Shown here piece by piece: positions 1 through 64,000 of a stretch of 64,000 bases of DNA (position 1 is its first letter; each line of letters starts with the position of its first letter). Origin of the DNA: an uncultured Cohaesibacter sp. (GTDB lineage Bacteria > Pseudomonadota > Alphaproteobacteria > Rhizobiales > Cohaesibacteraceae); contig NZ_OY762905.1 of NCBI RefSeq assembly GCF_963666525.1, positions 2,586,001 through 2,650,000 on the forward strand. Direction: 5' to 3'. Both the position numbers and the translations under genes were made by a program. The notes under the pieces are model-generated. The model was not told the DNA's origin and ran no database searches. It saw only the letters and a list, made by a program, of their open reading frames with translations.

Positions 1-352
1 TGCAGACAAAGCGGACCAGATAGTCGAAGGATCCTGACATCTTAAGGCACTCGACCACGTCGGGCAGTTCGGCGATGGCTTTTTCAAAGGTCGAGAAGAT
101 GGAATGATCGTGATCGCGGATCGTGATGGTCGCGATCACCGTGACATGACGGCAAAGCGCTTCCAGATTGATAAGACCGAGATAGCCGCTGATCAGGCCG
201 ATATCCTCCAGCCGCTTGACCCTTTGCAGGCATGGGCTGGGCGACAAACCGACGATCTCAGAAAGAGCCTTGTTGGTGATACGGGCGTTTTTCTGGAGCT
301 CATCCAGGATGTGCAGATCAATCCGATCGAGCTTGGAGCTTTTGCGCGGCAC
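1..352 (-). CDS. Lrp/AsnC family transcriptional regulator (3' end outside window)
   Basis: About 117 residues are visible. The N-terminus is a winged-helix DNA-binding domain of Lrp type (LDRIDLHILDELQKNARITN, then LSEIVGLSPSPCLQRVKRLE). It is followed by the start of the RAM/AsnC ligand-binding domain (HVTVIATITIRDHDHS, VVECLKMSGSFDYLVRFVC). The start is a GTG at 352 with an AAAAAAGGA ribosome site; an in-frame stop lies just upstream. Such proteins usually sense amino acids and often regulate a neighbouring transport or catabolic gene. The divergent binding-protein gene at 658 is a possible target, but no operator was identified. The C-terminus lies beyond base 1. Confidence 0.88.
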   Translation of the reverse strand, partial: MPRKSSKLDRIDLHILDELQKNARITNKALSEIVGLSPSPCLQRVKRLEDIGLISGYLGLINLEALCRHVTVIATITIRDHDHSIFSTFEKAIAELPDVVECLKMSGSFDYLVRFVC

Positions 353-657
353 GCTTTCAGATCCTTTTTTGAGTGGGAATGCGAAACATTATTCCGCAAT
401 AGACTACCTAGTTACAGGAAATTGCTGTGTAGTCAAACCGACACAGTGCGAGAATGCGGCGCACCCTTGGCGGTAATCCACTCATTTATTCGAGATATAA
501 ACCAAAATAGGATGGCAAAAGAAATCAGTCTGGGCATTTGTATGAGGAAATGAAATGGTCGGGCGTGGCCAGATCTTGCGCTCGCCTCTAGGTCGTGCAA
601 GCATGCGCGACAAAATAACAATATTTCTCGTTCATTTTGCAGTCGGAGGATAATTTA
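353..657. other. Intergenic region between divergent lrp-like and takP-like genes
   Basis: This 305-bp spacer separates two divergent genes and must hold both promoters. It is AT-richer than the flanks. I see no convincing reading frame: the long frames crossing it belong to the wrong strand of the Lrp gene. I could not pick a specific promoter or a clear palindrome. Confidence 0.5.
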
Positions 658-1770
658 ATGAGAAAAGGTGGATCACTGGATCGCCGTTCGGTCTTGACCG
701 GGCTTGCGGTTGGAGGGGCAGCGACGCTTGCAAGCCCTGCAGTCGTAAGAGCCAACGAGTCGATCGTCTGGAAGATGCCGATGTCATGGCCAAAGCAGTT
801 GCCGGGTGTCGGGATCAATGGTGTGCGGTTTGCCGAGCGCGTTGGCAAGATGTCTGGCGGGCGCCTGACCATCAAGGTTTTCGGCGCTGGCGAGCTGGTG
901 CCGCCGCTTGAAGTGTTTGATGCCGTTTCCAGTGGCGCAGCAGAGATCGGCCACGCCACTTCCTACTATTGGCAGGGCAAGGATCCGTGTTTCCATTTCT
1001 ATACCGGCGTGCCTTTTGGCCTCACCCAGATCGAGCATGCCGCATGGCTGCGCTTTGGTGGTGGACAGGAACTCTGGGAACGGGCCTATGATCCGTTCAA
1101 TGTCATTCCGTTCTACGCCGGAGCTTCGGGTACCCAGGCTGGTGGCTGGTTTGCCAAGGAACTCAAGACCCTTGATGACCTGAAGGGTCTCAAGATGCGC
1201 ATCGCCGGTCTCGGTGGCGAAGTCATGCGCCGTCTTGGCGTGTCTGTCGTGATGCTGCCAGCAACAGATATCTTCTCCGCTCTGCAGAATGGCACCATCG
1301 ACGCGGCCGAATGGGTTGGCCCATGGAACGATCTGGCCTTCGGGCTCTACAAGGTGGTGCACAACTACTATCTGCCAGCCTTCCACGAACCGGGCGCAGG
1401 CCTCGAGATCATCGTCAACAAGGACAAGTATCTGGAGCTGCCAGAGGACCTGCAGGCAATCGTCAAGGAAGCCGCCCAGTCCACAGCACTCGAAACCATG
1501 GCGGACTATCAGTACAACAACGCCGAGTCCCTGCCCAAGCTTCTCGAAAAGGATGGCGTGAACCTGCGCAAACTGCCTGACGACTTGATGATGGCCATGG
1601 CAAAGGAAACCAAGGGCGTGCTCGAGGAAGTGGCCGCAAGCTCGCCGCTGGCTGGCGAGATCTACGACAGCTTCCTGAAATACCGCAATATTGCCGACGA
1701 CTATATCAGGGTCGCCGAATGGGAAATCGTGCGTGTGCGTCACATGGCAATCGAAAAGGGACTGATCTAG
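658..1770 (+). CDS. TRAP transporter solute-binding protein, TakP-like (DctP family)
   Basis: Periplasmic receptor of a tripartite ATP-independent transporter, 370 residues. The N-terminus carries a twin-arginine-like signal ([17 protein letters not shown]) ending near ANE. The mature part has DctP-family hallmarks ([46 protein letters not shown]) that resemble the Rhodobacter 2-oxoacid-binding TakP. The start at 658 has a GGAGGA site eight bases upstream; a longer in-frame start at 637 lacks one. No TRAP membrane subunits lie next to it and a terminator follows, so it is an orphan receptor that must share permeases encoded elsewhere or outside the window. The ligand is inferred from family resemblance only. 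Confidence 0.88.
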
Positions 1771-1811
1771 TCTTTTCTCCCAGTGTGCCTGAGAACGGTC
1801 CGAATCTGTAT

Positions 1812-1838
1812 AAACCCGGCCTTTTATGGCCGGGTTTT
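1812..1838 (+). terminator. Intrinsic terminator after the TakP-like gene
   Basis: A perfect 10-bp stem (AAACCCGGCC at 1812-1821 with GGCCGGGTTT at 1828-1837) encloses a TTTTAT loop and runs into T residues. It ends the orphan binding-protein transcript before lepA. Confidence 0.8.
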
Positions 1839-1928
1839 GCATTTGGGACTGGATTTTTTGGGCCAAGCATGAGAAAGGCAGGAAATTCTCTCTTCTCTGA
1901 GCATGAGAGCAAGGGTATAAGCGCTGCC

Positions 1929-3734
1929 ATGAGCAAACAAAAATTCGAAAAAATCCGCAACTTCTCCATCATCGCGCATATCGATCATGGGAAGTCCACG
2001 CTCGCCGACCGGCTGATTCAGGCAACCGGGGGCTTGAGCGATCGTGAAATGCGTGAGCAGGTGCTCGACAGCATGGAAATCGAGCAGGAACGCGGCATCA
2101 CCATCAAGGCCCAGACCGTTTCCCTGAAATATCTGGCAGATGACGGCGAGACCTACACGCTGAACCTGATGGATACGCCGGGTCACGTCGACTTCGCCTA
2201 TGAGGTCAGCCGGTCGCTGGCGGCCTGTGAAGGCTCGCTGCTGGTCGTGGACGCCTCGCAAGGGGTGGAGGCCCAGACCCTGGCCAACGTCTATCAGGCC
2301 ATCGACAACGACCATGAAATCGTGCCCATCCTCAACAAGATCGACCTGCCGGCTGCCGAGCCGGAACGCGTGCGCGAGCAGATCGAGGATGTGATCGGCA
2401 TTGACGCATCGAACGCCATCGAGGCAAGCGCCAAATCGGGCATCGGCATCAAGGAGACCCTTGAAGCCATCGTCCATCGCCTGCCAGCGCCGGAAGGCGA
2501 CAAGGAAGCGCCGCTCAAGGCCATGTTGGTCGACAGCTACTATGACGTCTATCTCGGTGTTGTGGTGATCGTCCGGATTATCGACGGCGAGCTGCGCAAG
2601 GGCGAACGGATCCGCATGATGGGCACCAATGCGGCCTATGACATTGACCGCATCGGCATTTTCACGCCGAAGATGGTTGATGTTGATGTTCTTGGCCCCG
2701 GTGAGGTCGGATTCCTGATCGCTTCGATCAAGGAAGTGGCCGATACGCGCGTCGGTGATACCATCACCCACGTCAAGAGACCTTGTGAAAAGCCGCTTGC
2801 GGGCTTCCGCGCGGCCCAGCCGGTGGTTTTCTGCGGCCTGTTCCCGGTCGACGCCAACGATTTCGAGGATCTGCGTCAGGCGATGGGCAAGCTGCGCCTC
2901 AATGACGCCAGCTTCTCCTTCGAGATGGAAACCTCCGCGGCGCTCGGCTTTGGCTTCCGTTGTGGTTTCCTTGGGCTGCTGCACCTGGAAATCATTCAGG
3001 AGCGCCTCAGCCGCGAGTTCGATCTTGATCTCATCGCCACCGCCCCGAGCGTGGTCTATGAGATGAAGATGACCAACGGCGAAGAGATCACGTTGCACAA
3101 CCCGGCCGACATGCCGGATGTGGTCCGGATTGCCGAGATTCGCGAGCCGTGGATCAAGGCCAACATCATGACGCCGGACGAATATCTCGGTGCCATCCTG
3201 AAACTCTGTCAGGACCGCCGCGGCGTGCAGACCGACCTCAGCTATGTCGGATCGCGCGCCATGGTCCAGTATGACCTGCCGCTCAACGAAGTCGTGTTCG
3301 ACTTCTATGATCGCCTCAAGTCGATCTCCAAGGGCTATGCCAGCTTCGACTATCAGCTGTCCGACTATCGCCCTGGTGACCTGGTCAAGATGTCGATTCT
3401 GGTCAATGACGAGCCGGTCGATGCCCTCTCTGTACTGGTTCACCGCTCACAGGCGGAAATCCGCGGCCGGTCCATGTGCGAGAAGCTCAAGGATCTCATC
3501 CCGCGTCACATGTTCAAGATCCCCATTCAGGCCGCGATCGGTGGCCGGGTGATTGCCCGTGAGACCATTTCGGCCATGCGCAAGGACGTGACGGCAAAAT
3601 GTTATGGCGGCGACGCCACCCGCAAGCGCAAGCTTCTGGAAAAGCAGAAGGCCGGCAAGAAGAAGATGCGTCAGTTCGGCAAGGTGGAAATTCCGCAGGA
3701 AGCTTTCATTGCCGCCCTCAAGATGGACAGCTGA
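1929..3734 (+). CDS. lepA: Elongation factor 4 (LepA), translational GTPase
   Basis: Ribosome-associated GTPase that back-translocates or remodels stalled elongation complexes. The 601-residue length is normal. The G1 motif [10 protein letters not shown]3 motif DTPGHVDF, and G4 motif NKID are present, followed by EF-G-like domains II, III and V and the LepA-specific C-terminal domain ([20 protein letters not shown]). The frame is open upstream to 1719, but that extension crosses the terminator at 1812-1838 and the family starts at [22 protein letters not shown], so the ATG at 1929 is chosen. It appears monocistronic and has its own terminator. Confidence 0.98.
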
Positions 3735-3761
3735 CAGCTTCACGGCCGGTTGGAAAAACAC

Positions 3762-3793
3762 AAACGGAGCTCAATCGGGCTCCGTTTTTTATT
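3762..3793 (+). terminator. Intrinsic terminator after lepA
   Basis: Nine-base-pair stem AAACGGAGC (3762-3770) with GCTCCGTTT (3779-3787), an eight-base loop and a T-run. It separates lepA from the convergent diguanylate cyclase gene. Confidence 0.85.
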
Positions 3794-3843
3794 GCCGCCG
3801 TGGGCGGAGATTGCTCGAACGCAGCCGGATTGCCAACCCGGCC

Positions 3844-4767
3844 TCAGGAGCGAGTGGCACGGCGCAGAGCGGGCTGTTCGTCCTGTGAGAGGCCGGGTCT
3901 GTCGACGGTGACCATGTTACGGCCGTTGCCCTTGGACTGATAGAGTGCCACGTCGGCGCGCTTGAGCAGGCTGTCCACATCATCACCGGTGCAATAGCGC
4001 GCAACGCCGAAGCTCGAGGTGATCTTGATCAGTTTGCCGCCTGCGATGATCGCGGTCTTTTCGATGGTCTCCCTGATCCGGGTGGCCAGACGGGCTGCCG
4101 AATAAAGGCTCTGGTTCTCGGTGATCAGCGCAAATTCCTCGCCCCCCAGACGACCGATCAGATCGCCCTCGGCGGAGGCGATCTTGGCGACTGTCCGGAT
4201 GACCTCATCACCGGCATCATGGCCGAAACGGTCATTGACCGATTTGAAATGGTCGATATCGAACATGATGGCGGAAACCGGATTGTCTGGGTCCTGCCGC
4301 TCGATAAGGGCGTGGGTCTTCTCAAGAAAGGCGCGGCGATTGTAGAGGTTGGTCAGGGAATCGCGATTGGCCAGCTGAACCAGCTGCTTCTGCAACATGA
4401 CCACCCTTTCGGCCACGCGCAGACGGGCCAGCAGGATTTCTTCCTGCAGGGGTTTTTGCAAAAAGTCGTCCGCGCCGCTGTCCAGCGCTTCCACCAGGAT
4501 ATGGGCATTGGTCTGTTCGGAAATGGCAACCACATACATTGACTTGCGCTCGGCTGCCAGAATCCGGCAGTTCCAGCATATTTCAAGTCCGGAGTTGTCT
4601 TTCAGATTGAGTGAGACGATGATGACGTCGATGTCGGCGGTCTGCTGGACAAAGTCCCACGCCTCGTCACCCTTGTTGAAGGCGAACACGGTTTCCCGGC
4701 GCTGCTCCAGAATGGTGCGAACCGCTTTGCAGTCTTCGCGATTATCTTCAACCAGTACAATTCTCAT
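3844..4767 (-). CDS. Receiver-GGDEF protein with degenerate phosphoacceptor (diguanylate cyclase)
   Basis: Predicted cytoplasmic c-di-GMP synthase of 307 residues. Residues 1-120 form a CheY-like receiver and about 135-290 a GGDEF domain with an intact active site (RLGGEEFAL) and the NLYNRRAF and FDIDHFKSVND segments. In the receiver the acidic pair (VEDN) and the lysine of LQKP are kept, but the position expected to be the phosphorylated aspartate is Ser52 (IIVSLNL). The product-inhibition RxxD site before GGEEF reads AEGD, so the arginine is missing. It should therefore be catalytically competent, but neither phospho-switched nor feedback-inhibited in the usual way. It is monocistronic and converges on lepA. 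Confidence 0.92.
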   Translation of the reverse strand: MRIVLVEDNREDCKAVRTILEQRRETVFAFNKGDEAWDFVQQTADIDVIIVSLNLKDNSGLEICWNCRILAAERKSMYVVAISEQTNAHILVEALDSGADDFLQKPLQEEILLARLRVAERVVMLQKQLVQLANRDSLTNLYNRRAFLEKTHALIERQDPDNPVSAIMFDIDHFKSVNDRFGHDAGDEVIRTVAKIASAEGDLIGRLGGEEFALITENQSLYSAARLATRIRETIEKTAIIAGGKLIKITSSFGVARYCTGDDVDSLLKRADVALYQSKGNGRNMVTVDRPGLSQDEQPALRRATRS

Positions 4768-5071
4768 CCGGTCTCCAACATTTGGTCTTGAGGTGTCCTG
4801 CGGCCAGCTTTGTCTCCAGAAGCAGGATTGGAAAACGAGGCTTCCCTATAATGGGAGAGATCTCAATAATTTGGAATAAATCAAAGTTGCGTAATGAAAA
4901 GTCTCTAAGAGACGTTAAACGCAAAGAAGATAAAGATTTGGTTGCCAGAAACCAGAACTTGGAAAAAATTGCGATATTGAGACCGTTGAGTGCAGAATGC
5001 CAAAGTCAGTTAGGCGATTTCGCAACGCGCACCATGGGCGTTCGACGCCTGGTCTGAAGATTTGGGTGGGG
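4768..5071. other. Intergenic region upstream of the GGDEF gene
   Basis: About 300 bp, AT-rich in the middle (4850-4990). It holds the promoter of the leftward GGDEF gene and the 3' side of the lipoprotein gene. A 91-codon plus-strand frame at 4782-5057 has no ribosome site and no protein-like composition, and was not called. Confidence 0.5.
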
Positions 5072-5647
5072 TCAGATATCGGAATCGATCGACTGCAAAA
5101 AGCGATCCGCTTCCAGAAGGGCGCGGTCTCTTTTGAAGCGCAGTGAGCCCAAATCCCATTTCAGCTCATCCATCTCGCGCCTCAGTGCCCCGAGGTGCTT
5201 GGCGGCCTTGGGATTGTCCCTGTTTGCCATGAGTTCATCCCGGTTCCGGCGAAGGCGGGAGATTTCCCGTTCCTTCTCGGCGATCTCGGTTTCCACCTCG
5301 TGCAATTCACTGCCGCGCATGAAACCGCGCATGAACTCGGGCTCACTCGCTGGCGAACAGATATGCTGGTAGCTGTAGCCGTTGCGCCCGACGGAAAAGC
5401 CGTTTGATGGCGTGCAATAGGTGATCAACCCCTTCTGATAGCCTTCATTGTATAGCTTCTCATCCGGCACGATGTCATATTTGGCGCAAGCCTTGAGATG
5501 GTCCTCAAAGCGGGTGGTTGTCCGGCCTTCCATGGCATCACTGCTGCCGACGCTGGCCCAGTCGCCCATCTTGCATTCTTCCTGCGACAGGCTTGCACAG
5601 CCCGCCAGAAGCGGCACAATGAGGCAGAAGGTCAGAAGGTTGCGCAT
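5072..5647 (-). CDS. DUF2799-type lipoprotein
   Basis: Predicted lipoprotein of 191 residues with unknown function. The chosen start gives a short signal peptide ending in the lipobox LLAGC; the longer frame to 5701 would bury the signal behind 18 residues. The conserved part has Cys-rich DUF2799 features (EECKMGDWASVGSSDAMEG, KACAKYDIVPDEKLYNEGY, GLITYCTPSNGFSVGRNGY). The last third, around residues 115-175, is a charged predicted coiled coil (EIAEKEREISRLRRNRDEL). No aspartate follows the lipobox cysteine (it is Ala), so outer-membrane sorting is plausible. It stands alone, divergent from mepA. Confidence 0.82.
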   Translation of the reverse strand: MRNLLTFCLIVPLLAGCASLSQEECKMGDWASVGSSDAMEGRTTTRFEDHLKACAKYDIVPDEKLYNEGYQKGLITYCTPSNGFSVGRNGYSYQHICSPASEPEFMRGFMRGSELHEVETEIAEKEREISRLRRNRDELMANRDNPKAAKHLGALRREMDELKWDLGSLRFKRDRALLEADRFLQSIDSDI

Positions 5648-5832
5648 GAGAAGTCTCGGCTCCGTGATTGTCTTGCGTGGCTGAATAGCCGCAAATCTCA
5701 TCTCTGCCCGGAATGCTCTGCTTGCGAGCGATATGTGTCAAGACACAAAGAAACTTTTCTGCAGTCTATATATGGTTAATGATTTATGTATAGGATCGGG
5801 TGAGATAAACGTTCACGAGGCGGAGTCGGGCC

Positions 5833-6930
5833 ATGGTGCCACAGACAGTGCAAAGGCAATTCGATAAATTCTCCAATATGTTGCGAAGAGATACGGCAAC
5901 GGTCGGGCTGGGCGCTGCTCAGCGCGCATGGCCCTCCGGCTGGGCGCCCTTGGCCGTGGCCATGGTCGCAGCCGGGCTGATGAGTGGAGCGGCAACGGGG
6001 TCAGCTTCAGCCCAGACGTCGGCCAAACAGCTCTTCGGTGCCCAGAAGCTGCCAGCCAATCTCCAGTCCCGCGCCATCGGGTCCTATGCCAAGGGCTGTC
6101 AGGCCGGGGCGGTTGCCCTGCCTGTTGATGGACCGGCGTGGCAGGCCATGCGCCTGTCGCGCAATCGCAACTGGGGGCAGCCGGTGCTCATCGATTTTCT
6201 GGAAAAGCTTGCAGTGGATGCAAGGGCCCATGACGGCTGGAACGGATTGCTTGTCGGCGATATCGCTCAGCCGCGTGGCGGCCCGATGATAACCGGTCAT
6301 GCCTCTCACCAGATCGGGCTTGATGCCGACATCTGGCTGCGTCCGATGCCGGAACAGCGCTTTGACATGAAGGAACGGGAAACCGTCTCCGCCATCTCGA
6401 TGCTGAAGAACGGCACCCGTTCCGTTGATCCGAACAAATTCACATCGGCCCAGTTCCGCCTCATCAAGCGGGCCGCCTCCACCCCCGGAGTTGCCCGCAT
6501 CTTTGTGCATCCCGGCATCAAGAAAGCCCTGTGCGACATGGCAGGGAACGACCGCGCCTGGTTGCAGCAAGTGCGCCCCTGGTATGGCCACTACTACCAC
6601 TTCCATGTCCGTCTGGCCTGCCCTCCCGGCAATCCGGGCTGCAAGGATCAGGCACCGCCGCCAGTTGGGGATGGTTGTGGCAAGGAACTAGCCTGGTGGC
6701 TCTCGGATGAACCCTGGACACCCAAGAAGCCCGATCCAAATAAGCCGCCCGTCAAGAAGCATGTCATGACGCTGGCCGATCTGCCTGATGCCTGTCAGGC
6801 TGTTATCGCGGCAGGCCCGACGCCTGGGGCCTCGGTGGCCTCTGCTGCAGTGGGCTCGGCGCCCTATGTTCCGATCGAGGATGATGCGCCCGTGGCGGCT
6901 TTGCCCAAACCGAGGCCGCTGGTCAACTGA
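5833..6930 (+). CDS. mepA: Penicillin-insensitive murein endopeptidase (MepA, peptidase family M74)
   Basis: Periplasmic metallo-endopeptidase that cleaves D-Ala-mDAP cross-links in peptidoglycan; 365 residues. An N-terminal hydrophobic segment (about 38-60) ending at ASAQ acts as signal peptide. The catalytic core has the zinc motif GHASHQIGLDADIW (His156, His159, Asp164/166) and the late motif HYYHFHVRL (His256/258), as in LAS-type enzymes. Cysteines in the core and in the CPPGNPGCKDQ segment fit the disulfide pattern of the family. The C-terminal tail after about residue 290 is Pro/Ala-rich and likely disordered. The N-terminus before the hydrophobic segment is long, so a start at codon 16 is possible. 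Confidence 0.93.
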   Translation: MVPQTVQRQFDKFSNMLRRDTATVGLGAAQRAWPSGWAPLAVAMVAAGLMSGAATGSASAQTSAKQLFGAQKLPANLQSRAIGSYAKGCQAGAVALPVDGPAWQAMRLSRNRNWGQPVLIDFLEKLAVDARAHDGWNGLLVGDIAQPRGGPMITGHASHQIGLDADIWLRPMPEQRFDMKERETVSAISMLKNGTRSVDPNKFTSAQFRLIKRAASTPGVARIFVHPGIKKALCDMAGNDRAWLQQVRPWYGHYYHFHVRLACPPGNPGCKDQAPPPVGDGCGKELAWWLSDEPWTPKKPDPNKPPVKKHVMTLADLPDACQAVIAAGPTPGASVASAAVGSAPYVPIEDDAPVAALPKPRPLVN

Positions 6931-7003
6931 GGGCCATAAGAGGCTTTATCCAGCCTCTGACGGGACCGCCAGAGGCTGGATAGAGAAGAGATGCACCGCT
7001 GTT

Positions 7004-7645
7004 TCAAGAGCCGGGGCAGCGCACACCCGTTCCGCCCAGCCCGCAATAGCCGTCGGGATTTTTGGCGAGATACTGTTGATGATAGGCCTCGGCATAATAG
7101 AACGGCCCATGTGGCCTGATTTCGCTGGTGATCGGCCCATATCCCTTTTTGGCAAGTTCGGCCTGATAGCGCACCAGCGATTGCCGGACTTCCAGCAGTT
7201 GTTGTTCCGAATAGGTGTAGATCGCCGAGCGATATTGCGTCCCGATATCGTTCCCCTGGCGCATGCCCTGCGTCGGATCATGCTGTTCCCAGAACACGGC
7301 CAGCAGAGAGGAGAGAGGCAATATTTCCGGATCATAGACCACCAGAACGGTCTCTGCGTGCCCCGTGCCGCCGCTGCAGACCTCTTCATAGGTCGGGTTC
7401 GGGGTGTGGCCTCCACTATATCCCACGGCGGTTACATGGACCCCGCCCATCTGCCAGAAAAGCCGCTCTGCACCCCAGAAGCAGCCCATGCCAAACTCGA
7501 TGATCTCGCAATGGGCTGGGAACGGTGGATGCAGCGGGTGGCCGAGCACGAAATGGGTCTCGGCGGTTGCAATTGGTGCCGATCTGCCGGGCAGGGCCTC
7601 TTCCCTGTTGGGCATTTCCAGCTTGCGACGGTGTAATCCGAACAT
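7004..7645 (-). CDS. msrA: Peptide-methionine (S)-S-oxide reductase MsrA
   Basis: Repairs oxidised methionine. The catalytic motif GMGCFWGAE is present (Cys55 with the start used here), followed by [32 protein letters not shown] and a C-terminal resolving-Cys segment ([12 protein letters not shown]). The 213-residue length is normal. ATG 7645 is preceded by GGAGGT, which fixes the start; the frame is open 46 codons further without support. It appears monocistronic. Confidence 0.96.
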
Positions 7646-7828
7646 GTTGCATACCTCCACGGCGGAACAGTGAATGTGAATGATGATATAGCGGACGTCA
7701 GACTTTGAGGCCGCAGCCGATGGCCATATTTGCCGATTTCTGCCAACGGCAAAGACACGATGATCCTGACCGGTCGTCAGCACGAAAAGGCGTGGTCGAT
7801 GCCGATCACCTACTGATAGGGCAATTCA

Positions 7829-8149
7829 TCAGATTCGGATCATCTTCGGGCGCCGCTTTCTGCCCAGATAGACAAACAGCAGTCCGATGATGGCCGCAAA
7901 CAGCCAAGCTGGCATCATGAGGATCCATTGCATCACCGGATCCCAGATCAGGGGATGTACATTGCGCTGGATGACAGCCTGAGCCAGATTGAGGCTTTCC
8001 CGGTGCATCTCGAACCATGTCTCGCCCAGCGATTTCATGACAATCCGGTTGGCCGCAATCGATCGCACGCCATCAAGCACCAGAGCGAGCAGGGACAAGG
8101 CGCAAATCCACAATCCGATGAAGGAAAAAACAAACCGTATGACTCTCAT
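7829..8149 (-). CDS. Small two-helix membrane protein, conserved hypothetical
   Basis: A 106-residue protein with a transmembrane segment at each end: about residues 5-27 and about 78-96 (LMMPAWLFAAIIGLLFVYLG), followed by a basic tail (RKRRPKM). The middle (about 30-70) is a soluble loop with a MHRESLNLAQAVIQRNVHP segment. I recognise the layout from hypothetical proteins of Hyphomicrobiales but know of no function. An AGGTTCG stretch precedes the ATG. Confidence 0.75.
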   Translation of the reverse strand: MRVIRFVFSFIGLWICALSLLALVLDGVRSIAANRIVMKSLGETWFEMHRESLNLAQAVIQRNVHPLIWDPVMQWILMMPAWLFAAIIGLLFVYLGRKRRPKMIRI

Positions 8150-8527
8150 CGAACCTGCCTTTCACAGTCCAAGCCTTGCTCACAAAGCGACGCCTCGAGC
8201 GGCATCACTATAGTCTTCATGATCAACGTTTGGGTATCACATTTGTTGCAGCATCTTCTCAAATTAATGTGCATTTTATGATGATTGCGCACAATCTCAA
8301 AGGCAGCAGGGATATCAGTACCGGATTCCGCTGCCAACAAGGCCGATTCCAGACCGCAGACAGACGGTTTTCACCCGGCAAGAGCGCTCGCTGCTGCGAA
8401 ATTGCGAAAGAAAAACAGATTTTTAGCCAAGATTGCCAAGGAAGTTGTGTTTTCTGTCAACAGGCGCAATTTTAGTGGCTTGCGTTCCGGCTTTTTTTGG
8501 CTATAGTGCGCCCACACTTTAGGGTAC
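8150..8527. other. Intergenic region upstream of tRNA-Ser
   Basis: About 380 bp with no supported protein gene. The 3' part holds the tRNA promoter. The rest includes an AT-rich stretch around 8220-8290 but no repeat or palindrome that I can support. Confidence 0.5.
8480..8507 (+). promoter_or_regulatory. Putative sigma-70 promoter of tRNA-Ser
   Basis: TTGCGT (8480-8485) and TATAGT (8502-8507) are 16 bp apart, with a GC-rich discriminator (GCGCCC) after the -10 box, as is usual for stable-RNA promoters. The tRNA begins 20 bp downstream. Confidence 0.5.
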
Positions 8528-8617
8528 GGAGAGGTGGCCGAGTGGTCGAAGGCGCACGCCTGGAACGCGTGTAGGCGGGTAACCGTCTCCAGGGTTCGAA
8601 TCCCTGTCTCTCCGCCA
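8528..8617 (+). tRNA. tRNA-Ser (anticodon GGA)
   Basis: A 90-nt class II tRNA. The acceptor strand GGAGAGG pairs with TCTCTCC. The anticodon stem CACGC/GCGTG encloses CTGGAAC (anticodon GGA, reading UCC/UCU). A long variable arm, the TΨC arm with GGTTCGAATCC, discriminator G and encoded CCA follow. No att-like duplication of its 3' end was found downstream, although the adjacent DNA is rearranged. Confidence 0.97.
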
Positions 8618-8839
8618 TATCCTTGCAAGTGTTTGTTTCCCCTATACGATCTTAATCGTTGGCACTGCGTGCTACAAATTTTGACACAAAATGTGCGTCG
8701 AAATGAGTATCGTTGCGTAGCAGGCGAAGCTGGGCAAACACGTCGATTTCCATTGTCGGAAATATCGCGCAATGCTCACCGTGCCGAAGTGGCTAAACTG
8801 CTGCAGGTGCTGGTGGAGATATGGGTATGCTGGTTTGCC

Positions 8840-9451
8840 TCAGTCCGGTGCTCGATCTGTGCACGCGGAATGCCAATGTGATGCTGCCCAAAGGGCGGTG
8901 TCATGCAGCTGACCAAGGCCCTGTCCAACGAATGGGCAAGCAAGGGCATCAACGTCAACGCTCTTGTCGATCGATACGGCAACGGCATTCTCATCGCTTC
9001 CGGGCTCTTCCAATGTAGCCAGCTGGCTTTCCAGCAGGCTCGGTGGCATGTAGTGGTCCTTGCGGGCGGACATGCGATCGAACAGCAAGGCCTTGCTGCC
9101 GTGCAGGAAGATGTATAGCACCGGCCGGTCAACATGATCGGAAAGATAGGTGCGATAGCTGCGCTTCAGAGCGGAGCAACCACACACGGCACTTCCTGAC
9201 TGGTCTGCATTCTCGTTGATTGTTCTTGCGAGAATTTCGAACCAGGGCCAGCGATCATCATCCTGCAAGGCGATGCCCTTCGACATCTTGTCGACATTGG
9301 CTTTGGGGTGATAGTCGTCAGCATCAAGAAAAGGCAGGCCATGCCTGGCCGCAAGTTCCGCTCCGACAGAAGACTTTCCGCATCCGCTGACACCCATGAC
9401 GATGATGGCCGGCAGGGGACTAGACTGAGACTGTGATACCGCCATCGACAT
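8840..9451 (-). CDS. gntK: Gluconokinase with rearranged C-terminus
   Basis: ATP-dependent phosphorylation of gluconate to 6-phosphogluconate. The P-loop GVSGCGKSSVG, the substrate segment DADDYHPKANVDKMSKGIAL and CSALKRSYR are present, so the catalytic core is complete through about residue 163 (AVSIDKSVDVDALA). After that the frame runs for 40 more residues through antisense sequence of an SDR fragment, giving a 203-residue product against the usual 165-180. The native end is lost, so activity is uncertain. The start overlaps the preceding truncated dehydrogenase by about 30 nt, and Met3 (9445) is an alternative. Its partnership with a gluconate 5-dehydrogenase suggests a former gluconate or idonate pathway. 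Confidence 0.8.
   Translation of the reverse strand: MSMAVSQSQSSPLPAIIVMGVSGCGKSSVGAELAARHGLPFLDADDYHPKANVDKMSKGIALQDDDRWPWFEILARTINENADQSGSAVCGCSALKRSYRTYLSDHVDRPVLYIFLHGSKALLFDRMSARKDHYMPPSLLESQLATLEEPGSDENAVAVSIDKSVDVDALACPFVGQGLGQLHDTALWAASHWHSACTDRAPD
8888..8962 (+). pseudogene. Internal fragment of a short-chain dehydrogenase gene (KduD-like)
   Basis: A 25-codon plus-strand stretch reads PKGGVMQLTKALSNEWASKG followed by INVNA. This is the conserved segment after the catalytic Tyr/Lys of classical SDRs of the gluconate/KduD group. A stop lies a few codons upstream, and downstream the SDR homology stops abruptly where antisense gluconokinase sequence begins. It is a relic and not a gene. 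It forms the chimeric 3' end of the gluconokinase reading frame on the other strand. Confidence 0.75.
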
Positions 9452-10061
9452 AGAGAATGTGTCCGTTCACGAAGGATGAGCCCTCAGAGCTCAGGAAAAT
9501 GCAGGCTCCGACCAGTTCCGAAACGTCGCCCCAGCGCCCGGCCGGTGTTCTATTGCTCAACCACTTGGTGAAGTCTTCATCTGCCACGAGCGCCGACGTC
9601 AGCTCGGTCTTGAAGTAGCCCGGAGCCAGTCCGTTGATCTGCAGCCCGTGGCGGGCCCAGTCCGTGGCCATGCCCTTGGTCAGGTTGGCAACAGCTCCCT
9701 TCGAGCCGGTGTAGGGGGCAATCGAGGGGCGCGCCAGTGCGGTCTGAACGGAACAGATGTTGACGATCTTGCCACGGCCCCGTTCGATCATATGGCGGGC
9801 GACAGCCTTGCTGACATAGAAGACCGAATTGACATTCAGCTTCATGAGAAAATCGAACTTGTCAGCGGGGAACTCTTCCAGCGGGGCGCGATACTGCATG
9901 CCGGCGTTGTTGACAAGAATGTCAATCGGACCGGTTTGCTGCTCGAATTCATCGATCTTGGCGGCGACCAGCTCTGGATTTGTGACGTCAAAGGGCAACT
10001 TGTGAACGGTCGCTCCAATGAAGGCGAGTTTGCTGGCGGCATTCCTCGATGCTGAAGCCAA
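9420..10061 (-). pseudogene. Gluconate 5-dehydrogenase-like SDR, N-terminus deleted
   Basis: The C-terminal four-fifths of a classical SDR: VNNAGMQYRAP, the catalytic set Ser (NICSVQTALA), Tyr/Lys (YTGSKGAVANLTKG), PGYFKTEL and DGGITVSV. The expected first ~45 residues, including the Rossmann glycine motif that binds NAD(P), are missing. Upstream of about 10032 the frame enters the remains of a MerR gene, so the ATG at 10061 lies in foreign sequence. A product without a dinucleotide-binding loop should be inactive. It is followed with overlap by gntK, in the order usual for gluconate loci. Confidence 0.8.
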
Positions 10062-10223
10062 GGTTGCGGGCGCACTTCAGGAAGGTTAGGCGATGAACGT
10101 CCTGATCGGTATAGGTCCTTTAGCCATTTTCAGAGCGGATCGGTGAGATCGGTTCGATCTCTTCGTAGTAACGGATCGTCTTGGAAGGCAGATCCGTTTT
10201 GCGGCAGCCTGTCCGATATTCAT
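10033..10223 (-). pseudogene. Broken MerR-family regulator (HmrR/CueR-like N-terminus)
   Basis: Read leftward from ATG 10223 (ribosome site GGAGAAAG), the sequence encodes MNIGQAAAK. After a one-base frameshift it continues PSKTIRYYEEI, SENG, an in-frame TAA where a Tyr codon is usual, and RTYTDQDVHRLTFLKCARNL followed by GFSIEE. This is the MerR DNA-binding domain, closest in style to copper-responsive HmrR/CueR. It ends abruptly at about 10033, where gluconate-dehydrogenase homology starts. Frameshift, stop and deletion make it non-functional. Confidence 0.75.
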
Positions 10224-10396
10224 GGTCTTTCTCCAACGATAAGCAAGTCCAAGGTACCGCTTCCTGTGACTAGAAGGCCAAGGCATCAAAAGCCGATTTT
10301 GAACTGCGGTGTGATCGTTAGCAGGCTCACACTTCGCTTGGCTCGTTTCGAGGGCTGCATGGGAATTCAGCCCCTCCCAGTCACAGTCTTGAAGGA

Positions 10397-10756
10397 CTAG
10401 TCGGCCTTCTTTGCGTCTTCTGTCAGCACCGTGGCCCAGCCGTCGGTCAGCATGGAAATCGTGACCTTTTCGCCCGAGCGAAGGCATCGATTGACGCTCA
10501 TCCGATGATTGTCGATACCGGTCAGTCTGCTGCCATCCGAGAGTTCGATCTCGTTGCGGCAGTGATTGATACCCTCCTTGTCAGGAGCGCAGTCGCTGTC
10601 GCTGAGGACTGTTGCTGCAACGGACCGCCCCGCTGCGGGCAGAGTGCCTTCCTGAATCCTGAGCGTGTATTTGCCGCCCGAGCCGTTTTCGACCCAGGAT
10701 GTAATGCCAGCCCCGACAAGACTGGCCTGGACAAGGTCTTTCGATCGCTTCTTCAT
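10397..10756 (-). CDS. Conserved hypothetical protein with CxxD/HCRNEIEL signature
   Basis: A 119-residue protein without obvious transmembrane segments. The C-terminal half carries DCAPDKEGINHCRNEIELSD and then HRMSVNRCLRSGEKVTI. This Cys/His pattern resembles a small uncharacterised family in proteobacteria; metal binding is conceivable but not shown. The start is well supported (GAGGCAAAGACC before ATG 10756). It follows the EF-hand gene by 10 bp, so the two are co-transcribed. Confidence 0.6.
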   Translation of the reverse strand: MKKRSKDLVQASLVGAGITSWVENGSGGKYTLRIQEGTLPAAGRSVAATVLSDSDCAPDKEGINHCRNEIELSDGSRLTGIDNHRMSVNRCLRSGEKVTISMLTDGWATVLTEDAKKAD

Positions 10757-10766
10757 GGTCTTTGCC

Positions 10767-11141
10767 TCAGTTCTGATCGTTGCCGTCTGGCGCGTTCATG
10801 CCACCTGCGTGGTGGGCGGCAAGCTCGGAGGCCTCCAGTTTGCCGTCCTTGTTCTTGTCCATGTAACTGAACATGCGGGCATGCAGGTTCTGGAATTCTT
10901 CCAGCGACAGGGAGCCATCCCCGTCCGTGTCGAGCATGACAATCATCATGTCGGGATTCATCATCCCGCCACCCATCATGCCACCCGACATCATGGCGTT
11001 ACCGGCCATTCCCTCGGACATCATTTCACCATGCATCATGTGGGGAGGCTGGTTCGGGTGATGGGCAGGATTGGCAAAAGCAGCTTTCATGCCAAGTGCG
11101 ACGATAAGGCCGGTAGTGGTGAAAAGAAGAAATTTACGCAT
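10767..11141 (-). CDS. Secreted Met/His-rich EF-hand protein
   Basis: A 124-residue protein with a signal peptide ending near AFANP. Residues 27-68 are rich in Met and His (HHPNQPPHMMHGEMMSEGM and repeated MMGGGM). A canonical EF-hand pair follows: DTDGDGSLSLEEF and DKNKDGKLEASEL. Calcium binding through the loops is well supported, and the Met/His run looks like a periplasmic copper-binding segment, which is inference. The broken copper-type MerR gene 0.5 kb downstream is consistent with a former metal locus. GGAGATGATCC precedes the ATG. Confidence 0.75.
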   Translation of the reverse strand: MRKFLLFTTTGLIVALGMKAAFANPAHHPNQPPHMMHGEMMSEGMAGNAMMSGGMMGGGMMNPDMMIVMLDTDGDGSLSLEEFQNLHARMFSYMDKNKDGKLEASELAAHHAGGMNAPDGNDQN

Positions 11142-11332
11142 GGATCATCTCCGATAATTGCATCGTCTGATAGATGCCGGCGACCATGGCCTGTCTTTCA
11201 GGTTTGGCTGGATGGCAACCGGCATGGACCCGGGGTGCAGACAGCAGCCCGGTTTGGTTGGGTAGGGAAGCCCTCATCAAGGTCCGCCGCTGCAGGCAAC
11301 GCTGGCGACAGAAATGCTTGATAGGGCTGCTA

Positions 11333-11671
11333 TCAGAGCAGGATGTTCGGAGGGGGAGTTTCGGGTGGGGTATGCGACCCGACAAGGTCGGCAACCTCCA
11401 CCGGATAGGGGGCTGGCAGCACAAGGCGGGCCCAGTTATCAACCGTATCCCTGATGATCAGGAAGGAACAAACGCCATCGGAAGTGCAGGTCTGGTACTG
11501 CATGCCTTTGTCACACCCGGGTAGCTCTGCGGCTACCGAGCCGAGCGTCACAGATGTTCCGCTGCAGGTGACCGGTTCCGAAGGCCCAACCGCAAAGCTC
11601 TGACCCGTTCCGGCAAATAGCCCGAACAGCAATATCAAGGCAGCGATGATGCTTGGCAGTTGGCGAGACAT
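11333..11671 (-). CDS. Secreted hypothetical protein
   Basis: A 112-residue predicted periplasmic protein. An N-terminal hydrophobic signal (residues 6-26) ends at SFAVG. The mature part has four cysteines in a short span (TCSGTSV, PGCDKG, QTCTSDGVC), probably forming two disulfides, and a proline-rich C-terminus. I do not recognise a family. The 190 bp to the EF-hand gene contain no supported gene. Confidence 0.6.
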   Translation of the reverse strand: MSRQLPSIIAALILLFGLFAGTGQSFAVGPSEPVTCSGTSVTLGSVAAELPGCDKGMQYQTCTSDGVCSFLIIRDTVDNWARLVLPAPYPVEVADLVGSHTPPETPPPNILL

Positions 11672-11759
11672 GGTCGTGTCGGTTCTGCTTGGTTTGGGTG
11701 AGCCCCTCGGCGGGAGCTGATTTCAAACATGGGCTATAAGGCTTCCAGTAACGGGAAGG

Positions 11760-12049
11760 TCAAGGCCAAAAATGCCGATGACACTTTACCCACAATCGAT
11801 TGATTGTCCCGTCATCGAAACCCCGATTGACGCCCTTTCCGATGATCCAGAACCATTCCGTGTTCCAATGAACCATCGTCAAAGACAGCTCGCCTTGATC
11901 AGGGCTCAAAGTCCAAGTCACACGATATGGGCTTGTCGGCCCCTCCGAAGGGTGTAACACTGGAATTCTTCCGTCCGGGCAAGAAAACGGACGCTGCGTT
12001 TATTGAACCATTCAACGATCTCTTCCAGCCTGAGTGTTTGAACACTCAT
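11760..12049 (-). pseudogene. Possible frameshifted small gene, weak SRPBCC-like resemblance
   Basis: Read leftward, an ATG at 12049 with an AGGAACCG site opens a 43-codon frame (MSVQTLRLEEIVEWFNK) that ends in TGA. The adjacent frame continues with YRVTWTLSPDQGELSLTMVH and GFDDGTINRLW. The second part loosely resembles the C-terminal strand and helix of SRPBCC/AHSA1-type domains. A single frameshift near 11960 would join the two. It could equally be chance open frames. The rest of the 11672-12284 interval shows no gene. Confidence 0.25.
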
Positions 12050-12284
12050 CGGTTCCTGAGGCTCCCGGATTCAGTCGAAAGGCGGTAGCTGTGGCCTTCT
12101 GGCTGTCGTATCGCCTGTCTTCAATGCCAGGGAAAAGCGGCCAAGAGTAAAGACCCCGGAGAGCAATTGGCAACAAGGGCCGGATTGAACGTTTGAAATC
12201 GGAATGCGTGTTCAGTCATGTTTCTGATTGAGCGCAGAAAACGCTTCTTGCCGAGTGAGACAAGTTTGGGAGCCAGTCAAGAAA

Positions 12285-14000
12285 ATGTATTCCACGCCAA
12301 TCAACCAGAGCAACCGGCCAAGTTTCTCCGAACTCTATACTCCAAAGATAATAACCGTGCTGCGGGAAGGATATGGCCTCAGGCAATTGAGGACGGACGC
12401 AATTGCCGGTCTGACCGTGGCGATCGTTGCCTTGCCCTTGTCAATGGCCATCGCGATCGCTTCGGGGGCAACGCCCGCACAGGGAATCTACACGGCCATT
12501 ATCGGAGGTCTGATTGTGTCATTGCTAGGAGGGTCGCGCTTCCAGATCGGCGGGCCAGCCGGAGCATTCATTGTTCTGGTGGCAGCAACGGTTGCGGCCC
12601 ACGGCATGGACGGGTTGATACTGGCCACCTTCCTTTCCGGGCTGATGCTGACGCTCATCGGCTTCTTCCGTTTGGGAGTTTTCATCAAGTATATCCCCTT
12701 TCCCGTGACGGTCGGCTTCACGGCGGGCATCGCGGTGATCATCTTTGCCAGTCAATTGAAAGAGCTTTTCGGCATTGCAATACCGCATGAACCGGGCGAA
12801 ATCCTTGGCAAGCTGCATGCGCTCTGGCTTGCGCGCGACAGTGTGACACCCTCTGCGTTTGCAATATCGTTGGGAACGGTTGCCCTTATACTGGCTCTGA
12901 AGAAATGGTTTCCACGCTTGCCGGGTATGCTGATTGCCGTCATATCGGCATCCATCGTTGCCGCTGCGATGGATCTTCCGGTTCAGACAATTGGTACAAA
13001 ATTCGGGGGCATTCCCTCTGTCCTGCCTTCTCCGAGCTTCCCCGCGGTCTCGTGGGAGAAAGTCATTGCGGTATTTCCGTCCGCCATCTCCTTCACGCTT
13101 CTTGGCGCGATTGAATCGCTGCTTTCAGCCGTTGTTGCGGACGGAATGACAGGGCGGCGTCACCGCTCGAATTGCGAGTTGGTTGCTCAGGGCGTGGCCA
13201 ACATCGGGTCTTCGCTTTTTGGTGGCATCTGTGTTACGGGGACGATTGCCAGAACCGCGACCAACATTCGATCCGGTGCGCATGGGCCGATCGCAGGCAT
13301 CCTGCATTCGCTGTTTCTGTTGCTGTTTGTCGTGATCGCCGCGCCATTGGCAGCCTTCATTCCCCTTGCGGCTCTTGCCGGGATTCTGGCTGTTGTATCA
13401 TGGAACATGATAGAGAAGTCCGCCATCGCCGTTTTGTTCCGCTCGGGCAGGGGAGAGGCGACCGTACTGATCGCCACATTTCTTCTCACGGTTTTCCGCG
13501 ACCTGACTGAAGCCATCGTTGTCGGCATAGCGCTCGGGTCTCTTCTGTTCATCCAGCGCATGAGCCGTTCTACCGCGATCACCACCCAGACCCCTTTCAT
13601 TCCGCGAGATGAAGCGGACAACGCTCATCCAAGAGGGGACTATCACGAGGAAGCGGCGGAAAACCGGGATGTCGTCGTCTACCGCATATCCGGGGCCCTG
13701 TTTTTTGGCGCCACGGCGTCGATCAGTTCCGTTCTGGACCGGATACAGGACCAGCACCGCGCCCTTGTTGTCGACTTCTCTGCGGTGCCCTTTCTGGATT
13801 CGACCGGAGCGAACATGATCGAAGGGCTCGCCCACAAGGCCTACAAGCAGGGCATCTCCCTGTGGCTGACTGGCGCGAACCGCGATATCCGCCGTTCATT
13901 TATCAGGCATGGTATCCGCAAACCCCTGGTCAGATATGCCGCCACCATTGAAGAAGCATTGAAAACGGCTCAGACCAAAAAGGGGCAGGCCCGGATGTGA
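12285..14000 (+). CDS. SulP-family anion permease with C-terminal STAS domain
   Basis: Inner-membrane SLC26/SulP transporter of 571 residues (sulfate, bicarbonate or another anion; the substrate cannot be told from sequence). Residues ~20-430 contain 10-14 hydrophobic segments with the SulP signature region (IAGLTVAIVALPLSMAIAIA, GGSRFQIGGPAGAFIVLVAA). The C-terminal STAS domain has LVVDFSAVPFLDSTGANM. The codon-20 start is preferred because it places MYSTPINQ in front of the conserved cytoplasmic region and has a GGGAG upstream. It seems monocistronic. Confidence 0.9.
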   Translation: MYSTPINQSNRPSFSELYTPKIITVLREGYGLRQLRTDAIAGLTVAIVALPLSMAIAIASGATPAQGIYTAIIGGLIVSLLGGSRFQIGGPAGAFIVLVAATVAAHGMDGLILATFLSGLMLTLIGFFRLGVFIKYIPFPVTVGFTAGIAVIIFASQLKELFGIAIPHEPGEILGKLHALWLARDSVTPSAFAISLGTVALILALKKWFPRLPGMLIAVISASIVAAAMDLPVQTIGTKFGGIPSVLPSPSFPAVSWEKVIAVFPSAISFTLLGAIESLLSAVVADGMTGRRHRSNCELVAQGVANIGSSLFGGICVTGTIARTATNIRSGAHGPIAGILHSLFLLLFVVIAAPLAAFIPLAALAGILAVVSWNMIEKSAIAVLFRSGRGEATVLIATFLLTVFRDLTEAIVVGIALGSLLFIQRMSRSTAITTQTPFIPRDEADNAHPRGDYHEEAAENRDVVVYRISGALFFGATASISSVLDRIQDQHRALVVDFSAVPFLDSTGANMIEGLAHKAYKQGISLWLTGANRDIRRSFIRHGIRKPLVRYAATIEEALKTAQTKKGQARM

Positions 14001-14136
14001 ACGGACTTGAAAGCTTCAACCCCGGCTCAACCGGGATTGGCGAGCACGGTGCAACCGCTTTGGCGTATTGAGGGACGTCAATGACAGTTGATTGAATTCT
14101 TGCGATAATGCTCGTCGAAGAAACAAGGTGTAAGTC

Positions 14137-15798
14137 ATGCGGTTGCTATTTGCCATTTTGGTCGCAATCGTTCTGGCGGAACCCGTATTCGGCCAGACAG
14201 CGGCGCCGATTCCTGATGGGGCCTATGGTGGAGCCTGTCGTGCTGATGGCATGTCCTGCGATTCAGGTCTATGTGATCAGACACGCAATCTTTGTGTCAG
14301 TTGTGGCCTTGAGGGTGCCCCCGCCTGTATCGGCCATGATGGAAAACCCGTTTGCATTTTTCCAAGCTATGGCTATCGCCCGTTGTCACTGGGCGGTCGT
14401 CAACTCTACTGCTTCACGCGCAACAGTAAGGATTGCGGGCATGTCGGCCTGTCGGCGTGCGAGAATGGGGCTATTCCAGTCTGCTATTTCGGTATCCGGG
14501 TCGTAGCGTCCGACGGCCAGTCTTTCTGTGCGGCCTGCGGCGACTATGGTCAGCCCTGTTGCGCGGATGCGTCCTGTGCATATGGAACATGCCAGAATGA
14601 TGTCTGCCTGCCCGACAAGCCCGCTGGCGGAGCCTCTCAACCATCGGCCTCTGGTGATCAGCAAGCCAAAAGTGGAAGCGATAAGGCGACAATACTTGCG
14701 GCCGTCGCCGATTGCCGGCTGACCGAGGCGCGCGCCCTTCACGCCAGCATTGATCCAAACGTGGCCTGGTATGACGAAGTCACCCGAGTTTTGCTGGTTG
14801 CCGTCGAGCGCGAGAACAAGGTTCGCACGCTCTATGACCGGGCAATCGTCAGGCAGGCAAGTGCCCAGCGTATGGTCGGCCAAGGGGACCATGACAACGC
14901 CCTGCAGGACTTCCTGGCGGCAGGGGACCTGTTGCGCGATGCTCAGAGGCTGTCACAATGCAAACCGACCCTTGAAGTGATCGCCGAGGCAATCGTAATC
15001 AATCGACGCAGCAGTGCGACCACTCGTGCCGTCGCTCAGGTGGCTTTGGCCGAAAAGGACATTGGTCTATGCGATTTTTCAATCGCCCAGGAGCTCCTTG
15101 ACGGCGTTCCCGTCGATACACCAAGGCGTGCCGTCGTTCTGCAAAAGCTCGCAGAGGCCCGCGACCGAGAAGGCCGGGTCGAGAGAATGTATGATGCTGC
15201 CCGCAATTTGCACAGACTGGCTGATGAGCGGGTGCGCGCCGGACAACCGGGACAGGCGTTGGAGATGTTGCAGGATGCGCGGCAGGGTCTTGTCAATGCG
15301 CGGCAATTGACCGATTGCAGGAACTACCGGGACCGGATCTCCGATGCATTGCGCGTGATCGGCGGTAGCATCGAAATGACCGAGAGCCGGGTGAAGGCTG
15401 CCGAGGCTGATCGGATACCACAGCGCTACGACGGACCGAGTTCACCTGCACCGGTTGACCCCGGCCAACCAGTTGCTGGCCAGCCCCATCCTTGTCGTGA
15501 CAATTCGGTTCCGGTTGATGCCAGCGCATCCTTCTATGCGCAATACTCCGGTGGTGGTGGCAGCTACATGATCAAGAGACCGTATCTGTGCGACCCTCCT
15601 TATATCGACATTCCATTTGCTGTTCTCGGTGGTGGGTCGATGACGCTTTATGCCTGCGCCCGCAAGGGCGATCACTTCGTGAATTGTCAGGCGAAAGAGA
15701 CGATCACCTTCACCGATATCAGGCCGGAAGGCAAGGGCACCGGCTACTTCTGGGGCAAGGAGGGAGCGTGGCGCTGGATGGTTATTGTCGATCACTGA
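14137..15798 (+). CDS. Large secreted Cys-rich protein with helical repeat region
   Basis: A 553-residue exported protein of unknown function. A signal peptide ends at VFGQT. Residues 30-165 are strikingly cysteine-rich (GACRADGMSCDSGLCDQTRN, CGDYGQPCCADASC) and look like several small disulfide-bonded knots. Residues ~180-420 are helical and TPR-like (ALHASIDPNVAWYDEV, GDHDNALQDFLAAGDLLRDA). A short Cys-containing beta-rich C-terminal part (CARKGDHFVNCQAKE) ends the protein. It is followed after 22 bp by a second secreted protein, so the two probably act together outside the cytoplasm. I know of no characterised homologue. Confidence 0.7.
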   Translation: MRLLFAILVAIVLAEPVFGQTAAPIPDGAYGGACRADGMSCDSGLCDQTRNLCVSCGLEGAPACIGHDGKPVCIFPSYGYRPLSLGGRQLYCFTRNSKDCGHVGLSACENGAIPVCYFGIRVVASDGQSFCAACGDYGQPCCADASCAYGTCQNDVCLPDKPAGGASQPSASGDQQAKSGSDKATILAAVADCRLTEARALHASIDPNVAWYDEVTRVLLVAVERENKVRTLYDRAIVRQASAQRMVGQGDHDNALQDFLAAGDLLRDAQRLSQCKPTLEVIAEAIVINRRSSATTRAVAQVALAEKDIGLCDFSIAQELLDGVPVDTPRRAVVLQKLAEARDREGRVERMYDAARNLHRLADERVRAGQPGQALEMLQDARQGLVNARQLTDCRNYRDRISDALRVIGGSIEMTESRVKAAEADRIPQRYDGPSSPAPVDPGQPVAGQPHPCRDNSVPVDASASFYAQYSGGGGSYMIKRPYLCDPPYIDIPFAVLGGGSMTLYACARKGDHFVNCQAKETITFTDIRPEGKGTGYFWGKEGAWRWMVIVDH

Positions 15799-15820
15799 TG
15801 CAGGCTGAAGGAGGAATAAG

Positions 15821-16501
15821 ATGAACACTCGAAAGGCACTGGTCTGCGTCCTGCCTTGCCTTGCCACGCTGGTTGGTACGGGCGCACTGGCAGAGAGTTG
15901 CGCCTATCTGGGAGCTTCCGAGAATTTCAATTCCATTGCCTATTGCGTCAGTTCGGTACTCTCCTCGCAGGCAGGTAACAGCTATGGACCTGAAAACCTG
16001 TTCGATTTTGAACGCAGCACCGCCTGGTGCGAGGGCGCACGAGGCAGTGGTACAGGCCAAGTGCTCACGCTCCGGATTGATGGTGGTGGACCGTTCCGCC
16101 GCTTGCTGATAGAGAACGGGTATGGCAAGAGCGATCGGGTCTTTTACCGCAATGCCCGGCCGCGGACCATTGAGATCCGAACCGATACCGGGCTGAATTT
16201 CCGGCATGTATTGGAAGACCGATGGAATGAGCGCTGGGTGGAATTGCCCTCAGCCGGGCAATACCGTGTGCTGCAAATCCGCGTCCTTGATGTCTATCCC
16301 GGTACGCATTTCCAGGACATGTGCATCAGCACGATCCTTGTCGATTTCGATCACGAGCGTTATCTCGAATGGCAAAAAGAAGGGCTCAAACCACAGCAGA
16401 GCCCGCCGATGCCGGACAAGACATCTGAACCATCATGGCCGAGCGACATCCCGTCCGAACGCCCCGGCTTCGAAGACCTGCCGGCACTGCCGAAATTGTG
16501 A
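15821..16501 (+). CDS. Secreted protein with NADase-type glycan-binding (discoidin-like) domain
   Basis: A 226-residue exported protein. After a signal peptide ending at LAESC, residues ~40-175 match the discoidin-like domain often annotated as NADase-type glycan-binding (SSQAGNSYGPENLFDFERST, AWCEGARGSGTGQVLTLRID). The tail is proline-rich (QQSPPMPDKTSEPSWPSDIP). No enzymatic NADase domain is present, so a carbohydrate- or cell-wall-binding role is the likelier reading. AGGAGGAATAAG precedes the ATG. It is co-transcribed with the Cys-rich gene upstream. Confidence 0.75.
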   Translation: MNTRKALVCVLPCLATLVGTGALAESCAYLGASENFNSIAYCVSSVLSSQAGNSYGPENLFDFERSTAWCEGARGSGTGQVLTLRIDGGGPFRRLLIENGYGKSDRVFYRNARPRTIEIRTDTGLNFRHVLEDRWNERWVELPSAGQYRVLQIRVLDVYPGTHFQDMCISTILVDFDHERYLEWQKEGLKPQQSPPMPDKTSEPSWPSDIPSERPGFEDLPALPKL

Positions 16502-16540
16502 GGGTCTGTTCAGCTGCCTGTGTCTTGTCGAGTGTCACTG

Positions 16541-18760
16541 TCAGGCGCTGGCCATCATCCTTGTTCTGATGTGCGGATCAACACCTGAATTATTCAGCAA
16601 AATATGGTCGATCTTTTCCCGGGATTTTGGCTTGCCAAGCAGATACCCCTGTAGCTCATCGCAACCCAGACTGCAAAGAAGGCTGAGCTGCTCTTCCGTT
16701 TCGACCCCTTCGGCCGTCGACTGCAAACCATTGGCGTGAGCCAATGCGATCATGGCGCGAACAATCTCTGTGTCGTTTCTGGACTTGGTGATTTCCCGGA
16801 TAAAGCCTTGGTCAATCTTGATCCGGTTGAACTTGACGTCTTTGAGCCGTTCAAAACTGGATGATCCTGTGCCAAAATCGTCGATGGCAAAAGTCACCCC
16901 AACTGCGGCCAGATCGACGAGGTTCGACAGCAACACATCGCTTTTCCCGCCAATTGACGTTTCCGTCAACTCAAGTTCCAGCTTGGACGCAGGAAATCCA
17001 GTCCGCCCCAGAATAGCCTTCACTTTCAATGCAAAGAGCGAATCCGTCAGCTGTAAAGGCGACACATTGATGGCGACATGATCTAACTGCCAATGCAGGG
17101 CATCGCAGCACGCTGTCTCAAGGACCCACAGGCCCAGTTCTCCGATTAGCCCATTGCTCTCTGCAATCGGAATGAAAATTTTGGGCGAGATGGGGCCATA
17201 TTCCGGATGTTTCCAGCGGATGAGTGCTTCGACGCTATTGAGATGCGTTCCGCCACACGTGAACTTTGGCTGATAGTGGATCGAGAATTGTGCCTTGTCG
17301 ACGATGGCGAAACGCAATCCAGCCTCAATGCGAGACTGATGCTGCAGAGCTTCATCCATGTAGTCGCCAAAAACGGAGCAGTGCCCCCGACCTGCGGCTT
17401 TTGCGTGAAAGAGGGCCACATCGGCCTTGCGAACCAGATCATGGTGATCCGTCCCATGAAGCGGGGCGAAAGACACTCCAATAGAAATGCCTGTGAAGAC
17501 CTGTCCTTCTCTGAGATCAATCGGAGCCGCGACGCTGGAAATGATTTGATTGCTCAAGTGATTGACTTCATCGTCAGAACAGCCACGCAGAAGGATCGTG
17601 AAGCCGTTTCCGCCAAGACGGAAGAGCGTGGCTTCTGCGGGAAGAAGGGTTTGCAGGCGTCTGGTTATCTCCACCAGAACCTGGTCGCCTGATTGATGAC
17701 CGAAGACGTCGTTGATTTGCTTGAAACGGTCAAGGTCCAGAAACATGATGGCAGTTTGTTTGCTCGCAGGTTGTTGCCGTATCTCATCGCACAGGGCCTC
17801 GACCGCTTCATCGAATGCATAACGGTTGGGCAGGGCCGTAAGGGAGTCATGTGTAGACAAGTATCTGACACGGCACTCATTTTCGATTTGATCGACTTTT
17901 CTGCGATAGGAAAACCAGGAGACCAGCAAACTTCCCAATAAAAGCATCACGGCCGACACAATGATGAATGGAGCGATGGACTTGACGAGCTGTATGCCTG
18001 GTCGATATGCCGACCACTCAAATTCGATCGTGTTTCCGCCGGATTTGCTTTGTACGCTGATCGCAATGTCTCCCGGCAGCCTTTGCGCTGATGAAACAAC
18101 GCGTAAACCGGGAAGCGCGTAGTCATGAGAAAGCTTTTTAGCAAAGGTGCCGTCAAGAAACTGGATCGCGACATGCAAATAGGTCTGCTCTGACGCCAAG
18201 TCTATTTCGCCGGAATCTGAAATGATCGGCTTGATGCTGATGAGTGCGGGGCGTGAATTGATAAAGTTGTAGTCGGTCACTCCGATAGACTGCAAGCCGC
18301 TATTCTCTGCAGGTGTTTCTCCGCTGGCAATTGCTGATCGCATCGACTTGACGAAAGGATCAATGATCTGAGCATATTCGAAGTAAGCTTCGCGAGGGCT
18401 TATTTTCGCGTGGTCAAAGGCATAGATTGGCTGATCTGAGCCATTCAGCACAAAGAGCTTGTCCATGCCAAAGAACGTGTGCATCCAGGAGCCGAGGTTT
18501 TCATCAATCCATTCCTCGTTGTCCGGCTCGGTCATCTTGATGACGGCATCATCCCAGAAGGTGGAGCTTTCCTGATTGTGGGCGATAGAGGAGCTGAGCT
18601 GACTAATGGCATGCTGGGCGACATCCTTCTGACGATTGGAGGCTTCCAGATCAATGCTGCGGGTAATCCAAAAGAGAGAGGATGCGGCAGCCAGAAGAAA
18701 CGCCAACATGGCGATCACTGGGATAAAGAGGCGCAATAACGAGAACGTATGCTTGTTCAT
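16541..18760 (-). CDS. CHASE4-GGDEF-EAL membrane protein, probable c-di-GMP phosphodiesterase
   Basis: 739 residues. Transmembrane helices at about 10-33 and 257-285 bracket a periplasmic CHASE4 sensor (SSSIAHNQESSTFWDDAVIK, WMHTFFGMDKLFVLNG). The GGDEF domain is degenerate at its core (RLGGNGFTIL instead of GGDEF), so cyclase activity is unlikely. The EAL domain keeps its key motifs (EALIRWKHPEYGPISP, LELTETSI, AIDDFGTGSSSFERLK, RIKIDQGFI, AEGVETEEQ, GYLLGKP) and should hydrolyse c-di-GMP. The GGDEF part may act as a GTP sensor, as in similar hybrids. Monocistronic. Confidence 0.92.
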   Translation of the reverse strand: MNKHTFSLLRLFIPVIAMLAFLLAAASSLFWITRSIDLEASNRQKDVAQHAISQLSSSIAHNQESSTFWDDAVIKMTEPDNEEWIDENLGSWMHTFFGMDKLFVLNGSDQPIYAFDHAKISPREAYFEYAQIIDPFVKSMRSAIASGETPAENSGLQSIGVTDYNFINSRPALISIKPIISDSGEIDLASEQTYLHVAIQFLDGTFAKKLSHDYALPGLRVVSSAQRLPGDIAISVQSKSGGNTIEFEWSAYRPGIQLVKSIAPFIIVSAVMLLLGSLLVSWFSYRRKVDQIENECRVRYLSTHDSLTALPNRYAFDEAVEALCDEIRQQPASKQTAIMFLDLDRFKQINDVFGHQSGDQVLVEITRRLQTLLPAEATLFRLGGNGFTILLRGCSDDEVNHLSNQIISSVAAPIDLREGQVFTGISIGVSFAPLHGTDHHDLVRKADVALFHAKAAGRGHCSVFGDYMDEALQHQSRIEAGLRFAIVDKAQFSIHYQPKFTCGGTHLNSVEALIRWKHPEYGPISPKIFIPIAESNGLIGELGLWVLETACCDALHWQLDHVAINVSPLQLTDSLFALKVKAILGRTGFPASKLELELTETSIGGKSDVLLSNLVDLAAVGVTFAIDDFGTGSSSFERLKDVKFNRIKIDQGFIREITKSRNDTEIVRAMIALAHANGLQSTAEGVETEEQLSLLCSLGCDELQGYLLGKPKSREKIDHILLNNSGVDPHIRTRMMASA

Positions 18761-19160
18761 TACTTTAGGCGTCTTGTCGGCATGATTGAGTTAGCCTCAA
18801 ACATAGACGGAAAACATTAAATATATTCAAAAAATTGCTTCGAAAATCGGGGTAGTCGGTTATTGAAATGGTCAGAACTCAGCATTTTTGAAGTGATGAT
18901 GGCTGATCCCCACATCTATCGCGAATCTGTTTTGGCCCAGAGTGGCAAGGAGCTTCGGGGCCTTTCGGGAGATCTCCATCGACTGGCGCACAAGCGTTTC
19001 TTGAGATGGCCAGTTAAAACACCGGCCTGATCATCAGGGCTGCCGCAGTGTAAGGAGCTATACGTTGATCTGTCGCGAGGAGTGCCTTGCTGAAAAGGAC
19101 CGGAAATCCGTTCGAATTTTCGCCCGGTTTTCCGGTCTTCCTTGCCGACCCGGCGTCATA
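18761..19160. other. Intergenic region with putative terminator of the leftward ABC/FGE operon
   Basis: 400 bp without a supported gene. The left part (18761-18850) is AT-rich and serves as promoter of the CHASE4 gene. Near the right end GACCGGAAA (19098-19106) pairs with TTTCCGGTC (19129-19137). Read leftward, this 9-bp stem is followed by CTTTT and lies 25-60 bp after the stop of the FGE-like gene, so it is a likely weak terminator. Confidence 0.45.
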
Positions 19161-21020
19161 TCAGCAGGAGCTATCTGCGATAACAATCCGGAAGCCGTTT
19201 CCACGCCAGAATCCGGCTGGTTCGAGCGATCCGCGATAGACACCGTTCGCTTTCCACGCCGGGCTGGAGAAACAGCCACCGCGCAAGACGCGGCGGATGG
19301 TGCCAGCCGCATCTAAAGCCTCACGACCATCATCAGTCCATGGAAAGGCATAATCCGGTTTGGACATGTCTGGTCCCCAGAGTGTGGTGCACCATTCCCA
19401 TGCCTGTCCCGCCATATCCTGACACCCGATAGGCGATGCCCCTTCGGGGAACAGGCCTACGGTGCAGATGTCGTTGTAACCGGCTTCTTCGCTGTTGCTA
19501 TGTTCAGCGGCCCATTCGTCCCCCCAGGGATAAAGAAGACCCTGAGGCCCGCGGGACGCAGCTTCCCATTCTCGCTCGGTCGGCAGGCGGACGATGTCTG
19601 TCGCACCAATTTTTCCTGAGCGGCGCCAACGGCTGGTCAACCATAGACAATAGGCCCGCGCATCATGCCAGGTGAGATCTGTTGCCGGGTGGCTTGAACG
19701 GGATGGCGTGCGCCCGTTTTCGCTCTTCCACTCACGGCCGGTTTCCTTCACAAAACGCAGATAGGCAGCGTTGGTGACGGGATAGATACCGATCTGGACT
19801 GTGCTGGCGACCGGCGCTTCATGTGCCGGCTCGGAATTCGGATGGATTGTGCCTCCCATCGGGTAGGTTCCGTCCGGCAAGGACACAAGCCCTTCCAGAT
19901 CGCGAGGATCGCCAAGACGGGCCATGGCTTCGCCAGCAAGACGCCGTAGCCCCAAAGGAGCCCCTCCAACCTTGATGGCGTGAGCCAGCGCTGCGGCTAC
20001 GGAGCGCGCCTGCGGGCCACCTGGCTTTGCCAACGCACTGGCTGCGAGCAAAACGGCCAGATCGGAAGAGGACGTTGTCAGACCTGTGACAAGTTTCGAT
20101 ATGCGGGCATCAGCCGGATCAAGGCCCTCACAGAACAAGGCCAGCGGTGTCAACCAGTCATCGAGGTCTGAGCTGACCAGTGACAGGCAGTCCTCTACAT
20201 TGAGCCGGTCTAGAGTGGAAGCTCGGTGATAGTTCAGTGTCCATTCATCCTTACACAGATCAGCAAGGGAGCGCAGGGAAAGCACCTTGCCAGCCTGAAC
20301 AGACTGGCCCCACAGACCGGCAAGGACGTAAGGCTCTCCCTCCAGAGGGTCGACAAGCCCTTGCGCTTTGACAGCCTTTTCGCGGTCTCCTCGCGCAAGT
20401 CCCAAAAGGCCATAGGCTGGCAAGGCTGCGGGGCGCCTCAGCCGATCAAAGGCATGGCTCTCACACAGAACGAGCAGTCGCACATGAGTCATTGCTTGAA
20501 CTTTGCCAAACAGCTCGGCAAGCAGCGCTTCGGGGTCTGAGCTTTTATCAAGGTTGTCGAGGATGAAAAGAGTGCTGCCGGTGCGGCCTTCAGCCAAGGA
20601 TGACAAAGCTTCAATCGGAGCGTCTTCGGCGCTGCTCATCACCGCGCTCATGTCTTCAAGGCTTATCTCCTGAGCCAGCCTGTCTTCTGCACCATTGCGG
20701 TAGGCTGGTGCAAGAAACCCCGGCATCTCCTGATTTTGGCTCTCTGCCCGTGGCGTGGACAGGAAAGCCGTGAGGGAACGGGCAAAGCTGCTCTTGCCAC
20801 TCCCATCGGGAGCATGGAGCAAGAGATGGGGGAACATGGAAACCATTTCGGCTGCCGTGAAATGGATCGGTAGCCGCACGGCTCCCTCTTCTTCCGAGAA
20901 GGCTCGCAGGCCCTTCGCTTCCTTGTCCTCATGCGTGTAACTGGCAAGCAAGGGGAGCATGAGGCTGCGCATGTTCTTCGCCGGATCGGTTTGGGCCGTA
21001 CCCTTCACAACCTCGCTCAT
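19161..21020 (-). CDS. P-loop NTPase fused to FGE/SUMF1-like domain
   Basis: A 619-residue fusion of unknown function. Residues ~60-260 look like a P-loop NTPase (Walker-A-like HAPDGSGKSS at 70-79, whose first glycine is Ala; Walker-B-like LFILDNLD at 151-158). Residues ~260-380 are helical and HEAT-like. Residues ~385-615 form a formylglycine-generating-enzyme-type C-lectin fold (LPDGTYPMGG, IYPVTNAAYLRFV, VRLPTEREWEAAS, PWGDEW, RVLRGGCFSSPAWKANGVYR, GNGFRI). The two copper-binding cysteines of true FGE are not at their expected spacing, so it is probably not a sulfatase activator. The ATG overlaps the stop of the VOC gene (ATGA), implying coupled translation. It is the last gene of a peptide-type ABC operon. 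Confidence 0.75.
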   Translation of the reverse strand: MSEVVKGTAQTDPAKNMRSLMLPLLASYTHEDKEAKGLRAFSEEEGAVRLPIHFTAAEMVSMFPHLLLHAPDGSGKSSFARSLTAFLSTPRAESQNQEMPGFLAPAYRNGAEDRLAQEISLEDMSAVMSSAEDAPIEALSSLAEGRTGSTLFILDNLDKSSDPEALLAELFGKVQAMTHVRLLVLCESHAFDRLRRPAALPAYGLLGLARGDREKAVKAQGLVDPLEGEPYVLAGLWGQSVQAGKVLSLRSLADLCKDEWTLNYHRASTLDRLNVEDCLSLVSSDLDDWLTPLALFCEGLDPADARISKLVTGLTTSSSDLAVLLAASALAKPGGPQARSVAAALAHAIKVGGAPLGLRRLAGEAMARLGDPRDLEGLVSLPDGTYPMGGTIHPNSEPAHEAPVASTVQIGIYPVTNAAYLRFVKETGREWKSENGRTPSRSSHPATDLTWHDARAYCLWLTSRWRRSGKIGATDIVRLPTEREWEAASRGPQGLLYPWGDEWAAEHSNSEEAGYNDICTVGLFPEGASPIGCQDMAGQAWEWCTTLWGPDMSKPDYAFPWTDDGREALDAAGTIRRVLRGGCFSSPAWKANGVYRGSLEPAGFWRGNGFRIVIADSSC

Positions 21021-21412
21021 TTGAACAGCTTCGCCACGTCTGGATTGTGGAAGCGCTGAATTTCGATGGCGTAGCCAGCAGGATCCTCGAAGAAGAAATG
21101 CTCGCAAAAGGTACCACGCAGCAGATCAGACAAACCAGCAACGCCCTTTGCCTTCAGATCTTCGTGCCATTTGGCTACATCTTCGGAGACGATGGTCAGA
21201 AGGGTCGCACTCTTTGGCTGATGCTTCAGATGCCCCTTGTTGCCATCGACGATACCGAAATAGGCGTTGCCTGCAATCCGGTAGATGCGTGCGAGTCCCT
21301 GATCGAGAACGAGCTCGAAGCCCAGAACCTCTTCATAGAATGGGGCAACCGCATGGATATCGGGATAATAATAGAAAGTGATCGCACATTCCTTGGGAAG
21401 GGTTGTGGACAT
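21017..21412 (-). CDS. VOC-superfamily (glyoxalase/bleomycin-resistance fold) protein
   Basis: A 131-residue single-domain VOC protein: AITFYYYPDIHAVAPFYEEV and VLGFELVLDQG at the start, FEDPAGYAIEIQRF at the end. The metal-ligand Glu in the last strand (IEIQ) is kept, while the first ligand position is not clearly His or Gln. It could be a lyase, an isomerase or a small-molecule-binding protein. It lies between the transporter-type genes and the FGE-like gene, so it may act on the imported compound. An 81-bp gap with a bulged hairpin (around 21454-21480) separates it from the upstream gene. Confidence 0.8.
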   Translation of the reverse strand: MSTTLPKECAITFYYYPDIHAVAPFYEEVLGFELVLDQGLARIYRIAGNAYFGIVDGNKGHLKHQPKSATLLTIVSEDVAKWHEDLKAKGVAGLSDLLRGTFCEHFFFEDPAGYAIEIQRFHNPDVAKLFK

Positions 21413-21493
21413 CAGTGAACCTCGTTTGTCTTGGAAATTCTGTTTATCGCGGACGGACCCCAGTCTTTTGCGGGGTTCCGTGGGAAAGCTTGA

Positions 21494-22855
21494 TCATGAG
21501 ACACGTAATATTCCCTTGGGATCAAGAGAGTAGCCAGACACACCCGGAACATGCGCCATACAGTCCACCGGATGGAAGAGATAGAGCCAATGTGGGTGGG
21601 CGCCAAGATGTGCCAGTATTTTGGCATAGGCATCAGCGCGTTTCCCGTCATCCAGCGTGATGCGGGCCTTGGCAAAGAGCGTATCTGCGGTGTCGTCTTC
21701 GACCCCCTGCCACCAGACCGCACGGGACTGGCTGGAGATCTTGTCATCCAGCACGCGAAATGTGCTATGAGGGGAGCTGTCGAAGATGGCCAGATCGCCC
21801 ATCTGCTTGTTCCCCAACTGGCGCGCATAGTCCGGGCGATCAGTTGCGACATCAATGGCGACGTCAAAGCCAACTGCACGGAGACTTTCAGCAACGAACG
21901 CTGCGATCTCCGGAGCCCGCTCAGGCATGAACAGCGGCGTGCGCAGAGTTATGTCCCGCCCTGTCTGTGATGCTGACACTATTCGGGCAGCACGCTCGGG
22001 GTCGAAAGGGATGGGGTCAATGCCTGCGGCCATGCCATTGTGGAAGGGGCTGACGATCGTGCTGGCAGGAATAGCAAGCCCGCCCATCACCTCGGAGATC
22101 AACCGCTGCCGGTTGATGGCCAGATTGGCAGCAAGCCGCATGGCCGGGTCTCGAAACACCCCTTGCCGACCATTCATATAGGCAATCACCGACAGGGTCG
22201 TTGCCTGCTCATGCCATATGAAGCCATCAAGCGACCGACGTGGCTCTTCCAGTCGATCGAGATGGGTTGCAACCTGAATGGCGCCGGATTGCAACGCCTG
22301 CAGTCTGTCTTCCGCTTTCGGCATGGCGATGCATTGCAGCTGGCGCCCATCGGCATGATGCAGAATTACGCTCTGGTGCTTTTCGAACGAAGCAACGCGC
22401 CAGGGCCCGGTTCCGATTGTCGGGGTTCCATCCGGGGTGAGTTTGGGCAGATAGAATTCTGACAGGATTTCTGGCAGATCGGGAAATGGCTGCGGTGTCC
22501 TGATGGTCAGCTGCCGGCCGTCAGCCAAGATCTCGGCACCATCCAGATAGCGAGCATAGGACCATGGCATCCCGAACATGTCACGGGCATTGAGAATGGT
22601 CTTGATGAAAGACTTGGCATGTTCAGACTCAACCGGACAACCATCGTGATAGATGGCTCCATCCCTGAGCGTAAGGGTCCAGAGGCATCCGTCGGACGAG
22701 AGGGAAAACCGATCGAACAGGCCAGCCTTGGCGACCCCGCGTTCCCAGCGCAGCATGGGTTCCAGCACGAGAGATTTCAGCGTCAGGATACTGGCGTCGT
22801 CTGTGACACGATCCGGCGGCAGGAAGTCCACTTTTTCCAGTGCTAGCTTATCCAT
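21494..22855 (-). CDS. Family-5 solute-binding-protein-like polypeptide without signal peptide
   Basis: 453 residues with the fold signatures of peptide/nickel ABC binding proteins (VLEPMLRWERG, WTLTLRDGAIYHDGCPVESE, TIGTGPWRVASFEKHQ, AANLAINRQRLISEVMGG). The native start appears to be ATG 22855, two bases after the stop of the permease gene. From there the protein begins MDKLALEKVDFLPPDRV, with no hydrophobic leader. The upstream in-frame extension lies inside the permease gene and does not supply one. It is either cytoplasmic, as in SgrR-type sensors, or exported in another way. A full-length exported binding protein is already encoded in this operon at 24852. Confidence 0.75.
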   Translation of the reverse strand: MDKLALEKVDFLPPDRVTDDASILTLKSLVLEPMLRWERGVAKAGLFDRFSLSSDGCLWTLTLRDGAIYHDGCPVESEHAKSFIKTILNARDMFGMPWSYARYLDGAEILADGRQLTIRTPQPFPDLPEILSEFYLPKLTPDGTPTIGTGPWRVASFEKHQSVILHHADGRQLQCIAMPKAEDRLQALQSGAIQVATHLDRLEEPRRSLDGFIWHEQATTLSVIAYMNGRQGVFRDPAMRLAANLAINRQRLISEVMGGLAIPASTIVSPFHNGMAAGIDPIPFDPERAARIVSASQTGRDITLRTPLFMPERAPEIAAFVAESLRAVGFDVAIDVATDRPDYARQLGNKQMGDLAIFDSSPHSTFRVLDDKISSQSRAVWWQGVEDDTADTLFAKARITLDDGKRADAYAKILAHLGAHPHWLYLFHPVDCMAHVPGVSGYSLDPKGILRVS

Positions 22856-22857
22856 CG

Positions 22858-23691
22858 TTACGAGGCGCTCCTGCGGCGCGGGTTGAACCAGTCGGCAAGG
22901 GAATCCCCAATCAGGTTGAAGGACAGAACTGTGAGAAGAATGGCGAACCCCGGCCCGAGCGTTGTCCAGGGACTGGATCGGACATAGACCAGATTGGCCG
23001 AGACATCTGCGCCCCACTCCGGCAGCGGTGGCTGTGCACCAAGACCCAAAAATCCTAACGCCGAAGTCTGCAGGATGGCACTGCCGAAGCTCAAGGAGGC
23101 CTGCACCAGCAAAGGCCCTATGGAATTGATCAGAATATAACGGAACAGGATGCGTGGGCGCGGTAAACCAAGAGAGTTGGCAGCTTCAACATAAAGCCGT
23201 GAGGATACTGTCAGCGCCTGACTGCGCGCCACACGGGCGAATTGCGGGGCCAGTGTAATGGCAACGGCAATCATGGCGTTTTGCAGGTTGGGTCCGAATG
23301 CTGCCGCAAGTGCAATGGCCAGCACCAGCGCCGGAAACGAAAGGATCGCATCAACCAGGCGCATGATGATCACGTCGACAGCCCCCCCGACAAATCCGGC
23401 AAACAGGCCGAAGCTGACCCCGACTGCAAAAGCCAGCGCCACGACAACAATACCGATGGCCAGAGTGTAGCGGCCGCCGTGCAGAATGCGGGAAAACATG
23501 TCGCGGCCAAAGTTGTCGGTCCCCAGAACATGCTCAAGCGAGGGAGCCTGCAGCTTGGCTGTCATATCGATCTGTAGCGGAGACGTTACGAAAAGCGGGC
23601 CGACAATCACGGCAAGCAGCATGACGATGAGAACGATCAGACCAGCCGTTGCCAGCGTGTTGTTTCTGAGGAAAAGAGACAAATCTTTCAC
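22858..23691 (-). CDS. Peptide-type ABC transporter permease (DppC/GsiD family)
   Basis: 277-residue inner-membrane permease with six predicted helices, the DppC N-terminal module (HVLGTDNFGRDMFSRILHGG) and the EAA-type loop that docks on the ATPase (YVEAANSLGLPRPRILFRYI). The start is GTG 23691 with AAGGAG at ideal spacing; that AAGGAG overlaps the stop of the preceding permease gene. The 5'-extended frame lies inside that gene. It pairs with the DppB-type permease upstream and the fused ATPase of the divergent operon. Confidence 0.92.
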   Translation of the reverse strand: MKDLSLFLRNNTLATAGLIVLIVMLLAVIVGPLFVTSPLQIDMTAKLQAPSLEHVLGTDNFGRDMFSRILHGGRYTLAIGIVVVALAFAVGVSFGLFAGFVGGAVDVIIMRLVDAILSFPALVLAIALAAAFGPNLQNAMIAVAITLAPQFARVARSQALTVSSRLYVEAANSLGLPRPRILFRYILINSIGPLLVQASLSFGSAILQTSALGFLGLGAQPPLPEWGADVSANLVYVRSSPWTTLGPGFAILLTVLSFNLIGDSLADWFNPRRRSAS

Positions 23692-23701
23692 GGTCGGCTC
23701 C

Positions 23702-24712
23702 TTAGTTGATCTTCCGGCGCACGCGCGGATCAAGCACCGCATAAAGCACGTCAACCAGCAATGAGGTCAGCATGAACATCAGAGCAAACACCAGGGTTGC
23801 TCCCTGAATGACCGGATAGTCACGGTTGCGAATGGCCTCAAACATATATCTGCCGATTCCGGGCCAGGAAAAAATGGTCTCGGTCAGAATGGCGCCGCCC
23901 AGCATCTCAGCGAACTTGAGGCCGACGACGGTGATGGCGGGCAGCAGGGAATTGCGCAGAGCGTGGCGATAGACGACATCGTGGTATGTCAGGCCCTTGG
24001 CGCGGGCTGTGCGCACAAAGTCTTCATCCAGCACTTCAAGCATGCTTGAGCGTATGAAGCGCCCGAGCGTTGCGGCGAGAAAGGCGGCAAGCACTGTGGT
24101 CGGCAGGATCATATGAGTGATTGCGCTCATGACGGCCCCCTGCTCGCCAGAAAGCCATGCATCGATGATGGAAAAACCGGTCACTCGATCGACAAAGAGA
24201 TAGGAAGACAGGCGACCCGAAACCGGCAACCAGCCGAGCCATGTCGCAAAGACCAGCTGAAGCAACAGCGCAAGAAGGAATGCGGGCATCGAAACACCAG
24301 TCAGCGAGATCACGCGCACGGCATGGTCAAAGCCGGAATTGGCGCGCGTCGCCGAGAAAGCGCCAATGGGAATGCCAATGATGATGGCCAGCAGAACTGC
24401 ACCGATGGAGATTTCTAGCGTTGCAGGCAGACGGATCAGGATTTCATCGAGAACTGGCTCACCGGTCTTGAGTGAAACGCCGAGGTCTCCTTGCAACAGT
24501 CCCAAGAGATAGTGCCAGAATTGGAGCAAGGCGGGCTGATCAAGGTTGAGCTGATCCCTCAGGGCGTCAATCTGCGCATTGGTTGCACCTGGGCCCAGAA
24601 GCGTCACGGCCGGGTCACCGGGAATGATGCGCACCAGCGAGAAAACGATAATCAGCACAAGAAACAGCACCGGTATCAGTGACAGCAATCGTCGCACGAG
24701 AAATGCAAACAT
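23702..24712 (-). CDS. Peptide-type ABC transporter permease (DppB/GsiC family)
   Basis: 336 residues, six predicted transmembrane helices. The first helix is at MFAFLVRRLLSLIPVLFLVL, and a large periplasmic loop contains GDLGVSLKTGEPVLDEI. The EAA loop is FVRTARAKGLTYHDVVYRHA, and the C-terminus is DPRVRRKIN, all typical of DppB. ATG 24712 follows AAGGTG. It lies between the binding-protein gene and the DppC-type gene. Confidence 0.93.
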   Translation of the reverse strand: MFAFLVRRLLSLIPVLFLVLIIVFSLVRIIPGDPAVTLLGPGATNAQIDALRDQLNLDQPALLQFWHYLLGLLQGDLGVSLKTGEPVLDEILIRLPATLEISIGAVLLAIIIGIPIGAFSATRANSGFDHAVRVISLTGVSMPAFLLALLLQLVFATWLGWLPVSGRLSSYLFVDRVTGFSIIDAWLSGEQGAVMSAITHMILPTTVLAAFLAATLGRFIRSSMLEVLDEDFVRTARAKGLTYHDVVYRHALRNSLLPAITVVGLKFAEMLGGAILTETIFSWPGIGRYMFEAIRNRDYPVIQGATLVFALMFMLTSLLVDVLYAVLDPRVRRKIN

Positions 24713-24795
24713 GGAAACACCTTGTCTTATAGGGCGGCAGACGGGCGGCACTGTCGACCTGACACAACTGGCTTGCGCCCTTCAATCGCTACAAA

Positions 24796-24823
24796 GGCGC
24801 ATCGGCCCGAAGGTCGATGCGCC
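24796..24823 (-). terminator. Stem-loop between binding-protein and permease genes
   Basis: GGCGCATCG (24796-24804) and CGATGCGCC (24815-24823) form a perfect 9-bp stem with a 10-base loop just after the binding-protein stop codon. Only a weak TTTGT follows in the leftward direction. It probably acts as a leaky terminator or an RNA-stabilising 3' structure that raises binding-protein expression over the permeases. Confidence 0.6.
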
Positions 24824-24851
24824 ATAGAACCCTCAAAAAGAGGAGGATCCG

Positions 24852-26453
24852 CTATTTCTTGGAAACGCTCCAGTATTCATTGAGCGGAGGGGCAGAGTTG
24901 ATGACGAGGCCATCGACATTGGAGCGTGCAAACACGATCAGCTTAGGGCTGAACAGGTAGGCCGCAGGGGTATGGTCAACCAACTGTTTCTGGATTTCAC
25001 CATACAGTGCCTTGCGGGCAGCCATGTCCGGCTCCTGTTGGGCTTTGGTGATCAGCGCATCAAGTTCCTTGTTTTCCGGCATCCGCATGGTCATGGCGGT
25101 ATCTTTCAGCGAAGACAGGTATCCGATGGTGATGTGGGCATCGGGGTCATTGTACCAAGGCTGACGACCATCCAGGGCGATGTCCCAATCACCCGCGACG
25201 TGCAGGGCGCGATAGCTCGGGAATTCGGTCTGGGCGATTTCGGTCTTCACGCCGACGTCAGCCAGATTGGCCTGAATGTAAGTTGCCAGATTGCCCCACA
25301 GGGTGCCCTGGAAAGAATATAGCTTGAGGCTCAGTTCGCCGGGCTTGTAACCTGCCTCGGCAAGAAGGCTCTTGGCCAGTTCCGGGTCATACTTGGGTGC
25401 AAGGTCGGTGATGGCCGGATCATAGGCCCAGCTGTTGGAGGTCAACGGCCCATAGACGCGGGCGGCGGTGTTGTCGAGCACACCGGCGATCAGACCGTCA
25501 TAATCGATCGCATGGGCAAGTGCTTGACGTACACGCTTGTCGGCCACCGGAGAATCCGCCTTGGAGTTGTTGAACTCGAACTGGCGAATGATCTGGGATG
25601 GCGTTTCAATGATGTTGATATCTGGATTGTCAGCGAAGGCTTTCAGCTCCTCGGAAGGGATGGCAGAAAGCTGGGCCTGCTGCTGCACAACATCCACGCC
25701 GCCATTTTCCAGCTCGAGGCGACGGGTGGAGGCCTCTGGAATGATGCGATAGATGATGCGATCCAGTTTTGGGGCACCACGGAAATAATCCGGATTGGCA
25801 TCCAGGACAACGCGGGTATCGGCTTCATAGGCGCGGAAGGCGAACGGGCCGGTGCCGACCGGGTGGTTGGCGAAATCATCGCCATATTTCTTGACCGCTG
25901 CCGGACTGACGATTGCGGACTGCGGCTGCGCCAGGATGGACATGAAGGCCTGATAGGGTTCCTTCAGCTTGATCACGACCGTTTCACTGTTCGGGGTCTC
26001 AATGCTGTCAATCATGCCAAGGCTTGCCTTGACATAAGGATTGAGCTCAAGCGTGCGTTCGAGTGAAAATTTCACAGAAGCGGCATCAAAGTCTGAACCG
26101 TCTTGAAACTTGACATTGTCACGCAGATCGAAAGTGAAGGTCTTGCCATCTTCAGAGATGGTCCAGCTGTCGGACAGGCGTCCTTCCAACTGGGAAAAGT
26201 CGGGAGCCTTCCATGCGACGAGGGTATCAAAGACGTTTAGGATGATTTCACTGCCAATCGGCTCGGCCTTGTTTGCGCCGGGCTCAAGGCTGGCGGGGTC
26301 GGACGGTACCGCCACGACAAGGGTCTTGTTAGCTTGTGCGTTGGCAGAAGCGGTGAATGCAGGAATGAAGCTCGTGGCAGGCATGAAAGTGGCCGCGGTT
26401 ATCGCCATCGCGGCCCCTGATAGCGCACCGAAGAGATTTCGGGTCAGGCTCAT
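24852..26453 (-). CDS. ABC transporter substrate-binding protein, peptide/opine family 5
   Basis: Periplasmic receptor of 533 residues. The signal peptide ends around SANAQANK. The family-5 hallmarks are SDSWTISEDGKTFTFDLRDN and VKFQDGSDFDAASVKFSLER, NHPVGTGPFAF, RVRQALAHAIDYDGLI and a C-terminal PPLNEYWSVSKK. Family members bind di- and oligopeptides, glutathione, nickel or opines; the ligand here is unknown, and the context suggests a cyclic amide. GAGGAG precedes the ATG. It is the first gene of a leftward operon whose ATPase is encoded in the divergent operon. Confidence 0.93.
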   Translation of the reverse strand: MSLTRNLFGALSGAAMAITAATFMPATSFIPAFTASANAQANKTLVVAVPSDPASLEPGANKAEPIGSEIILNVFDTLVAWKAPDFSQLEGRLSDSWTISEDGKTFTFDLRDNVKFQDGSDFDAASVKFSLERTLELNPYVKASLGMIDSIETPNSETVVIKLKEPYQAFMSILAQPQSAIVSPAAVKKYGDDFANHPVGTGPFAFRAYEADTRVVLDANPDYFRGAPKLDRIIYRIIPEASTRRLELENGGVDVVQQQAQLSAIPSEELKAFADNPDINIIETPSQIIRQFEFNNSKADSPVADKRVRQALAHAIDYDGLIAGVLDNTAARVYGPLTSNSWAYDPAITDLAPKYDPELAKSLLAEAGYKPGELSLKLYSFQGTLWGNLATYIQANLADVGVKTEIAQTEFPSYRALHVAGDWDIALDGRQPWYNDPDAHITIGYLSSLKDTAMTMRMPENKELDALITKAQQEPDMAARKALYGEIQKQLVDHTPAAYLFSPKLIVFARSNVDGLVINSAPPLNEYWSVSKK

Positions 26454-26531
26454 GAAGAACTCCTCTGTTGGTCTACTGGTTTGGTTGGTGTTGATCTTGT
26501 AATTTGAAAAACTCGCTTTATTTCATACTGG

Positions 26532-26542
26532 TGATATATCTA
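26532..26542 (-). promoter_or_regulatory. Candidate operator TGATATATCTA upstream of the ABC operon
   Basis: An 11-bp sequence about 80 bp before the binding-protein gene. Its exact reverse complement occurs at 27538-27548, in front of the other arm of the cluster. The core GATATATC is palindromic, a shape common among GntR/FCD operators, and a GntR regulator is encoded in the cluster. Assignment to that regulator is inference. Confidence 0.45.
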
Positions 26543-26654
26543 ATGCAATATCTTTTTTATATTTGAGTGAAATTAGAGCATTCAAATTTGAAGAAATATC
26601 TCTTCTGCCTAACTATTGTGCGTCATTTTTGGATGTTGCTCACAAATTAGCCAT

Positions 26655-27518
26655 CTATGGCTGAGCGCCGCGTCGTACCGGGCGTTGGGGGTCATTTATC
26701 CAGTGTGACCAGGAACCCGGATACATTGCAGCCTCGATTCCCACCGCCGCCAGAGCCAGAACCTCGTGTGCAGCCGACATTCCGGCCCCGCAATAGACGC
26801 CAACCGGCTTTGTTCCATCAACCCCAAGTCCGATAAAGAGCTCGATCAGCGTCTCGCTGTCGGTGAATGCCCCGGGATCTGTTAGCGTGTCATGCGTCGG
26901 GGCACAGATTGCTCCGGGGATGTGGCCCCGCTTCGGATCGCCGCCCACTTGTGGACCGCCGATATAGTTGGGCCTGATGCGAGCATCCAGCAAAACGCCA
27001 TTCTGCGCGAGCTGCTCCGCATTCTCTGGGCCAAACTCAGGCATGTGACCAGGCGTTATAGATGTCGTGGTTTTCGGTGGTTTTGCGGCGGATTGTACTG
27101 TTTCAAAGCCGGCTGAGAGCCAAGCGGGCAAGCCTCCATCCAAAACTCGCACATCTTTGAAGCCTGCCCATTTGAGCACCCACCAGGCCCGTGCTGCGGT
27201 CATGGAACGATCGCCATCATACACAACAATGGTGCGGTCATGGGTTAGCCCCCAGTACCGGACTGCCTCCTGCAAGTCGCTCACCTCGGGTAGTGGGCGA
27301 GCTCCCTTTCGGGGATCTTCCGGAGCCTGAAAATCCCTGTAGGCTTCAGTCTCTACGGCGTTGGGAATATAGAGCCCTTGACGGGAGTCCTGGCCCGTGT
27401 AGGGGTTGACTGATTGCACCACGAGAATGTGAGGCGCAGAGGCGCTGTCCATCATCGTTCTCAGTTCGTTTGGTGTCAGGAGAACCTTGCGCCGCGTTTC
27501 TTTGTCTTTACTGAACAT
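26655..27518 (-). CDS. Thiosulfate/3-mercaptopyruvate-type sulfurtransferase (double rhodanese domain)
   Basis: 287 residues, two rhodanese domains. The second domain has the active-site loop VYCGAGMSAAHEVLAL (catalytic Cys243); the first is the inactive partner (VYDGDRSMTAARAWWVLKWA without cysteine). Family enzymes move sulfane sulfur from 3-mercaptopyruvate or thiosulfate to a thiol or cyanide. No signal peptide is seen, so it acts in the cytoplasm. The CGxG(V/M)(S/T)A loop is closer to mercaptopyruvate enzymes. It lies between the two arms of the cluster and is read divergently from the ABC ATPase gene, which links sulfur transfer to the pathway. Confidence 0.9.
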   Translation of the reverse strand: MFSKDKETRRKVLLTPNELRTMMDSASAPHILVVQSVNPYTGQDSRQGLYIPNAVETEAYRDFQAPEDPRKGARPLPEVSDLQEAVRYWGLTHDRTIVVYDGDRSMTAARAWWVLKWAGFKDVRVLDGGLPAWLSAGFETVQSAAKPPKTTTSITPGHMPEFGPENAEQLAQNGVLLDARIRPNYIGGPQVGGDPKRGHIPGAICAPTHDTLTDPGAFTDSETLIELFIGLGVDGTKPVGVYCGAGMSAAHEVLALAAVGIEAAMYPGSWSHWINDPQRPVRRGAQP

Positions 27519-27537
27519 CTGTACTCTTTTTGAAATT

Positions 27538-27548
27538 TAGATATATCA
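27538..27548 (+). promoter_or_regulatory. Candidate operator TAGATATATCA in the sulfurtransferase/ATPase divergent promoter
   Basis: Exact reverse complement of the element at 26532-26542. It lies 20 bp from the sulfurtransferase start and about 15 bp before a putative -35 box of the ATPase operon, a position suited to repression of both. Confidence 0.45.
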
Positions 27549-27562
27549 CGAAATTTTTTTAT

Positions 27563-27593
27563 TTGACATTACCAATATATTTCGTTGTAAAAT
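27563..27593 (+). promoter_or_regulatory. Putative promoter of the ATPase/catabolic operon
   Basis: TTGACA (27563-27568) and TAAAAT (27588-27593) are 19 bp apart in an AT-rich stretch, about 50 bp before the ATPase start. The spacing is slightly long for sigma-70. Confidence 0.45.
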
Positions 27594-27645
27594 AACGCAA
27601 GAAAAAGCGTCCTATTTTTGCCTCTTAAAGAGAAACAAGCTTCTC

Positions 27646-29439
27646 ATGTCTGTCATTTCGATCCGCAACCTTTCGGCTGCCTTCAAAACCCCCAATGGCT
27701 ACAGGACCGTTGTCGATGGCATCGACCTCGATATCGAGTCCGGTCAGACGGTAGCAGTTGTTGGCGAGTCCGGTTCAGGAAAAAGCGTTACGGCGCTTTC
27801 AGTCATGGGGCTTCTGCCACGTAACGTGACGCGCATTTCCGGAGAAGTTGAATTTGGTGGCAGGAACCTTCTCGCTCTCTCGGAAGAGGAGATGCTGGAA
27901 GTGCGCGGCAATGAAATTGCGATGATTTTTCAGGAGCCAATGACGTCGCTCAACCCGGTCATGACGGTCGGTCAGCAGATTGCCGAACCCCTGATTCGTC
28001 ATCGTGGCCTGCCTAGGCAACAGGCGCTGAAGAAAGCCATCCGCCTGATGGATCGCGTTCGCATCCCCGATGCCGTCAAACGCGCCCATGAATATCCGCA
28101 CGAAATGTCCGGGGGAATGTTGCAGCGAGTCATGATTGCAACAGCTCTTACGTGCTCTCCAAGGTTGCTGATTGCCGATGAGCCGACCACAGCATTAGAT
28201 GTGACAATTCAAGCCCAGATTCTCGAGTTGATCAAGGAAATACAGCAAGAATCGAACATGGGGGTAATGTTCATTACCCATGACATGGGTGTCGTTGCCG
28301 AAATTGCAGATCGGACACTGGTGATGTACCGCTCCAAGATGATCGAGCAGGGTTCGACCGAAGAAATTTTCTTGCGGCCAAAGGCGGACTATAGCCGCGA
28401 GTTGCTGGCCGCCGCGCCGCGTCTCGGTGATTTGGGAGACAGCCCGCTGCCTTGTCCCTATCCGACCAAGGATGGTACGATTGAAGAGGCTATTGATACG
28501 GTCGATCGCGAGTCCGCTCCGCTTCTGACGGTCAAAAATCTCTCGACCCGCTTTGACATCAAGAAAGGGGTGCTCGGACGTGTCCATGCACGCGTGCATG
28601 CCGTGGAGAATGTTTCGTTTGACATCCGCAAGGGCGAGACCCTGTCCCTCGTCGGAGAGTCAGGTTGCGGCAAGTCGACCACCGGGCGATCGATTTTGCA
28701 GCTCGTCAAACCCGTCCAAGGCACTGTCTTGCTAGAAGGCAAGGACGTCATGGTGCTGAAAAAGAAAGAACTCCTGCAGCTGCGGCAATCCATGCAGATG
28801 ATCTTTCAGGATCCCTTTTCAAGTCTCAACCCACGCATGCGTATCGGGGAAGCGATCGCCGAACCGATGATTGCTCACGGTATGGCGACTAGGTCAGAGG
28901 CTGCTGAGCGGGTAGCCCAACTGCTCGAACAAGTCGGGCTTGATCCGGATATGGCTCCACGCTGGCCACATGAATTCTCTGGCGGGCAGCGTCAGCGGAT
29001 CGCTATCGCCAGAGCACTCGGCTTGCGCCCGCGCCTGATTGTCGCCGATGAGGCTGTTTCCGCCCTCGATGTGACCATCAAGGCGCAAGTCGTCAACCTG
29101 ATGATGAGGCTGCAAAAGGAAATGGGGCTGGCCTATCTATTTATCAGCCATGACATGGCTGTCGTTGAGCGCATCAGCCACCGGGTCGCCGTCATGCTGC
29201 TGGGTGAGATTGTCGAGATCGGTCCCCGTGATCAGATATTCGCCAACCCGGTCCATCCTTACACCCGCCGTCTTCTCTCAGCAGTACCGGAACCAGATCC
29301 AGCCCGGCGCCACATGTCGCGTAATATCGAACTCCGTGAACTCAAAAGCCCCATTTTTCCCGCAGACCATGTCCCCTACGACCGCCATTACGATAATGTC
29401 GGCCCCGGCCATTTCGTGATGCGAGACCAAACCAACTAA
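27646..29439 (+). CDS. Fused DppD-DppF-type ABC ATPase (GsiA-like)
   Basis: 597 residues with two complete ATP-binding cassettes. Walker A motifs are GESGSGKSV and GESGCGKST; signature motifs are MSGGMLQRVMIA and FSGGQRQRIAIA; Walker B motifs are LLIADEPTTALD and LIVADEAVSALD. Each cassette has the oligopeptide C-terminal extension (HPYTRRLLSAVPEPDP in the second). It energises the permeases of the divergent operon, because no other ATPase is encoded there. It is the first gene of a run of six closely spaced metabolic and regulatory genes. Confidence 0.95.
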   Translation: MSVISIRNLSAAFKTPNGYRTVVDGIDLDIESGQTVAVVGESGSGKSVTALSVMGLLPRNVTRISGEVEFGGRNLLALSEEEMLEVRGNEIAMIFQEPMTSLNPVMTVGQQIAEPLIRHRGLPRQQALKKAIRLMDRVRIPDAVKRAHEYPHEMSGGMLQRVMIATALTCSPRLLIADEPTTALDVTIQAQILELIKEIQQESNMGVMFITHDMGVVAEIADRTLVMYRSKMIEQGSTEEIFLRPKADYSRELLAAAPRLGDLGDSPLPCPYPTKDGTIEEAIDTVDRESAPLLTVKNLSTRFDIKKGVLGRVHARVHAVENVSFDIRKGETLSLVGESGCGKSTTGRSILQLVKPVQGTVLLEGKDVMVLKKKELLQLRQSMQMIFQDPFSSLNPRMRIGEAIAEPMIAHGMATRSEAAERVAQLLEQVGLDPDMAPRWPHEFSGGQRQRIAIARALGLRPRLIVADEAVSALDVTIKAQVVNLMMRLQKEMGLAYLFISHDMAVVERISHRVAVMLLGEIVEIGPRDQIFANPVHPYTRRLLSAVPEPDPARRHMSRNIELRELKSPIFPADHVPYDRHYDNVGPGHFVMRDQTN

Positions 29440-29453
29440 CAGAAACAGCCTCC

Positions 29454-30119
29454 ATGTCACGCATCATCGTTCTCAATCCAAACAGTTCCCGCAAGGTAAC
29501 AGACCGTATTGCAACCAGTCTTATGGGTCTGGCAAAAACGACCAGCCACGAAATCATCTGCGACCGCCTGATCAACGCGCCATTAGGCATTGAAACGGAT
29601 GCAGATGTCGCAACAGTCGGCCCAATGGTCGTGGACTATGCCTCCAATATGACTGGCAATATTCTTGTCGCCGCCTGCTTCTCAGATCCGGGCGTAGAGA
29701 CGATCCGACAGCAGGCTTTACCTGTTCCGGTCATCGGAATCTCCGAGGCGGGCTATTACTCAGCGCTACAGCTTGGGCGCAAATTCGGCGTAATTTCGCT
29801 CGGCCCATCCTCTATTGCCCGCCATGCAGAACGTATCCGGTTTCTCGGCTTGGAAGAGCGGCTGGCCGGGGATCTGTCTGCCGACCTGTCCGTCGAAGAA
29901 TCCGGTGACCCGGGCTTGTCTCGCGATAAGGTAATCGAGGCGGGCAAACGACTTGCCAAAGACTTCGGAGCTGACGTGCTCATACTTGGTTGTGCCGGGA
30001 TGGGAGCGCAGCGTCCCTTTCTGCAGGAGGCAATAGGCTTGCCTGTGGTCGATCCGGTACAGGCCGGTGTGTCAGCCGCTCTCAATTTTCTAAATTTGAA
30101 CTATAATATAAAGGCTTGA
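29454..30119 (+). CDS. Asp/Glu/hydantoin racemase family protein
   Basis: 221 residues with the two-cysteine acid-base pair of the family: Cys75 in VAACFSDPG and Cys180 in LILGCAGMG, plus the N-terminal LNPNSS phosphate or carboxylate loop. Homologues racemise 5-substituted hydantoins, allantoin or aspartate. Placement directly before a cyclic-amidohydrolase gene is the classical layout of hydantoin utilisation. It lies 14 bp after the ATPase gene and 4 bp before the hydrolase gene. Confidence 0.9.
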   Translation: MSRIIVLNPNSSRKVTDRIATSLMGLAKTTSHEIICDRLINAPLGIETDADVATVGPMVVDYASNMTGNILVAACFSDPGVETIRQQALPVPVIGISEAGYYSALQLGRKFGVISLGPSSIARHAERIRFLGLEERLAGDLSADLSVEESGDPGLSRDKVIEAGKRLAKDFGADVLILGCAGMGAQRPFLQEAIGLPVVDPVQAGVSAALNFLNLNYNIKA

Positions 30120-30123
30120 ACTG

Positions 30124-31485
30124 ATGGATCTTCTCCTCCGTGGAACGATTGTTACACCCGTGGCCCCGCTGCCAGGTGGGTGGATTGCCATTCAAGGTGA
30201 CAAGATTGCCGCCATTGGTGATGCAACCCAAACTCCGCCAGAAGCGAACAAGGTTGTCGACTATGGTGAAAACCTGATCCTCCCCGGCGTTATTGACGGT
30301 CAGACCCACGCGACCAGCGCACAGGGGCTTGTTGGCATCGCCGATACCACGCGCTCCGCCATTGCCGGCGGCGTCACGACCCTTGTCGATATGCCATACG
30401 ATAGCCCCGAACCGCTGGACCGGCCAGAACGACTTGAGGCAAAAAGTGCAGCGATTGCCCAATATGGCTATGCCGACATGGCGCTATACGGCACCGTGAC
30501 AAAAGACAGTGGCGTCCAGCATATCAGGTCCCTGATTGATGGCGGCGTCGCGGCCTTTAAGATTTCATCGTTTGAAAGTTCTCCCACTCGTTTTCCCCGC
30601 ATTGGCGCCGACCTGATGCTTGACATCATGGAAGAGCTGGCACCAACCGATGTGCCTCTTGGCCTGCACAATGAGGATCAGGAAATCGTGCTTGATCGCA
30701 TGGATCGTGCACGCAAGGCCGGAGAGAATGGTATTTCCGCGCACTCCAACTCCCGCCCACCTGCAGCAGAATTGGCAGCAACAGCTCAGTTCCTTGCACT
30801 GGCTCAGGCAACCGGAGCCCATGCCCATCCAGTGCATCTGTCCTGTGGCGAGGGCTTTGAAATCGTTCGAGCCTTTGCTGATCTGGGCGTCCGTGCAACC
30901 GGGGAAACCTGCGTGCATTATCTGTGGTTCGATGCCGCTCGCGATGGCACGCGCCTTGGTCCGCGCATGAAGGTCAACCCGCCGATCCGCCCGGGTGAAA
31001 CCGATGCCCTCTGGGACGCAGTGATGGAAGGGGACGTGGCTTTCACTTCCTCGGATCATTCCAGCTGGCCAATCGATGGTAAACTCACAGACTCGATTTT
31101 TGATGCCGGAGCCGGAGTACCGGGCCTTGAAACTCTGTTGCCAGCCTTCTTTACAGCGGCAGAGGCTCGCGGTATGGACGCAGCGATGCTGACCGCCCAA
31201 CAGCTTTCCGAGCGGCCAGCCCGTTTCTTTGGTATTGCCGATCGCAAGGGATCCATTCAGGTAGGGCAGGATGCCGATCTGGTCATTCTTGAACAGGGTG
31301 CGTTCATCTGGGATGAAGCATCGGCACGCGATGGTCTTTGCTGGTCTCCGTTCCATGGCGAATGCTTCACTGTCCGTGTTGCTTCCACCTATCTGCGCGG
31401 CACGCTCGGCTTTGATGGCCAGACCATAACCGCCAAAGAAGGCTCCGGCCGCTTTGTGAAACGCGGCTCTGCTCGCTGGTACTAA
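30124..31485 (+). CDS. Cyclic amidohydrolase (dihydroorotase/allantoinase/hydantoinase type) with altered metal site
   Basis: 453 residues. The expected metal ligands are the carboxylated Lys146 (GVAAFKISSF), His182 (GLHNED), His238 (HPVHLSCGEG) and Asp311 (FTSSDHSSW), all present. The first HxH motif reads DGQTHATS, so the first ligand is Gln60 and only His62 remains. Family enzymes open cyclic amide rings (hydantoin, allantoin, dihydropyrimidine). The Gln could mean a mononuclear site or an unusual substrate. Together with the racemase it implies stereoselective ring opening of an imported heterocycle. Confidence 0.88.
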   Translation: MDLLLRGTIVTPVAPLPGGWIAIQGDKIAAIGDATQTPPEANKVVDYGENLILPGVIDGQTHATSAQGLVGIADTTRSAIAGGVTTLVDMPYDSPEPLDRPERLEAKSAAIAQYGYADMALYGTVTKDSGVQHIRSLIDGGVAAFKISSFESSPTRFPRIGADLMLDIMEELAPTDVPLGLHNEDQEIVLDRMDRARKAGENGISAHSNSRPPAAELAATAQFLALAQATGAHAHPVHLSCGEGFEIVRAFADLGVRATGETCVHYLWFDAARDGTRLGPRMKVNPPIRPGETDALWDAVMEGDVAFTSSDHSSWPIDGKLTDSIFDAGAGVPGLETLLPAFFTAAEARGMDAAMLTAQQLSERPARFFGIADRKGSIQVGQDADLVILEQGAFIWDEASARDGLCWSPFHGECFTVRVASTYLRGTLGFDGQTITAKEGSGRFVKRGSARWY

Positions 31486-31500
31486 TGAAAAGGACTCTCC

Positions 31501-32427
31501 ATGGCTCTTCTAACTTCCGACACCAAGGGTGTCTTCTCGATCTCGGTCACGCCCTTTGACGAACAGGGTGCTATCGATTTTGACAGTCTTGATCGGGTGA
31601 CAGACTTCTATCTGGAAAAGGGGTCAACGGGTATCACCGTGCTGGGCATGATGGGCGAAGCACCCAAGATGACGCAGGCTGAAGCCGTTGACATCGCCGG
31701 ACGCGTGATCAAGCGCGCCAATGGCGCTCCCATCGTTGTTGGCGTCTCGGCGCCGGGGCTTGCTGCCATCTCCGATTTGTCAAAGACGGTGATGGATCTG
31801 GGGGCTGCCGGTGTTATGATCGCCCCTCCGGGCAACCTCAAGACCAACGAGCAGATCATCGCCTATTATGCCAATGCCTGCGAAGCGGCCGGGGCCGGAG
31901 TGCCGGTGGTCCTGCAGGACTTTCCGTTGAGCACCGGGGTCAATATCTCGACCGATACCCTTGGCACGATCATCGACCAGAACGAGCAGATCGTCATGCT
32001 CAAGCATGAAGACTGGCCGGGTCTGGAGAAGATCAGTGCCGTGCGTGAGGCCGAGAAAGCCGGTCGCCGTCGCATTTCGATCCTGTGTGGCAACGGCGCG
32101 CTGTTCCTGCCCGAATCCATGGCACGTGGCGCCAATGGTGCCATGACGGGCTTTGCCTATATCGAAATGCTGCGCGATATCGTGGCCTTTGCCGAAAAGG
32201 GCGACATGGACAAGGCACAGGATATCTATGATGCCTATCTGCCGCTCGTCTGTTATGAACAGCAGCCGGGGCTTGGCCTTGCCGTTCGCAAATATGTGTT
32301 GCAGAAACGGGGCGTGATCGCCTCCGAAGCGATGCGCAAACCGGGCAAGGGGCTGACGGCTGCGGCCCGCAGTGAGGTCGATCGCATCATTGATCGACAG
32401 GAAAATAGATTGAAGGAGCTTGGCTGA
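31501..32427 (+). CDS. DapA/NAL-family Schiff-base lyase or synthase
   Basis: 308-residue TIM-barrel protein. The Schiff-base lysine is Lys168 (IVMLKHEDWPG) and the carboxylate-binding loop is LGMMGEAPKMT. The catalytic tyrosine found in DapA (LYNVP) is replaced by Gln139-Asp140 (VVLQDFPLSTG), so it is not a true dihydrodipicolinate synthase. Relatives with such changes are aldolases, dehydratases or decarboxylases of keto acids. AAGGACTCTCC precedes the ATG. The stop overlaps the next ATG by one base. Confidence 0.87.
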   Translation: MALLTSDTKGVFSISVTPFDEQGAIDFDSLDRVTDFYLEKGSTGITVLGMMGEAPKMTQAEAVDIAGRVIKRANGAPIVVGVSAPGLAAISDLSKTVMDLGAAGVMIAPPGNLKTNEQIIAYYANACEAAGAGVPVVLQDFPLSTGVNISTDTLGTIIDQNEQIVMLKHEDWPGLEKISAVREAEKAGRRRISILCGNGALFLPESMARGANGAMTGFAYIEMLRDIVAFAEKGDMDKAQDIYDAYLPLVCYEQQPGLGLAVRKYVLQKRGVIASEAMRKPGKGLTAAARSEVDRIIDRQENRLKELG

Positions 32428-33197
32428 TGGATTTCGGTCTGAAAGGAAAACGCGCACTCGTGTTGGGTGCCAGTCGTGGCCTTGGTGCCGCCTCGGCCAT
32501 CCTGCTGGCCGAGGAAGGCGCTGACGTCATTGCTGCCTCCCGGTCCGGAGCGTTGCCTGCTGGCTTGCCCGAGAGCCTCAAGGACAAGGTAAGCACCATC
32601 AAGCTTGATCTGGCAGATGCCGGATCGGTGAGCGATGTGATTGCGTTTCTTGGTGAGACGCCGGTGGACATTCTGGTCAACAACTGTGGTGGACCGGCTG
32701 CCGGTCCGGCCAAGGGCCAGAGTGTGGAAGCCTGGATTGCCGCCTTCAACGCCATGGCAACGCCAATCTTCGCGATTACCGACAAGGCGCTGGAAGCGAT
32801 GACCGACAAGGGCTGGGGCCGCGTGGTGACCATCGGCTCGTCCGGCATCGTCAGCCCCATCCCCAATCTGGCACTGTCCAATGGTGTGCGCGGCGCGATC
32901 GCTGGCTGGTCGAAGACGCTGGCAAGCGAAGTGGCTGCCTCCGGCATTACCGTCAACATGGTACTGCCGGGTCGCATTGCGACGGACCGGCTTGCCGAGC
33001 TTGATGCAGGCAAGGCCAAGAAAAGCGGCCAGTCTGTCGAAGAGGTCAAGGCTGCATCACGCGCAACCATTCCAGCCGCCCGTTATGGCAAGCCGGAAGA
33101 GTTCGGTGCCGTCGTCACCTTCCTGTGCTCGGAACAGGCCAGCTTCATCACCGGCTCGATGATCCGGGTCGATGGCGGCATGATCAAGGGCATGTAA
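32427..33197 (+). CDS. SDR-family oxidoreductase lacking the canonical Tyr/Lys
   Basis: 256 residues. The cofactor loop GASRGLG, NNCGGPAAGP and a C-terminal IRVDGGMIKGM are typical. The usual YxxxK is replaced: the segment reads NLALSNGVRGAIAGWSKTLA, with Leu150 and Val154 at the Tyr and Lys positions; Ser138/139 remains. This fits a known BKR-like subgroup that uses a different residue set, so it may still bind NAD(P) but need not be a standard dehydrogenase. It overlaps both neighbours by one base (TGATG and TAATG), so translation is coupled. Confidence 0.88.
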   Translation: MDFGLKGKRALVLGASRGLGAASAILLAEEGADVIAASRSGALPAGLPESLKDKVSTIKLDLADAGSVSDVIAFLGETPVDILVNNCGGPAAGPAKGQSVEAWIAAFNAMATPIFAITDKALEAMTDKGWGRVVTIGSSGIVSPIPNLALSNGVRGAIAGWSKTLASEVAASGITVNMVLPGRIATDRLAELDAGKAKKSGQSVEEVKAASRATIPAARYGKPEEFGAVVTFLCSEQASFITGSMIRVDGGMIKGM

Positions 33198-34342
33198 TGA
33201 GTACCATAGAAAGCATTGACCGACGCGGGACGGATAGCAACAAGTGGCGGGACGTACCAGAGGGCTATATCCCTCTGCCCGTTGCTGATATGGATTATGC
33301 CACAGATCCTATCATCCTTGAAGCGATCCGGCATCGACTTGAACATCCTGTGCTTGGCTATGGCTCCGCAACTGACACCTTGCGGCAAACGCTGGTCCGC
33401 TATATGGCAGACCAGTTCGGTTGGGTCATCGAACCCGACTGGCTCGTTTTCCTGCCCGGCGTGGAACCGGGCTTCAACATGGCGCTCAATGCCTTCACGA
33501 CGCCCGGACAGACCGTGATGCAGGAGTATCCTGTCTACAAACCGCTGCGGGTCGCTCCTCAAACATGGGGATTGCAGACCGCCGCAGTTTGGCAAGCTCC
33601 TGATGGGAACGGGCGCTGGACGAGCAGCCATGGCCAGCTCTCCGACGCAGCAGCCCGATCAAGCATCATGCTTCTGTGCAATCCGCAAAACCCGACGGGC
33701 CGCGTCTACACCAGGGCTGAGCTGGAAGAACGGATCGCGCTTTGCCTGGAACATGATTTGTTGCTGATTTCCGATGAGATTCACAGCGGCCTCACTCTGG
33801 ATGATCGGCCGCATATTCCTGCCGCATCTCTCGGCAAGGACATCGAGGCCAAATCGGTCACCCTGATGGCGGCCAGCAAGACGTGGAATATCGCCGGTCT
33901 CAAGGCAGCCTTTGCAATTGTACCAGATGCGGACATGCGGGCCCGGTTTGTCGGTGCCAAGATGGGGTTGGTGGATAGCGTCAACATTCTCGGGCTTGCA
34001 GCCATGGAAGCTGCCTACTCCCAGGGCGAGCCTTGGCGACAGGCCGTACGAAACCGTATTGCGAAGAATCGGAATCTCTTCCATAAATTTTTGGACACGC
34101 ATATCTCGAAGGCTCATTCAACGCCAGCTGAGGCCAGCTTTCTTGCTTGGATGGACTTGTCTGCATATGATTTGGGACAACCCGCAGCGAGCTGGCTGCG
34201 GACAAACGTCAAGTTGCTGGTGAGCCCGGGAAGCGATTTTGGTGAGTCTCTGGATAGCTGGATTCGACTGAATTTTGCGTGCTCGGAAGCGCTCCTTACG
34301 GAAGCTCTTGAACGGATGGCAATCGAACTGAAAAACAAATAG
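33197..34342 (+). CDS. PLP-dependent C-S lyase / aminotransferase, PatB/MalY family
   Basis: 381 residues, fold-type I PLP enzyme. The internal aldimine is formed by Lys228 (MAASKTWNIAGLK). The cofactor site has CNPQNPTGRV and ISDEIHSGLTL, and the N-terminal signature is LPVADMDYATDPII. PatB/MalY enzymes cleave the C-S bond of cystathionine-type or S-substituted cysteine substrates to pyruvate, ammonia and a thiol. The start is the ATG overlapping the SDR stop (TAATG); the longer open frame lies inside the SDR gene. It points to a sulfur amino acid, or its S-conjugate, as a pathway intermediate. Confidence 0.9.
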   Translation: MSTIESIDRRGTDSNKWRDVPEGYIPLPVADMDYATDPIILEAIRHRLEHPVLGYGSATDTLRQTLVRYMADQFGWVIEPDWLVFLPGVEPGFNMALNAFTTPGQTVMQEYPVYKPLRVAPQTWGLQTAAVWQAPDGNGRWTSSHGQLSDAAARSSIMLLCNPQNPTGRVYTRAELEERIALCLEHDLLLISDEIHSGLTLDDRPHIPAASLGKDIEAKSVTLMAASKTWNIAGLKAAFAIVPDADMRARFVGAKMGLVDSVNILGLAAMEAAYSQGEPWRQAVRNRIAKNRNLFHKFLDTHISKAHSTPAEASFLAWMDLSAYDLGQPAASWLRTNVKLLVSPGSDFGESLDSWIRLNFACSEALLTEALERMAIELKNK

Positions 34343-34357
34343 CCAGAGGTAGCAGGT

Positions 34358-35086
34358 ATGGCGCGAGCAAAGAGCGCAGCAGCAGACTCCAGTGACAACA
34401 AACGCGCCAGCCAGCGCAACGAAAAAGCGAAGTCCCTCGCCGATCAGGCTTATTGCCAGCTGCGCGAGGACATCATCACTTGCAAGTTGCACCCGGGCAA
34501 TGACTTGAGCGAGCAGGACCTTGCTGAATCTCTCAAGATGAGCAAGACACCGGTCAGAGAAGCGCTGGCCAGGCTCGCCCTTGAAGGTCTTGTCGAGGTA
34601 TTTCCCCGCCGGGGTTACAGGGTTACTCCTGTGACGGTCAAGAGTGTCAATGATGTCTTCACGGTGCGCAAGGCCCTCGAAGGAGTCGCCTGCGAACTTG
34701 CTGCAGTGCGTATGGACGGGAGCGAGATTGATCAGGTAGAGGAGCTGTCTCAGGCGCGCTATATCCCGGGCGAGGAGCCAACGGTTGCGTCCTTCATCAA
34801 GGCCAACAACGCCTTTCACAGCGCCATTGCGGAAGCCTCCCGAGTGCCAAGGCTCAAGCAGTTGATCGACAGCTATCTGGAAGAATCCACCCGCCTGTTC
34901 CATATGGGCGCCGCGGTCCGCGATGTGAACCCGGAAACGATCAAGGATCACGCTCGCATCGTTACCGCTCTGCGAGCACATGATCCGGATGCCGCCCGAG
35001 AAGCCATTCATGAGCATACAGAAAACACGAGGCACGGACTTTTGACAGCGCTTATTTCCGATAGGGAATCCCTGTTGGTACTTTAG
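34358..35086 (+). CDS. GntR-family transcriptional regulator (FCD/FadR subgroup)
   Basis: 242 residues: winged-helix domain at ~25-95 (AYCQLREDIITCKLHPGNDL, LKMSKTPVREALARL, VFPRRGYRVTPV), then an all-helical FCD ligand domain with likely metal ligands (His157-type FHSAIAEAS, HARIVTALRAHD, HEHTENTRHG). These regulators are usually repressors released by a pathway intermediate. As the last gene of the operon it probably controls both arms of the cluster through the TGATATATCTA elements. Confidence 0.92.
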   Translation: MARAKSAAADSSDNKRASQRNEKAKSLADQAYCQLREDIITCKLHPGNDLSEQDLAESLKMSKTPVREALARLALEGLVEVFPRRGYRVTPVTVKSVNDVFTVRKALEGVACELAAVRMDGSEIDQVEELSQARYIPGEEPTVASFIKANNAFHSAIAEASRVPRLKQLIDSYLEESTRLFHMGAAVRDVNPETIKDHARIVTALRAHDPDAAREAIHEHTENTRHGLLTALISDRESLLVL

Positions 35087-35279
35087 CAGCCAAGTTTATC
35101 GCTCGCGTGCGCTTCGATGCGCGATCGGATCGATTTCTCGGTCCCTTGAATGGCCCGTGAATCCGATGATAAACGAGGTTTCGGTTGGTCATCAAGGCGC
35201 CTGGTGAACAGTTTCTGTCAATCCCGAAGGCGCTCTCGGATTGACAGAAAGTCACCTTCAGCCCTCCTCCGAATCCATT

Positions 35280-35438
35280 TCAATGGGCCATGAAGGCCGG
35301 GACTTTGAAGGTCTCTATGATCTCCGAGGTAACGCCCTCGATCACGCGGGCTACGGGCGGATCAATGCCCCCGACCAGCGACAGAAGAAGCCCCGGTGTG
35401 TCTGGAATGAAGGGGCCTTCCGTCGCCAGTGTTGTCAT
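35280..35438 (-). pseudogene. Short open frame, possible gene remnant
   Basis: A 52-codon leftward frame 20 bp after the TRAP permease stop. It reads MTTLATEGPFIPDTPGLLLS and then VARVIEGVTSEIIETF. The composition looks protein-like, but there is no clear ribosome site and I do not recognise a family. It may be the relic of a gene once downstream of the TRAP operon. The remaining bases of the 35087-35458 gap hold nothing I can support. Confidence 0.3.
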
Positions 35439-35458
35439 CAGGTATTGTTTCCACGCGG

Positions 35459-36769
35459 CTAGTTGAATGCCATCTGCGGCAGCCAAAGCGACAGGATCGG
35501 GAACAGCATGAGGATCAACAGCGTGAGGAAATCCATGACGATGAACCATGTCACGCCCTTGAAAACCTCGGGCAAGGTAACGAGATCCCCTAGCGATCCC
35601 TTGATCATGTAGACATTGAGGCCGATAGGCGGTGTCACCAGACCAATCTCAAGAAGCTTGATGATGATGATGCCGAACCAGATCGGATTCATGTCTGCCG
35701 CCCCTACCAGAGGCAGGATAAGGGGCAAGGTCAGCAACAGCAGCCCGATGCTGTCAATCAACATGCCCAGCACCACATAGAGAATGGTGACTGCGAGCAG
35801 GATCCACCAGGGCTCGGAACTGACGGACAGGATCATGTTGGCAAAAGCGGCTGGAACCCCTGAAAGTGCCAGAAAGCGGGTGAAAAACAGCGATCCGACC
35901 AGAATGATGAAAATGCCTGCCGTTGCCGAAATGGCCTGCTTGATCGCATCAAACAGAGCGTCTCTGGTCAGTTTTCCGCGTATGAAGGCGATGACACCAG
36001 CGATGAAGGCGCCTAGCGCGCCCGCTTCGGTGGGCGAGAAAGCCCCTGAGAAGATCCCGCCCAGAACGGCAAAGATCAGCAGCGGAAGCGGCCAGATCTC
36101 CCTGACAATGGTGCGCTTTTCTTCGTCGGTCACCTCGATGGATGTCTCTCCGGCCAACTCGGGCGATAGCTTGACGCGCATGACGATCATGGCCATGTAG
36201 ATCAGAGCGGAAAAGACACCGGGAATGAAGCCCGCCATGAAGAGCTGCCCGACGGATACCTGAGCATAGACGCCGTAAAGGATCAGCAGGACCGATGGGG
36301 GGATCAGCGAACCGAGCGTGCCTGATGCTGCAATCGTCCCCGTCGCCAGTCCCTTGTCATAGCCATTGCGCAGCATTTCGGGTACGGCAATCCGGGACAT
36401 CGCCGACGCTGTGGCCGTGGAAGACCCGGCCGCGGCTGCAAAAAAGGCACAAGCCCCGACAGAGGCGACGGCAAGACCGCCGGGCAGCCTCGCCAACACC
36501 AGGCGCAGTGCGGTAAAAAGACCGCGCGTCATGTCTGTGGTTGAGCAAAGAAAGCCCATCAACAGGAACATCGGTGCTGCCGACAGCTCCCACTGTCCGA
36601 CATAATCGAACGGGGTGGCCGAGATCATTCCCCAGGCCACATTGAAATTGAACATCGAGGCGATGCCAAACACGGATACGACGCCGAGACTGAGACCGAT
36701 CGGCACCCTGAGGGCGATCAGGCCAAGCGCAGCGATCGTCCCGATAAAACCAATATCAAGATTACTCAT
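35459..36769 (-). CDS. TRAP transporter large membrane subunit (DctM family), system 1
   Basis: 436 residues with about 12 hydrophobic segments, the cation-coupled channel of a TRAP transporter. DctM signatures: AAGSSTATASAMSRIAVPEM, ASGTLGSLIPPSVLLILYG, FSPTEAGALGAFIAG and VTPPIGLNVYMIKG. It is the last gene of the P-Q-M operon, 12 bp after the small subunit gene. The substrate is unknown; the neighbouring TetR regulator and amidohydrolase suggest an amide or dipeptide-like product. Confidence 0.94.
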   Translation of the reverse strand: MSNLDIGFIGTIAALGLIALRVPIGLSLGVVSVFGIASMFNFNVAWGMISATPFDYVGQWELSAAPMFLLMGFLCSTTDMTRGLFTALRLVLARLPGGLAVASVGACAFFAAAAGSSTATASAMSRIAVPEMLRNGYDKGLATGTIAASGTLGSLIPPSVLLILYGVYAQVSVGQLFMAGFIPGVFSALIYMAMIVMRVKLSPELAGETSIEVTDEEKRTIVREIWPLPLLIFAVLGGIFSGAFSPTEAGALGAFIAGVIAFIRGKLTRDALFDAIKQAISATAGIFIILVGSLFFTRFLALSGVPAAFANMILSVSSEPWWILLAVTILYVVLGMLIDSIGLLLLTLPLILPLVGAADMNPIWFGIIIIKLLEIGLVTPPIGLNVYMIKGSLGDLVTLPEVFKGVTWFIVMDFLTLLILMLFPILSLWLPQMAFN

Positions 36770-36781
36770 CCATCAGATCTT

Positions 36782-37276
36782 TCAAAAGGAACGACGCTCT
36801 TTCAGCGCCAAAAGCAGATTGGCCAGGACCGCACAACACAGACCGAAGAAGCCGAATGGCAATGCCCAGCGCGCCGGCCAGATGTAGAAGGTGAAGTTGG
36901 CCATGGCGGTCTGGGCAGAGCGCGTGGCCTGAAGAGCATCCAGCAATGTCTGCCAGCCCAACATGCCGAAAAACAGAAGGCCGATCAGGCAGGAAAAGAC
37001 ATAGAGGACCAGTTGAGCGTACCGGGGCAGCCTCTGGGCAATCAGGTCGACTCGGATATGCTGATGCTTGAACTCGACATAGCCCATTGGAAGAAAGACA
37101 AGACAGACCATGTAGTAGAAGGAGACGACTTCCAGCGTCCCTTGAATCGAAATGCCGCTGTTGCGCAAGATTACATCGAGCGCGATATGCAGCATCATGA
37201 GTATGAGAAACAGGCCGCTAGCTACCAGAAAGACATGGTTGAGCAGCCGCACCATACGGAGCGTGAAAGACAGCAT
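36782..37276 (-). CDS. TRAP transporter small membrane subunit (DctQ family), system 1
   Basis: 164 residues with four predicted transmembrane helices. The DctQ-type segment is SFYYMVCLVFLPMGYVEFKH. It bridges receptor and large subunit in the membrane. It starts at ATG 37276 and follows the receptor gene after a 59-bp spacer that contains a stem-loop. Confidence 0.9.
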   Translation of the reverse strand: MLSFTLRMVRLLNHVFLVASGLFLILMMLHIALDVILRNSGISIQGTLEVVSFYYMVCLVFLPMGYVEFKHQHIRVDLIAQRLPRYAQLVLYVFSCLIGLLFFGMLGWQTLLDALQATRSAQTAMANFTFYIWPARWALPFGFFGLCCAVLANLLLALKERRSF

Positions 37277-37300
37277 GACAGGCCTCTTTTGGAAAAAGTC

Positions 37301-37323
37301 GGTGTCGGCTCAGAGCCGACACC
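37301..37323 (-). terminator. Attenuator-like stem-loop between TRAP receptor and membrane genes
   Basis: GGTGTCGGCT (37301-37310) and AGCCGACACC (37314-37323) form a perfect 10-bp stem with a CAG loop. In the leftward direction it is followed by GACTTTTT. It has full terminator character but stands inside the operon, so it probably lets only part of the transcripts reach dctQ and dctM. Confidence 0.7.
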
Positions 37324-37335
37324 AGTAGAGGGGAA

Positions 37336-38457
37336 CTATTTCACACCGTATGAGGTCGGATCGAGATCACCGTAGATCTCTTTCATTGCCAAAGCAGTCA
37401 GAGCGTCTTCGTCGTTGCGATCCACAGAAGCAAGCAATCCCTCCCATTTGGTAACGGTTGCCCGGAAGGCATCAATGACTTCTTTGCCGTTGGTCAGGCC
37501 AAACTTGTCCGTGGCCTTCTGGTAGACATTGCCAAGGGATTCCTCGCGGAAGGCCTCGACTGATGCCTTGAGGTCATCTGCGGGTTCAGAAACAGTATTG
37601 CCCTTGGCTTTGGCTTCTTCCAGCGCCTCATCGGCCCGCTTGACGTAGTTGATGATCATGCGAGACATCGACCGGGCGGAAGCCTGCATCAGGATGGAGC
37701 GCTGCTCGGCGCTCAAACCGGCCCAGAAACCCTTGTTGTAGCCCCAGAGCGGACCAGACCAGTACATGCCGGTCGGCAGAAGCGTGGTGTATTTGGCAAC
37801 CTCCCACAGGGAGCGGTCGATCAGGTCGTTTGCCGCATTGGTCGCACAATCCAGCGAACCGCGTTCGAGGCCGGTATACATCTCGGACGACGAAACGTTG
37901 ACTGGAATGCCTCCGGCCTTCTCGACCCACATGGAAACGGTAGAGCCTGCGGTGCGAATGCGCTTGCCCTTTAGCTCTTCCAGATTGGTAACCGGAGAGG
38001 AGCAGAACATGATGTAGGGCGGGGTCGCGTAAGCGCCCAGATAGACGATGCCGCTGTCCGACCATTCCTTGAGCTGGGTCTGATTGTGCATCGAGAAGTC
38101 GGCCGTAGCGAAAATCAGCGTTTTGGCATCGGAATAGTTGAAACCCAGTTCTTGTACGGCGTTGGCAACCGGAAGATCTGATGGTGTGTAAATGGCGGCA
38201 TGGTTGACCACCTGCACGATGTTGTCACGAGCGCCCTGAAGGCTTGCGCGCGGCGCCAGCAGAACGGTTCCGGTGTAGACCTGGGGGGTGAGGTCGCCGC
38301 CGGAAAGATCCTTCACGATCTCGGCCCATTCAGCATAGCCATATTTTGAAAGGGGATGGGAAACATCATAAAAGGAATTGGCGATGAAATCGGTTCCGGC
38401 AGAAGCGGGAAGTGCAGTTGACGCAGCAAGCGCCAGTCCGAGCAGAAGTTTTCTCAA
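37336..38457 (-). CDS. TRAP transporter solute-binding protein (DctP family), system 1
   Basis: 373-residue periplasmic receptor. The signal peptide ends at ASAGT. DctP features: SHPLSKYGYAEWAEIVKDLS, LKGKRIRTAGSTVSMWVEKA and ERGSLDCATNAANDL. The start is TTG 38457, with GGAGAATAGTC directly upstream; the nearest ATG is out of frame. Class members bind carboxylates, and a salt-bridge arginine of the R-x-AG type is present (RIRTAGS). First gene of the leftward operon, divergent from the TetR gene. Confidence 0.9.
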   Translation of the reverse strand: MRKLLLGLALAASTALPASAGTDFIANSFYDVSHPLSKYGYAEWAEIVKDLSGGDLTPQVYTGTVLLAPRASLQGARDNIVQVVNHAAIYTPSDLPVANAVQELGFNYSDAKTLIFATADFSMHNQTQLKEWSDSGIVYLGAYATPPYIMFCSSPVTNLEELKGKRIRTAGSTVSMWVEKAGGIPVNVSSSEMYTGLERGSLDCATNAANDLIDRSLWEVAKYTTLLPTGMYWSGPLWGYNKGFWAGLSAEQRSILMQASARSMSRMIINYVKRADEALEEAKAKGNTVSEPADDLKASVEAFREESLGNVYQKATDKFGLTNGKEVIDAFRATVTKWEGLLASVDRNDEDALTALAMKEIYGDLDPTSYGVK

Positions 38458-38540
38458 GACTATTCTCCATTGGTTGTGATTGCTTGTCTCACCTGTTGTT
38501 TGTTTGTGCGGTGATGTTTATTATGACTGTAAACTTAAAA

Positions 38541-38558
38541 ACAAACTGGTCTGTTTGT
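38541..38558. promoter_or_regulatory. Candidate TetR operator (ACAAAC-N6-GTTTGT), TRAP1/tetR promoter
   Basis: Inverted repeat with perfect 6-bp arms around a 6-bp spacer (TGGTCT), in the 173-bp space between the divergent TRAP1 and TetR genes. A second copy with one mismatch and identical geometry lies at 40583-40600. Confidence 0.5.
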
Positions 38559-38630
38559 AAATAAAAATCGACATTCGATGTTGAGATCTGCCATTATCGG
38601 GCTCTCAGCTTGGCGGAGAAAAGGACAGAA

Positions 38631-39314
38631 ATGAAAGAGCGGCCAGCAGCAAAGTCAGAGGTCAAGGGCAACCGGAAACCACAGCGAAGGACGCAGGAAG
38701 AACGATCTCAGGCGACAAGGATTCAGGTCTGTGAAGCCACGCTGGAAACCTTGTACGAGATTGGATACGAGCGCACCTCGACGACAATCATCGCTGAAAA
38801 GGCCAATGTTTCCCGAGGCGCACTAACGCATCAGTTTCCGACCAGAAACGAACTGATCGTGGCCGCTTTCCAGCATTTGATCGATAGCTGGGCGGAAGTC
38901 TATCCGCTTGCAGACTGCTACAATGTCGAACATCTGACCATCTGTGAAATGATCGACGCCTACTGGAACAACATCTTTTCAAACAACCGCTACATTGCTG
39001 CGCTCGAGCTGATGCTTGCCGCCAGACAGGACAATGCCCTTGGTCGATCCCTGCGCGATGTCATGGAGAAGTGGATCAAGAAACGCGACGCCAAGACCCT
39101 GATGCAGCTTTGGGGAGCCGTGGACAGGGAAAGCGATTCGCTTTATTTCCAACTCGTCCTGTCCGTTCTGCGAGGCATCGCCGTGCACCAGAGCTTCGAT
39201 CAGGATGAGTCCGTAGCGCCGCGATTGCTGGAAATGTGGAAAAGGATCGCGCATCGAATCGAAGAAGACCCGATGCGCGAAGAGCTCATTACAGGCAAGA
39301 CGTCTGTTTCTTGA
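38631..39314 (+). CDS. TetR-family transcriptional regulator
   Basis: 227 residues. The N-terminal helix-turn-helix is ETLYEIGYERTSTTIIAEKA, NVSRGALTHQFPTRNELI; the rest is an all-helical ligand domain. A Lys/Arg-rich leader of about 20 residues precedes it. ATG 38631 has AAGGACAGAA upstream; the TTG seven codons earlier is not needed. It probably represses the divergent TRAP1 operon and, through the second operator, the amidohydrolase and TRAP2 genes. Its 3' end overlaps the convergent amidohydrolase gene by 26 bp. Confidence 0.9.
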   Translation: MKERPAAKSEVKGNRKPQRRTQEERSQATRIQVCEATLETLYEIGYERTSTTIIAEKANVSRGALTHQFPTRNELIVAAFQHLIDSWAEVYPLADCYNVEHLTICEMIDAYWNNIFSNNRYIAALELMLAARQDNALGRSLRDVMEKWIKKRDAKTLMQLWGAVDRESDSLYFQLVLSVLRGIAVHQSFDQDESVAPRLLEMWKRIAHRIEEDPMREELITGKTSVS

Positions 39315-40524
39315 CGATTCCGCCCTGCATGATGAGCGGAATATGCGCGCCCTGATCCGCAAGAAGCGCAAGATCTTCAAGCGGGTTGCCGTCAACGACA
39401 ATCAGGTCGGCAAAGGCGCCCGGTGCGATGGTGCCGACTTTACCTTCCATGCGAAGAACCTTGGCGGCGTCGACCGTTGCCGACCGGATGACGGCGTCGG
39501 CGGGGATGTAGCGCCCTCTGAGTGCGAATTCACCCGACTGCTGCGGATGCATGCCGCCCAGCAGATCCGTGCCATACCCCATGGTCACACCCGCTTTGTG
39601 CAGCTTGGCCAATTGGTCCAGCCCGGCCTCGCGGACATCTTCGATTTTGGCAACCGATGCCGGGGGCAGTCCGAACTTGGCCCCTTCCTTTGCCAGATAA
39701 TCGAAGGTGATGTTGGTCGGCACAACAAACTGCCCTTCCCGGGCAATTCGGGCGATGGTGGCTTCACTCATCAGATTGCCGTGTTCGATGCACTCGACGC
39801 CGCAATCCAGAGCACGCACGATCGCCGCATCATCGTAGAGATGTGCGGACACATAGGTGCCAAAGCCCTTGGCAATTTCCACCACGGCCTTGATCTCGTC
39901 AACCGAGAACACCAGATAGCCGATCGGATCTGAAGGGGAGGAGACGCCACCATCCGCCATGATCTTGATGAACTGGGCGCCGTTTTTCAGCTCTTCGCGC
40001 GTCGCTCTCTGAACCTCCGGTACGCCATCGCAGATTCGACCCAATGCGCCCAGTTTTTCCGGGTAATAGCTGACATCACGATTGTGGAAGGCTCCTCGAT
40101 AGTCGGTGTGTCCGCCGGACTGGGAAAGCGCCTTGCCACAGATCACCAGCCTTGGCGCATCCAGCAGCCCATCCGCGACAGCCATTTGCAGGCCACGGTC
40201 AGCGCCACCAAGATCGCGGACCGTGGTGAAGCCGCGCATCAGCATGTCTTTCATGATGTGAGCGGATTTCAGGGCAACCCAGGCATTCGGCAATTCGGCG
40301 TTCTGCCCCAGATTGGCAGTCGTGGCAACAACATGCACATGGCAGTCAATAAGCCCGGGCATTACAATTGCGCCCTTGAGGTCAATCACTTCCGCTCCCT
40401 CGAACGACAGGGAAGGACCAACCTCGACAAATTTGTCCCCTTCGATTGCGATATCCATCGGAGCCGTGGGCTCAGGTGAGGTACCATCGACAATTCGGGC
40501 GTTTTTGATCAGCAATGCGGGCAT
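39289..40524 (-). CDS. Prolidase-like metal-dependent amidohydrolase
   Basis: 411-residue amidohydrolase-superfamily enzyme. Metal-site motifs: DCHVHVV (HxH), carboxylated Lys in FIKIMADGG, VSAHLYDD, CIEHGNLM and GYGTDLLGGMHP (Asp). The pattern resembles the cytoplasmic Xaa-Pro/Xaa-Arg dipeptidase group rather than hydantoinases. The longer frame to 40605 would run through the operator at 40583-40600, and family members start at the metal-proximal beta strand (MPALLIKNARIVDG), so ATG 40524 is chosen. It probably processes a compound brought in by one of the flanking TRAP systems. Confidence 0.88.
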   Translation of the reverse strand: MPALLIKNARIVDGTSPEPTAPMDIAIEGDKFVEVGPSLSFEGAEVIDLKGAIVMPGLIDCHVHVVATTANLGQNAELPNAWVALKSAHIMKDMLMRGFTTVRDLGGADRGLQMAVADGLLDAPRLVICGKALSQSGGHTDYRGAFHNRDVSYYPEKLGALGRICDGVPEVQRATREELKNGAQFIKIMADGGVSSPSDPIGYLVFSVDEIKAVVEIAKGFGTYVSAHLYDDAAIVRALDCGVECIEHGNLMSEATIARIAREGQFVVPTNITFDYLAKEGAKFGLPPASVAKIEDVREAGLDQLAKLHKAGVTMGYGTDLLGGMHPQQSGEFALRGRYIPADAVIRSATVDAAKVLRMEGKVGTIAPGAFADLIVVDGNPLEDLALLADQGAHIPLIMQGGIVKKQTSCL

Positions 40525-40582
40525 GGGCTTGATGAAATCCTTTTTTGCTTGTGCGAGCTCTTTTGCAAATGAGTCTTGATTT

Positions 40583-40600
40583 ACGAACAGAATTGTTTGT
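40583..40600. promoter_or_regulatory. Candidate second TetR operator (ACGAAC-N6-GTTTGT)
   Basis: Same 6-6-6 geometry as the element at 38541-38558, with one arm mismatch. It lies between the divergent amidohydrolase and TRAP2 genes, so one TetR protein could control both transporters and the hydrolase. Confidence 0.45.
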
Positions 40601-40733
40601 AACATAAGAACAGCACAGTCTGGAACTTTGGTAAAGACCTCTGTTTGAATTTCATCAGATCAAAGTGCAAAGCGGCATCAATAAGCCGCATCCGATTGAC
40701 CGCCCTTGGGGGCTTCGACTAGGAACCAAAAAT

Positions 40734-41711
40734 ATGTTTCGCAATCTCCTTCTTTCCACGTTCAGTTTTTTCGCATTGGCCAGTGCCGATGCCATGGCAA
40801 CCTCCTGGGATCTGGCCAGCGAATATCCCGCGACGTCCCTGCATGGTCAGGTTGCCGACAAATTCGCGGCTGCAGTTGCCGATAAGACCGGAGGCTCACT
40901 GGAAATCACGGTTCACCATGGTGGTGCACTTGGCTACAAGAGCCTTGACCACTTCGACGCCGTTGGTGATGGCGCTCTTCAGGCCGCGTCTTCCGCCTTC
41001 GTTTTCTGGCCGGGGATCGACCCGATCTTCCAGCTTTCTTCCCTGCCGTTCCTCGCACCGACCACAAAAGACGTTCACAAGCTCTATGAGCTTGCGCGTC
41101 CCGACTATGACAAGGTTTTCGCTGACAACAACCAGATGCTTCTGCTGGCCGCACCGTGGCCTTCCTCCGGTCTCTGGGGCAACAAGGCCTTTGAAAAGGC
41201 CGCCGATCTGGCTCAGGTCAAGGTTCGCACCTACGACGTGGGTTCAACGGAAGTCATGAAGAATGCTGGCGCCTTCCCGATTCAGATTTCCTGGTCCGAC
41301 GTTCCGGCCCAGTTGTCGACCAACGCCATTGATGCCGTGCTCACCTCGGCAAACGGCGGCATCGGCATCCAGATGTGGGAACTGCAATCCCACTTCACCA
41401 ACGTGAACTATGCCGCTTCCCTGCAAGGCGTGCATGTCAACCTGGATGCCTTTAACGATCTGACACCGGATGAACAGAGCGCCGTGAAGGACGCTGCCAG
41501 GGAAGCCGAAGACTACGGCTGGTCGTTGCTTGAGCAGAGCATGGCGAAAGACTTTGCCACCCTGCGCGAGCATGGCGTGACCGTGACGGAAACCGTACCG
41601 GCTGATTTCTCTGCCTTCCTCACCGCTGCCGCCAAGCCATTCATTGACAAATGGATTGATGCAACCGGTGACCGCGCGACCCGGATCATGGATGCCTACA
41701 ACGGCAAATAA
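40734..41711 (+). CDS. TRAP transporter solute-binding protein (DctP family), system 2
   Basis: 325-residue receptor with a signal peptide ending near ADAMATS. Features: ATSLHGQVADKFAAAVADKT, LAQVKVRTYDVGSTEVMKNA and LSTNAIDAVLTSANGG. ATG 40734 is preceded by AGGAACC; the frame upstream is open but has no leader character. It differs clearly from the receptor of system 1, so the two transporters should take different ligands. Confidence 0.9.
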   Translation: MFRNLLLSTFSFFALASADAMATSWDLASEYPATSLHGQVADKFAAAVADKTGGSLEITVHHGGALGYKSLDHFDAVGDGALQAASSAFVFWPGIDPIFQLSSLPFLAPTTKDVHKLYELARPDYDKVFADNNQMLLLAAPWPSSGLWGNKAFEKAADLAQVKVRTYDVGSTEVMKNAGAFPIQISWSDVPAQLSTNAIDAVLTSANGGIGIQMWELQSHFTNVNYAASLQGVHVNLDAFNDLTPDEQSAVKDAAREAEDYGWSLLEQSMAKDFATLREHGVTVTETVPADFSAFLTAAAKPFIDKWIDATGDRATRIMDAYNGK

Positions 41712-41721
41712 GGTCCCAAGA

Positions 41722-41777
41722 CCAGCCTCTGGCGGGAGTGACCTGAGCCCAAACAGTTCGCTTTTGCAAGAGGCTGG
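41722..41777 (+). terminator. Stem-loop between TRAP2 receptor and membrane genes
   Basis: CCAGCCTCT (41722-41730) pairs with AGAGGCTGG (41769-41777), and an outer AAGGT/ACCTT pair extends the stem. The loop is 38 bases and there is no T-run. It occupies the 160-bp gap after the receptor gene, as in the other transporter operons of this window. Confidence 0.5.
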
Positions 41778-41874
41778 CACCTTAGCCATATAGCCCTTCT
41801 CGCCGTCGAAGGTCTGAAAGGTCCTCTCTCCGGATGACCGTTCGGCCATGCTCTCGTCGAGCATTGGAACTGCC

Positions 41875-42396
41875 ATGCCCCGTTTCTATCGCACTGTCTA
41901 TTTCATATCAGTGGCCGCCGCCATCGTGTCCGCAGCGTCGCTGGTTTTCATGGTCGGGATGATCGCGTTGGAAATCATCCTGCGCTCGGTCTTCTCCACC
42001 TCCACCTTTGTGACGGCCGAATTTGTCGGCTATGCCGTCGCTGTCTGCACGGTCTGGTCGCTGAGCTATGTGCTCGAACATGAGCAACTCATTCGCGTCA
42101 ATCTGCTGATCTCGCGTCTGCCGCCGCGAGTACAGGACTGGATGACGGCCATCTCGGCTTTCGTTCTCTGCGCCAGTTCACTCGGACTTGGCTGGATGTT
42201 CTGGTTGCGGGTTTCCAAGGCATGGTCACGGGGGACCGTTTCGCCCTCCATAGCAGCGGTGCCGATCTGGATACCCGAGGGAATGATCCTGATAGGACTA
42301 CTCATTCTGGCGCTGCAATCCTTCGCCCACGGCTTGCGCCATCTGCAGGGCTATCCGTCTCCGGCCCCGCGGGACCCGCAGCCTTTCACCGAATAG
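41875..42396 (+). CDS. TRAP transporter small membrane subunit (DctQ family), system 2
   Basis: 173 residues, four predicted transmembrane helices, with the DctQ-like stretch VWSLSYVLEHEQLIRVNLLI. ATG 41875 (TTGGAACTGCC upstream) gives the usual short N-terminus before helix 1; the ATG at 41848 is possible but has no ribosome site. The gene is followed by dctM after 18 bp. Confidence 0.88.
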   Translation: MPRFYRTVYFISVAAAIVSAASLVFMVGMIALEIILRSVFSTSTFVTAEFVGYAVAVCTVWSLSYVLEHEQLIRVNLLISRLPPRVQDWMTAISAFVLCASSLGLGWMFWLRVSKAWSRGTVSPSIAAVPIWIPEGMILIGLLILALQSFAHGLRHLQGYPSPAPRDPQPFTE

Positions 42397-42414
42397 CAAC
42401 GAGAGACCGAAACC

Positions 42415-43725
42415 ATGGAAACACTCATCTCCTCCGGCATCGTCCTGTTGCTGTTGTTTGCCTTTCTCGGATTTGGCACCTGGGTATTTGTCAGCCTTGG
42501 ACTGGTTGCCTTCTGCTCCCTGTCCATCATTCTGGGCATGCCGCCGTTGCGCATTGGCAGCATCGCCGCCAACATTTTCTACCGTTATGCATCGAGTTGG
42601 GAACTGGCGGCCATTCCGATGTTTATCTGGATGGGGGAAATCATCTTCCGGACCGACATTTCCAGCCGCCTGTTCAGGGGGTTGTCGCCGTTTGTCGACT
42701 ATATTCCGGGACGACTGCTGCACACCAACGTGCTCGGTTGCACGATGTTCGCGGCAGTATCCGGTTCCTCTCCGGCCACGACAGCAACGGTGGGCAAGAT
42801 TACGACAGCCGAGCTTTCCGCACGCGGCTATAGCCAGTCCATCTCACTTGGGTCTCTGGCCGGGGCTGGCAGCCTTGGTCTGCTCATCCCGCCGTCCATC
42901 GTCATGATCGTCTACGGCATTCTGGCCGAACAATCGATCAGCCGCCTGTTTGCGGCGGGGCTTCTGCCCGGCATCATGATTTCTGCGCTCTATTCGGGCT
43001 ATATCATGATCCGCTCCAAGCTGGATCCATCACTCGTGCCATCTGATCGGCCCAACCACACACTGGCCGACTTCGGCAAGGCGCTTTTGAACCTTGCGCC
43101 GCTGGTCCTGCTGATGGGCGTCGTATTGGGTTCGATCTATACGGGCATCGCGACCCCGTCGGAAGCCGCAGCCGTCGGCGTCGTCGCCTCGATCATCATC
43201 TCGGTCTTCATCGGCCAGTTCTCTGTGCGGCTGCTCGCCGAAACCCTGATGGGTGCGCTCAGGACCTCTACGATGGTCTGTTCCATCCTGATCACAGCGG
43301 CGCTGATGTCGACCGCTATGGGCTATCTGCATATTCCAGCCAATGTCGCCAATGCGATTGCCCAGCTGAACCCTTCGCCCTGGGCGCTGTTGCTCCTGCT
43401 GTCGGTTTTCTACCTTGGCCTTGGCTTCATTCTGGATGGCAATTCCATCGTCGTCATGAGCCTGCCCATCGCCCTGCCCCTTGCCCAACAGGCCGGATTC
43501 GATCCGGTGTGGTTCGGCATCTATCTGGTGCTGATGGTGGAAATGGCACAGGTCACGCCACCGGTCGGCTTCAACCTCTTTGTGCTGCAAGGCATTTCCG
43601 GCCAGCCGATCGGATATGTCGCCCGCGCCGCGCTGCCTTTTTTCTTTCTGATGCTCCTGGGTGTTGTCATCTTGGCACTTTTCCCGCAGATCGCACTCTG
43701 GCTTCCCAATCTTCTTTATGGATAA
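42415..43725 (+). CDS. TRAP transporter large membrane subunit (DctM family), system 2
   Basis: 436 residues, about 12 transmembrane segments, with FAAVSGSSPATTATVGKITT, GSLGLLIPPSIVMIVYGILA, ATPSEAAAVGVVASI and VTPPVGFNLFVLQGI. It forms the translocation channel with the DctQ subunit. A GAF-domain gene follows after 6 bp. Confidence 0.94.
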   Translation: METLISSGIVLLLLFAFLGFGTWVFVSLGLVAFCSLSIILGMPPLRIGSIAANIFYRYASSWELAAIPMFIWMGEIIFRTDISSRLFRGLSPFVDYIPGRLLHTNVLGCTMFAAVSGSSPATTATVGKITTAELSARGYSQSISLGSLAGAGSLGLLIPPSIVMIVYGILAEQSISRLFAAGLLPGIMISALYSGYIMIRSKLDPSLVPSDRPNHTLADFGKALLNLAPLVLLMGVVLGSIYTGIATPSEAAAVGVVASIIISVFIGQFSVRLLAETLMGALRTSTMVCSILITAALMSTAMGYLHIPANVANAIAQLNPSPWALLLLLSVFYLGLGFILDGNSIVVMSLPIALPLAQQAGFDPVWFGIYLVLMVEMAQVTPPVGFNLFVLQGISGQPIGYVARAALPFFFLMLLGVVILALFPQIALWLPNLLYG

Positions 43726-43731
43726 GACAAC

Positions 43732-44214
43732 ATGTCCTCTGAAAACAAACCCTCAATGCCGCAGACCATGGGCATTACCGTTGCCGTTCCTCCGATGTCC
43801 TTCGATCTGGCGAAGGACATCTGCCGGAAGGCCTTTGGCTTCCGGTTGTTCACCATCTTGCTCAATGACAGCAAGTCTGGCGAGATCATGCGGTTGTATA
43901 GCTCGAATGAAGCCGACTATCCTCCGGGAGGCCGGAAGCCCATGGGGCCGACCCCTTGGGGTGACATCGTTCTGAAAAGGGGAATTTGCTGGCTGGGAGA
44001 CGGCGAGGAGGAGATCCGGTGGGCGTTTCCTGATGCAGACAGGATTCTGTCGCTGGGCTGCCATTCCTGTGCCTGCGCGCCGATCATTCATGAGCAGCAG
44101 GTCGTGGGCGTCCTGTCGCTCAGCGATGACAAGGGGCATTATTCCGCCGATGATCTGGCAGGCATCGCTGCCATTGCCAGGCTGTTGGCACCTCTGGTGC
44201 TTCTTGCTGATTGA
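43732..44214 (+). CDS. Stand-alone GAF-domain protein
   Basis: 160 residues, essentially a single GAF domain (TILLNDSKSGEIMRLYSSNE, YPPGGRKPMGPTPWGDIV, VVGVLSLSDDKGHYSADDL). It carries a cysteine cluster, Cys110-x2-Cys113-x-Cys115, where related proteins have a Ser/Asn-containing strand; with Cys31 and Cys86 this could bind metal or be redox-active. It ends the TRAP2 operon and is likely a cytoplasmic sensor of the transported compound or a small non-regulatory binding protein. No enzymatic or DNA-binding domain is attached. Confidence 0.82.
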   Translation: MSSENKPSMPQTMGITVAVPPMSFDLAKDICRKAFGFRLFTILLNDSKSGEIMRLYSSNEADYPPGGRKPMGPTPWGDIVLKRGICWLGDGEEEIRWAFPDADRILSLGCHSCACAPIIHEQQVVGVLSLSDDKGHYSADDLAGIAAIARLLAPLVLLAD

Positions 44215-44253
44215 AAAAGGTGGGTCATTCCATCGATTGGCAACAGCAGAAGA

Positions 44254-44289
44254 GTGGCTCACCGGGCGTTTGAAACCTTGCTGAGCCAC
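44254..44289. terminator. Putative bidirectional terminator between GAF and hutX genes
   Basis: GTGGCTCA (44254-44261) and TGAGCCAC (44282-44289) form an 8-bp stem with a 20-base loop between two convergent genes. There is no long T-run on either side. Confidence 0.35.
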
Positions 44290-44295
44290 CCCATC

Positions 44296-44814
44296 CTATC
44301 GACAGGTCTTCCCCAACTCGACAGAGAGCGCATCAAACATTGCGATCTGTCCTGGCATGAGCTGGCGGTTTTCATCGCGTCCAAGATAGACCTTGAACAT
44401 GCAGTCGCCGTTGGCGTTGAAGAATTGCACGGACTTGGTCTCGCTCTTGAACAGGGGTCTTGTGACAAATGCGATCGACCGGCAATTCCCCCCTTTGATA
44501 TGGCCACCAATCGGACCGCCATGCAGATTGAAATAGCCGCGTGCAAAAGAGCCCTTCGGGATTGTTCCCCTGGCCTCCAGAATGACATCGTCGGTGTGCA
44601 CCAGAAAGGTGACATCGCCCCAGTCGGCCATGCGCAGCATGACGGTTTCGAACAAAGCGCCATCAACCATCGTGACCTGATGCTCTGGCAGGCAGGCGAC
44701 AATGTCGGCGACCGACACCGAATGGTCCCGGGCCAGATATTCTAGCACCGCGCCGGGGTCATTCTGTAAACTCCGGGCGATGGCTGATCGCTTCTCTTCT
44801 GCTATCGTCTTCAT
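44296..44814 (-). CDS. hutX: HutX/HugX-family cytosolic heme utilisation protein
   Basis: 172 residues. The HutX/HuvX family binds and carries heme in the cytoplasm and feeds it to a degrading enzyme. Matching segments: PGAVLEYLARDHSVSVADIV, VHTDDVILEARGTIPKG, YFNLHGGPIGGHIKGGNCRS and FFNANGDCMFKVYLGRDENR. Its ATG (44814, AAGGAAAAAC upstream) overlaps the stop of a 50-codon open frame. It lies downstream of the TonB receptor gene on the same strand and replaces the HmuS protein of classical hmu loci. Confidence 0.93.
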   Translation of the reverse strand: MKTIAEEKRSAIARSLQNDPGAVLEYLARDHSVSVADIVACLPEHQVTMVDGALFETVMLRMADWGDVTFLVHTDDVILEARGTIPKGSFARGYFNLHGGPIGGHIKGGNCRSIAFVTRPLFKSETKSVQFFNANGDCMFKVYLGRDENRQLMPGQIAMFDALSVELGKTCR

Positions 44815-44963
44815 GTGTTTTTCCTTGTCTTTCCGTCTGCGATGGCAGTGGATTCGAGCTGTTGCCGGATCCACTGGATGAGAAGCCGGGACATGGAGAC
44901 CTGCCAGAAGAGGTCCGCCCATGCACCGTACAGCCCTTTGCCACGCTCTCCATATGGCTTCAT
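44811..44963 (-). CDS. Putative 50-residue protein translated ahead of hutX
   Basis: A short frame beginning MKPYGERGKGLYGAWADLF and continuing WQVSMSRLLIQWIRQQLEST, with a basic end. Its TGA overlaps the hutX ATG in an ATGA junction, and the hutX ribosome site lies within its last codons, so coupling is likely. The central part is a predicted amphipathic helix with four Trp residues. No strong ribosome site precedes its own ATG. I know of no family. It lies 84 bp after the TonB-receptor stop, inside the presumed hmuR-hutX transcript. Confidence 0.5.
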   Translation of the reverse strand: MKPYGERGKGLYGAWADLFWQVSMSRLLIQWIRQQLESTAIADGKTRKNT

Positions 44964-45047
44964 ACGTCGGCGTTGAGCCGGAAGGCGCCGTCGGCCAGAG
45001 TGCCTCCAGCCCTGGCATCAAAGGCTTGCCGACATACCTTGCCTGCC

Positions 45048-47126
45048 TCATCCTCCGAAACTTTTGCTCAGCGTCAGCTTGAAGGTCCGGCCGGAAGCCT
45101 CTTCATTGGACAGGTGTTCGCGATAGCCGCGATCAAACACATTTTCCACTGCAAAGCGGGTTTCAATGCCGGCGAAGGTCCCTTCATCCGGGGTCCAGCT
45201 TGCAGAAATGCCGTGCACGCCATATCCCCCGGTTGCCGCGCCAGATGACGATACCCTCTTTTGATCTGCGGCATAAACGCTGTCCCACGCGAGTTTCAGG
45301 TCTCTCTGGGGAATCGTGAATCCTACCGAGGTTGACAGCGTGTCTGCGGCGACCGTATCCAGCGCCTCTCCCGTCGTTTCGTTTTTGCCTCTTGTTGCGG
45401 AATAGGCTGCCCGCGCAAAAAACAGATCGGAAACATAATTGGCCTCCACTTCAACCCCGTAGAGCTTCGCCTTGGAAACATTGTGATAATAGGTCGGCCC
45501 ACTCGTATTTTCCTCGATCAGATCCCGCACGTTGTTCTGGAAGGCGGTAAATTTGGCCGTCAGGCGATCTTCGCCGAAGAGGTTGCTGAAGTTGACGGCA
45601 AAGCCACCCTCGATGTTGGTGGATTTTTCCGGGTCCAGATCAAGACTTGCGGTTCTGGCCGGAATGACAACCGACCCGCGCCGGCTTTCGGCAGAGCTTG
45701 AATATAGCTCATCCAGCGTTGCAGCCCGCTCTGTATAGGCAACCGAGCCGAACACGGACAGATAGTCCGTGACCGAGACCATCGCGGCCAGTTTCGGAGA
45801 CACCGCCCCTTGTGTTTCGTCCCCCCCCGAGCTGCCCGAACCGGGTTCGTTCATGTAATAGTCATAGCGAATCCCCGGGATGACGGTCAGGCGATCGCCA
45901 AAGATCATTTCAGACTGGCTGAAGCCACTGATCTTCTGCTGTGTTCCCTCCGGATGATAGCCGATCGAGCTCGACGTTCCGCCGTAGACCATGGAGGCCG
46001 TACGTTCCTGATGGGAGTATTCGCTTCCTACGGTCAGGAAGGTCTGGAAGAAATCGCTCGTCGACAGATCCGAGGTGTTTTCAACCTTGGCACTGTAGGT
46101 CCGATAGCCATAGTCGGAATCGTTGCCGAAGGATGCCGCATAGATCTCGTCATAGTTTTCCTGCTCGACGGTGGTATCGGAGAAACCAAGATTGACTTTC
46201 ATGTCCAGCCACCTGTTGCCGTTGAACGGATTGCCATATTCAACCGCCAAAGTGGTGTCGGAAACGGTACGATCAATATCGCCCCAGTCATATCCGCTGG
46301 CGCCGGTCTGGATGAAGCGCTGGTTGTCGCCATCGGAATAGAATTGCATGCCGCTCAGGCGCACATACTGCTCCAGATTATCGCCAAACCGATATCTGGC
46401 ATTGATCAGGCCGGAGAGTGCTGCGTTCCCGGTGCCATCGATTTCATTGCCATCGCCATCCTGATAATCGGACGTTCTGCGAAACGAACCAGAAGCCAAC
46501 ACCTCGAACGCGTCGCCGATGCGCGTGGCATAGGTTCCTGTCGTGGTCACGCCGGAATTGTTGCTGCTGGCGGAAACCTTGGCCTTGGCTGCCCATGTCT
46601 GCCCTTCCTTGAGGAAGTCGGACGCATCCTTTGTGGTCATCGAAACAACACCCCCCAGCGCTCCCGCACCGTAGAGGGTGGATGAGGCCGGGCCGCGCAG
46701 CACCTCGACACTCTTGAGCAGTTCCGGGTCAAGAAAATAGGAGCCCATGCGATATTGCTCGTAGAACTTGTTGACCCCGTCGACCTGCATGATGATCTTG
46801 GATTCACCTGTGCTTTCTGCCGAACCGATACCGCGAATGTTGAAGCTCTGACCAAGCGCACTGTCCGCGCCCGTGGCCGTGACGCCAGGCACAAATTTGA
46901 ACAGGTCTCCGAGTGTATCCGGCTGAGCTTCGTCGATGTCTTCCTGATTGAGCACCGTGACCGCCTGCGGAGTATCGATCGCGACCTTTGCGGTCCCCGT
47001 GCTGACAACAATACGATCGAGAATATTCATCGACGTCAGATCGTCACTGAGATCCTCGGCCAGACTTCTTGTTACAGGTTGAAACATTGTGGACGCAGCC
47101 AACGTCACCAACAGCATTCTATTCAT
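45048..47126 (-). CDS. hmuR: TonB-dependent heme/hemoglobin outer-membrane receptor
   Basis: 692 residues. A signal peptide ends near SLAED. The plug domain (~35-155) has DRIVVSTGTAKVAIDTPQAV (TonB-box side) and FNIRGIGSAEST. The 22-strand barrel ends with the Phe-type terminus (RTFKLTLSKSFGG). The heme-receptor region homologous to FRAP...NPNL reads TERAATLDELY and LDLDPEKSTNIEGG. It is the receptor of the heme locus, divergent from hemP with a large palindrome between them. Confidence 0.92.
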   Translation of the reverse strand: MNRMLLVTLAASTMFQPVTRSLAEDLSDDLTSMNILDRIVVSTGTAKVAIDTPQAVTVLNQEDIDEAQPDTLGDLFKFVPGVTATGADSALGQSFNIRGIGSAESTGESKIIMQVDGVNKFYEQYRMGSYFLDPELLKSVEVLRGPASSTLYGAGALGGVVSMTTKDASDFLKEGQTWAAKAKVSASSNNSGVTTTGTYATRIGDAFEVLASGSFRRTSDYQDGDGNEIDGTGNAALSGLINARYRFGDNLEQYVRLSGMQFYSDGDNQRFIQTGASGYDWGDIDRTVSDTTLAVEYGNPFNGNRWLDMKVNLGFSDTTVEQENYDEIYAASFGNDSDYGYRTYSAKVENTSDLSTSDFFQTFLTVGSEYSHQERTASMVYGGTSSSIGYHPEGTQQKISGFSQSEMIFGDRLTVIPGIRYDYYMNEPGSGSSGGDETQGAVSPKLAAMVSVTDYLSVFGSVAYTERAATLDELYSSSAESRRGSVVIPARTASLDLDPEKSTNIEGGFAVNFSNLFGEDRLTAKFTAFQNNVRDLIEENTSGPTYYHNVSKAKLYGVEVEANYVSDLFFARAAYSATRGKNETTGEALDTVAADTLSTSVGFTIPQRDLKLAWDSVYAADQKRVSSSGAATGGYGVHGISASWTPDEGTFAGIETRFAVENVFDRGYREHLSNEEASGRTFKLTLSKSFGG

Positions 47127-47258
47127 TTTTGCCTCATCGATTTTTCTGATTATTGGCTGGCTGCTGCACCGGATGGCATAGACTGGCTGGCTGTTTTTTC
47201 TTCACATCAGGGTTCAAAACCGCTGCTTTTGCCAAGAAAGCTGTTGTGTTTCCTATCT

Positions 47259-47310
47259 AATGTTGAGTATATGAGTCAAGAATTAATTGATGATTTTTAT
47301 ACTCAACATT
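47259..47310. promoter_or_regulatory. Palindromic element in the hmuR/hemP divergent promoter
   Basis: Perfect 13-bp inverted repeat: AATGTTGAGTATA (47259-47271) and TATACTCAACATT (47298-47310) around 26 AT-rich bases. The right half (about 35 bp) is closely repeated at the second heme promoter (50615-50659). An iron-responsive operator is the obvious inference, but I cannot match it with certainty to a known Irr, RirA or Fur box. Confidence 0.6.
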
Positions 47311-47374
47311 AAAAATTGCAATTTCATCGTGCAATCTCGCATAATTGAAAAACAAATCGGAACCAGGAACAAAG

Positions 47375-47569
47375 ATGGCCAGCAGCAACACCCCTGACCC
47401 GATCACGACCATGGATCCTTGCGAGGGGGTATCCCCGGCTCTGCGCCATCTGCCTCTTGTCGAGTCCACCGACCTGTTTGGTGACAAGCGCGAAGTGCAG
47501 ATTTCCCATCGGGGCGAGATTTACCGCCTGCGCATTACGGCCCAGCAGAAACTGATCCTGACAAAATAG
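47375..47569 (+). CDS. hemP: Hemin uptake protein HemP
   Basis: 64 residues. The conserved HemP core is STDLFGDKREVQISHRGEIY followed by RLRITAQQKLILTK. In rhizobial relatives HemP/HmuP is a small regulator or co-activator of heme-receptor expression. ATG 47375 with AGGAACAAAG is preferred; an in-frame ATG ten codons earlier is weaker. Divergent from hmuR and convergent with hmuV. Confidence 0.92.
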   Translation: MASSNTPDPITTMDPCEGVSPALRHLPLVESTDLFGDKREVQISHRGEIYRLRITAQQKLILTK

Positions 47570-47608
47570 CCCACCTCCCGGCGGCAGTGGCTGGCCCGGC
47601 CGCCTCGT

Positions 47609-48463
47609 TTATGGCTGCGGCCTGTCGAGCGACTGCGGCAGGATATAGGTCGAAGGCCTCAGGGGCCGGGCGTTGACCCGGATCGGGATGTCGAAGACAT
47701 CTTCCATCAGACCATCCGTCAGCGTTCTGTGAGGAGGCCCGTCTGCAATGATGCTCCCCTGCTTGAAGACCAGCAGGCGGTGAGCGAACATTGCAGCGAT
47801 GTTCAGATCATGCAGCACCGCGATGCAGCCGCCCCCGGCGTCAGCGTAACGGCGCGCCTGCTCCATGATGTCGACCTGATGGCGAATGTCGAGATTTGAT
47901 ATCGGCTCATCAAGGAACAGGAAATTGGCTCCCTCCGCGCCTGTGGGCTCCCAAACCTGCGCCAGAGTGCGGGCAAGCTGCACTCGCTGTTGCTCGCCGC
48001 CAGACAGATCTTGATACGCGCTTCCTGCATGATGTCCCATGTCGACCTTTTCCAGAGCATCAAAGGCCCGTCGTGCCACTGCATCAGGCCCCTTGGCACT
48101 GACCTCGGCCCCCAGTCGCACCACTTCCAGCACGGTGAATGGAAAGGACAGATGGCTTGATTGCGCCATGACCGCCCGCCGTGGCGCCATCTGCGACGCC
48201 TTCAGGGACGAAAGCGGCTTTCCTTCAAAGGTAACCGTCCCGGCAGAAGGGCGATGGTCTCCTGCCAGCAGCTTGAGGAAGGTCGATTTGCCAGCGCCGT
48301 TCGGCCCGATGATCACCGTCAATTCTGCGGCTGGAAGCGATAGGGAAAGCGAGTGCAGCACCGAGCGCTTGCCCAGCATCAGCGAAGCGGACTGGACGCA
48401 AAAAGCCGACGATGTCTGCTGAGGACTGGCCGAAAGGTTGGCGGCAGTAATGGGATCGGTCAT
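47609..48463 (-). CDS. hmuV: Heme ABC transporter ATP-binding protein HmuV
   Basis: 284 residues. Walker A GPNGAGKST, signature LSGGEQQRVQLARTLAQ, Walker B FLFLDEPISNLD and switch His in VLHDLNIAA. A 30-residue N-terminal extension precedes the cassette. It energises HmuU and overlaps the hmuU stop by four bases (ATGA). Confidence 0.95.
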   Translation of the reverse strand: MTDPITAANLSASPQQTSSAFCVQSASLMLGKRSVLHSLSLSLPAAELTVIIGPNGAGKSTFLKLLAGDHRPSAGTVTFEGKPLSSLKASQMAPRRAVMAQSSHLSFPFTVLEVVRLGAEVSAKGPDAVARRAFDALEKVDMGHHAGSAYQDLSGGEQQRVQLARTLAQVWEPTGAEGANFLFLDEPISNLDIRHQVDIMEQARRYADAGGGCIAVLHDLNIAAMFAHRLLVFKQGSIIADGPPHRTLTDGLMEDVFDIPIRVNARPLRPSTYILPQSLDRPQP

Positions 48464-49560
48464 AGTGATAGTGCCCTTCTCTTTCTAAGCATCAGCCACA
48501 GGAAGAATGGTCCGCCAATGGCCGACATGACGATGCCGATGGGCATCTCGGCAGGGGCATCGATTGTTCGGGCGAGAATGTCCGTCAGCATCAGAAGGAT
48601 GGCGCCAAGCACGGCGGAAGCGGGCAGCAGGAAGCGATGATCCGGCCCAATAATCAGACGCAGCAGATGTGGCACGATGATGCCGACAAAACCGATGATG
48701 CCCGAAACGGACACTGCCGCCCCGACAGACAAGGCGATGAACAGCACCAGCCGACTTTTGAGTGCTTGCACATCAACCCCCATATGCAGAGCCTGATGAT
48801 CTCCCAGCAGCAGCGCATTCAGTCCTCTTGCGTGGACCATCATGACAACAAGCGAAACGAGCATGAATGGCCCGGACAGTGCCACCTTGGACCATGTAGC
48901 GCCACCAAGTCCGCCCATGGTCCAGAATGTGAGATCGCGCAATTGCTGATCATCTGCCATGTAGACAAGAAATCCAACTCCAGCCCCGGCAATCGCGGCC
49001 AGAGCGATCCCGGCGAGCAACATGGTGGCGACCGAAGTCTGCCCGTCCCGAGTACCGATTGCAAACAGAAGGAGCGTGGTTGCCAGACCGCCGACGAAGG
49101 CGGAGGCCGGTAACAGATAGTCCCCCAGAATAGCGGCAAGGGGAGCCAAAACCGTCCCGCCAAGCACAATGGAAAGAACGGCACCGAACGCCGCACCTCC
49201 GGAAATGCCAATGACGCCCGGATCGGCCAGCGGATTGCGGAATAGCCCCTGCAAACAGGCGCCTGCCACGGCAAGTGACGCCCCGACAAGGCCACCCATC
49301 ACCATGCGCGGCAACCGGATGCGAAACAGGATGATACTGTCGCCTGTCGACAGGCCCGCCGGTTGGCCACTGACCAGACCGAGGAACCACTGCCCCAAAG
49401 TCCCGAGCGAAACGGCGCTCGCTCCGATGCTGACGGAAGCGACAACGGTTCCTGCCAGCAGAAGCGCCAGAAGGCACAGCGCCTCCCGTCCCATATGCGA
49501 ACGGTCACCCTGAAACGGGGCTTTTCGAAACACCCCTCTGCTCAAGTCGGGCTGGAACAT
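48460..49560 (-). CDS. hmuU: Heme ABC transporter permease HmuU (FecCD family)
   Basis: 366 residues with about ten transmembrane helices. FecCD signatures: LRLPRMVMGGLVGASLAVAG-like segment (read as RIRLPRMVMGGLVGASLAVA), CLQGLFRNPLADPGVIGISG, and near the end GIIGFVGIIVPHLLR. It imports heme from HmuT into the cytoplasm. It lies ten bases after the hmuT stop. Confidence 0.95.
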   Translation of the reverse strand: MFQPDLSRGVFRKAPFQGDRSHMGREALCLLALLLAGTVVASVSIGASAVSLGTLGQWFLGLVSGQPAGLSTGDSIILFRIRLPRMVMGGLVGASLAVAGACLQGLFRNPLADPGVIGISGGAAFGAVLSIVLGGTVLAPLAAILGDYLLPASAFVGGLATTLLLFAIGTRDGQTSVATMLLAGIALAAIAGAGVGFLVYMADDQQLRDLTFWTMGGLGGATWSKVALSGPFMLVSLVVMMVHARGLNALLLGDHQALHMGVDVQALKSRLVLFIALSVGAAVSVSGIIGFVGIIVPHLLRLIIGPDHRFLLPASAVLGAILLMLTDILARTIDAPAEMPIGIVMSAIGGPFFLWLMLRKRRALSL

Positions 49561-49569
49561 GAGCCGACT

Positions 49570-50565
49570 CTACTGCTTGTCAGCAAGAGGGGGCGTGGAG
49601 CCCGGGGCAGCCTTGTTCGCCAGCAAGGGATCGGCTTCGTCAAAACTGCCCGGATAGAGTGCCTCGACCAGTTCGGCCAGTGCATGGGGGGTGCGAGGGC
49701 CAAAGCCAAGCAGATACATGCCAGGCATGACGATCAGGGCTTTGTGGTGCGCCGCATTGGTCCGGGACAGGGCGGGCTGGGAGTAGATTTCGTCGGCATC
49801 TGGCGTAGCCATCCCGGTCCCGCTCATCATCAGGATGACATCCGGGTTGGCTTTGACAATAGCCTCATTGCTCATCGGTTTGAAGCCGGTCAGCCCTTCG
49901 GCGGCATTGTCAGCGCCGGCAAGGCGGATCACTGCATCGGCCTGCGTCTGTGCGCCGCCAACCAGCAGACGCCCCCCTTTGATGGACATCAGAAACAGGA
50001 TCTTCTTGCGCTCGCCCTTGATGGTGCTGACCGTTGCCGCAATTCTGTCCATCTCGCTCGCGACGGTTTGTGCGAGAGTGGCTGCCGCTTCTGTTGCGCC
50101 AAGCGCTTTGCCGACCACTTTGATCTTGTCGAGAATGCCTTCCTTGCTATCCCGTTCGGCAACTGAGACCATTGGCACCCCGGCGGCCTTGAGCAGATCA
50201 AGCGCTTCGGGGGGGCCCGCTCCCTCAATCATCAAAATCAGGCCCGGATCGGTGGCCAAAACACCTTCCGCTGACAAGGCGCGCATATATCCGACATTGG
50301 GTTTGTCGACCAGTGCCTCGGGCGGGTAGACCGAGGTTGTGTCTATCGCCACCAGAGCATCCTGTCCGCCCAGCGCATAGATGATTTCGGTCAACGCGCC
50401 TCCGATCGAGACAATGCGGTCCGTTTTGTGAACGGTAGCCTCTTCTCCCGCAGCAGCGGCCTGCGCTGGGGCCAGTGCCGGTTGCGCAACGCACAACGCC
50501 GTCGCCAAAGCAAGCAAACGAATGGAAGACGCACTGAGGAAGATGGGGCGGGACAAGAAACGCAT
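49570..50565 (-). CDS. hmuT: Periplasmic heme-binding protein HmuT
   Basis: 331 residues. The signal peptide ends around QAAAAGEE. Class III binding-protein features: RIVSIGGALTEIIYALGGQD, AIDTTSVYPPEAL, NVGYMRALSAEGVLATDPGL and a C-terminal PGMYLLGFGPRTPHAL. ATG 50565 (AAGGATAATCACC) gives a normal leader; the frame to 50631 overlaps the regulatory palindrome. First gene of the hmuTUV operon. Confidence 0.94.
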   Translation of the reverse strand: MRFLSRPIFLSASSIRLLALATALCVAQPALAPAQAAAAGEEATVHKTDRIVSIGGALTEIIYALGGQDALVAIDTTSVYPPEALVDKPNVGYMRALSAEGVLATDPGLILMIEGAGPPEALDLLKAAGVPMVSVAERDSKEGILDKIKVVGKALGATEAAATLAQTVASEMDRIAATVSTIKGERKKILFLMSIKGGRLLVGGAQTQADAVIRLAGADNAAEGLTGFKPMSNEAIVKANPDVILMMSGTGMATPDADEIYSQPALSRTNAAHHKALIVMPGMYLLGFGPRTPHALAELVEALYPGSFDEADPLLANKAAPGSTPPLADKQ

Positions 50566-50614
50566 GGTGATTATCCTTGGCAAGAAGAACGTGATTGAGA
50601 GGAGGAATATCAAT

Positions 50615-50659
50615 ATGAGTAAAATATTCAAGTTTTAATTCTTGATTTTTATACTCAAC
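50615..50659. promoter_or_regulatory. Second copy of the heme-locus palindromic element
   Basis: Between hmuT and the monooxygenase gene. It shares the 16 bases GATTTTTATACTCAAC with the 47259-47310 element and has the same order of parts. TGAGTA (50616-50621) mirrors TACTCA, and TCAAG (50628-50632) mirrors CTTGA (50641-50645). It is less perfect than the first copy. Confidence 0.55.
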
Positions 50660-50750
50660 TTATTGTACGAACCAGTTCCATCGCGGGCAGCGAGGTCATC
50701 GGTGTCCAGTAACAAATTGTTCTAATTGCATTATTTTGAAAGGTGCGACG

Positions 50751-51077
50751 ATGTTTATCGCCATGAATCACTTTCTCGTAAAAGCTGGGTATGAAGAAGT
50801 TTTTGAAGGGATCTGGCGCGATCGCGACAGCAAGCTGCATGAATTTGACGGCTTTGTCAGCTTTGAAATGCTCAAGGGAAATGAGGACGAAGACGGGTAT
50901 GTGCTCTACGCCTCCCAGGCCGTCTGGGCGGATCAGGCGGCCTTCAAGGGATGGCTGGATTCAAGGGATTTCAAGGACTCTCACGGCCGCCCGAAGCCCA
51001 GGGTGGAATATAAGGGACACCCGCAATTTATCGGGTTTGAAACGCTGAATGATCTGGCCATTAACAGGGCGGTATAG
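50751..51077 (+). CDS. Heme-degrading monooxygenase, HmuQ/HmuD (ABM) type
   Basis: 108 residues, antibiotic-biosynthesis-monooxygenase fold. The start MFIAMNHFLVKAGYEEVFEG, then FDGFVSFEMLKG, YVLYASQAVWADQAAFKGWL and GHPQFIGFETL, closely follow rhizobial HmuQ/HmuD, which cleave heme to a biliverdin-type product and release iron. ATG 50751 has AAAGGTG upstream; the TTG five codons earlier is not needed. It completes the route from outer membrane to iron release and shares a divergent promoter with hmuT. Confidence 0.88.
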   Translation: MFIAMNHFLVKAGYEEVFEGIWRDRDSKLHEFDGFVSFEMLKGNEDEDGYVLYASQAVWADQAAFKGWLDSRDFKDSHGRPKPRVEYKGHPQFIGFETLNDLAINRAV

Positions 51078-52161
51078 AGCTGTTCACCAGCGTTGCAACG
51101 TCGTCTGACCAACGACGCTTGCGGCCATTCCTTTCGGGCATTCCAAGACAAGGAGCGCTGACTTTCCGGATGGAAGAGAGAAGTCAGCCACAGCCAACTC
51201 TGCCGGAAGCGCCATCTTTGTGGTATAGACCCGCAAAAACGGGCAAAACCTTGAGCGTCAGCCGTGAGGTGTGAGCTTACAGCGTTCAGTGCAGATGAAC
51301 TGCGCTTGGCCGTTGATTGCTCGAACCTGGCCTCCGGCTTTATGGATCCAATGCTCCTTGTCCGTGGATTCGTTTCATCTGTCTGCGGCCGGGCGCTTCG
51401 GGGCTTTTCCGGCGCAACCAGCCTTCCTGCAAATCTGTCAAGGCCGGATGCATCGCCTTGTGCCTGCGTTCGGCTAAATCCCTGGCTCTTCGGGATATTG
51501 TTCGACAGATCAAGCGGTTGACCATCCTGCCCAGCGACGGGGAAGCTGGTGAGACTCACCACCCTGTTCTCCGCACCTTCCTGCTACCATGAGCGGGGGT
51601 GCTGCCAAGAGTCTGCAATCTGAAGTGTTGGGCTGCTTGCGAAGGAAAACGGCTTTCCGTTCTCCGGCGCATAAACTTGTATGGGCATCAATGGCCTTGC
51701 AGCGCCTGGGATATTATCTCTATCCTCATGTAATAAAATGGTTATTCAATTTGTGTAGCGAGTCGTCACGAAGCGGTTGTTTGGCAAATTCGCTGTAGTT
51801 TGTTTGGAAAACAATGTTTCAATTGCGCTTTACAGGTTTGTATGCGTAAATTTTAAGCAGGGCTAATTTTAAGGCATTTTCACCCATGTGGGCGAGCGGG
51901 AAGGGTGCCTGTAGAGTTAGAGGTTGAATTTTGTTGTTGCAAATTGTTCTTAATTGAGTTCGAAGCAGAGGGCGTGCCCTTGATCATACGGTTCGCAAAC
52001 CGATTGGCACTTTTCATTTTGGAATAGAACCGATCAAGCATTTGCAACAGTTTTCAGATTATTCCGTTACCCCCGTGACGGAGCGTCATACCGGCCGCAC
52101 TTGGCCACCAACGATCAGAGCCAGAAGGTGTCAAACCTCAGGACCATATTTGGAGAGACCG
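51078..52161. other. 1.1-kb interval without a supported gene
   Basis: Several frames of 60-190 codons cross 51080-51800 on both strands, but none has a ribosome site, a recognisable domain or sensible composition. A minus-strand stretch near 51095-51150 reads MPERNGRKRRWSDD, vaguely like the start of IS66/IS3-type OrfA proteins. That is too little to call an insertion-sequence relic. From about 51700 the DNA is AT-rich and probably holds the promoter of the operon starting at 52162. Confidence 0.5.
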
Positions 52162-52674
52162 ATGACAGAAGAGACCAAAACCCCGGAAATCACCCTTGAA
52201 CAGCTTTCTGGCGCCTACGCGATGCGTGCCAAATTCTACATGTTCATGTTTGATATTCTGGTCGAGAATTTTGGCAATGACAAAGCCGTCGAGCTGATGA
52301 GCGCGGCGACCTATCGCCTTGGCGAAGAGATGGGCGAAAAGCTTCAGGCTCATGGCCCTGCAAACATTGAGGGGCTGACCGAACAGTTCCTGCAGGGCAT
52401 CCCATGCCGCGACCACCTGTTTGGCCCGGAACTGCGCAAATGCGACCATGAAGGCATGGAAATCAAATTCCACAAATGCCCGCTGAAGGACAACTGGGTT
52501 GCTGCTGGCCGCAAGGGCGAAGCACTCGAACTGCTGTGCAAGGCAGCAGGTGCCATTGACGCAGGCATGTTCACCAAGGCCGGCTTCACCTTCGAAGGCG
52601 AAACCTGGAAGATCGGCGACACCGGTTGCTGCCGCCTGATCGTGAAACCTGGTTCTGAAGCCGAAGCTGTTTGA
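52162..52674 (+). CDS. L-2-amino-thiazoline-4-carboxylate hydrolase family protein (first copy)
   Basis: 170 residues. The family is named for an enzyme that opens 2-amino-thiazoline-4-carboxylate on the way to L-cysteine, but most members are uncharacterised. Seen here: AYAMRAKFYMFMFDILVENF, CRDHLFGPELRKCDHEGMEI, a Cys-rich pattern (CPLKDNW, LLCKAAGAIDAGMF, GDTGCCRLIV). TTGGAGAGACCG precedes the ATG; the frame upstream lacks family similarity. It leads the branched-chain-type ABC operon; a second, divergent family member closes the region at 58886. Confidence 0.8.
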   Translation: MTEETKTPEITLEQLSGAYAMRAKFYMFMFDILVENFGNDKAVELMSAATYRLGEEMGEKLQAHGPANIEGLTEQFLQGIPCRDHLFGPELRKCDHEGMEIKFHKCPLKDNWVAAGRKGEALELLCKAAGAIDAGMFTKAGFTFEGETWKIGDTGCCRLIVKPGSEAEAV

Positions 52675-52701
52675 AGAAGATCTTTTTATAATACAGACAG
52701 A

Positions 52702-52799
52702 TCCGGCAAACCGGACGTCGAAATGCAGGATCCGGAATACCGGACTTGAAACAGACCCGTTAAAACGGGCGTCACCTCCCTCGGCCTGACTTTTCAGGC
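52702..52799 (+). repeat. Array of four regularly spaced short hairpins
   Basis: Four stem-loops with four-base loops in 98 bp: TCCGG-CAAA-CCGGA (52702-52715), TCCGG-AATA-CCGGA (52731-52744), CCCGT-TAAA-ACGGG (52756-52769) and GCCTGA-CTTT-TCAGGC (52784-52799). Their starts are 25-29 bp apart. They fill the space between the hydrolase stop and the livK-type start. A role in mRNA stability or processing is likely; none has a T-run except a TTTT within the last. Confidence 0.7.
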
Positions 52800-52840
52800 G
52801 CTTAGTACACCGATTACCAACCCATTGGGGAACACTCGCT

Positions 52841-53953
52841 ATGAAACTTTCTCGCAGAACGCTTTTGGCACTCACTGTCGCTTCAGTCATGCTGCCCGCA
52901 GCCTCGCAGGCTGCCGATAGCATCAAGATCGGCTACCAGTTGCCCCTCACCGGCAACACCGCCCAGTACGGCCAGGACTTCAAGGACGCTGCAGAAATCG
53001 CTCTTGCCAAGTTCAACGCTTCCGGCCAGATTCCAGTGCCGGTTGAAATCATCTATGAAGACTCTCGTTCCGACGCCAAGGAAGGCGTGACCATCGCCCG
53101 CAAGTTCGTTGACGACAAGGAAATTGTCGGCGTCCTCGGTGACTTCACCTCCACCGTTTCCATGGCAGCCGCCCAGGTCTACAAGCGTTCGGGCATGGTT
53201 CAGCTGTCCCAGACCGCATCCCACCCGGATTTCGCCAAGATCTCCGAATGGCAGTTCCGTAACATCACCACCCAGAATCAGGAAGGTGGCGTGAACGCCA
53301 AGTGGATGATCGATCAGGGCATCAAGAAAGTCGCCGTGATTGCCGAGCAGACCGACTGGGGCCAGTCTGTGGTCAAGGGCTTTGTCGATCCTTTCAAGGA
53401 AATGGGCGGCGAGGTCGTCTACACCGAATTCTTCAACCGTGGTCTGGCTGATTTCCGTTCCATCATCACCAAGATCGAAGAACAGAAGCCGGAAGCCATC
53501 TACACCGGTTTCTTCTATGAAGACGGTGCCCAGTTCCTCAAACAGGTTGCCCAGCTCAATGCCGGCATTCCTGTCTACTCCACCTCTGCCGCCTATAACG
53601 ACAAGCTGATCGAGCTGGCCGGTGCTGCTGCCGAAGGTCTCAAGTTGACCGCGACCTTCCTGCCGACCCGCGCCGATGCCAACGTGACGGAATTCGTGAC
53701 CGAATGGAAAAAGACCCACGACAATGCGCCAGGTCAGTTCCCTGCGCAGGCCTATGATGCCGTCAACATCATGCTGGCAGCTGTCGTCAAGGCCTATCCG
53801 GATGTAACCCGTCAGAGCCTGCGCGATGCCGTGGCTGCGACCAAGGACTTCCCGGGTGTCACCGGCAACACCTCCTTCGATGAAAATGGCGAGCCTCTCA
53901 AGGAACTCACCAAGGCCACCGTCAAGGATGGCGTTTTCGTTGAAGTGAAGTAA
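52841..53953 (+). CDS. Branched-chain amino-acid-type ABC binding protein (LivK/urea/amide family)
   Basis: 370 residues. The signal peptide ends at SQAADS. Type I periplasmic-binding fold: IKIGYQLPLTGNTAQYGQDF, VGVLGDFTSTVSMAAAQVYK, VAVIAEQTDWGQSVVKGF and FPAQAYDAVNIMLAAVVKAY. Family members bind Leu/Ile/Val, urea, short amides or aromatic acids. The metabolic neighbours suggest an N-acylated or heterocyclic amino-acid derivative here, which is inference. It is preceded by the hairpin array and followed by a strong stem-loop. Confidence 0.92.
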   Translation: MKLSRRTLLALTVASVMLPAASQAADSIKIGYQLPLTGNTAQYGQDFKDAAEIALAKFNASGQIPVPVEIIYEDSRSDAKEGVTIARKFVDDKEIVGVLGDFTSTVSMAAAQVYKRSGMVQLSQTASHPDFAKISEWQFRNITTQNQEGGVNAKWMIDQGIKKVAVIAEQTDWGQSVVKGFVDPFKEMGGEVVYTEFFNRGLADFRSIITKIEEQKPEAIYTGFFYEDGAQFLKQVAQLNAGIPVYSTSAAYNDKLIELAGAAAEGLKLTATFLPTRADANVTEFVTEWKKTHDNAPGQFPAQAYDAVNIMLAAVVKAYPDVTRQSLRDAVAATKDFPGVTGNTSFDENGEPLKELTKATVKDGVFVEVK

Positions 53954-53966
53954 CCCAATCCCCCAT

Positions 53967-53994
53967 CCCGCCCGGAGCTCGGTCTTCGGGCGGG
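53967..53994 (+). terminator. Stem-loop after the livK-type gene
   Basis: CCCGCCCG (53967-53974) pairs with CGGGCGGG (53987-53994) around a 12-base loop, directly after the binding-protein stop. With no T-run it is likely a processing or stabilising structure and not a full terminator. Confidence 0.6.
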
Positions 53995-54021
53995 TGGCAA
54001 TAAGAGAAAAGGGGGACCTTC

Positions 54022-54936
54022 GTGTTCGATCCTTATATTTTGCAACAGCTCGCCATTGGCGTTTCGCTGGGTATGATTTATGCGCTGATGGCGATCGGCT
54101 TCACGCTCATCTTCGGCGTGCTCAACGTGGTGAACTTTGCCCATGGCGAGGTTTACACGATCGGGGCCTTTGCCGGTCTGATGGCCATTACGGCTTTTGC
54201 GCCGCCGCTTCTGGTGGTTCTGTTCATTGCTCTGGCTGCGGGTGCTTTTGCCGGTTTCGGACTTGAACGCCTTGCCTTCCGTCCGTTCCGCCGATTCTCC
54301 GACGAAGCCTCGCTGAAATCCCGCGCCATGCGCGAAGCGACCCTGATGTCTTCCCTGGCCATGTCGATCATCGCCCGCGAAGCCATGGAACTGATCTTCG
54401 GTTCGCAGTTCCAGTCCATTGATCTGGCCTACCTGATCAACAAGCCGATCGAGATCGGCCCGATCACCATCGTCAATGGCGACCTGATCATTCTGGCCAT
54501 CACGCTGATCATGCTGGGCGGTCTGCAGTGGCTACTCAAGAAAAGCCCGATCGGCATGTCCATCCGCGCCGTGTCGAACAATGCGCTGGGTGCCAAATAC
54601 TGCGGCATCAACACCGACCGGACGATCATTTTCACCTTTATCATCGGCTCGGGCATGGGTGCACTCGCCGGGATTCTCGTCGGGCTCTATTATGGCGCAA
54701 TCTTCCCCGCCATGGGCTTCACGCCGGGCATCAAGGCCTTTGTTGCCATGGTCATGGGTGGTCTCAGCTCCATTCCGGGCGCAGTCGTCTCTGCCATGAT
54801 CCTCGGTCTTGCCGAGAGCATCTCCACCAGCTTCATGCCATCGGTATGGTCTGACATGGTTGCCTATGCCTTCCTGCTCGCCACGCTGATCTTCTTCCCG
54901 CAAGGCCTCTTCGGAGCAAGGAGGGAACGTGTCTAA
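54022..54936 (+). CDS. livH: Branched-chain amino-acid-type ABC permease LivH
   Basis: 304 residues, about eight transmembrane helices, with the LivH signatures GMIYALMAIGFTLIFGVLNV, VNFAHGEVYTIGAF and GVVSAMILG-type C-terminus (AVVSAMILGLAESISTSFMP). GTG start at 54022 with GGGGGACC. Works with LivM as the membrane pore. The stop overlaps the livM start by eight bases. Confidence 0.94.
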   Translation: MFDPYILQQLAIGVSLGMIYALMAIGFTLIFGVLNVVNFAHGEVYTIGAFAGLMAITAFAPPLLVVLFIALAAGAFAGFGLERLAFRPFRRFSDEASLKSRAMREATLMSSLAMSIIAREAMELIFGSQFQSIDLAYLINKPIEIGPITIVNGDLIILAITLIMLGGLQWLLKKSPIGMSIRAVSNNALGAKYCGINTDRTIIFTFIIGSGMGALAGILVGLYYGAIFPAMGFTPGIKAFVAMVMGGLSSIPGAVVSAMILGLAESISTSFMPSVWSDMVAYAFLLATLIFFPQGLFGARRERV

Positions 54937-55927
54937 ACCATTGCTCATCAAGCTGCTGTTGCTGGTTATCGTCTTCGCCGTGGTTCCGTTCGCGCTCGAA
55001 GGCCTCGGCAAGGGCTACTATTATCAGATCGCCACTCTGGCCTTCGTCTTCATGCTGCTGGCCGCCTCCCTGCATCTGGTCACCGGCGTGGCGGGCCTGT
55101 TGCATCTGGGTCATGCCTCCCTTTATGGCGTCGGTGCCTATGTGGCCGCGCTGCTCGGCTCCAAATATGGCATCGGCTTCACCTACGGCCTGCCGCTGGC
55201 GGGCATCGGGGCTGCCTTTGTCGCCTTCCTGGTGGCGCTGCCAACCATGCGTCTGATGTCGATCTACTTCGCCGTCGCAACGCTTGGCATCGGCCAGATG
55301 CTGTTTCTGGTCTTCCAGAACTGGGTCGATGTCACCAATGGTCCCAACGGGGTGATGCTGTTCGACGGCATCGATCTGTTCGGCTATGCCATCAACAGTG
55401 AACTGGGGATCTACTATGTGGTTGCCGTTGTTGCGGCCGTCTCGATCCTCATTCTCAACCGTCTCAGCCATTCCTATTATGGCAATGCCCTGCGGTCACT
55501 GCGTGAAGACGACCAGTGCACGGCGGCCATGGGCATCAACGTCACCGTGATGAAGATCCAGGCCTTCGTGATTTCTGCCTTCTTCGCAGGCATCGCCGGA
55601 GCGCTCTGGGCCTACACCACGGGCTACATTTCGCCCAACGACTTCAACTTCTCCCAGTCGATCCTCATCCTGACGATGGTCGTTGTGGGAGGGCTCGGCT
55701 CTCTGCCGGGCGTGCTGATCGGTGCCCTGTTGCTGATCCTGCTGCCGGAAGTGCTGCGTTACTTCGGCGACATTCGCAACATCATCGTAGGCCTTCTGAT
55801 GTTCGGCGCGATCCTGTTCCTGCCCAAGGGCCTGTTCGGCGAGGTCAATGCGCTCAATTTTGCGCGCAGGATTCTCGGCTCGGCCTGGTCGGAAGACAAT
55901 TCTGAGAAGGGGATCGGCTGGAAATGA
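54929..55927 (+). CDS. livM: Branched-chain amino-acid-type ABC permease LivM
   Basis: 332 residues with about nine transmembrane helices. LivM features: ASLHLVTGVAGLLHLGHASL, ALRSLREDDQCTAAMGINVT and GGLGSLPGVLIGALLLILLP. GTG start at 54929 with AGGAGGGAAC, overlapping livH. Its stop overlaps the livG ATG (ATGA). Confidence 0.94.
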   Translation: MSKPLLIKLLLLVIVFAVVPFALEGLGKGYYYQIATLAFVFMLLAASLHLVTGVAGLLHLGHASLYGVGAYVAALLGSKYGIGFTYGLPLAGIGAAFVAFLVALPTMRLMSIYFAVATLGIGQMLFLVFQNWVDVTNGPNGVMLFDGIDLFGYAINSELGIYYVVAVVAAVSILILNRLSHSYYGNALRSLREDDQCTAAMGINVTVMKIQAFVISAFFAGIAGALWAYTTGYISPNDFNFSQSILILTMVVVGGLGSLPGVLIGALLLILLPEVLRYFGDIRNIIVGLLMFGAILFLPKGLFGEVNALNFARRILGSAWSEDNSEKGIGWK

Positions 55928-56679
55928 CGACCATACTTGAACTTGATTCCCTGACGCGCGTCTTCGGTGGCCTGAGAGCTGTCGATGATGTCTCCACCAA
56001 GGTTTCCGAAGGCGAACTGTTTGGCCTGATCGGACCGAACGGGGCTGGCAAGACCACCCTGTTCAACCTGATCTCCGGCTTCACGCCGCCGTCTTCGGGC
56101 GATGTCCGCTTCAAGGGCGAGAGCATCACGGGGCTGCCGGTGCACAAGATTGCACATCGGGGCATGTCCCGTACCTTCCAGAACCTGCGTGTCTTCCCCA
56201 ACATGACCGTCTTCGACAATATCTCCGTCGGCGCACTGGGCATGATCGGGGTCAGCCCCTTCTCCGCACTCTGGGGAGGCCGGGCCAAGGCCAGGGAAAT
56301 TTCCGAGCGTAGCTGGGAGATGCTCGAAAAGGTCGGCCTCAAGGAGCATGCTGACGATCTGGCGGCCAACCTGTCCTACGGCAAGCGCAAATATCTCGAA
56401 ATCGCGCGGGCTCTGGCCATGAAGCCGGATCTGCTGATCCTTGATGAACCGGCCGCAGGCATGAACGATTCCGAGACAGCCGAACTGGCCCAGTTCATCA
56501 CCGATCTCAACAAGACGGGCCTTACGATCATGCTGGTCGAGCATGACATGGGGCTGGTGATGGGCATTTGCCAGCGCCTCGTCGTGCTCGCTTCAGGCCG
56601 AAAAATTGCCGATGACGTGCCGTCCAAGGTGCGTCAGGACCCCGCCGTTCTGGAAGCCTATCTGGGAGGCGACGACTGA
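55924..56679 (+). CDS. livG: Branched-chain amino-acid-type ABC ATPase LivG
   Basis: 251 residues. Walker A GPNGAGKTT, signature LSYGKRKYLEIARAL, Walker B LLILDEPAAGMND, switch VEHDMGLVMGI, and the LivG-specific RTFQNLRVFPNMTVFDNI. It couples ATP hydrolysis to the LivH/LivM pore. Translationally coupled to both neighbours. Confidence 0.95.
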   Translation: MTTILELDSLTRVFGGLRAVDDVSTKVSEGELFGLIGPNGAGKTTLFNLISGFTPPSSGDVRFKGESITGLPVHKIAHRGMSRTFQNLRVFPNMTVFDNISVGALGMIGVSPFSALWGGRAKAREISERSWEMLEKVGLKEHADDLAANLSYGKRKYLEIARALAMKPDLLILDEPAAGMNDSETAELAQFITDLNKTGLTIMLVEHDMGLVMGICQRLVVLASGRKIADDVPSKVRQDPAVLEAYLGGDD

Positions 56680-57395
56680 TGAGCAATATTCTCGAAATCA
56701 ACAATCTGTCCCTCAAGATCGGCATTCAGGAAATCCTGCATGACATCACCGTGGCCGTTCCGGAAAAGGGCATTGTCTCAGTTCTGGGTGCCAACGGGGT
56801 CGGCAAGACCTCGCTGATGCGCTGCATCTCGGGTATCTATCATGCCACCGGTGGTGAAATCCTGCTCGACGGGCAGGATATCTCCAAACTCAAGAGCCAC
56901 GAAATTGTCGATCGCGGCGTCATGCAGGCACCGGAAGGGCGGCAGATCTTTTCCACCATGACGGTTCTGGAGAATCTCATCCTCGGGGCCGGGCCGCTTG
57001 GTCGGCAGGAACTGGATCACGTGCTGACCCTGTTTCCGGTGCTCAAGGAACGCCTCAAGCAGCAGGCAGGCTCCATGTCCGGGGGCGAGCAGCAGATGCT
57101 CTGCATCGGCCGCGCCCTGATGCGCAAGCCAAAGGTCCTGTTGCTGGACGAACCGTCCCTCGGCCTTGCGCCGCGTCTGGTCGGCTTCATCTGTGAGCTG
57201 GTTACCAAGATTCGCGAGGAAGGCTATGCCGTTCTGCTCGTCGAGCAGAATGTCAAGGCAGCCCTGCGCATCTCAGACCAGGCCTATGTCATCGAGCACG
57301 GCAAGATCGTCATCGAGGGCGATGCCCATGCACTGATGAGTGACAAGCGCGTCGCCGATGCCTACCTCGGCGGTCACGTTCACGAACAGGCCTGA
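56679..57395 (+). CDS. livF: Branched-chain amino-acid-type ABC ATPase LivF
   Basis: 238 residues. Walker A GANGVGKTS, signature MSGGEQQMLCIGRALM, Walker B VLLLDEPSLGLAP and switch VEQNVKAALRIS. APEGRQIFSTMTVLENL is a LivF hallmark. The start overlaps the livG stop by one base (TGATG). It is the last transporter gene; a terminator-like hairpin follows. Confidence 0.95.
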   Translation: MSNILEINNLSLKIGIQEILHDITVAVPEKGIVSVLGANGVGKTSLMRCISGIYHATGGEILLDGQDISKLKSHEIVDRGVMQAPEGRQIFSTMTVLENLILGAGPLGRQELDHVLTLFPVLKERLKQQAGSMSGGEQQMLCIGRALMRKPKVLLLDEPSLGLAPRLVGFICELVTKIREEGYAVLLVEQNVKAALRISDQAYVIEHGKIVIEGDAHALMSDKRVADAYLGGHVHEQA

Positions 57396-57410
57396 GGGCC
57401 TGAGCAATCA

Positions 57411-57461
57411 TCCCGGCGTGTCTCCCATGTGCCTTTTATGTGCCTGACATGCCGGGATTTT
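57411..57461 (+). terminator. Terminator-like hairpin after livF
   Basis: TCCCGGCGTG (57411-57420) pairs with CATGCCGGGA (57448-57457), ten pairs including one G-U, and TTTTCC follows. The 27-base loop makes it weaker than a classical terminator, so read-through into the oxidase gene is possible. Confidence 0.55.
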
Positions 57462-57562
57462 CCTCCTTATTGCACCTCTGCAGAGGGGCCAAACCCTCTG
57501 ACATCTTGGATTCAACAGATAAACGACGCCGTTTGATCAGTCTAAACAGTGAAAGAAAAGAC

Positions 57563-58873
57563 ATGAGCAATCCAGTCACATTCCCCCCCTCCATCTGGGC
57601 CGTCACCGCACCGGCCCGCACCGAGGCAGCTCCGCTCACCGAAGCGATTGAAACCGATACGGTAGTGATCGGCGGCGGCTTCACCGGACTGGGCGCCGCC
57701 CTGCATCTGGCCAAGGCCGGACGTGAGGTGGTTTTGCTGGAAGGCAAGGCGATCGGCTGGGGCGCTTCCGGGCGCAACAATGGTCAGGTCATCCCGACCC
57801 TTACCGCTGCCGAACCGGACATGTGGGTGCAGCGCTATGGCGAGACCGGGCGCCTCTTTGCCCAGATGATCGGCGCTTCCGCCAATGTCCTGTTTGACGC
57901 GATCCGGGAAGAAGACATCGTCTCCCATGCCGATGCCGAACAGACCGGCTGGTTCCAGCCGGCCCACACGCCGGGGCGCACGAAGCTGAGCCAGAAGCGT
58001 GTCGAGGCATGGCAGCGGTTTGGCCTTGACGCCCGTTATCTCGATCGCAAGGCGACCACCGAACTGCTGGGCACGGATCATTGGTATGGCGGCATGCTTG
58101 CCCCGTCCGGTGGTCACATCAACCCGCTTGGTCTGGCTCGTGGTCTGGCCCTTGCCGTGGAACGGGCAGGGGCGACCATCCATGAGGCCACGCCGGTCGT
58201 ATCCTACGCTCATGATGGCACTCAGTGGGTCGTCAAGACTGACCGGGGCTCGGTCAAGGCCCGGGCGCTGATTCTTGCCACCAACGCCTACACCGGCGAA
58301 GTGGTACCAAAGCTCAACCGCCGTCTTGCCCATTCCATCGTGCCGGTTTCCTCCTGGCAGATGTCGACCGAACCGTTGAGTGATGCGCTGCGCGCCACGA
58401 TCCTGCCGGGTCGTCAGGCCGTGTCCGATACCCGTGGCGACCTGCGCTTTTTCCATTATGACCGCGATAACCGCCTGATCACCGGTGGCGCCATCATGGG
58501 CTTTGGCGACCTCGCCGCCCGCATGGCCCGCAAGGCCGCCAACAATCTGGCCGACAGCTTTCCGCAGCTTGCGCCTCCCAAAATGACCCATGTCTGGGAA
58601 GGTTTCCTCTCCATGAACTGGGATCGCTTTCCGCGCGTTCACAGCCTTGGCCCGAACGGCTGGACCTGGATCGGGTGCAACGGCCGTGGTGTAGCGCTTG
58701 GTTATTCGCTGGGGCGTGAGATGGCCCGCGCCACGAACGGTGAAGATCTCGCTTCGCTGGCGCTGCCGACAACCACTCCACATGCCCTGCCGTTCCACGC
58801 CATCGGCCGCGCCATCGCGCCTTACTATCTTGCCTGGTATAAATTCAAGGACCACCGGGAATACAAAAGCTGA
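57563..58873 (+). CDS. FAD-dependent amine/amino-acid oxidoreductase (DAO/PuuB-like)
   Basis: 436 residues. The dinucleotide-binding motif is VVIGGGFTGLGAALHLAKAG with the GWGASGRNNGQVIP loop typical of the gamma-glutamylputrescine-oxidase-like DAO family. The C-terminal FAD contact is CNGRGVALGYSLG. Such enzymes oxidise secondary or primary amines to imines, using oxygen or a membrane acceptor. The frame is open to 57440, but family similarity starts at about codon 42, where ATG 57563 has a weak AAAGAAAAG. It stands 12 bp before the second hydrolase gene. Confidence 0.85.
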   Translation: MSNPVTFPPSIWAVTAPARTEAAPLTEAIETDTVVIGGGFTGLGAALHLAKAGREVVLLEGKAIGWGASGRNNGQVIPTLTAAEPDMWVQRYGETGRLFAQMIGASANVLFDAIREEDIVSHADAEQTGWFQPAHTPGRTKLSQKRVEAWQRFGLDARYLDRKATTELLGTDHWYGGMLAPSGGHINPLGLARGLALAVERAGATIHEATPVVSYAHDGTQWVVKTDRGSVKARALILATNAYTGEVVPKLNRRLAHSIVPVSSWQMSTEPLSDALRATILPGRQAVSDTRGDLRFFHYDRDNRLITGGAIMGFGDLAARMARKAANNLADSFPQLAPPKMTHVWEGFLSMNWDRFPRVHSLGPNGWTWIGCNGRGVALGYSLGREMARATNGEDLASLALPTTTPHALPFHAIGRAIAPYYLAWYKFKDHREYKS

Positions 58874-58885
58874 CAGGACCTGACC

Positions 58886-59347
58886 ATGAACGATATCCCT
58901 ATTCTGGAACGCCGCCGCATCGAGGCAATGATCTTGAAGCATGTGCTGGATGTGATCACTGAACGCAGCGGCCGCGCCGAAGCCGAAGCCGTGATCGGCG
59001 AAACCTGCTCCCGCTCGGCGATCGAGCAGGGCAAGGCCATGGCGGAAGGGCTTGACCACGCCCCGACCCTGTCCGACTTTGCCGACATCCTGCCCAACTG
59101 GACCAAGGAAGACGCGCTCCAGATCGAAACGCTGGTCACCGAGCCGGACCAGATGGACTTCAATGTCACCCGGTGCCGCTACGCCGAAATGTACAAGGAG
59201 ATGGGACTTGGCGATATTGGCCATCTTCTCTCCTGCAACCGCGACGGCGACTTCTGTGTCGGCTATAACCCGGACATCAAACTGGAGCGAACCCAGACCA
59301 TCATGAAGGGCGCCTCCCATTGTGATTTCAGATACAAGATGAAGTGA
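58886..59347 (+). CDS. L-2-amino-thiazoline-4-carboxylate hydrolase family protein (second copy)
   Basis: 153 residues. The C-terminal family signature is clear: FNVTRCRYAEMYKEMGLGDI, LLSCNRDGDFCVGYNP and RTQTIMKGASHCDFRYKMK. The cysteines of the TRC, SCNRD and HCDF motifs are the likely catalytic or metal ligands. This copy is closer to the family consensus than the one at 52162, with which it shares little sequence. The AGGACCTGACC ribosome site lies in the short gap after the oxidase gene. The real substrate is unknown. Confidence 0.88.
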   Translation: MNDIPILERRRIEAMILKHVLDVITERSGRAEAEAVIGETCSRSAIEQGKAMAEGLDHAPTLSDFADILPNWTKEDALQIETLVTEPDQMDFNVTRCRYAEMYKEMGLGDIGHLLSCNRDGDFCVGYNPDIKLERTQTIMKGASHCDFRYKMK

Positions 59348-59365
59348 GAAAAGGAAGAACAGGAT

Positions 59366-60532
59366 ATGGCAGTTGATAATTGGGTTTCGCGCGAAATCGA
59401 AGATCTGACCGCTTTCCGGCGGGATTTGCACGAGAATCCCGAACTGCTTTACGATCTGGAGCGCACCTCGAAGAAAGTGGCCGAAGCGCTGCGCGCTGCT
59501 GGCGTCGACGAGGTGGTCGAGGGGCTGGGCAAGACCGGTGTTGTCGGTGTCATCCATGGCCAGAGCAATACGTCGGGCCGTACCATCGGTCTGCGTGCCG
59601 ATATGGATGCCCTGCCGATCGTCGAAGCCACCGGACTGCCCCACGCCTCAAAGGTTCCGGGCAAGATGCATGCCTGCGGCCATGATGGCCACACCACCAT
59701 GCTGCTGGGCGCTGCAAGGCATTTTGTCGAAAGCCGTGCCTTTGACGGCACGGTGTTGGTGATCTTCCAGCCCGCCGAGGAAGGCGGTGCCGGGGCTCAG
59801 GCGATGATCGATGACGGCCTGTTCGAGCGTTGGCCATGCGATGAAGTCTATGGCATGCACAACATTCCCGATGTGCCGGTGGGCCATTTCGTAACCAGCA
59901 AGGGCCCAAGCATGGCTGCGGTTGACATGTTCGACATCAAGGTGACCGGTCGGGGTGGTCATGCGGCCCAGCCGCATAATGCCATCGATCCGTTCCCTGC
60001 GGTTGCGGCCATCATCCAGGCCATCAATGGCATGAGTGCCCGCACCGTCAATCCGCTGGACTCCCACGTGGTTTCCCTGTGTGGCATCACCAGCAACGAC
60101 ACCTACAACGTCATCCCCGAAGAGATCAACATCAAGGGCACCGTCCGCACCCTCAACGAGGCTGTCCGTGACCATGTCGAGGCACGTCTTGGCAAGATCG
60201 TGGCGCAGATTGCCGAAGGCAACAATTGCGTCGGGGAGTTGGACTACCGCCGTCTCTATCCGGTGATGGTCAACCATGACGAGGCAACCGAGCATGCGGC
60301 CAAGGCTGCCCGCGCGGTTTCCGGCGATGACGCGGTCCGCATCGACATGCCGCCAACCCTTGGCGGCGAGGACTTCGCCTTCATGCTCAATGCCGTGCCG
60401 GGCTCGATGATCCATGTCGGCAACGGCCCTTCGGCCCAGCTGCATCACCCCAAGTTCGATTTCAACGACGAGGTGATCAAATGGGGCTGCTCCTACTGGG
60501 CCCAGCTGGTGCGGGACAGGCTGCCGCTCTAG
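59366..60532 (+). CDS. M20-family amidohydrolase (hippurate/N-acyl-amino-acid hydrolase type)
   Basis: 388 residues. Metal-site motifs: MHACGHDGHTTMLLGAARHF, FQPAEEGGAGAQAMIDDGLF, the metal-binding HNIPDVPVG, and GGEDFAFML near the end; a lid or dimerisation domain lies at ~180-290 (GRGGHAAQPHNAIDP). It releases an amino acid from an N-acyl or amide conjugate in the cytoplasm. AAAAGGAAGAACAGGAT precedes the ATG. As last gene of the oxidase-hydrolase-amidohydrolase trio it likely acts on the imported compound. Confidence 0.93.
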   Translation: MAVDNWVSREIEDLTAFRRDLHENPELLYDLERTSKKVAEALRAAGVDEVVEGLGKTGVVGVIHGQSNTSGRTIGLRADMDALPIVEATGLPHASKVPGKMHACGHDGHTTMLLGAARHFVESRAFDGTVLVIFQPAEEGGAGAQAMIDDGLFERWPCDEVYGMHNIPDVPVGHFVTSKGPSMAAVDMFDIKVTGRGGHAAQPHNAIDPFPAVAAIIQAINGMSARTVNPLDSHVVSLCGITSNDTYNVIPEEINIKGTVRTLNEAVRDHVEARLGKIVAQIAEGNNCVGELDYRRLYPVMVNHDEATEHAAKAARAVSGDDAVRIDMPPTLGGEDFAFMLNAVPGSMIHVGNGPSAQLHHPKFDFNDEVIKWGCSYWAQLVRDRLPL

Positions 60533-60580
60533 CCTTTGCCAAGCCAGGCATCATTGTGGAGTGCCCGCTGAAAGACATGA

Positions 60581-60618
60581 GGCCGACCGGAAAAGATCTT
60601 TTCCGGTCGGCCTTTTCT
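60581..60618 (+). terminator. Strong intrinsic terminator after the M20 amidohydrolase gene
   Basis: Bases 60581-60612 form a perfect 32-bp palindrome (outer arm GGCCGACCGGAAAAGATC) followed by TTTTCTT. It ends the operon and separates it from the convergent MHYT gene. Confidence 0.9.
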
Positions 60619-60670
60619 TGTTGAGAGGGGGGAGGATACTCCGGGGAGGCTGCGCCAGTTGCACGGATGG

Positions 60671-62791
60671 CTACCCGGCTCTTGCCAGAAGCGGGGCAAG
60701 AGCGTCGTCAGTCGTAACCGGATGTCTGGTCCCGGCGGTGGTTGCCCTTTCCGATGCGACCAGCTTGTCGAGGCTGCCCGTATCCAGCAGGCTCTCCAAT
60801 GAGGAAGGCCGACCAAGCAGATAGCCCTGACCCTCGTCGCAGCCCTCATCGCGCAGAATGGCCATCTGTTCTTCGGTTTCGATGCCTTCTGCCAGCACCG
60901 GGATCGAAAGGCTTTTGCCCAGTGCCAGAACCGCCCGCACGATGGCGAGAGACGACCTGTCCTTGTTGATGTCGTCAACGAAGCTCTTGTCCAGCTTGAT
61001 CTTGTCAAAGGGAAAGGTTCTGAGAATCTCCAGGGACGAATAGCCCGTGCCGAAATCATCCAGTGCAATGCCAACACCAAGAGCCTTGACCTGCAGCATG
61101 ATATCGAGGGATCTGGCCGTGTCCTTGACAAGGGCCGTTTCCGTGAGCTCCAGCTCGAGGCGGCTCGGGTTGAGACCTGTCAGGGCAAGTACATCCTCGA
61201 CATATTGAGGCAGATGGGGATCCATGAATTGCACAGCAGAAACGTTGACCGCCACCCGATAGGGCGGATCCCAGCTTGCGGCATCCACACAGGCGCGCTT
61301 CAGCACCCAAAGGCCAAGCGCCGAGATCAGGCCGTTTTCTTCCGCTACCGGAATGAAAAGCGCAGGCGAGATGGGGCCAAGGTCAGGATGGGTCCAGCGC
61401 AACAGTGCCTCGAAGCCATGGATGTCCCGTTCCGGCCCCATGGATTTCTGCACCTGATAGTGCAACTGTAGCTCGTCATTATCCAGCGCCCGACGGAGGT
61501 CGTCTGCCATCTTGCGTTTCTTGCGCATGTCTGCGCCGATTTCGGCATCGTAAAAGCAGAGCTTGCTCATGAAGGAGCACTTGGCGTGATACATCGCCAG
61601 ATTGGCATTGTTGACCAGCTCGCTCGAGGTTTCTCCGTCGTCTGGCCAGATTGCCGCTCCCAAGCTGGCACCGACCTCATTTCTGACACCATCGATATCG
61701 ATGGGTTGGGCAATCTCGAAGGCGAGGCGTTCAGCGAAAGAGGCGATGGTGCTCTTTTCGTGGAAGAATTTCACCGCTGCAAATTCATCGCCGCCAATGC
61801 GCGCAACAAACTCATCCTCCCGGAGAATGGTTTTCATCCTGCCTGCCAGCGTGTGCAACGTGAAGTCGCCCGCCGCATGGCCCAGCCGATCGTTGATTTC
61901 CTTGAAGCGGTTGAGGTCTATGCCAAGAATTGCGACCTTGACCCCATAATGCTCAGCGCTTTCAATGGCGCTGTTCACGTAGCGTTTGAAACCTTCCCGG
62001 TTGGGAATGCCGGTCAGGACATCGTGGCTGGTCAGGTGATGCAATTCTTCCCTGGAATGCGAGCGCACCCGTGAGTCGATGAGATGGCTGGTCAGGCCAG
62101 CGCCAAGTATGATCAGCGTGACAAGCGCAATGGCCATTGCCAGCGAGATCATGGCACTGGCATCAATATCCGGAAACGACGTGGTCATCGGCGTGACCGT
62201 GAAGGCGGCCATGCCGGTAAAGTGCAATCCGACGATGCTCAGCACCATGGTCATGACGGCCGACAGAAAGCGCAACTTTCCGATGGCTGGTTTCCAGATG
62301 AGGGTGCTGAAGAACATCGACAGGGCGACGGAGATGAGGATCGAGGCCCAGATGAGGCCCATGTCCCAGGTGAGAAGCCCCACGATGCGATAGGCAAACA
62401 TGCCGGTGTAATGCATGGTCGCAAAGGTCAGGCCGACAAAGGCGCCGCCGATCACAGTCCGGATGGGGCTTTGTCGGAAGCCGGAAAGGCAGAAGCTGCC
62501 AAGCAGTCCGGCGATAGCGATCACCAGCGAAAGGATGGTCAGAGCCGGATCAAAGGATATCGCCGCCTTGGGTTTGTAGGCCAGCATGGCAACAAAATGC
62601 GTCGCCCAGACACTGCCGCCACCTGACACCGCTGCCAGAAAGAACCAGCCAAAATGGTGGCCGAACTCGGATTCGACGGCATGGCGCACAAGGCGCAAGG
62701 TGACAAGGGAACCGATGATGCAAAGCAGAGCTGCAAGAGCGACGAGCAGAAGATCATGTTCGGTGTAGATACAGCTCAGAACTGTCAACAT
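60671..62791 (-). CDS. MHYT-GGDEF-EAL membrane protein (c-di-GMP turnover)
   Basis: 706 residues. The N-terminal ~235 residues form a seven-helix MHYT sensor with repeated metal-binding motifs (WATHFVAMLAY, ATMHYTGMFAY, GLHFTGMAAF), thought to bind copper and sense a diatomic gas. The GGDEF domain is intact (RIGGDEFAAV). The EAL domain is intact (GFEALLRWTHPDLGPISP, LELTETALV, IALDDFGTGYSSL, KIKLDKSFV, AEGIETEEQ, GYLLGRP). Both activities are possible, and the net direction cannot be predicted. It converges with the M20 gene. Confidence 0.95.
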   Translation of the reverse strand: MLTVLSCIYTEHDLLLVALAALLCIIGSLVTLRLVRHAVESEFGHHFGWFFLAAVSGGGSVWATHFVAMLAYKPKAAISFDPALTILSLVIAIAGLLGSFCLSGFRQSPIRTVIGGAFVGLTFATMHYTGMFAYRIVGLLTWDMGLIWASILISVALSMFFSTLIWKPAIGKLRFLSAVMTMVLSIVGLHFTGMAAFTVTPMTTSFPDIDASAMISLAMAIALVTLIILGAGLTSHLIDSRVRSHSREELHHLTSHDVLTGIPNREGFKRYVNSAIESAEHYGVKVAILGIDLNRFKEINDRLGHAAGDFTLHTLAGRMKTILREDEFVARIGGDEFAAVKFFHEKSTIASFAERLAFEIAQPIDIDGVRNEVGASLGAAIWPDDGETSSELVNNANLAMYHAKCSFMSKLCFYDAEIGADMRKKRKMADDLRRALDNDELQLHYQVQKSMGPERDIHGFEALLRWTHPDLGPISPALFIPVAEENGLISALGLWVLKRACVDAASWDPPYRVAVNVSAVQFMDPHLPQYVEDVLALTGLNPSRLELELTETALVKDTARSLDIMLQVKALGVGIALDDFGTGYSSLEILRTFPFDKIKLDKSFVDDINKDRSSLAIVRAVLALGKSLSIPVLAEGIETEEQMAILRDEGCDEGQGYLLGRPSSLESLLDTGSLDKLVASERATTAGTRHPVTTDDALAPLLARAG

Positions 62792-63275
62792 TCAGATAGG
62801 TTCCGGAAACGTAGGTTTGATTTACATCAATAACTTCCAATACTTACTTTTCCATTGATCCGGGCGAAATATTTGTAACAGCGTTATCGGGATGTAAATA
62901 TTTCTTTGTTACACGCCATAATTTTGAAAATTAATGACGATAAATAATGGTTGCATGTCAGGCTGGGGGGATTGGAGCAGCTGGGAGCGGCGGTAGCGGG
63001 GAGAACATGGAAGGCGCACGGCGTTTTGGGGCAAAGCCGGAGATCTGTCTCATTTGAGCCATTGGGCATCGCAGGTGAAGGGCAGGCTGCCTTGCACCAG
63101 ATGCTGTCCGCGCACAAGTGCGGAAACAAAAAAAAGCGGGCTGGACCCACTTGCATTCTTTTTATCAATTTTTTGGAAGGCGGTTGTCTCTTCCCGCCCG
63201 GACGCTTCTCTGAAGCAATGAAAAAGTACTTTTCAGTATTTTATCTTCATCTGGCTTCGAGAAGCCTCGTGGCTA
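62792..63275. other. Intergenic region upstream of the MHYT gene
   Basis: About 480 bp. The left part is AT-rich (62815-62950) and fits the promoter of the leftward MHYT gene. A plus-strand frame (62951-63400) and an opposite one (62884-63168) have no ribosome site or recognisable content and were not called. Confidence 0.45.
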
Positions 63276-63410
63276 TTAGTCACGAGGATCGGAGATCGAG
63301 CCAAGCATTGCGTCAATGCCGTGTGCGGAGATGTATTCGTCTACAAAACGCTGAGCCTGTTCTTCACGAGCAGATACAACTTTTTCGAATGCGCGGTTAA
63401 AGAAGTTCAT
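63276..63410 (-). CDS. 44-residue acidic/basic helical protein
   Basis: Reads MNFFNRAFEKVVSAREEQAQ, then RFVDEYISAHGIDAM, ending ISDPRD. AAAGGAAATAAA precedes the ATG, and the codons (GTT, GTA, TCT, GCT, CGT, GAA) are those of highly expressed genes, unlike the flanking non-coding DNA. The charged helix with AREEQAQRFV resembles small DUF1127-type and related proteins of Hyphomicrobiales, but I cannot assign it. The stop codon lies in the loop of a 7-bp hairpin (CCTCGTG 63265-63271 with CACGAGG 63281-63287), overlapped by a second hairpin at 63253-63266. Confidence 0.7.
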   Translation of the reverse strand: MNFFNRAFEKVVSAREEQAQRFVDEYISAHGIDAMLGSISDPRD

Positions 63411-63621
63411 TTTATTTCCTTTCAACTGTCTGGCTTGTTTCTTTCTTTCTTATGCCCGGACTATGCTCCTCTTCGAGCTATCTGAAAAGAACTGATACCT
63501 CAAGACAGTCATGCGATTTGTGCATGTCGAGGCATTTAGCATCCCGATCTGCGCAATGGTCCAGAATTATGGAAGTCGAAATTTGAGGAAACCATAAATT
63601 ATTTCAGATACTTGATATTGG

Positions 63622-63637
63622 TATGCAAATTTGCATA
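63622..63637. promoter_or_regulatory. 16-bp perfect palindrome TATGCAAATTTGCATA
   Basis: Perfect two-fold symmetric sequence directly before a strong AAGGAGG ribosome site. It is a good candidate operator for the gene(s) starting at 63654. No second copy was noticed in the window. Confidence 0.5.
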
Positions 63638-63653
63638 GAAAGGAGGCTTAGTT

Positions 63654-63775
63654 ATGCGTGCTAAATTTCAAAGAATTCATGCGAAGAGATAATGGCAATT
63701 CAAACCGATTTTCTGCAAGAATTGGGGGACGTTTCTGACGCGGGGAGGAGGAAACTGTGTCCAGATTGTCGTTAA
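63654..63775 (+). other. Two short overlapping leader frames upstream of a secreted protein gene
   Basis: A 12-codon frame (MRAKFQRIHAKR, 63654-63692) has a near-perfect AGAAAGGAGG site. Its TAA overlaps an ATG (TAATG) that opens a 27-codon frame (63692-63775: MAIQTDFLQELGDVSD, ending LCPDCR). That second frame runs across the GTG start of the next gene in a different phase. They may be translated leaders; the first is rich in basic residues. Confidence 0.35.
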
Positions 63776-64000
63776 GAGCAGTCCTGTTGGCAACGGCAGC
63801 CGGTCTGTGCCTTACGGTGCCGGCAAGCGAGGCTTCGGCGCCGGTCAAACGCGTGATCGTGGGGTGCGTGTTGCAAGGCAAATTCATCAGCCACAATGGC
63901 TTTCATATCAGGGTGCGGGCGCGCGGCAGCGCTGTGGACCTGTTGCCCTACGAGGGTATGGAACTCCGCTATACCGGCATGCTTTTGCCCGGTGACCGGT
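63757..64000 (+). CDS. Secreted protein of unknown function (5' part only)
   Basis: 81 residues visible. GTG start with GGGGAGGAGGAAACT upstream. An N-terminal signal peptide (about residues 8-27) ends near SEASAP. The mature part begins VKRVIVGCVLQGKFISHNGF and continues through a beta-rich, charged stretch. I do not recognise the family. The gene runs off the window end. Confidence 0.7.
   Translation, partial: MSRLSLRAVLLATAAGLCLTVPASEASAPVKRVIVGCVLQGKFISHNGFHIRVRARGSAVDLLPYEGMELRYTGMLLPGDR

Follow-up and report, generated by a model that had tools for sequence, protein, structure and literature searches.

The window, a 64,000-nucleotide stretch of contig NZ_OY762905.1 from an uncultured Cohaesibacter sp., encodes a cluster of 14 genes in two divergent arms (Table 1). 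Profile annotation of the window found all 14 present and in order, and each transporter part, enzyme and GntR regulator listed by the first-pass annotation lies where it had been placed. The probable starts of the NTPase/FGE protein (~21020), SBP2 (22855), permC (~23694), permB (~24712) and the PatB-like protein (33197) differ from those of the longest ORFs.

Table 1. Genes and candidate regulatory sites of the cluster, in window coordinates.
Feature	Position	Strand	Profile or site match
Minus arm: NTPase/FGE fusion, VOC, SBP2, permC and permB, SBP1, two-domain rhodanese	19161-27518	-	
Plus arm: double ABC ATPase, racemase, amidohydrolase, DapA-like, SDR-like, PatB-like, GntR/FCD	27646-35086	+	
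NTPase (P-loop, AAA_16/NACHT-like) fused to FGE-sulfatase (SUMF1/EgtB/PvdO) domain	19161-21020	-	PF03781 131.7 bits
VOC/glyoxalase-fold protein	21017-21412	-	PF00903
SBP2, second SBP_bac_5 solute-binding protein, predicted cytoplasmic	21494-22855	-	PF00496
permC, ABC permease, DppC/OppC-like	22858-23694	-	
permB, ABC permease, DppB/OppB-like	23702-24712	-	
SBP1, periplasmic SBP_bac_5 solute-binding protein, hydrophobic leader	24852-26453	-	
Candidate second regulator site, weak, TAGATATATCAC core, SBP1/rhodanese gap	26527-26542	-	
Two-domain rhodanese/3-mercaptopyruvate-sulfurtransferase-like protein, active loop CGAGMSA	26655-27518	-	PF00581
Candidate GntR operator, divergent promoter, TAGATATATCACGAAATTT	27538-27556	.	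site-model match 27543-27556
ABC transporter ATPase, two fused ABC domains, GsiA-like	27646-29439	+	
Asp/Glu/hydantoin racemase, both cysteines	29454-30119	+	PF01177 160.9 bits
Cyclic amidohydrolase, ErtD-like, metal motif DxQxH + K + H + H + D	30124-31485	+	NF058538 477.9 bits, cut-off 600
DapA-superfamily protein, Schiff-base lysine kept, DHDPS Thr-Thr and Tyr replaced	31501-32427	+	
SDR-fold protein, SxxxR instead of YxxxK	32427-33197	+	
PatB/MalY-family PLP protein, likely C-S lyase	33197-34342	+	TIGR04350 346.8 bits, cut-off 340 (scored on longer ORF from 33125)
GntR/FCD transcriptional regulator	34358-35086	+	

The arms were compared in 80 loci chosen via the amidohydrolase, a selected sample whose identity thresholds were set after the first table had been seen. 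The rhodanese and PatB genes occur together in 36 of these loci (type I), the rhodanese without PatB in one (L016, at a contig end) and PatB without the rhodanese in one (L045). Among the type I loci the SDR gene is absent from six, the DapA-like gene from one and the ABC ATPase gene, at a 55% identity threshold, from six. A TRAP operon downstream was excluded from the cluster because it has no tblastn match in type I loci. When each gene was searched separately in 72,556 plasmid records, the rhodanese (identity at least 59%) was found in eight, and the same eight carry PatB (at least 44%), SBP2 (at least 47%) and the amidohydrolase, the last in pieces on Alloyangia CP154653. In 150 sampled genomes of the order, one has SBP2 (49%) and one, 84% complete, has PatB (43%), each with no match to another part at the cut-offs used. 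It had been set down beforehand that arms not conserved together would speak against a single system; an 11-gene set drawn from both (VOC, SBP2, permC, permB, SBP1, rhodanese, racemase, amidohydrolase, DapA-like, PatB, GntR) is present in 34 of the 80 loci, and all eight plasmids carry genes of both arms. These data support the two arms as one conserved unit.

The racemase retains the two catalytic-type cysteines (at least 74 and at least 75 of 76 rows), and its nearest solved chain is 3qvj, a putative hydantoin racemase. Together with the amidohydrolase and the DapA-like protein it forms a core that also occurs, behind other front ends, without rhodanese and PatB in 36 of the 80 loci. The core can therefore do without the sulfur genes, which have the look of an added module, and sulfur need not be part of the ring. 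The first-pass annotation had proposed import and ring opening of a thio- or cysteine-derived heterocycle. The transporter, the ring-opening core, the racemase cysteines, the amidohydrolase nearest to ErtD and a PatB score over its cut-off all fit that proposal; the loci that lack the sulfur genes speak against reading the whole set as dedicated to one sulfur heterocycle.

The cluster resembles hyu operons, which comprise a racemase, a hydantoinase and a carbamoylase, in pairing a two-cysteine racemase with a cyclic amidohydrolase. It differs from them in its ErtD-type amidohydrolase and in the additional DapA-like and sulfur genes, and no N-carbamoyl amino acid hydrolase is found among the 14 genes. 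Elsewhere in the same genome there are five M20-type homologues (31-36%) of a carbamoylase-like gene from one of the loci (L091), and an unlinked M20 enzyme could remove the carbamoyl group. The 2-aminothiazoline-4-carboxylate (ATC) route of Pseudomonas employs a racemase of the same superfamily on a cysteine-derived cyclic substrate. That likeness is one of description, and no N-carbamoylcysteine hydrolase, as in the ATC route, is recognised in the cluster.

The PatB/MalY protein keeps the PLP lysine in 38 of 38 rows and is, by family, likely a C-S lyase. Its nearest solved chain is 5z0q, which we take to be OvoB; none of 289 genomes of the class that were searched has OvoA adjoining a PatB relative, and the literature matches listed for OvoB/5z0q were unrelated. 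The rhodanese loop CGAGMSA is identical in 38 of 38 rows, with 1urh as the nearest solved chain. An outlying rhodanese relative (42%) in Pseudonocardia adjoins an LLM oxidoreductase, an acyl-CoA-dehydrogenase-family protein and a peptide-type ABC transporter, and an outlying PatB relative (44%) in Terrarubrum occurs with an FMN monooxygenase, a flavin reductase, LLM proteins, an acetyltransferase and an M20 aminoacylase. Both settings are of an organosulfur type, and R. rhizoryzae has an unlinked DapA-PatB gene pair that connects the two relatives. A Streptomyces rhodanese relative (L127) has no recognisable organosulfur neighbours. Further PatB relatives occur in UR115 and, without annotation, in Aeromonas. 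The Terrarubrum gene set resembles operons for S-alkylcysteine or S-(2-succino)cysteine use, and L122 is, by appearance, presumably such an operon. These operons employ flavin monooxygenases and N-acetylation, both of which are absent from the cluster. Sulfur chemistry in the pathway is likely, and the substrate itself probably contains sulfur.

PLP lyases of the PatB/MalY fold can also cut C-N bonds, and members of the fold differ in the bond they cut; rhizomimosinase acts in this way on mimosine. The PLP enzyme could accordingly cleave an alanine bearing a sulfur-free heterocycle at a C-N bond or at another beta bond, the rhodanese serving only for detoxification. The occurrence of the core without sulfur genes suits this alternative. 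We nonetheless consider it unlikely, given that PatB and rhodanese stand together in 36 of the 38 loci with either gene and on the same eight plasmids, and that each has one outlying relative among genes of an organosulfur type.

The amidohydrolase finds its best family among the ErtD hydantoin-5-propionate amidohydrolases, with 477.9 bits against NF058538 (cut-off 600) and 356.5 bits against a second ErtD model, NF058539 (cut-off 650). Its identity to proteins encoded in ergothioneine-type gene sets is about 40%, and that of its relatives reaches 45%. The DxQxH motif, the lysine and the last aspartate are present in 84 of 84 rows (81 relatives, the window and two ErtD-type proteins), and both metal-motif histidines in all variants shown, which cover part of these rows. 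Because the enzyme is kin to ErtD and shares its DxQxH metal motif, a hydantoin-type ring is our best guess for the substrate, and opening of such a ring would be common to both systems. Unlike the Ert gene sets, the cluster has no ergothionase, thiourocanate hydratase, ErtC or ErtE among its 14 genes; it adds the racemase, the DapA-, SDR- and PatB-like proteins, the rhodanese, a peptide-type transporter and a solute-binding protein predicted to be cytoplasmic. With the ErtD score under its cut-off and no other Ert gene in the cluster, we did not file it as ergothioneine use.

A variant of this metabolism, in which the amidohydrolase would be an ErtD enzyme and the cluster would complete a thiohistidine degradation started elsewhere, would account for the best family match, the shared metal motif and a common DHxSW stretch, and a thio-imidazole would suit the sulfur genes. 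A HAL-type protein encoded elsewhere in the genome is 50% identical to the histidine-ammonia-lyase-like gene product of L091 and may be an ordinary HutH. Against the variant stand the sub-threshold score and a blast of six L091 proteins against the 1524 genes called in the 80 loci, which found no relative of the ErtA- or ErtB-type genes at E 1e-10; type II loci have only a remote (25%) ErtC relative, and ErtE-like genes occur in three loci. To our knowledge, the Ert route also has no place for PatB, DapA or SDR proteins. We judge the variant improbable. A bacterial ergothioneine sulfonate pathway has reportedly been the subject of a 2022 title in ACS Catal.

In many relatives a GntR/FCD gene and the racemase gene are transcribed divergently. 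A palindromic site model trained on 22 GntR-racemase gaps without the rhodanese arm scored above the 99% shuffle level in 23 of 32 rhodanese-ATPase gaps (0.32 expected, relatedness ignored), and its best match in the window lies in the 127-bp divergent gap. In the other nine gaps, the window's nearest relatives among them, the 14-bp site falls under the threshold, and eight of these have only an overlapping 12-bp pattern. The site in the SBP1/rhodanese gap has three mismatches to the promoter site, with the first 12 bases identical, and two relatives (L128 and L124) carry a full site in this gap. The textbook GntR/FCD palindrome appears in only 8 of 79 gaps. One candidate site is thus enriched in both arms; the GntR/FCD regulator would be its partner, and the cluster is apparently under one switch. 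The model finds no site at the unlinked DapA-PatB pair or in the Terrarubrum PatB region, and the pair was dropped as a second regulon member for this reason. A further operator-like place in the window's own genome (L112, 19.2 bits) lies near an ORF that we take to be ferredoxin-reductase-like.

The transporter shares with Dpp/Opp/Gsi importers a solute-binding protein, two permeases and paired ATPase domains, and the nearest solved chains to SBP1 are 5u4o and YliB (1uqw). It differs from them in being split over divergent operons and in possessing a second solute-binding protein with no visible signal peptide, a feature that the first-pass annotation did not mention. The SBP2 N-termini looked at (12 of 36 type I clusters, 12 of 13 type II and two further clusters) begin at the mature fold, and no signal peptide is visible, by eye, in any of the three cluster types. 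The AlphaFold2 model (mean pLDDT 90.4) has its first strand at residue 2, and Foldseek matches are DppA-, GbpA- and NikA-type binding proteins. SBP2 is predicted to stay in the cytoplasm; no signal-less solute-binding protein was recognised by title among the literature matches listed. The likeness of the transporter parts to Gsi, Dpp and Nik systems would also allow a plain importer of peptides or glutathione-type compounds, with the enzymes only loosely attached to it. This is very unlikely, since the enzymes remain with the transporter across several bacterial families and the candidate operator is common to both arms.

The DapA-like and SDR-like proteins belong to the fold families assigned to them earlier and lack the canonical catalytic residues that those labels imply. 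The DapA-like protein, whose nearest solved chain is 3dz1, keeps the Schiff-base lysine in at least 76 of 77 rows. The proton relay of DHDPS consists of Thr-Thr and a Tyr. Here Thr-Thr is replaced by GMMGE or GIMGE in 77 of 77 rows, Gln occupies the place of the Tyr in the nine most frequent forms, which make up 59 of 77 rows, and the score against TIGR00674 is 105.4 bits, below the cut-off of 206.15. The SDR-like protein has SxxxR, not YxxxK, in its nine commonest forms (38 of 48 rows), as do the solved relatives 2z1n and 5va8. As the canonical residues are absent, the reactions of these two proteins are not readable from their names.

We infer the reactions and their order as follows. Both arms would form one inducible system under the GntR/FCD regulator encoded at the cluster end. 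A small cyclic amide, probably an organosulfur compound, would enter through SBP1, the two permeases and the fused ATPase. Inside the cell, the racemase would interconvert two forms at the acidic carbon of the ring, and the ErtD-like amidohydrolase would open the ring of whichever form it accepts. In the simplest case the substrate would be a 5-substituted hydantoin or thiohydantoin and the product an amino acid with an N-carbamoyl (or thiocarbamoyl) group. The PatB-type enzyme could then release a thiol, pyruvate and ammonia from a cysteine-type residue by breaking its beta C-S bond, and the rhodanese would hand on the sulfur set free. The DapA- and SDR-like proteins would act on the carbon skeleton, and SBP2 would bind the imported ligand or a product within the cytoplasm. 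That the cluster is, as a whole, one inducible, GntR/FCD-controlled system for import and catabolism of a cyclic, probably organosulfur amide is in our view an even call. More tentatively, we speculate that this is an undescribed, often plasmid-borne organosulfur-hydantoin pathway in which SBP2 is a cytoplasmic ligand carrier or sensor, perhaps with the NTPase/FGE protein, and the DapA and SDR proteins with replaced residues catalyse novel reactions on one common intermediate, fed by several front-end modules.

The suggestion that no described pathway has this gene set agrees with the open-access literature, outside which most subscription journals lie: we found no published description of the cluster there. 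The papers that match hydantoin racemase, Rhizobium, GntR and peptide transporter, PMC6321122 among them, do not appear to concern it. If the proposal is true, a sulfur-containing heterocycle joins the compounds degraded by alpha-proteobacteria of roots and sea, an amidohydrolase clade whose only named kin here are ErtD enzymes gains a testable role, and a substrate-binding protein may work inside the cell. A core that recurs with exchangeable front ends would be a way to a shared intermediate, and one solved member would help explain the others.

The NTPase/FGE protein scores far below the cut-offs of the EgtB, SenA and OvoA models. FGE-type active sites have a cysteine pair. The window protein shows no such pair in a comparison of six rows, several of which are truncated where the locus ends. 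Ten relatives, several likewise truncated, are 23-41% identical to it over the alignment. The protein is perhaps regulatory. The neighboring VOC protein is common to type I and type II clusters.

The window is part of one 5.18-Mb contig and encodes all fourteen genes named in the first-pass annotation, as judged from reading frames and family scans. They form two divergent arms. The genes directly past the cluster have no match in type I loci, which carry the rhodanese and PatB arms.

Layout of the cluster and adjoining features in the window
Feature	Position	Length	Content
Minus arm			NTPase-FGE fusion, VOC, SBP2, two permeases, SBP1, two-domain rhodanese
Plus arm			fused ATPase, racemase, amidohydrolase, DapA-like, SDR-like, PatB-like, GntR/FCD
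Divergent gap between the arms	27519-27645	127 bp	
Candidate regulator site	27543-27556		score 14.1, top place in the 64 kb
Weaker site, rhodanese-SBP1 gap	26527-26542		
Genes directly past the cluster	35459-40605		TRAP transporter DctM/Q/P, TetR regulator, Xaa-Pro-dipeptidase-like amidohydrolase

We compared the best 80 of 197 loci fetched with the amidohydrolase from one-per-species genomes, applying presence thresholds chosen after the first table was seen. These loci encode the core amidohydrolase (80), DapA-like protein (77) and racemase (75), the GntR regulator (64) and the SDR (47). The rhodanese, PatB and the solute-binding protein SBP1 are each found in 37, the second binding protein SBP2, VOC and each of the two permeases in 36, the ATPase in 31 and the FGE fusion in 20, many loci stopping short of the latter. 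Rhodanese and PatB occur jointly in 36 loci; L016 has rhodanese alone and L045 PatB alone. The 11-gene set is complete in 34 loci. Both-arm loci include Martelella, Jiella, Pseudooceanicola, Alloyangia, Rhizobium, Agrobacterium and Devosia.

A search of 72,556 plasmids provides a test free of amidohydrolase selection. Rhodanese (at least 59%), PatB (at least 44%) and SBP2 (at least 47%) each occur in eight records, and these are the identical eight, all with the amidohydrolase. Together with the 80 loci, this shows the two arms recurring jointly, and the earlier observation is confirmed. In Alloyangia CP154653 the amidohydrolase match is split into four pieces, overlapped by two hypothetical proteins; the gene may be broken. 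PatB is unlinked in two of the plasmids. In Rhizobium rhizoryzae it lies ~310 kb off the main cluster, adjoining a second DapA-like gene (L125:7993-10128), and this stand-alone pair has no regulator site; in Terrarubrum it sits inside a set resembling an S-alkylcysteine operon. Given these locations, the unlinked PatB may have another job there.

The system is rare among 150 sampled genomes of the order. With the window's own genome counted each time, the amidohydrolase is found in six at E 1e-100, of which four show at least 56% identity and two are ErtD-like at 41-43%; rhodanese is found in one at 1e-70, PatB in two at 1e-75 and SBP2 in two at 1e-60. The searched parts are missing from three sampled congeners. 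SBP2 in one genome and PatB in another stand without other parts at these cut-offs. On the amidohydrolase tree, type II is a single clade and the type I label requires 11 changes, a count raised because L050 has two amidohydrolases, both labelled type I; starred branches force at least seven. Modules seem to have been repeatedly exchanged or lost.

The clusters appear to share a candidate operator. Expectation-maximisation on 22 GntR-racemase gaps, from clusters without the rhodanese arm, yielded the palindromic site ATAYYACGTRRTAT. Among rhodanese-ATPase gaps, 23 of 32 (31 loci plus the window) exceed the 99% shuffle level vs 0.32 expected, with relatedness ignored. The nine gaps below threshold (L007-L012, L016, L018, L023) comprise most of the window's closest relatives. 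An overlapping 12-base pattern, partly derived from these same gaps, matches at 10-12 of 12 positions in eight of them and is absent in L023. The full site also lies between rhodanese and SBP1 (L128, L124) and in GntR-racemase gaps (L089, L093, L095, L106), and the window's rhodanese-SBP1 gap has a weaker site only. The scanned cluster regions L087, L094, L096-L098 and L126 have no site inside the cluster. In a control scan of 13 loci, L092 and L112 have a place over 11.2, L112 having originally been fetched for resemblance to the pattern. We infer that the GntR protein binds the candidate site.

The best family for the amidohydrolase is ErtD, the hydantoin-5-propionate amidohydrolase of ergothioneine utilisation (Ert), with a score of 477.9 bits where the cut-off is 600. 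Relatives at ~40% lie near urocanate hydratase and a Zn-dependent hydrolase in Rhizobium, and in Burkholderia also near a histidine-ammonia-lyase gene and a second amidohydrolase; their gene content leads us to regard them as Ert sets. In 84 of 84 rows, two ErtD-type proteins among them, Gln replaces the first ligand of the usual HxH pair. The protein is thus a relative of ErtD, at most a putative ErtD, and our best guess for the ring is a hydantoin type. The racemase keeps both cysteines. None of the cluster's fourteen genes encodes a carbamoylase, and five M20-type homologues (31-36%) are found elsewhere in the genome.

The DapA-like protein keeps its lysine, with Met-Met or Ile-Met for the Thr-Thr pair in 77 of 77 rows and Gln for Tyr in all the forms displayed, which cover 59 of 77 rows. 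Its nearest solved relative, 3dz1, is named just dihydrodipicolinate synthase. The same DapA subfamily occurs on a Bradyrhizobium plasmid (L102:2600-10758) with a glutamate-cyclase-domain protein, alanine racemase, SDR and RraA, without the amidohydrolase. In the SDR-like protein, SxxxR replaces YxxxK in all rows displayed (38 of the 48), and the solved relatives 2z1n and 5va8 share this change. The rhodanese loop CGAGMSA and the PatB lysine are invariant (38 of 38 rows each), and the nearest solved chain to PatB is 5z0q. A Pseudonocardia plasmid (L123:9237-20121) has a rhodanese relative with no annotated gene over it, flanked by a lysophospholipase-annotated gene and by flavin-dependent enzymes with a peptide-type transporter.

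SBP2, judged by eye, has no visible signal peptide. The relatives printed (12 of 36 in type I, 12 of 13 in type II) begin at the mature fold, as does SBP2 in Sulfitobacter and Labrenzia clusters. Its confident model (pLDDT 90.4) matches DppA-, GbpA- and NikA-type proteins. One further relative (48-54%; L104:8907-10268, genome G100) again starts without a visible signal peptide, among genes without match to the cluster.

Linkage, the shared site, ErtD-like chemistry and a predicted cytoplasmic binding protein are solid leads, although broadly similar gene clusters are common among these bacteria; the original interpretation is partly supported. The pointers on sulfur go both ways. In its favour, PatB scores slightly above its cut-off, its pairing with rhodanese is near-perfect, and one outlying relative of each has an organosulfur-type neighbourhood. 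Against it, no sequence feature demonstrates a sulfur substrate, 36 of the 80 loci carry the core trio but neither PatB nor rhodanese, and a Streptomyces rhodanese relative has no recognisable organosulfur neighbours. The ring itself may lack sulfur.

Other front ends accompany the same core. Type II has a TRZ/ATZ-type amidohydrolase and peptide transporter; types III and IV have amino-acid transporters with D-amino-acid-oxidase-type, creatininase-family, AroM and ectoine-synthase-like proteins (the last below its Pfam cut-off); type V has an amidase; and in Maritalea a minimal set adjoins a TRAP transporter. A single core would then be fed by different modules that probably converge on a shared type of ring. 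L088:6783-25353 and L106 represent a second cluster family around this core, with amino-acid ABC transporters, AroM, FAD oxidoreductases, creatininase-family proteins and a small ectoine-synthase-like protein. In L107, L108 and L109, ErtD-like genes lie next to relatives of the ergothionase-type gene of the Ert-type locus L091. From their first residues, the neighbours presumably resemble UbiD, and in L108 and L109 also UbiX; these loci possibly encode a variant ergothioneine route.
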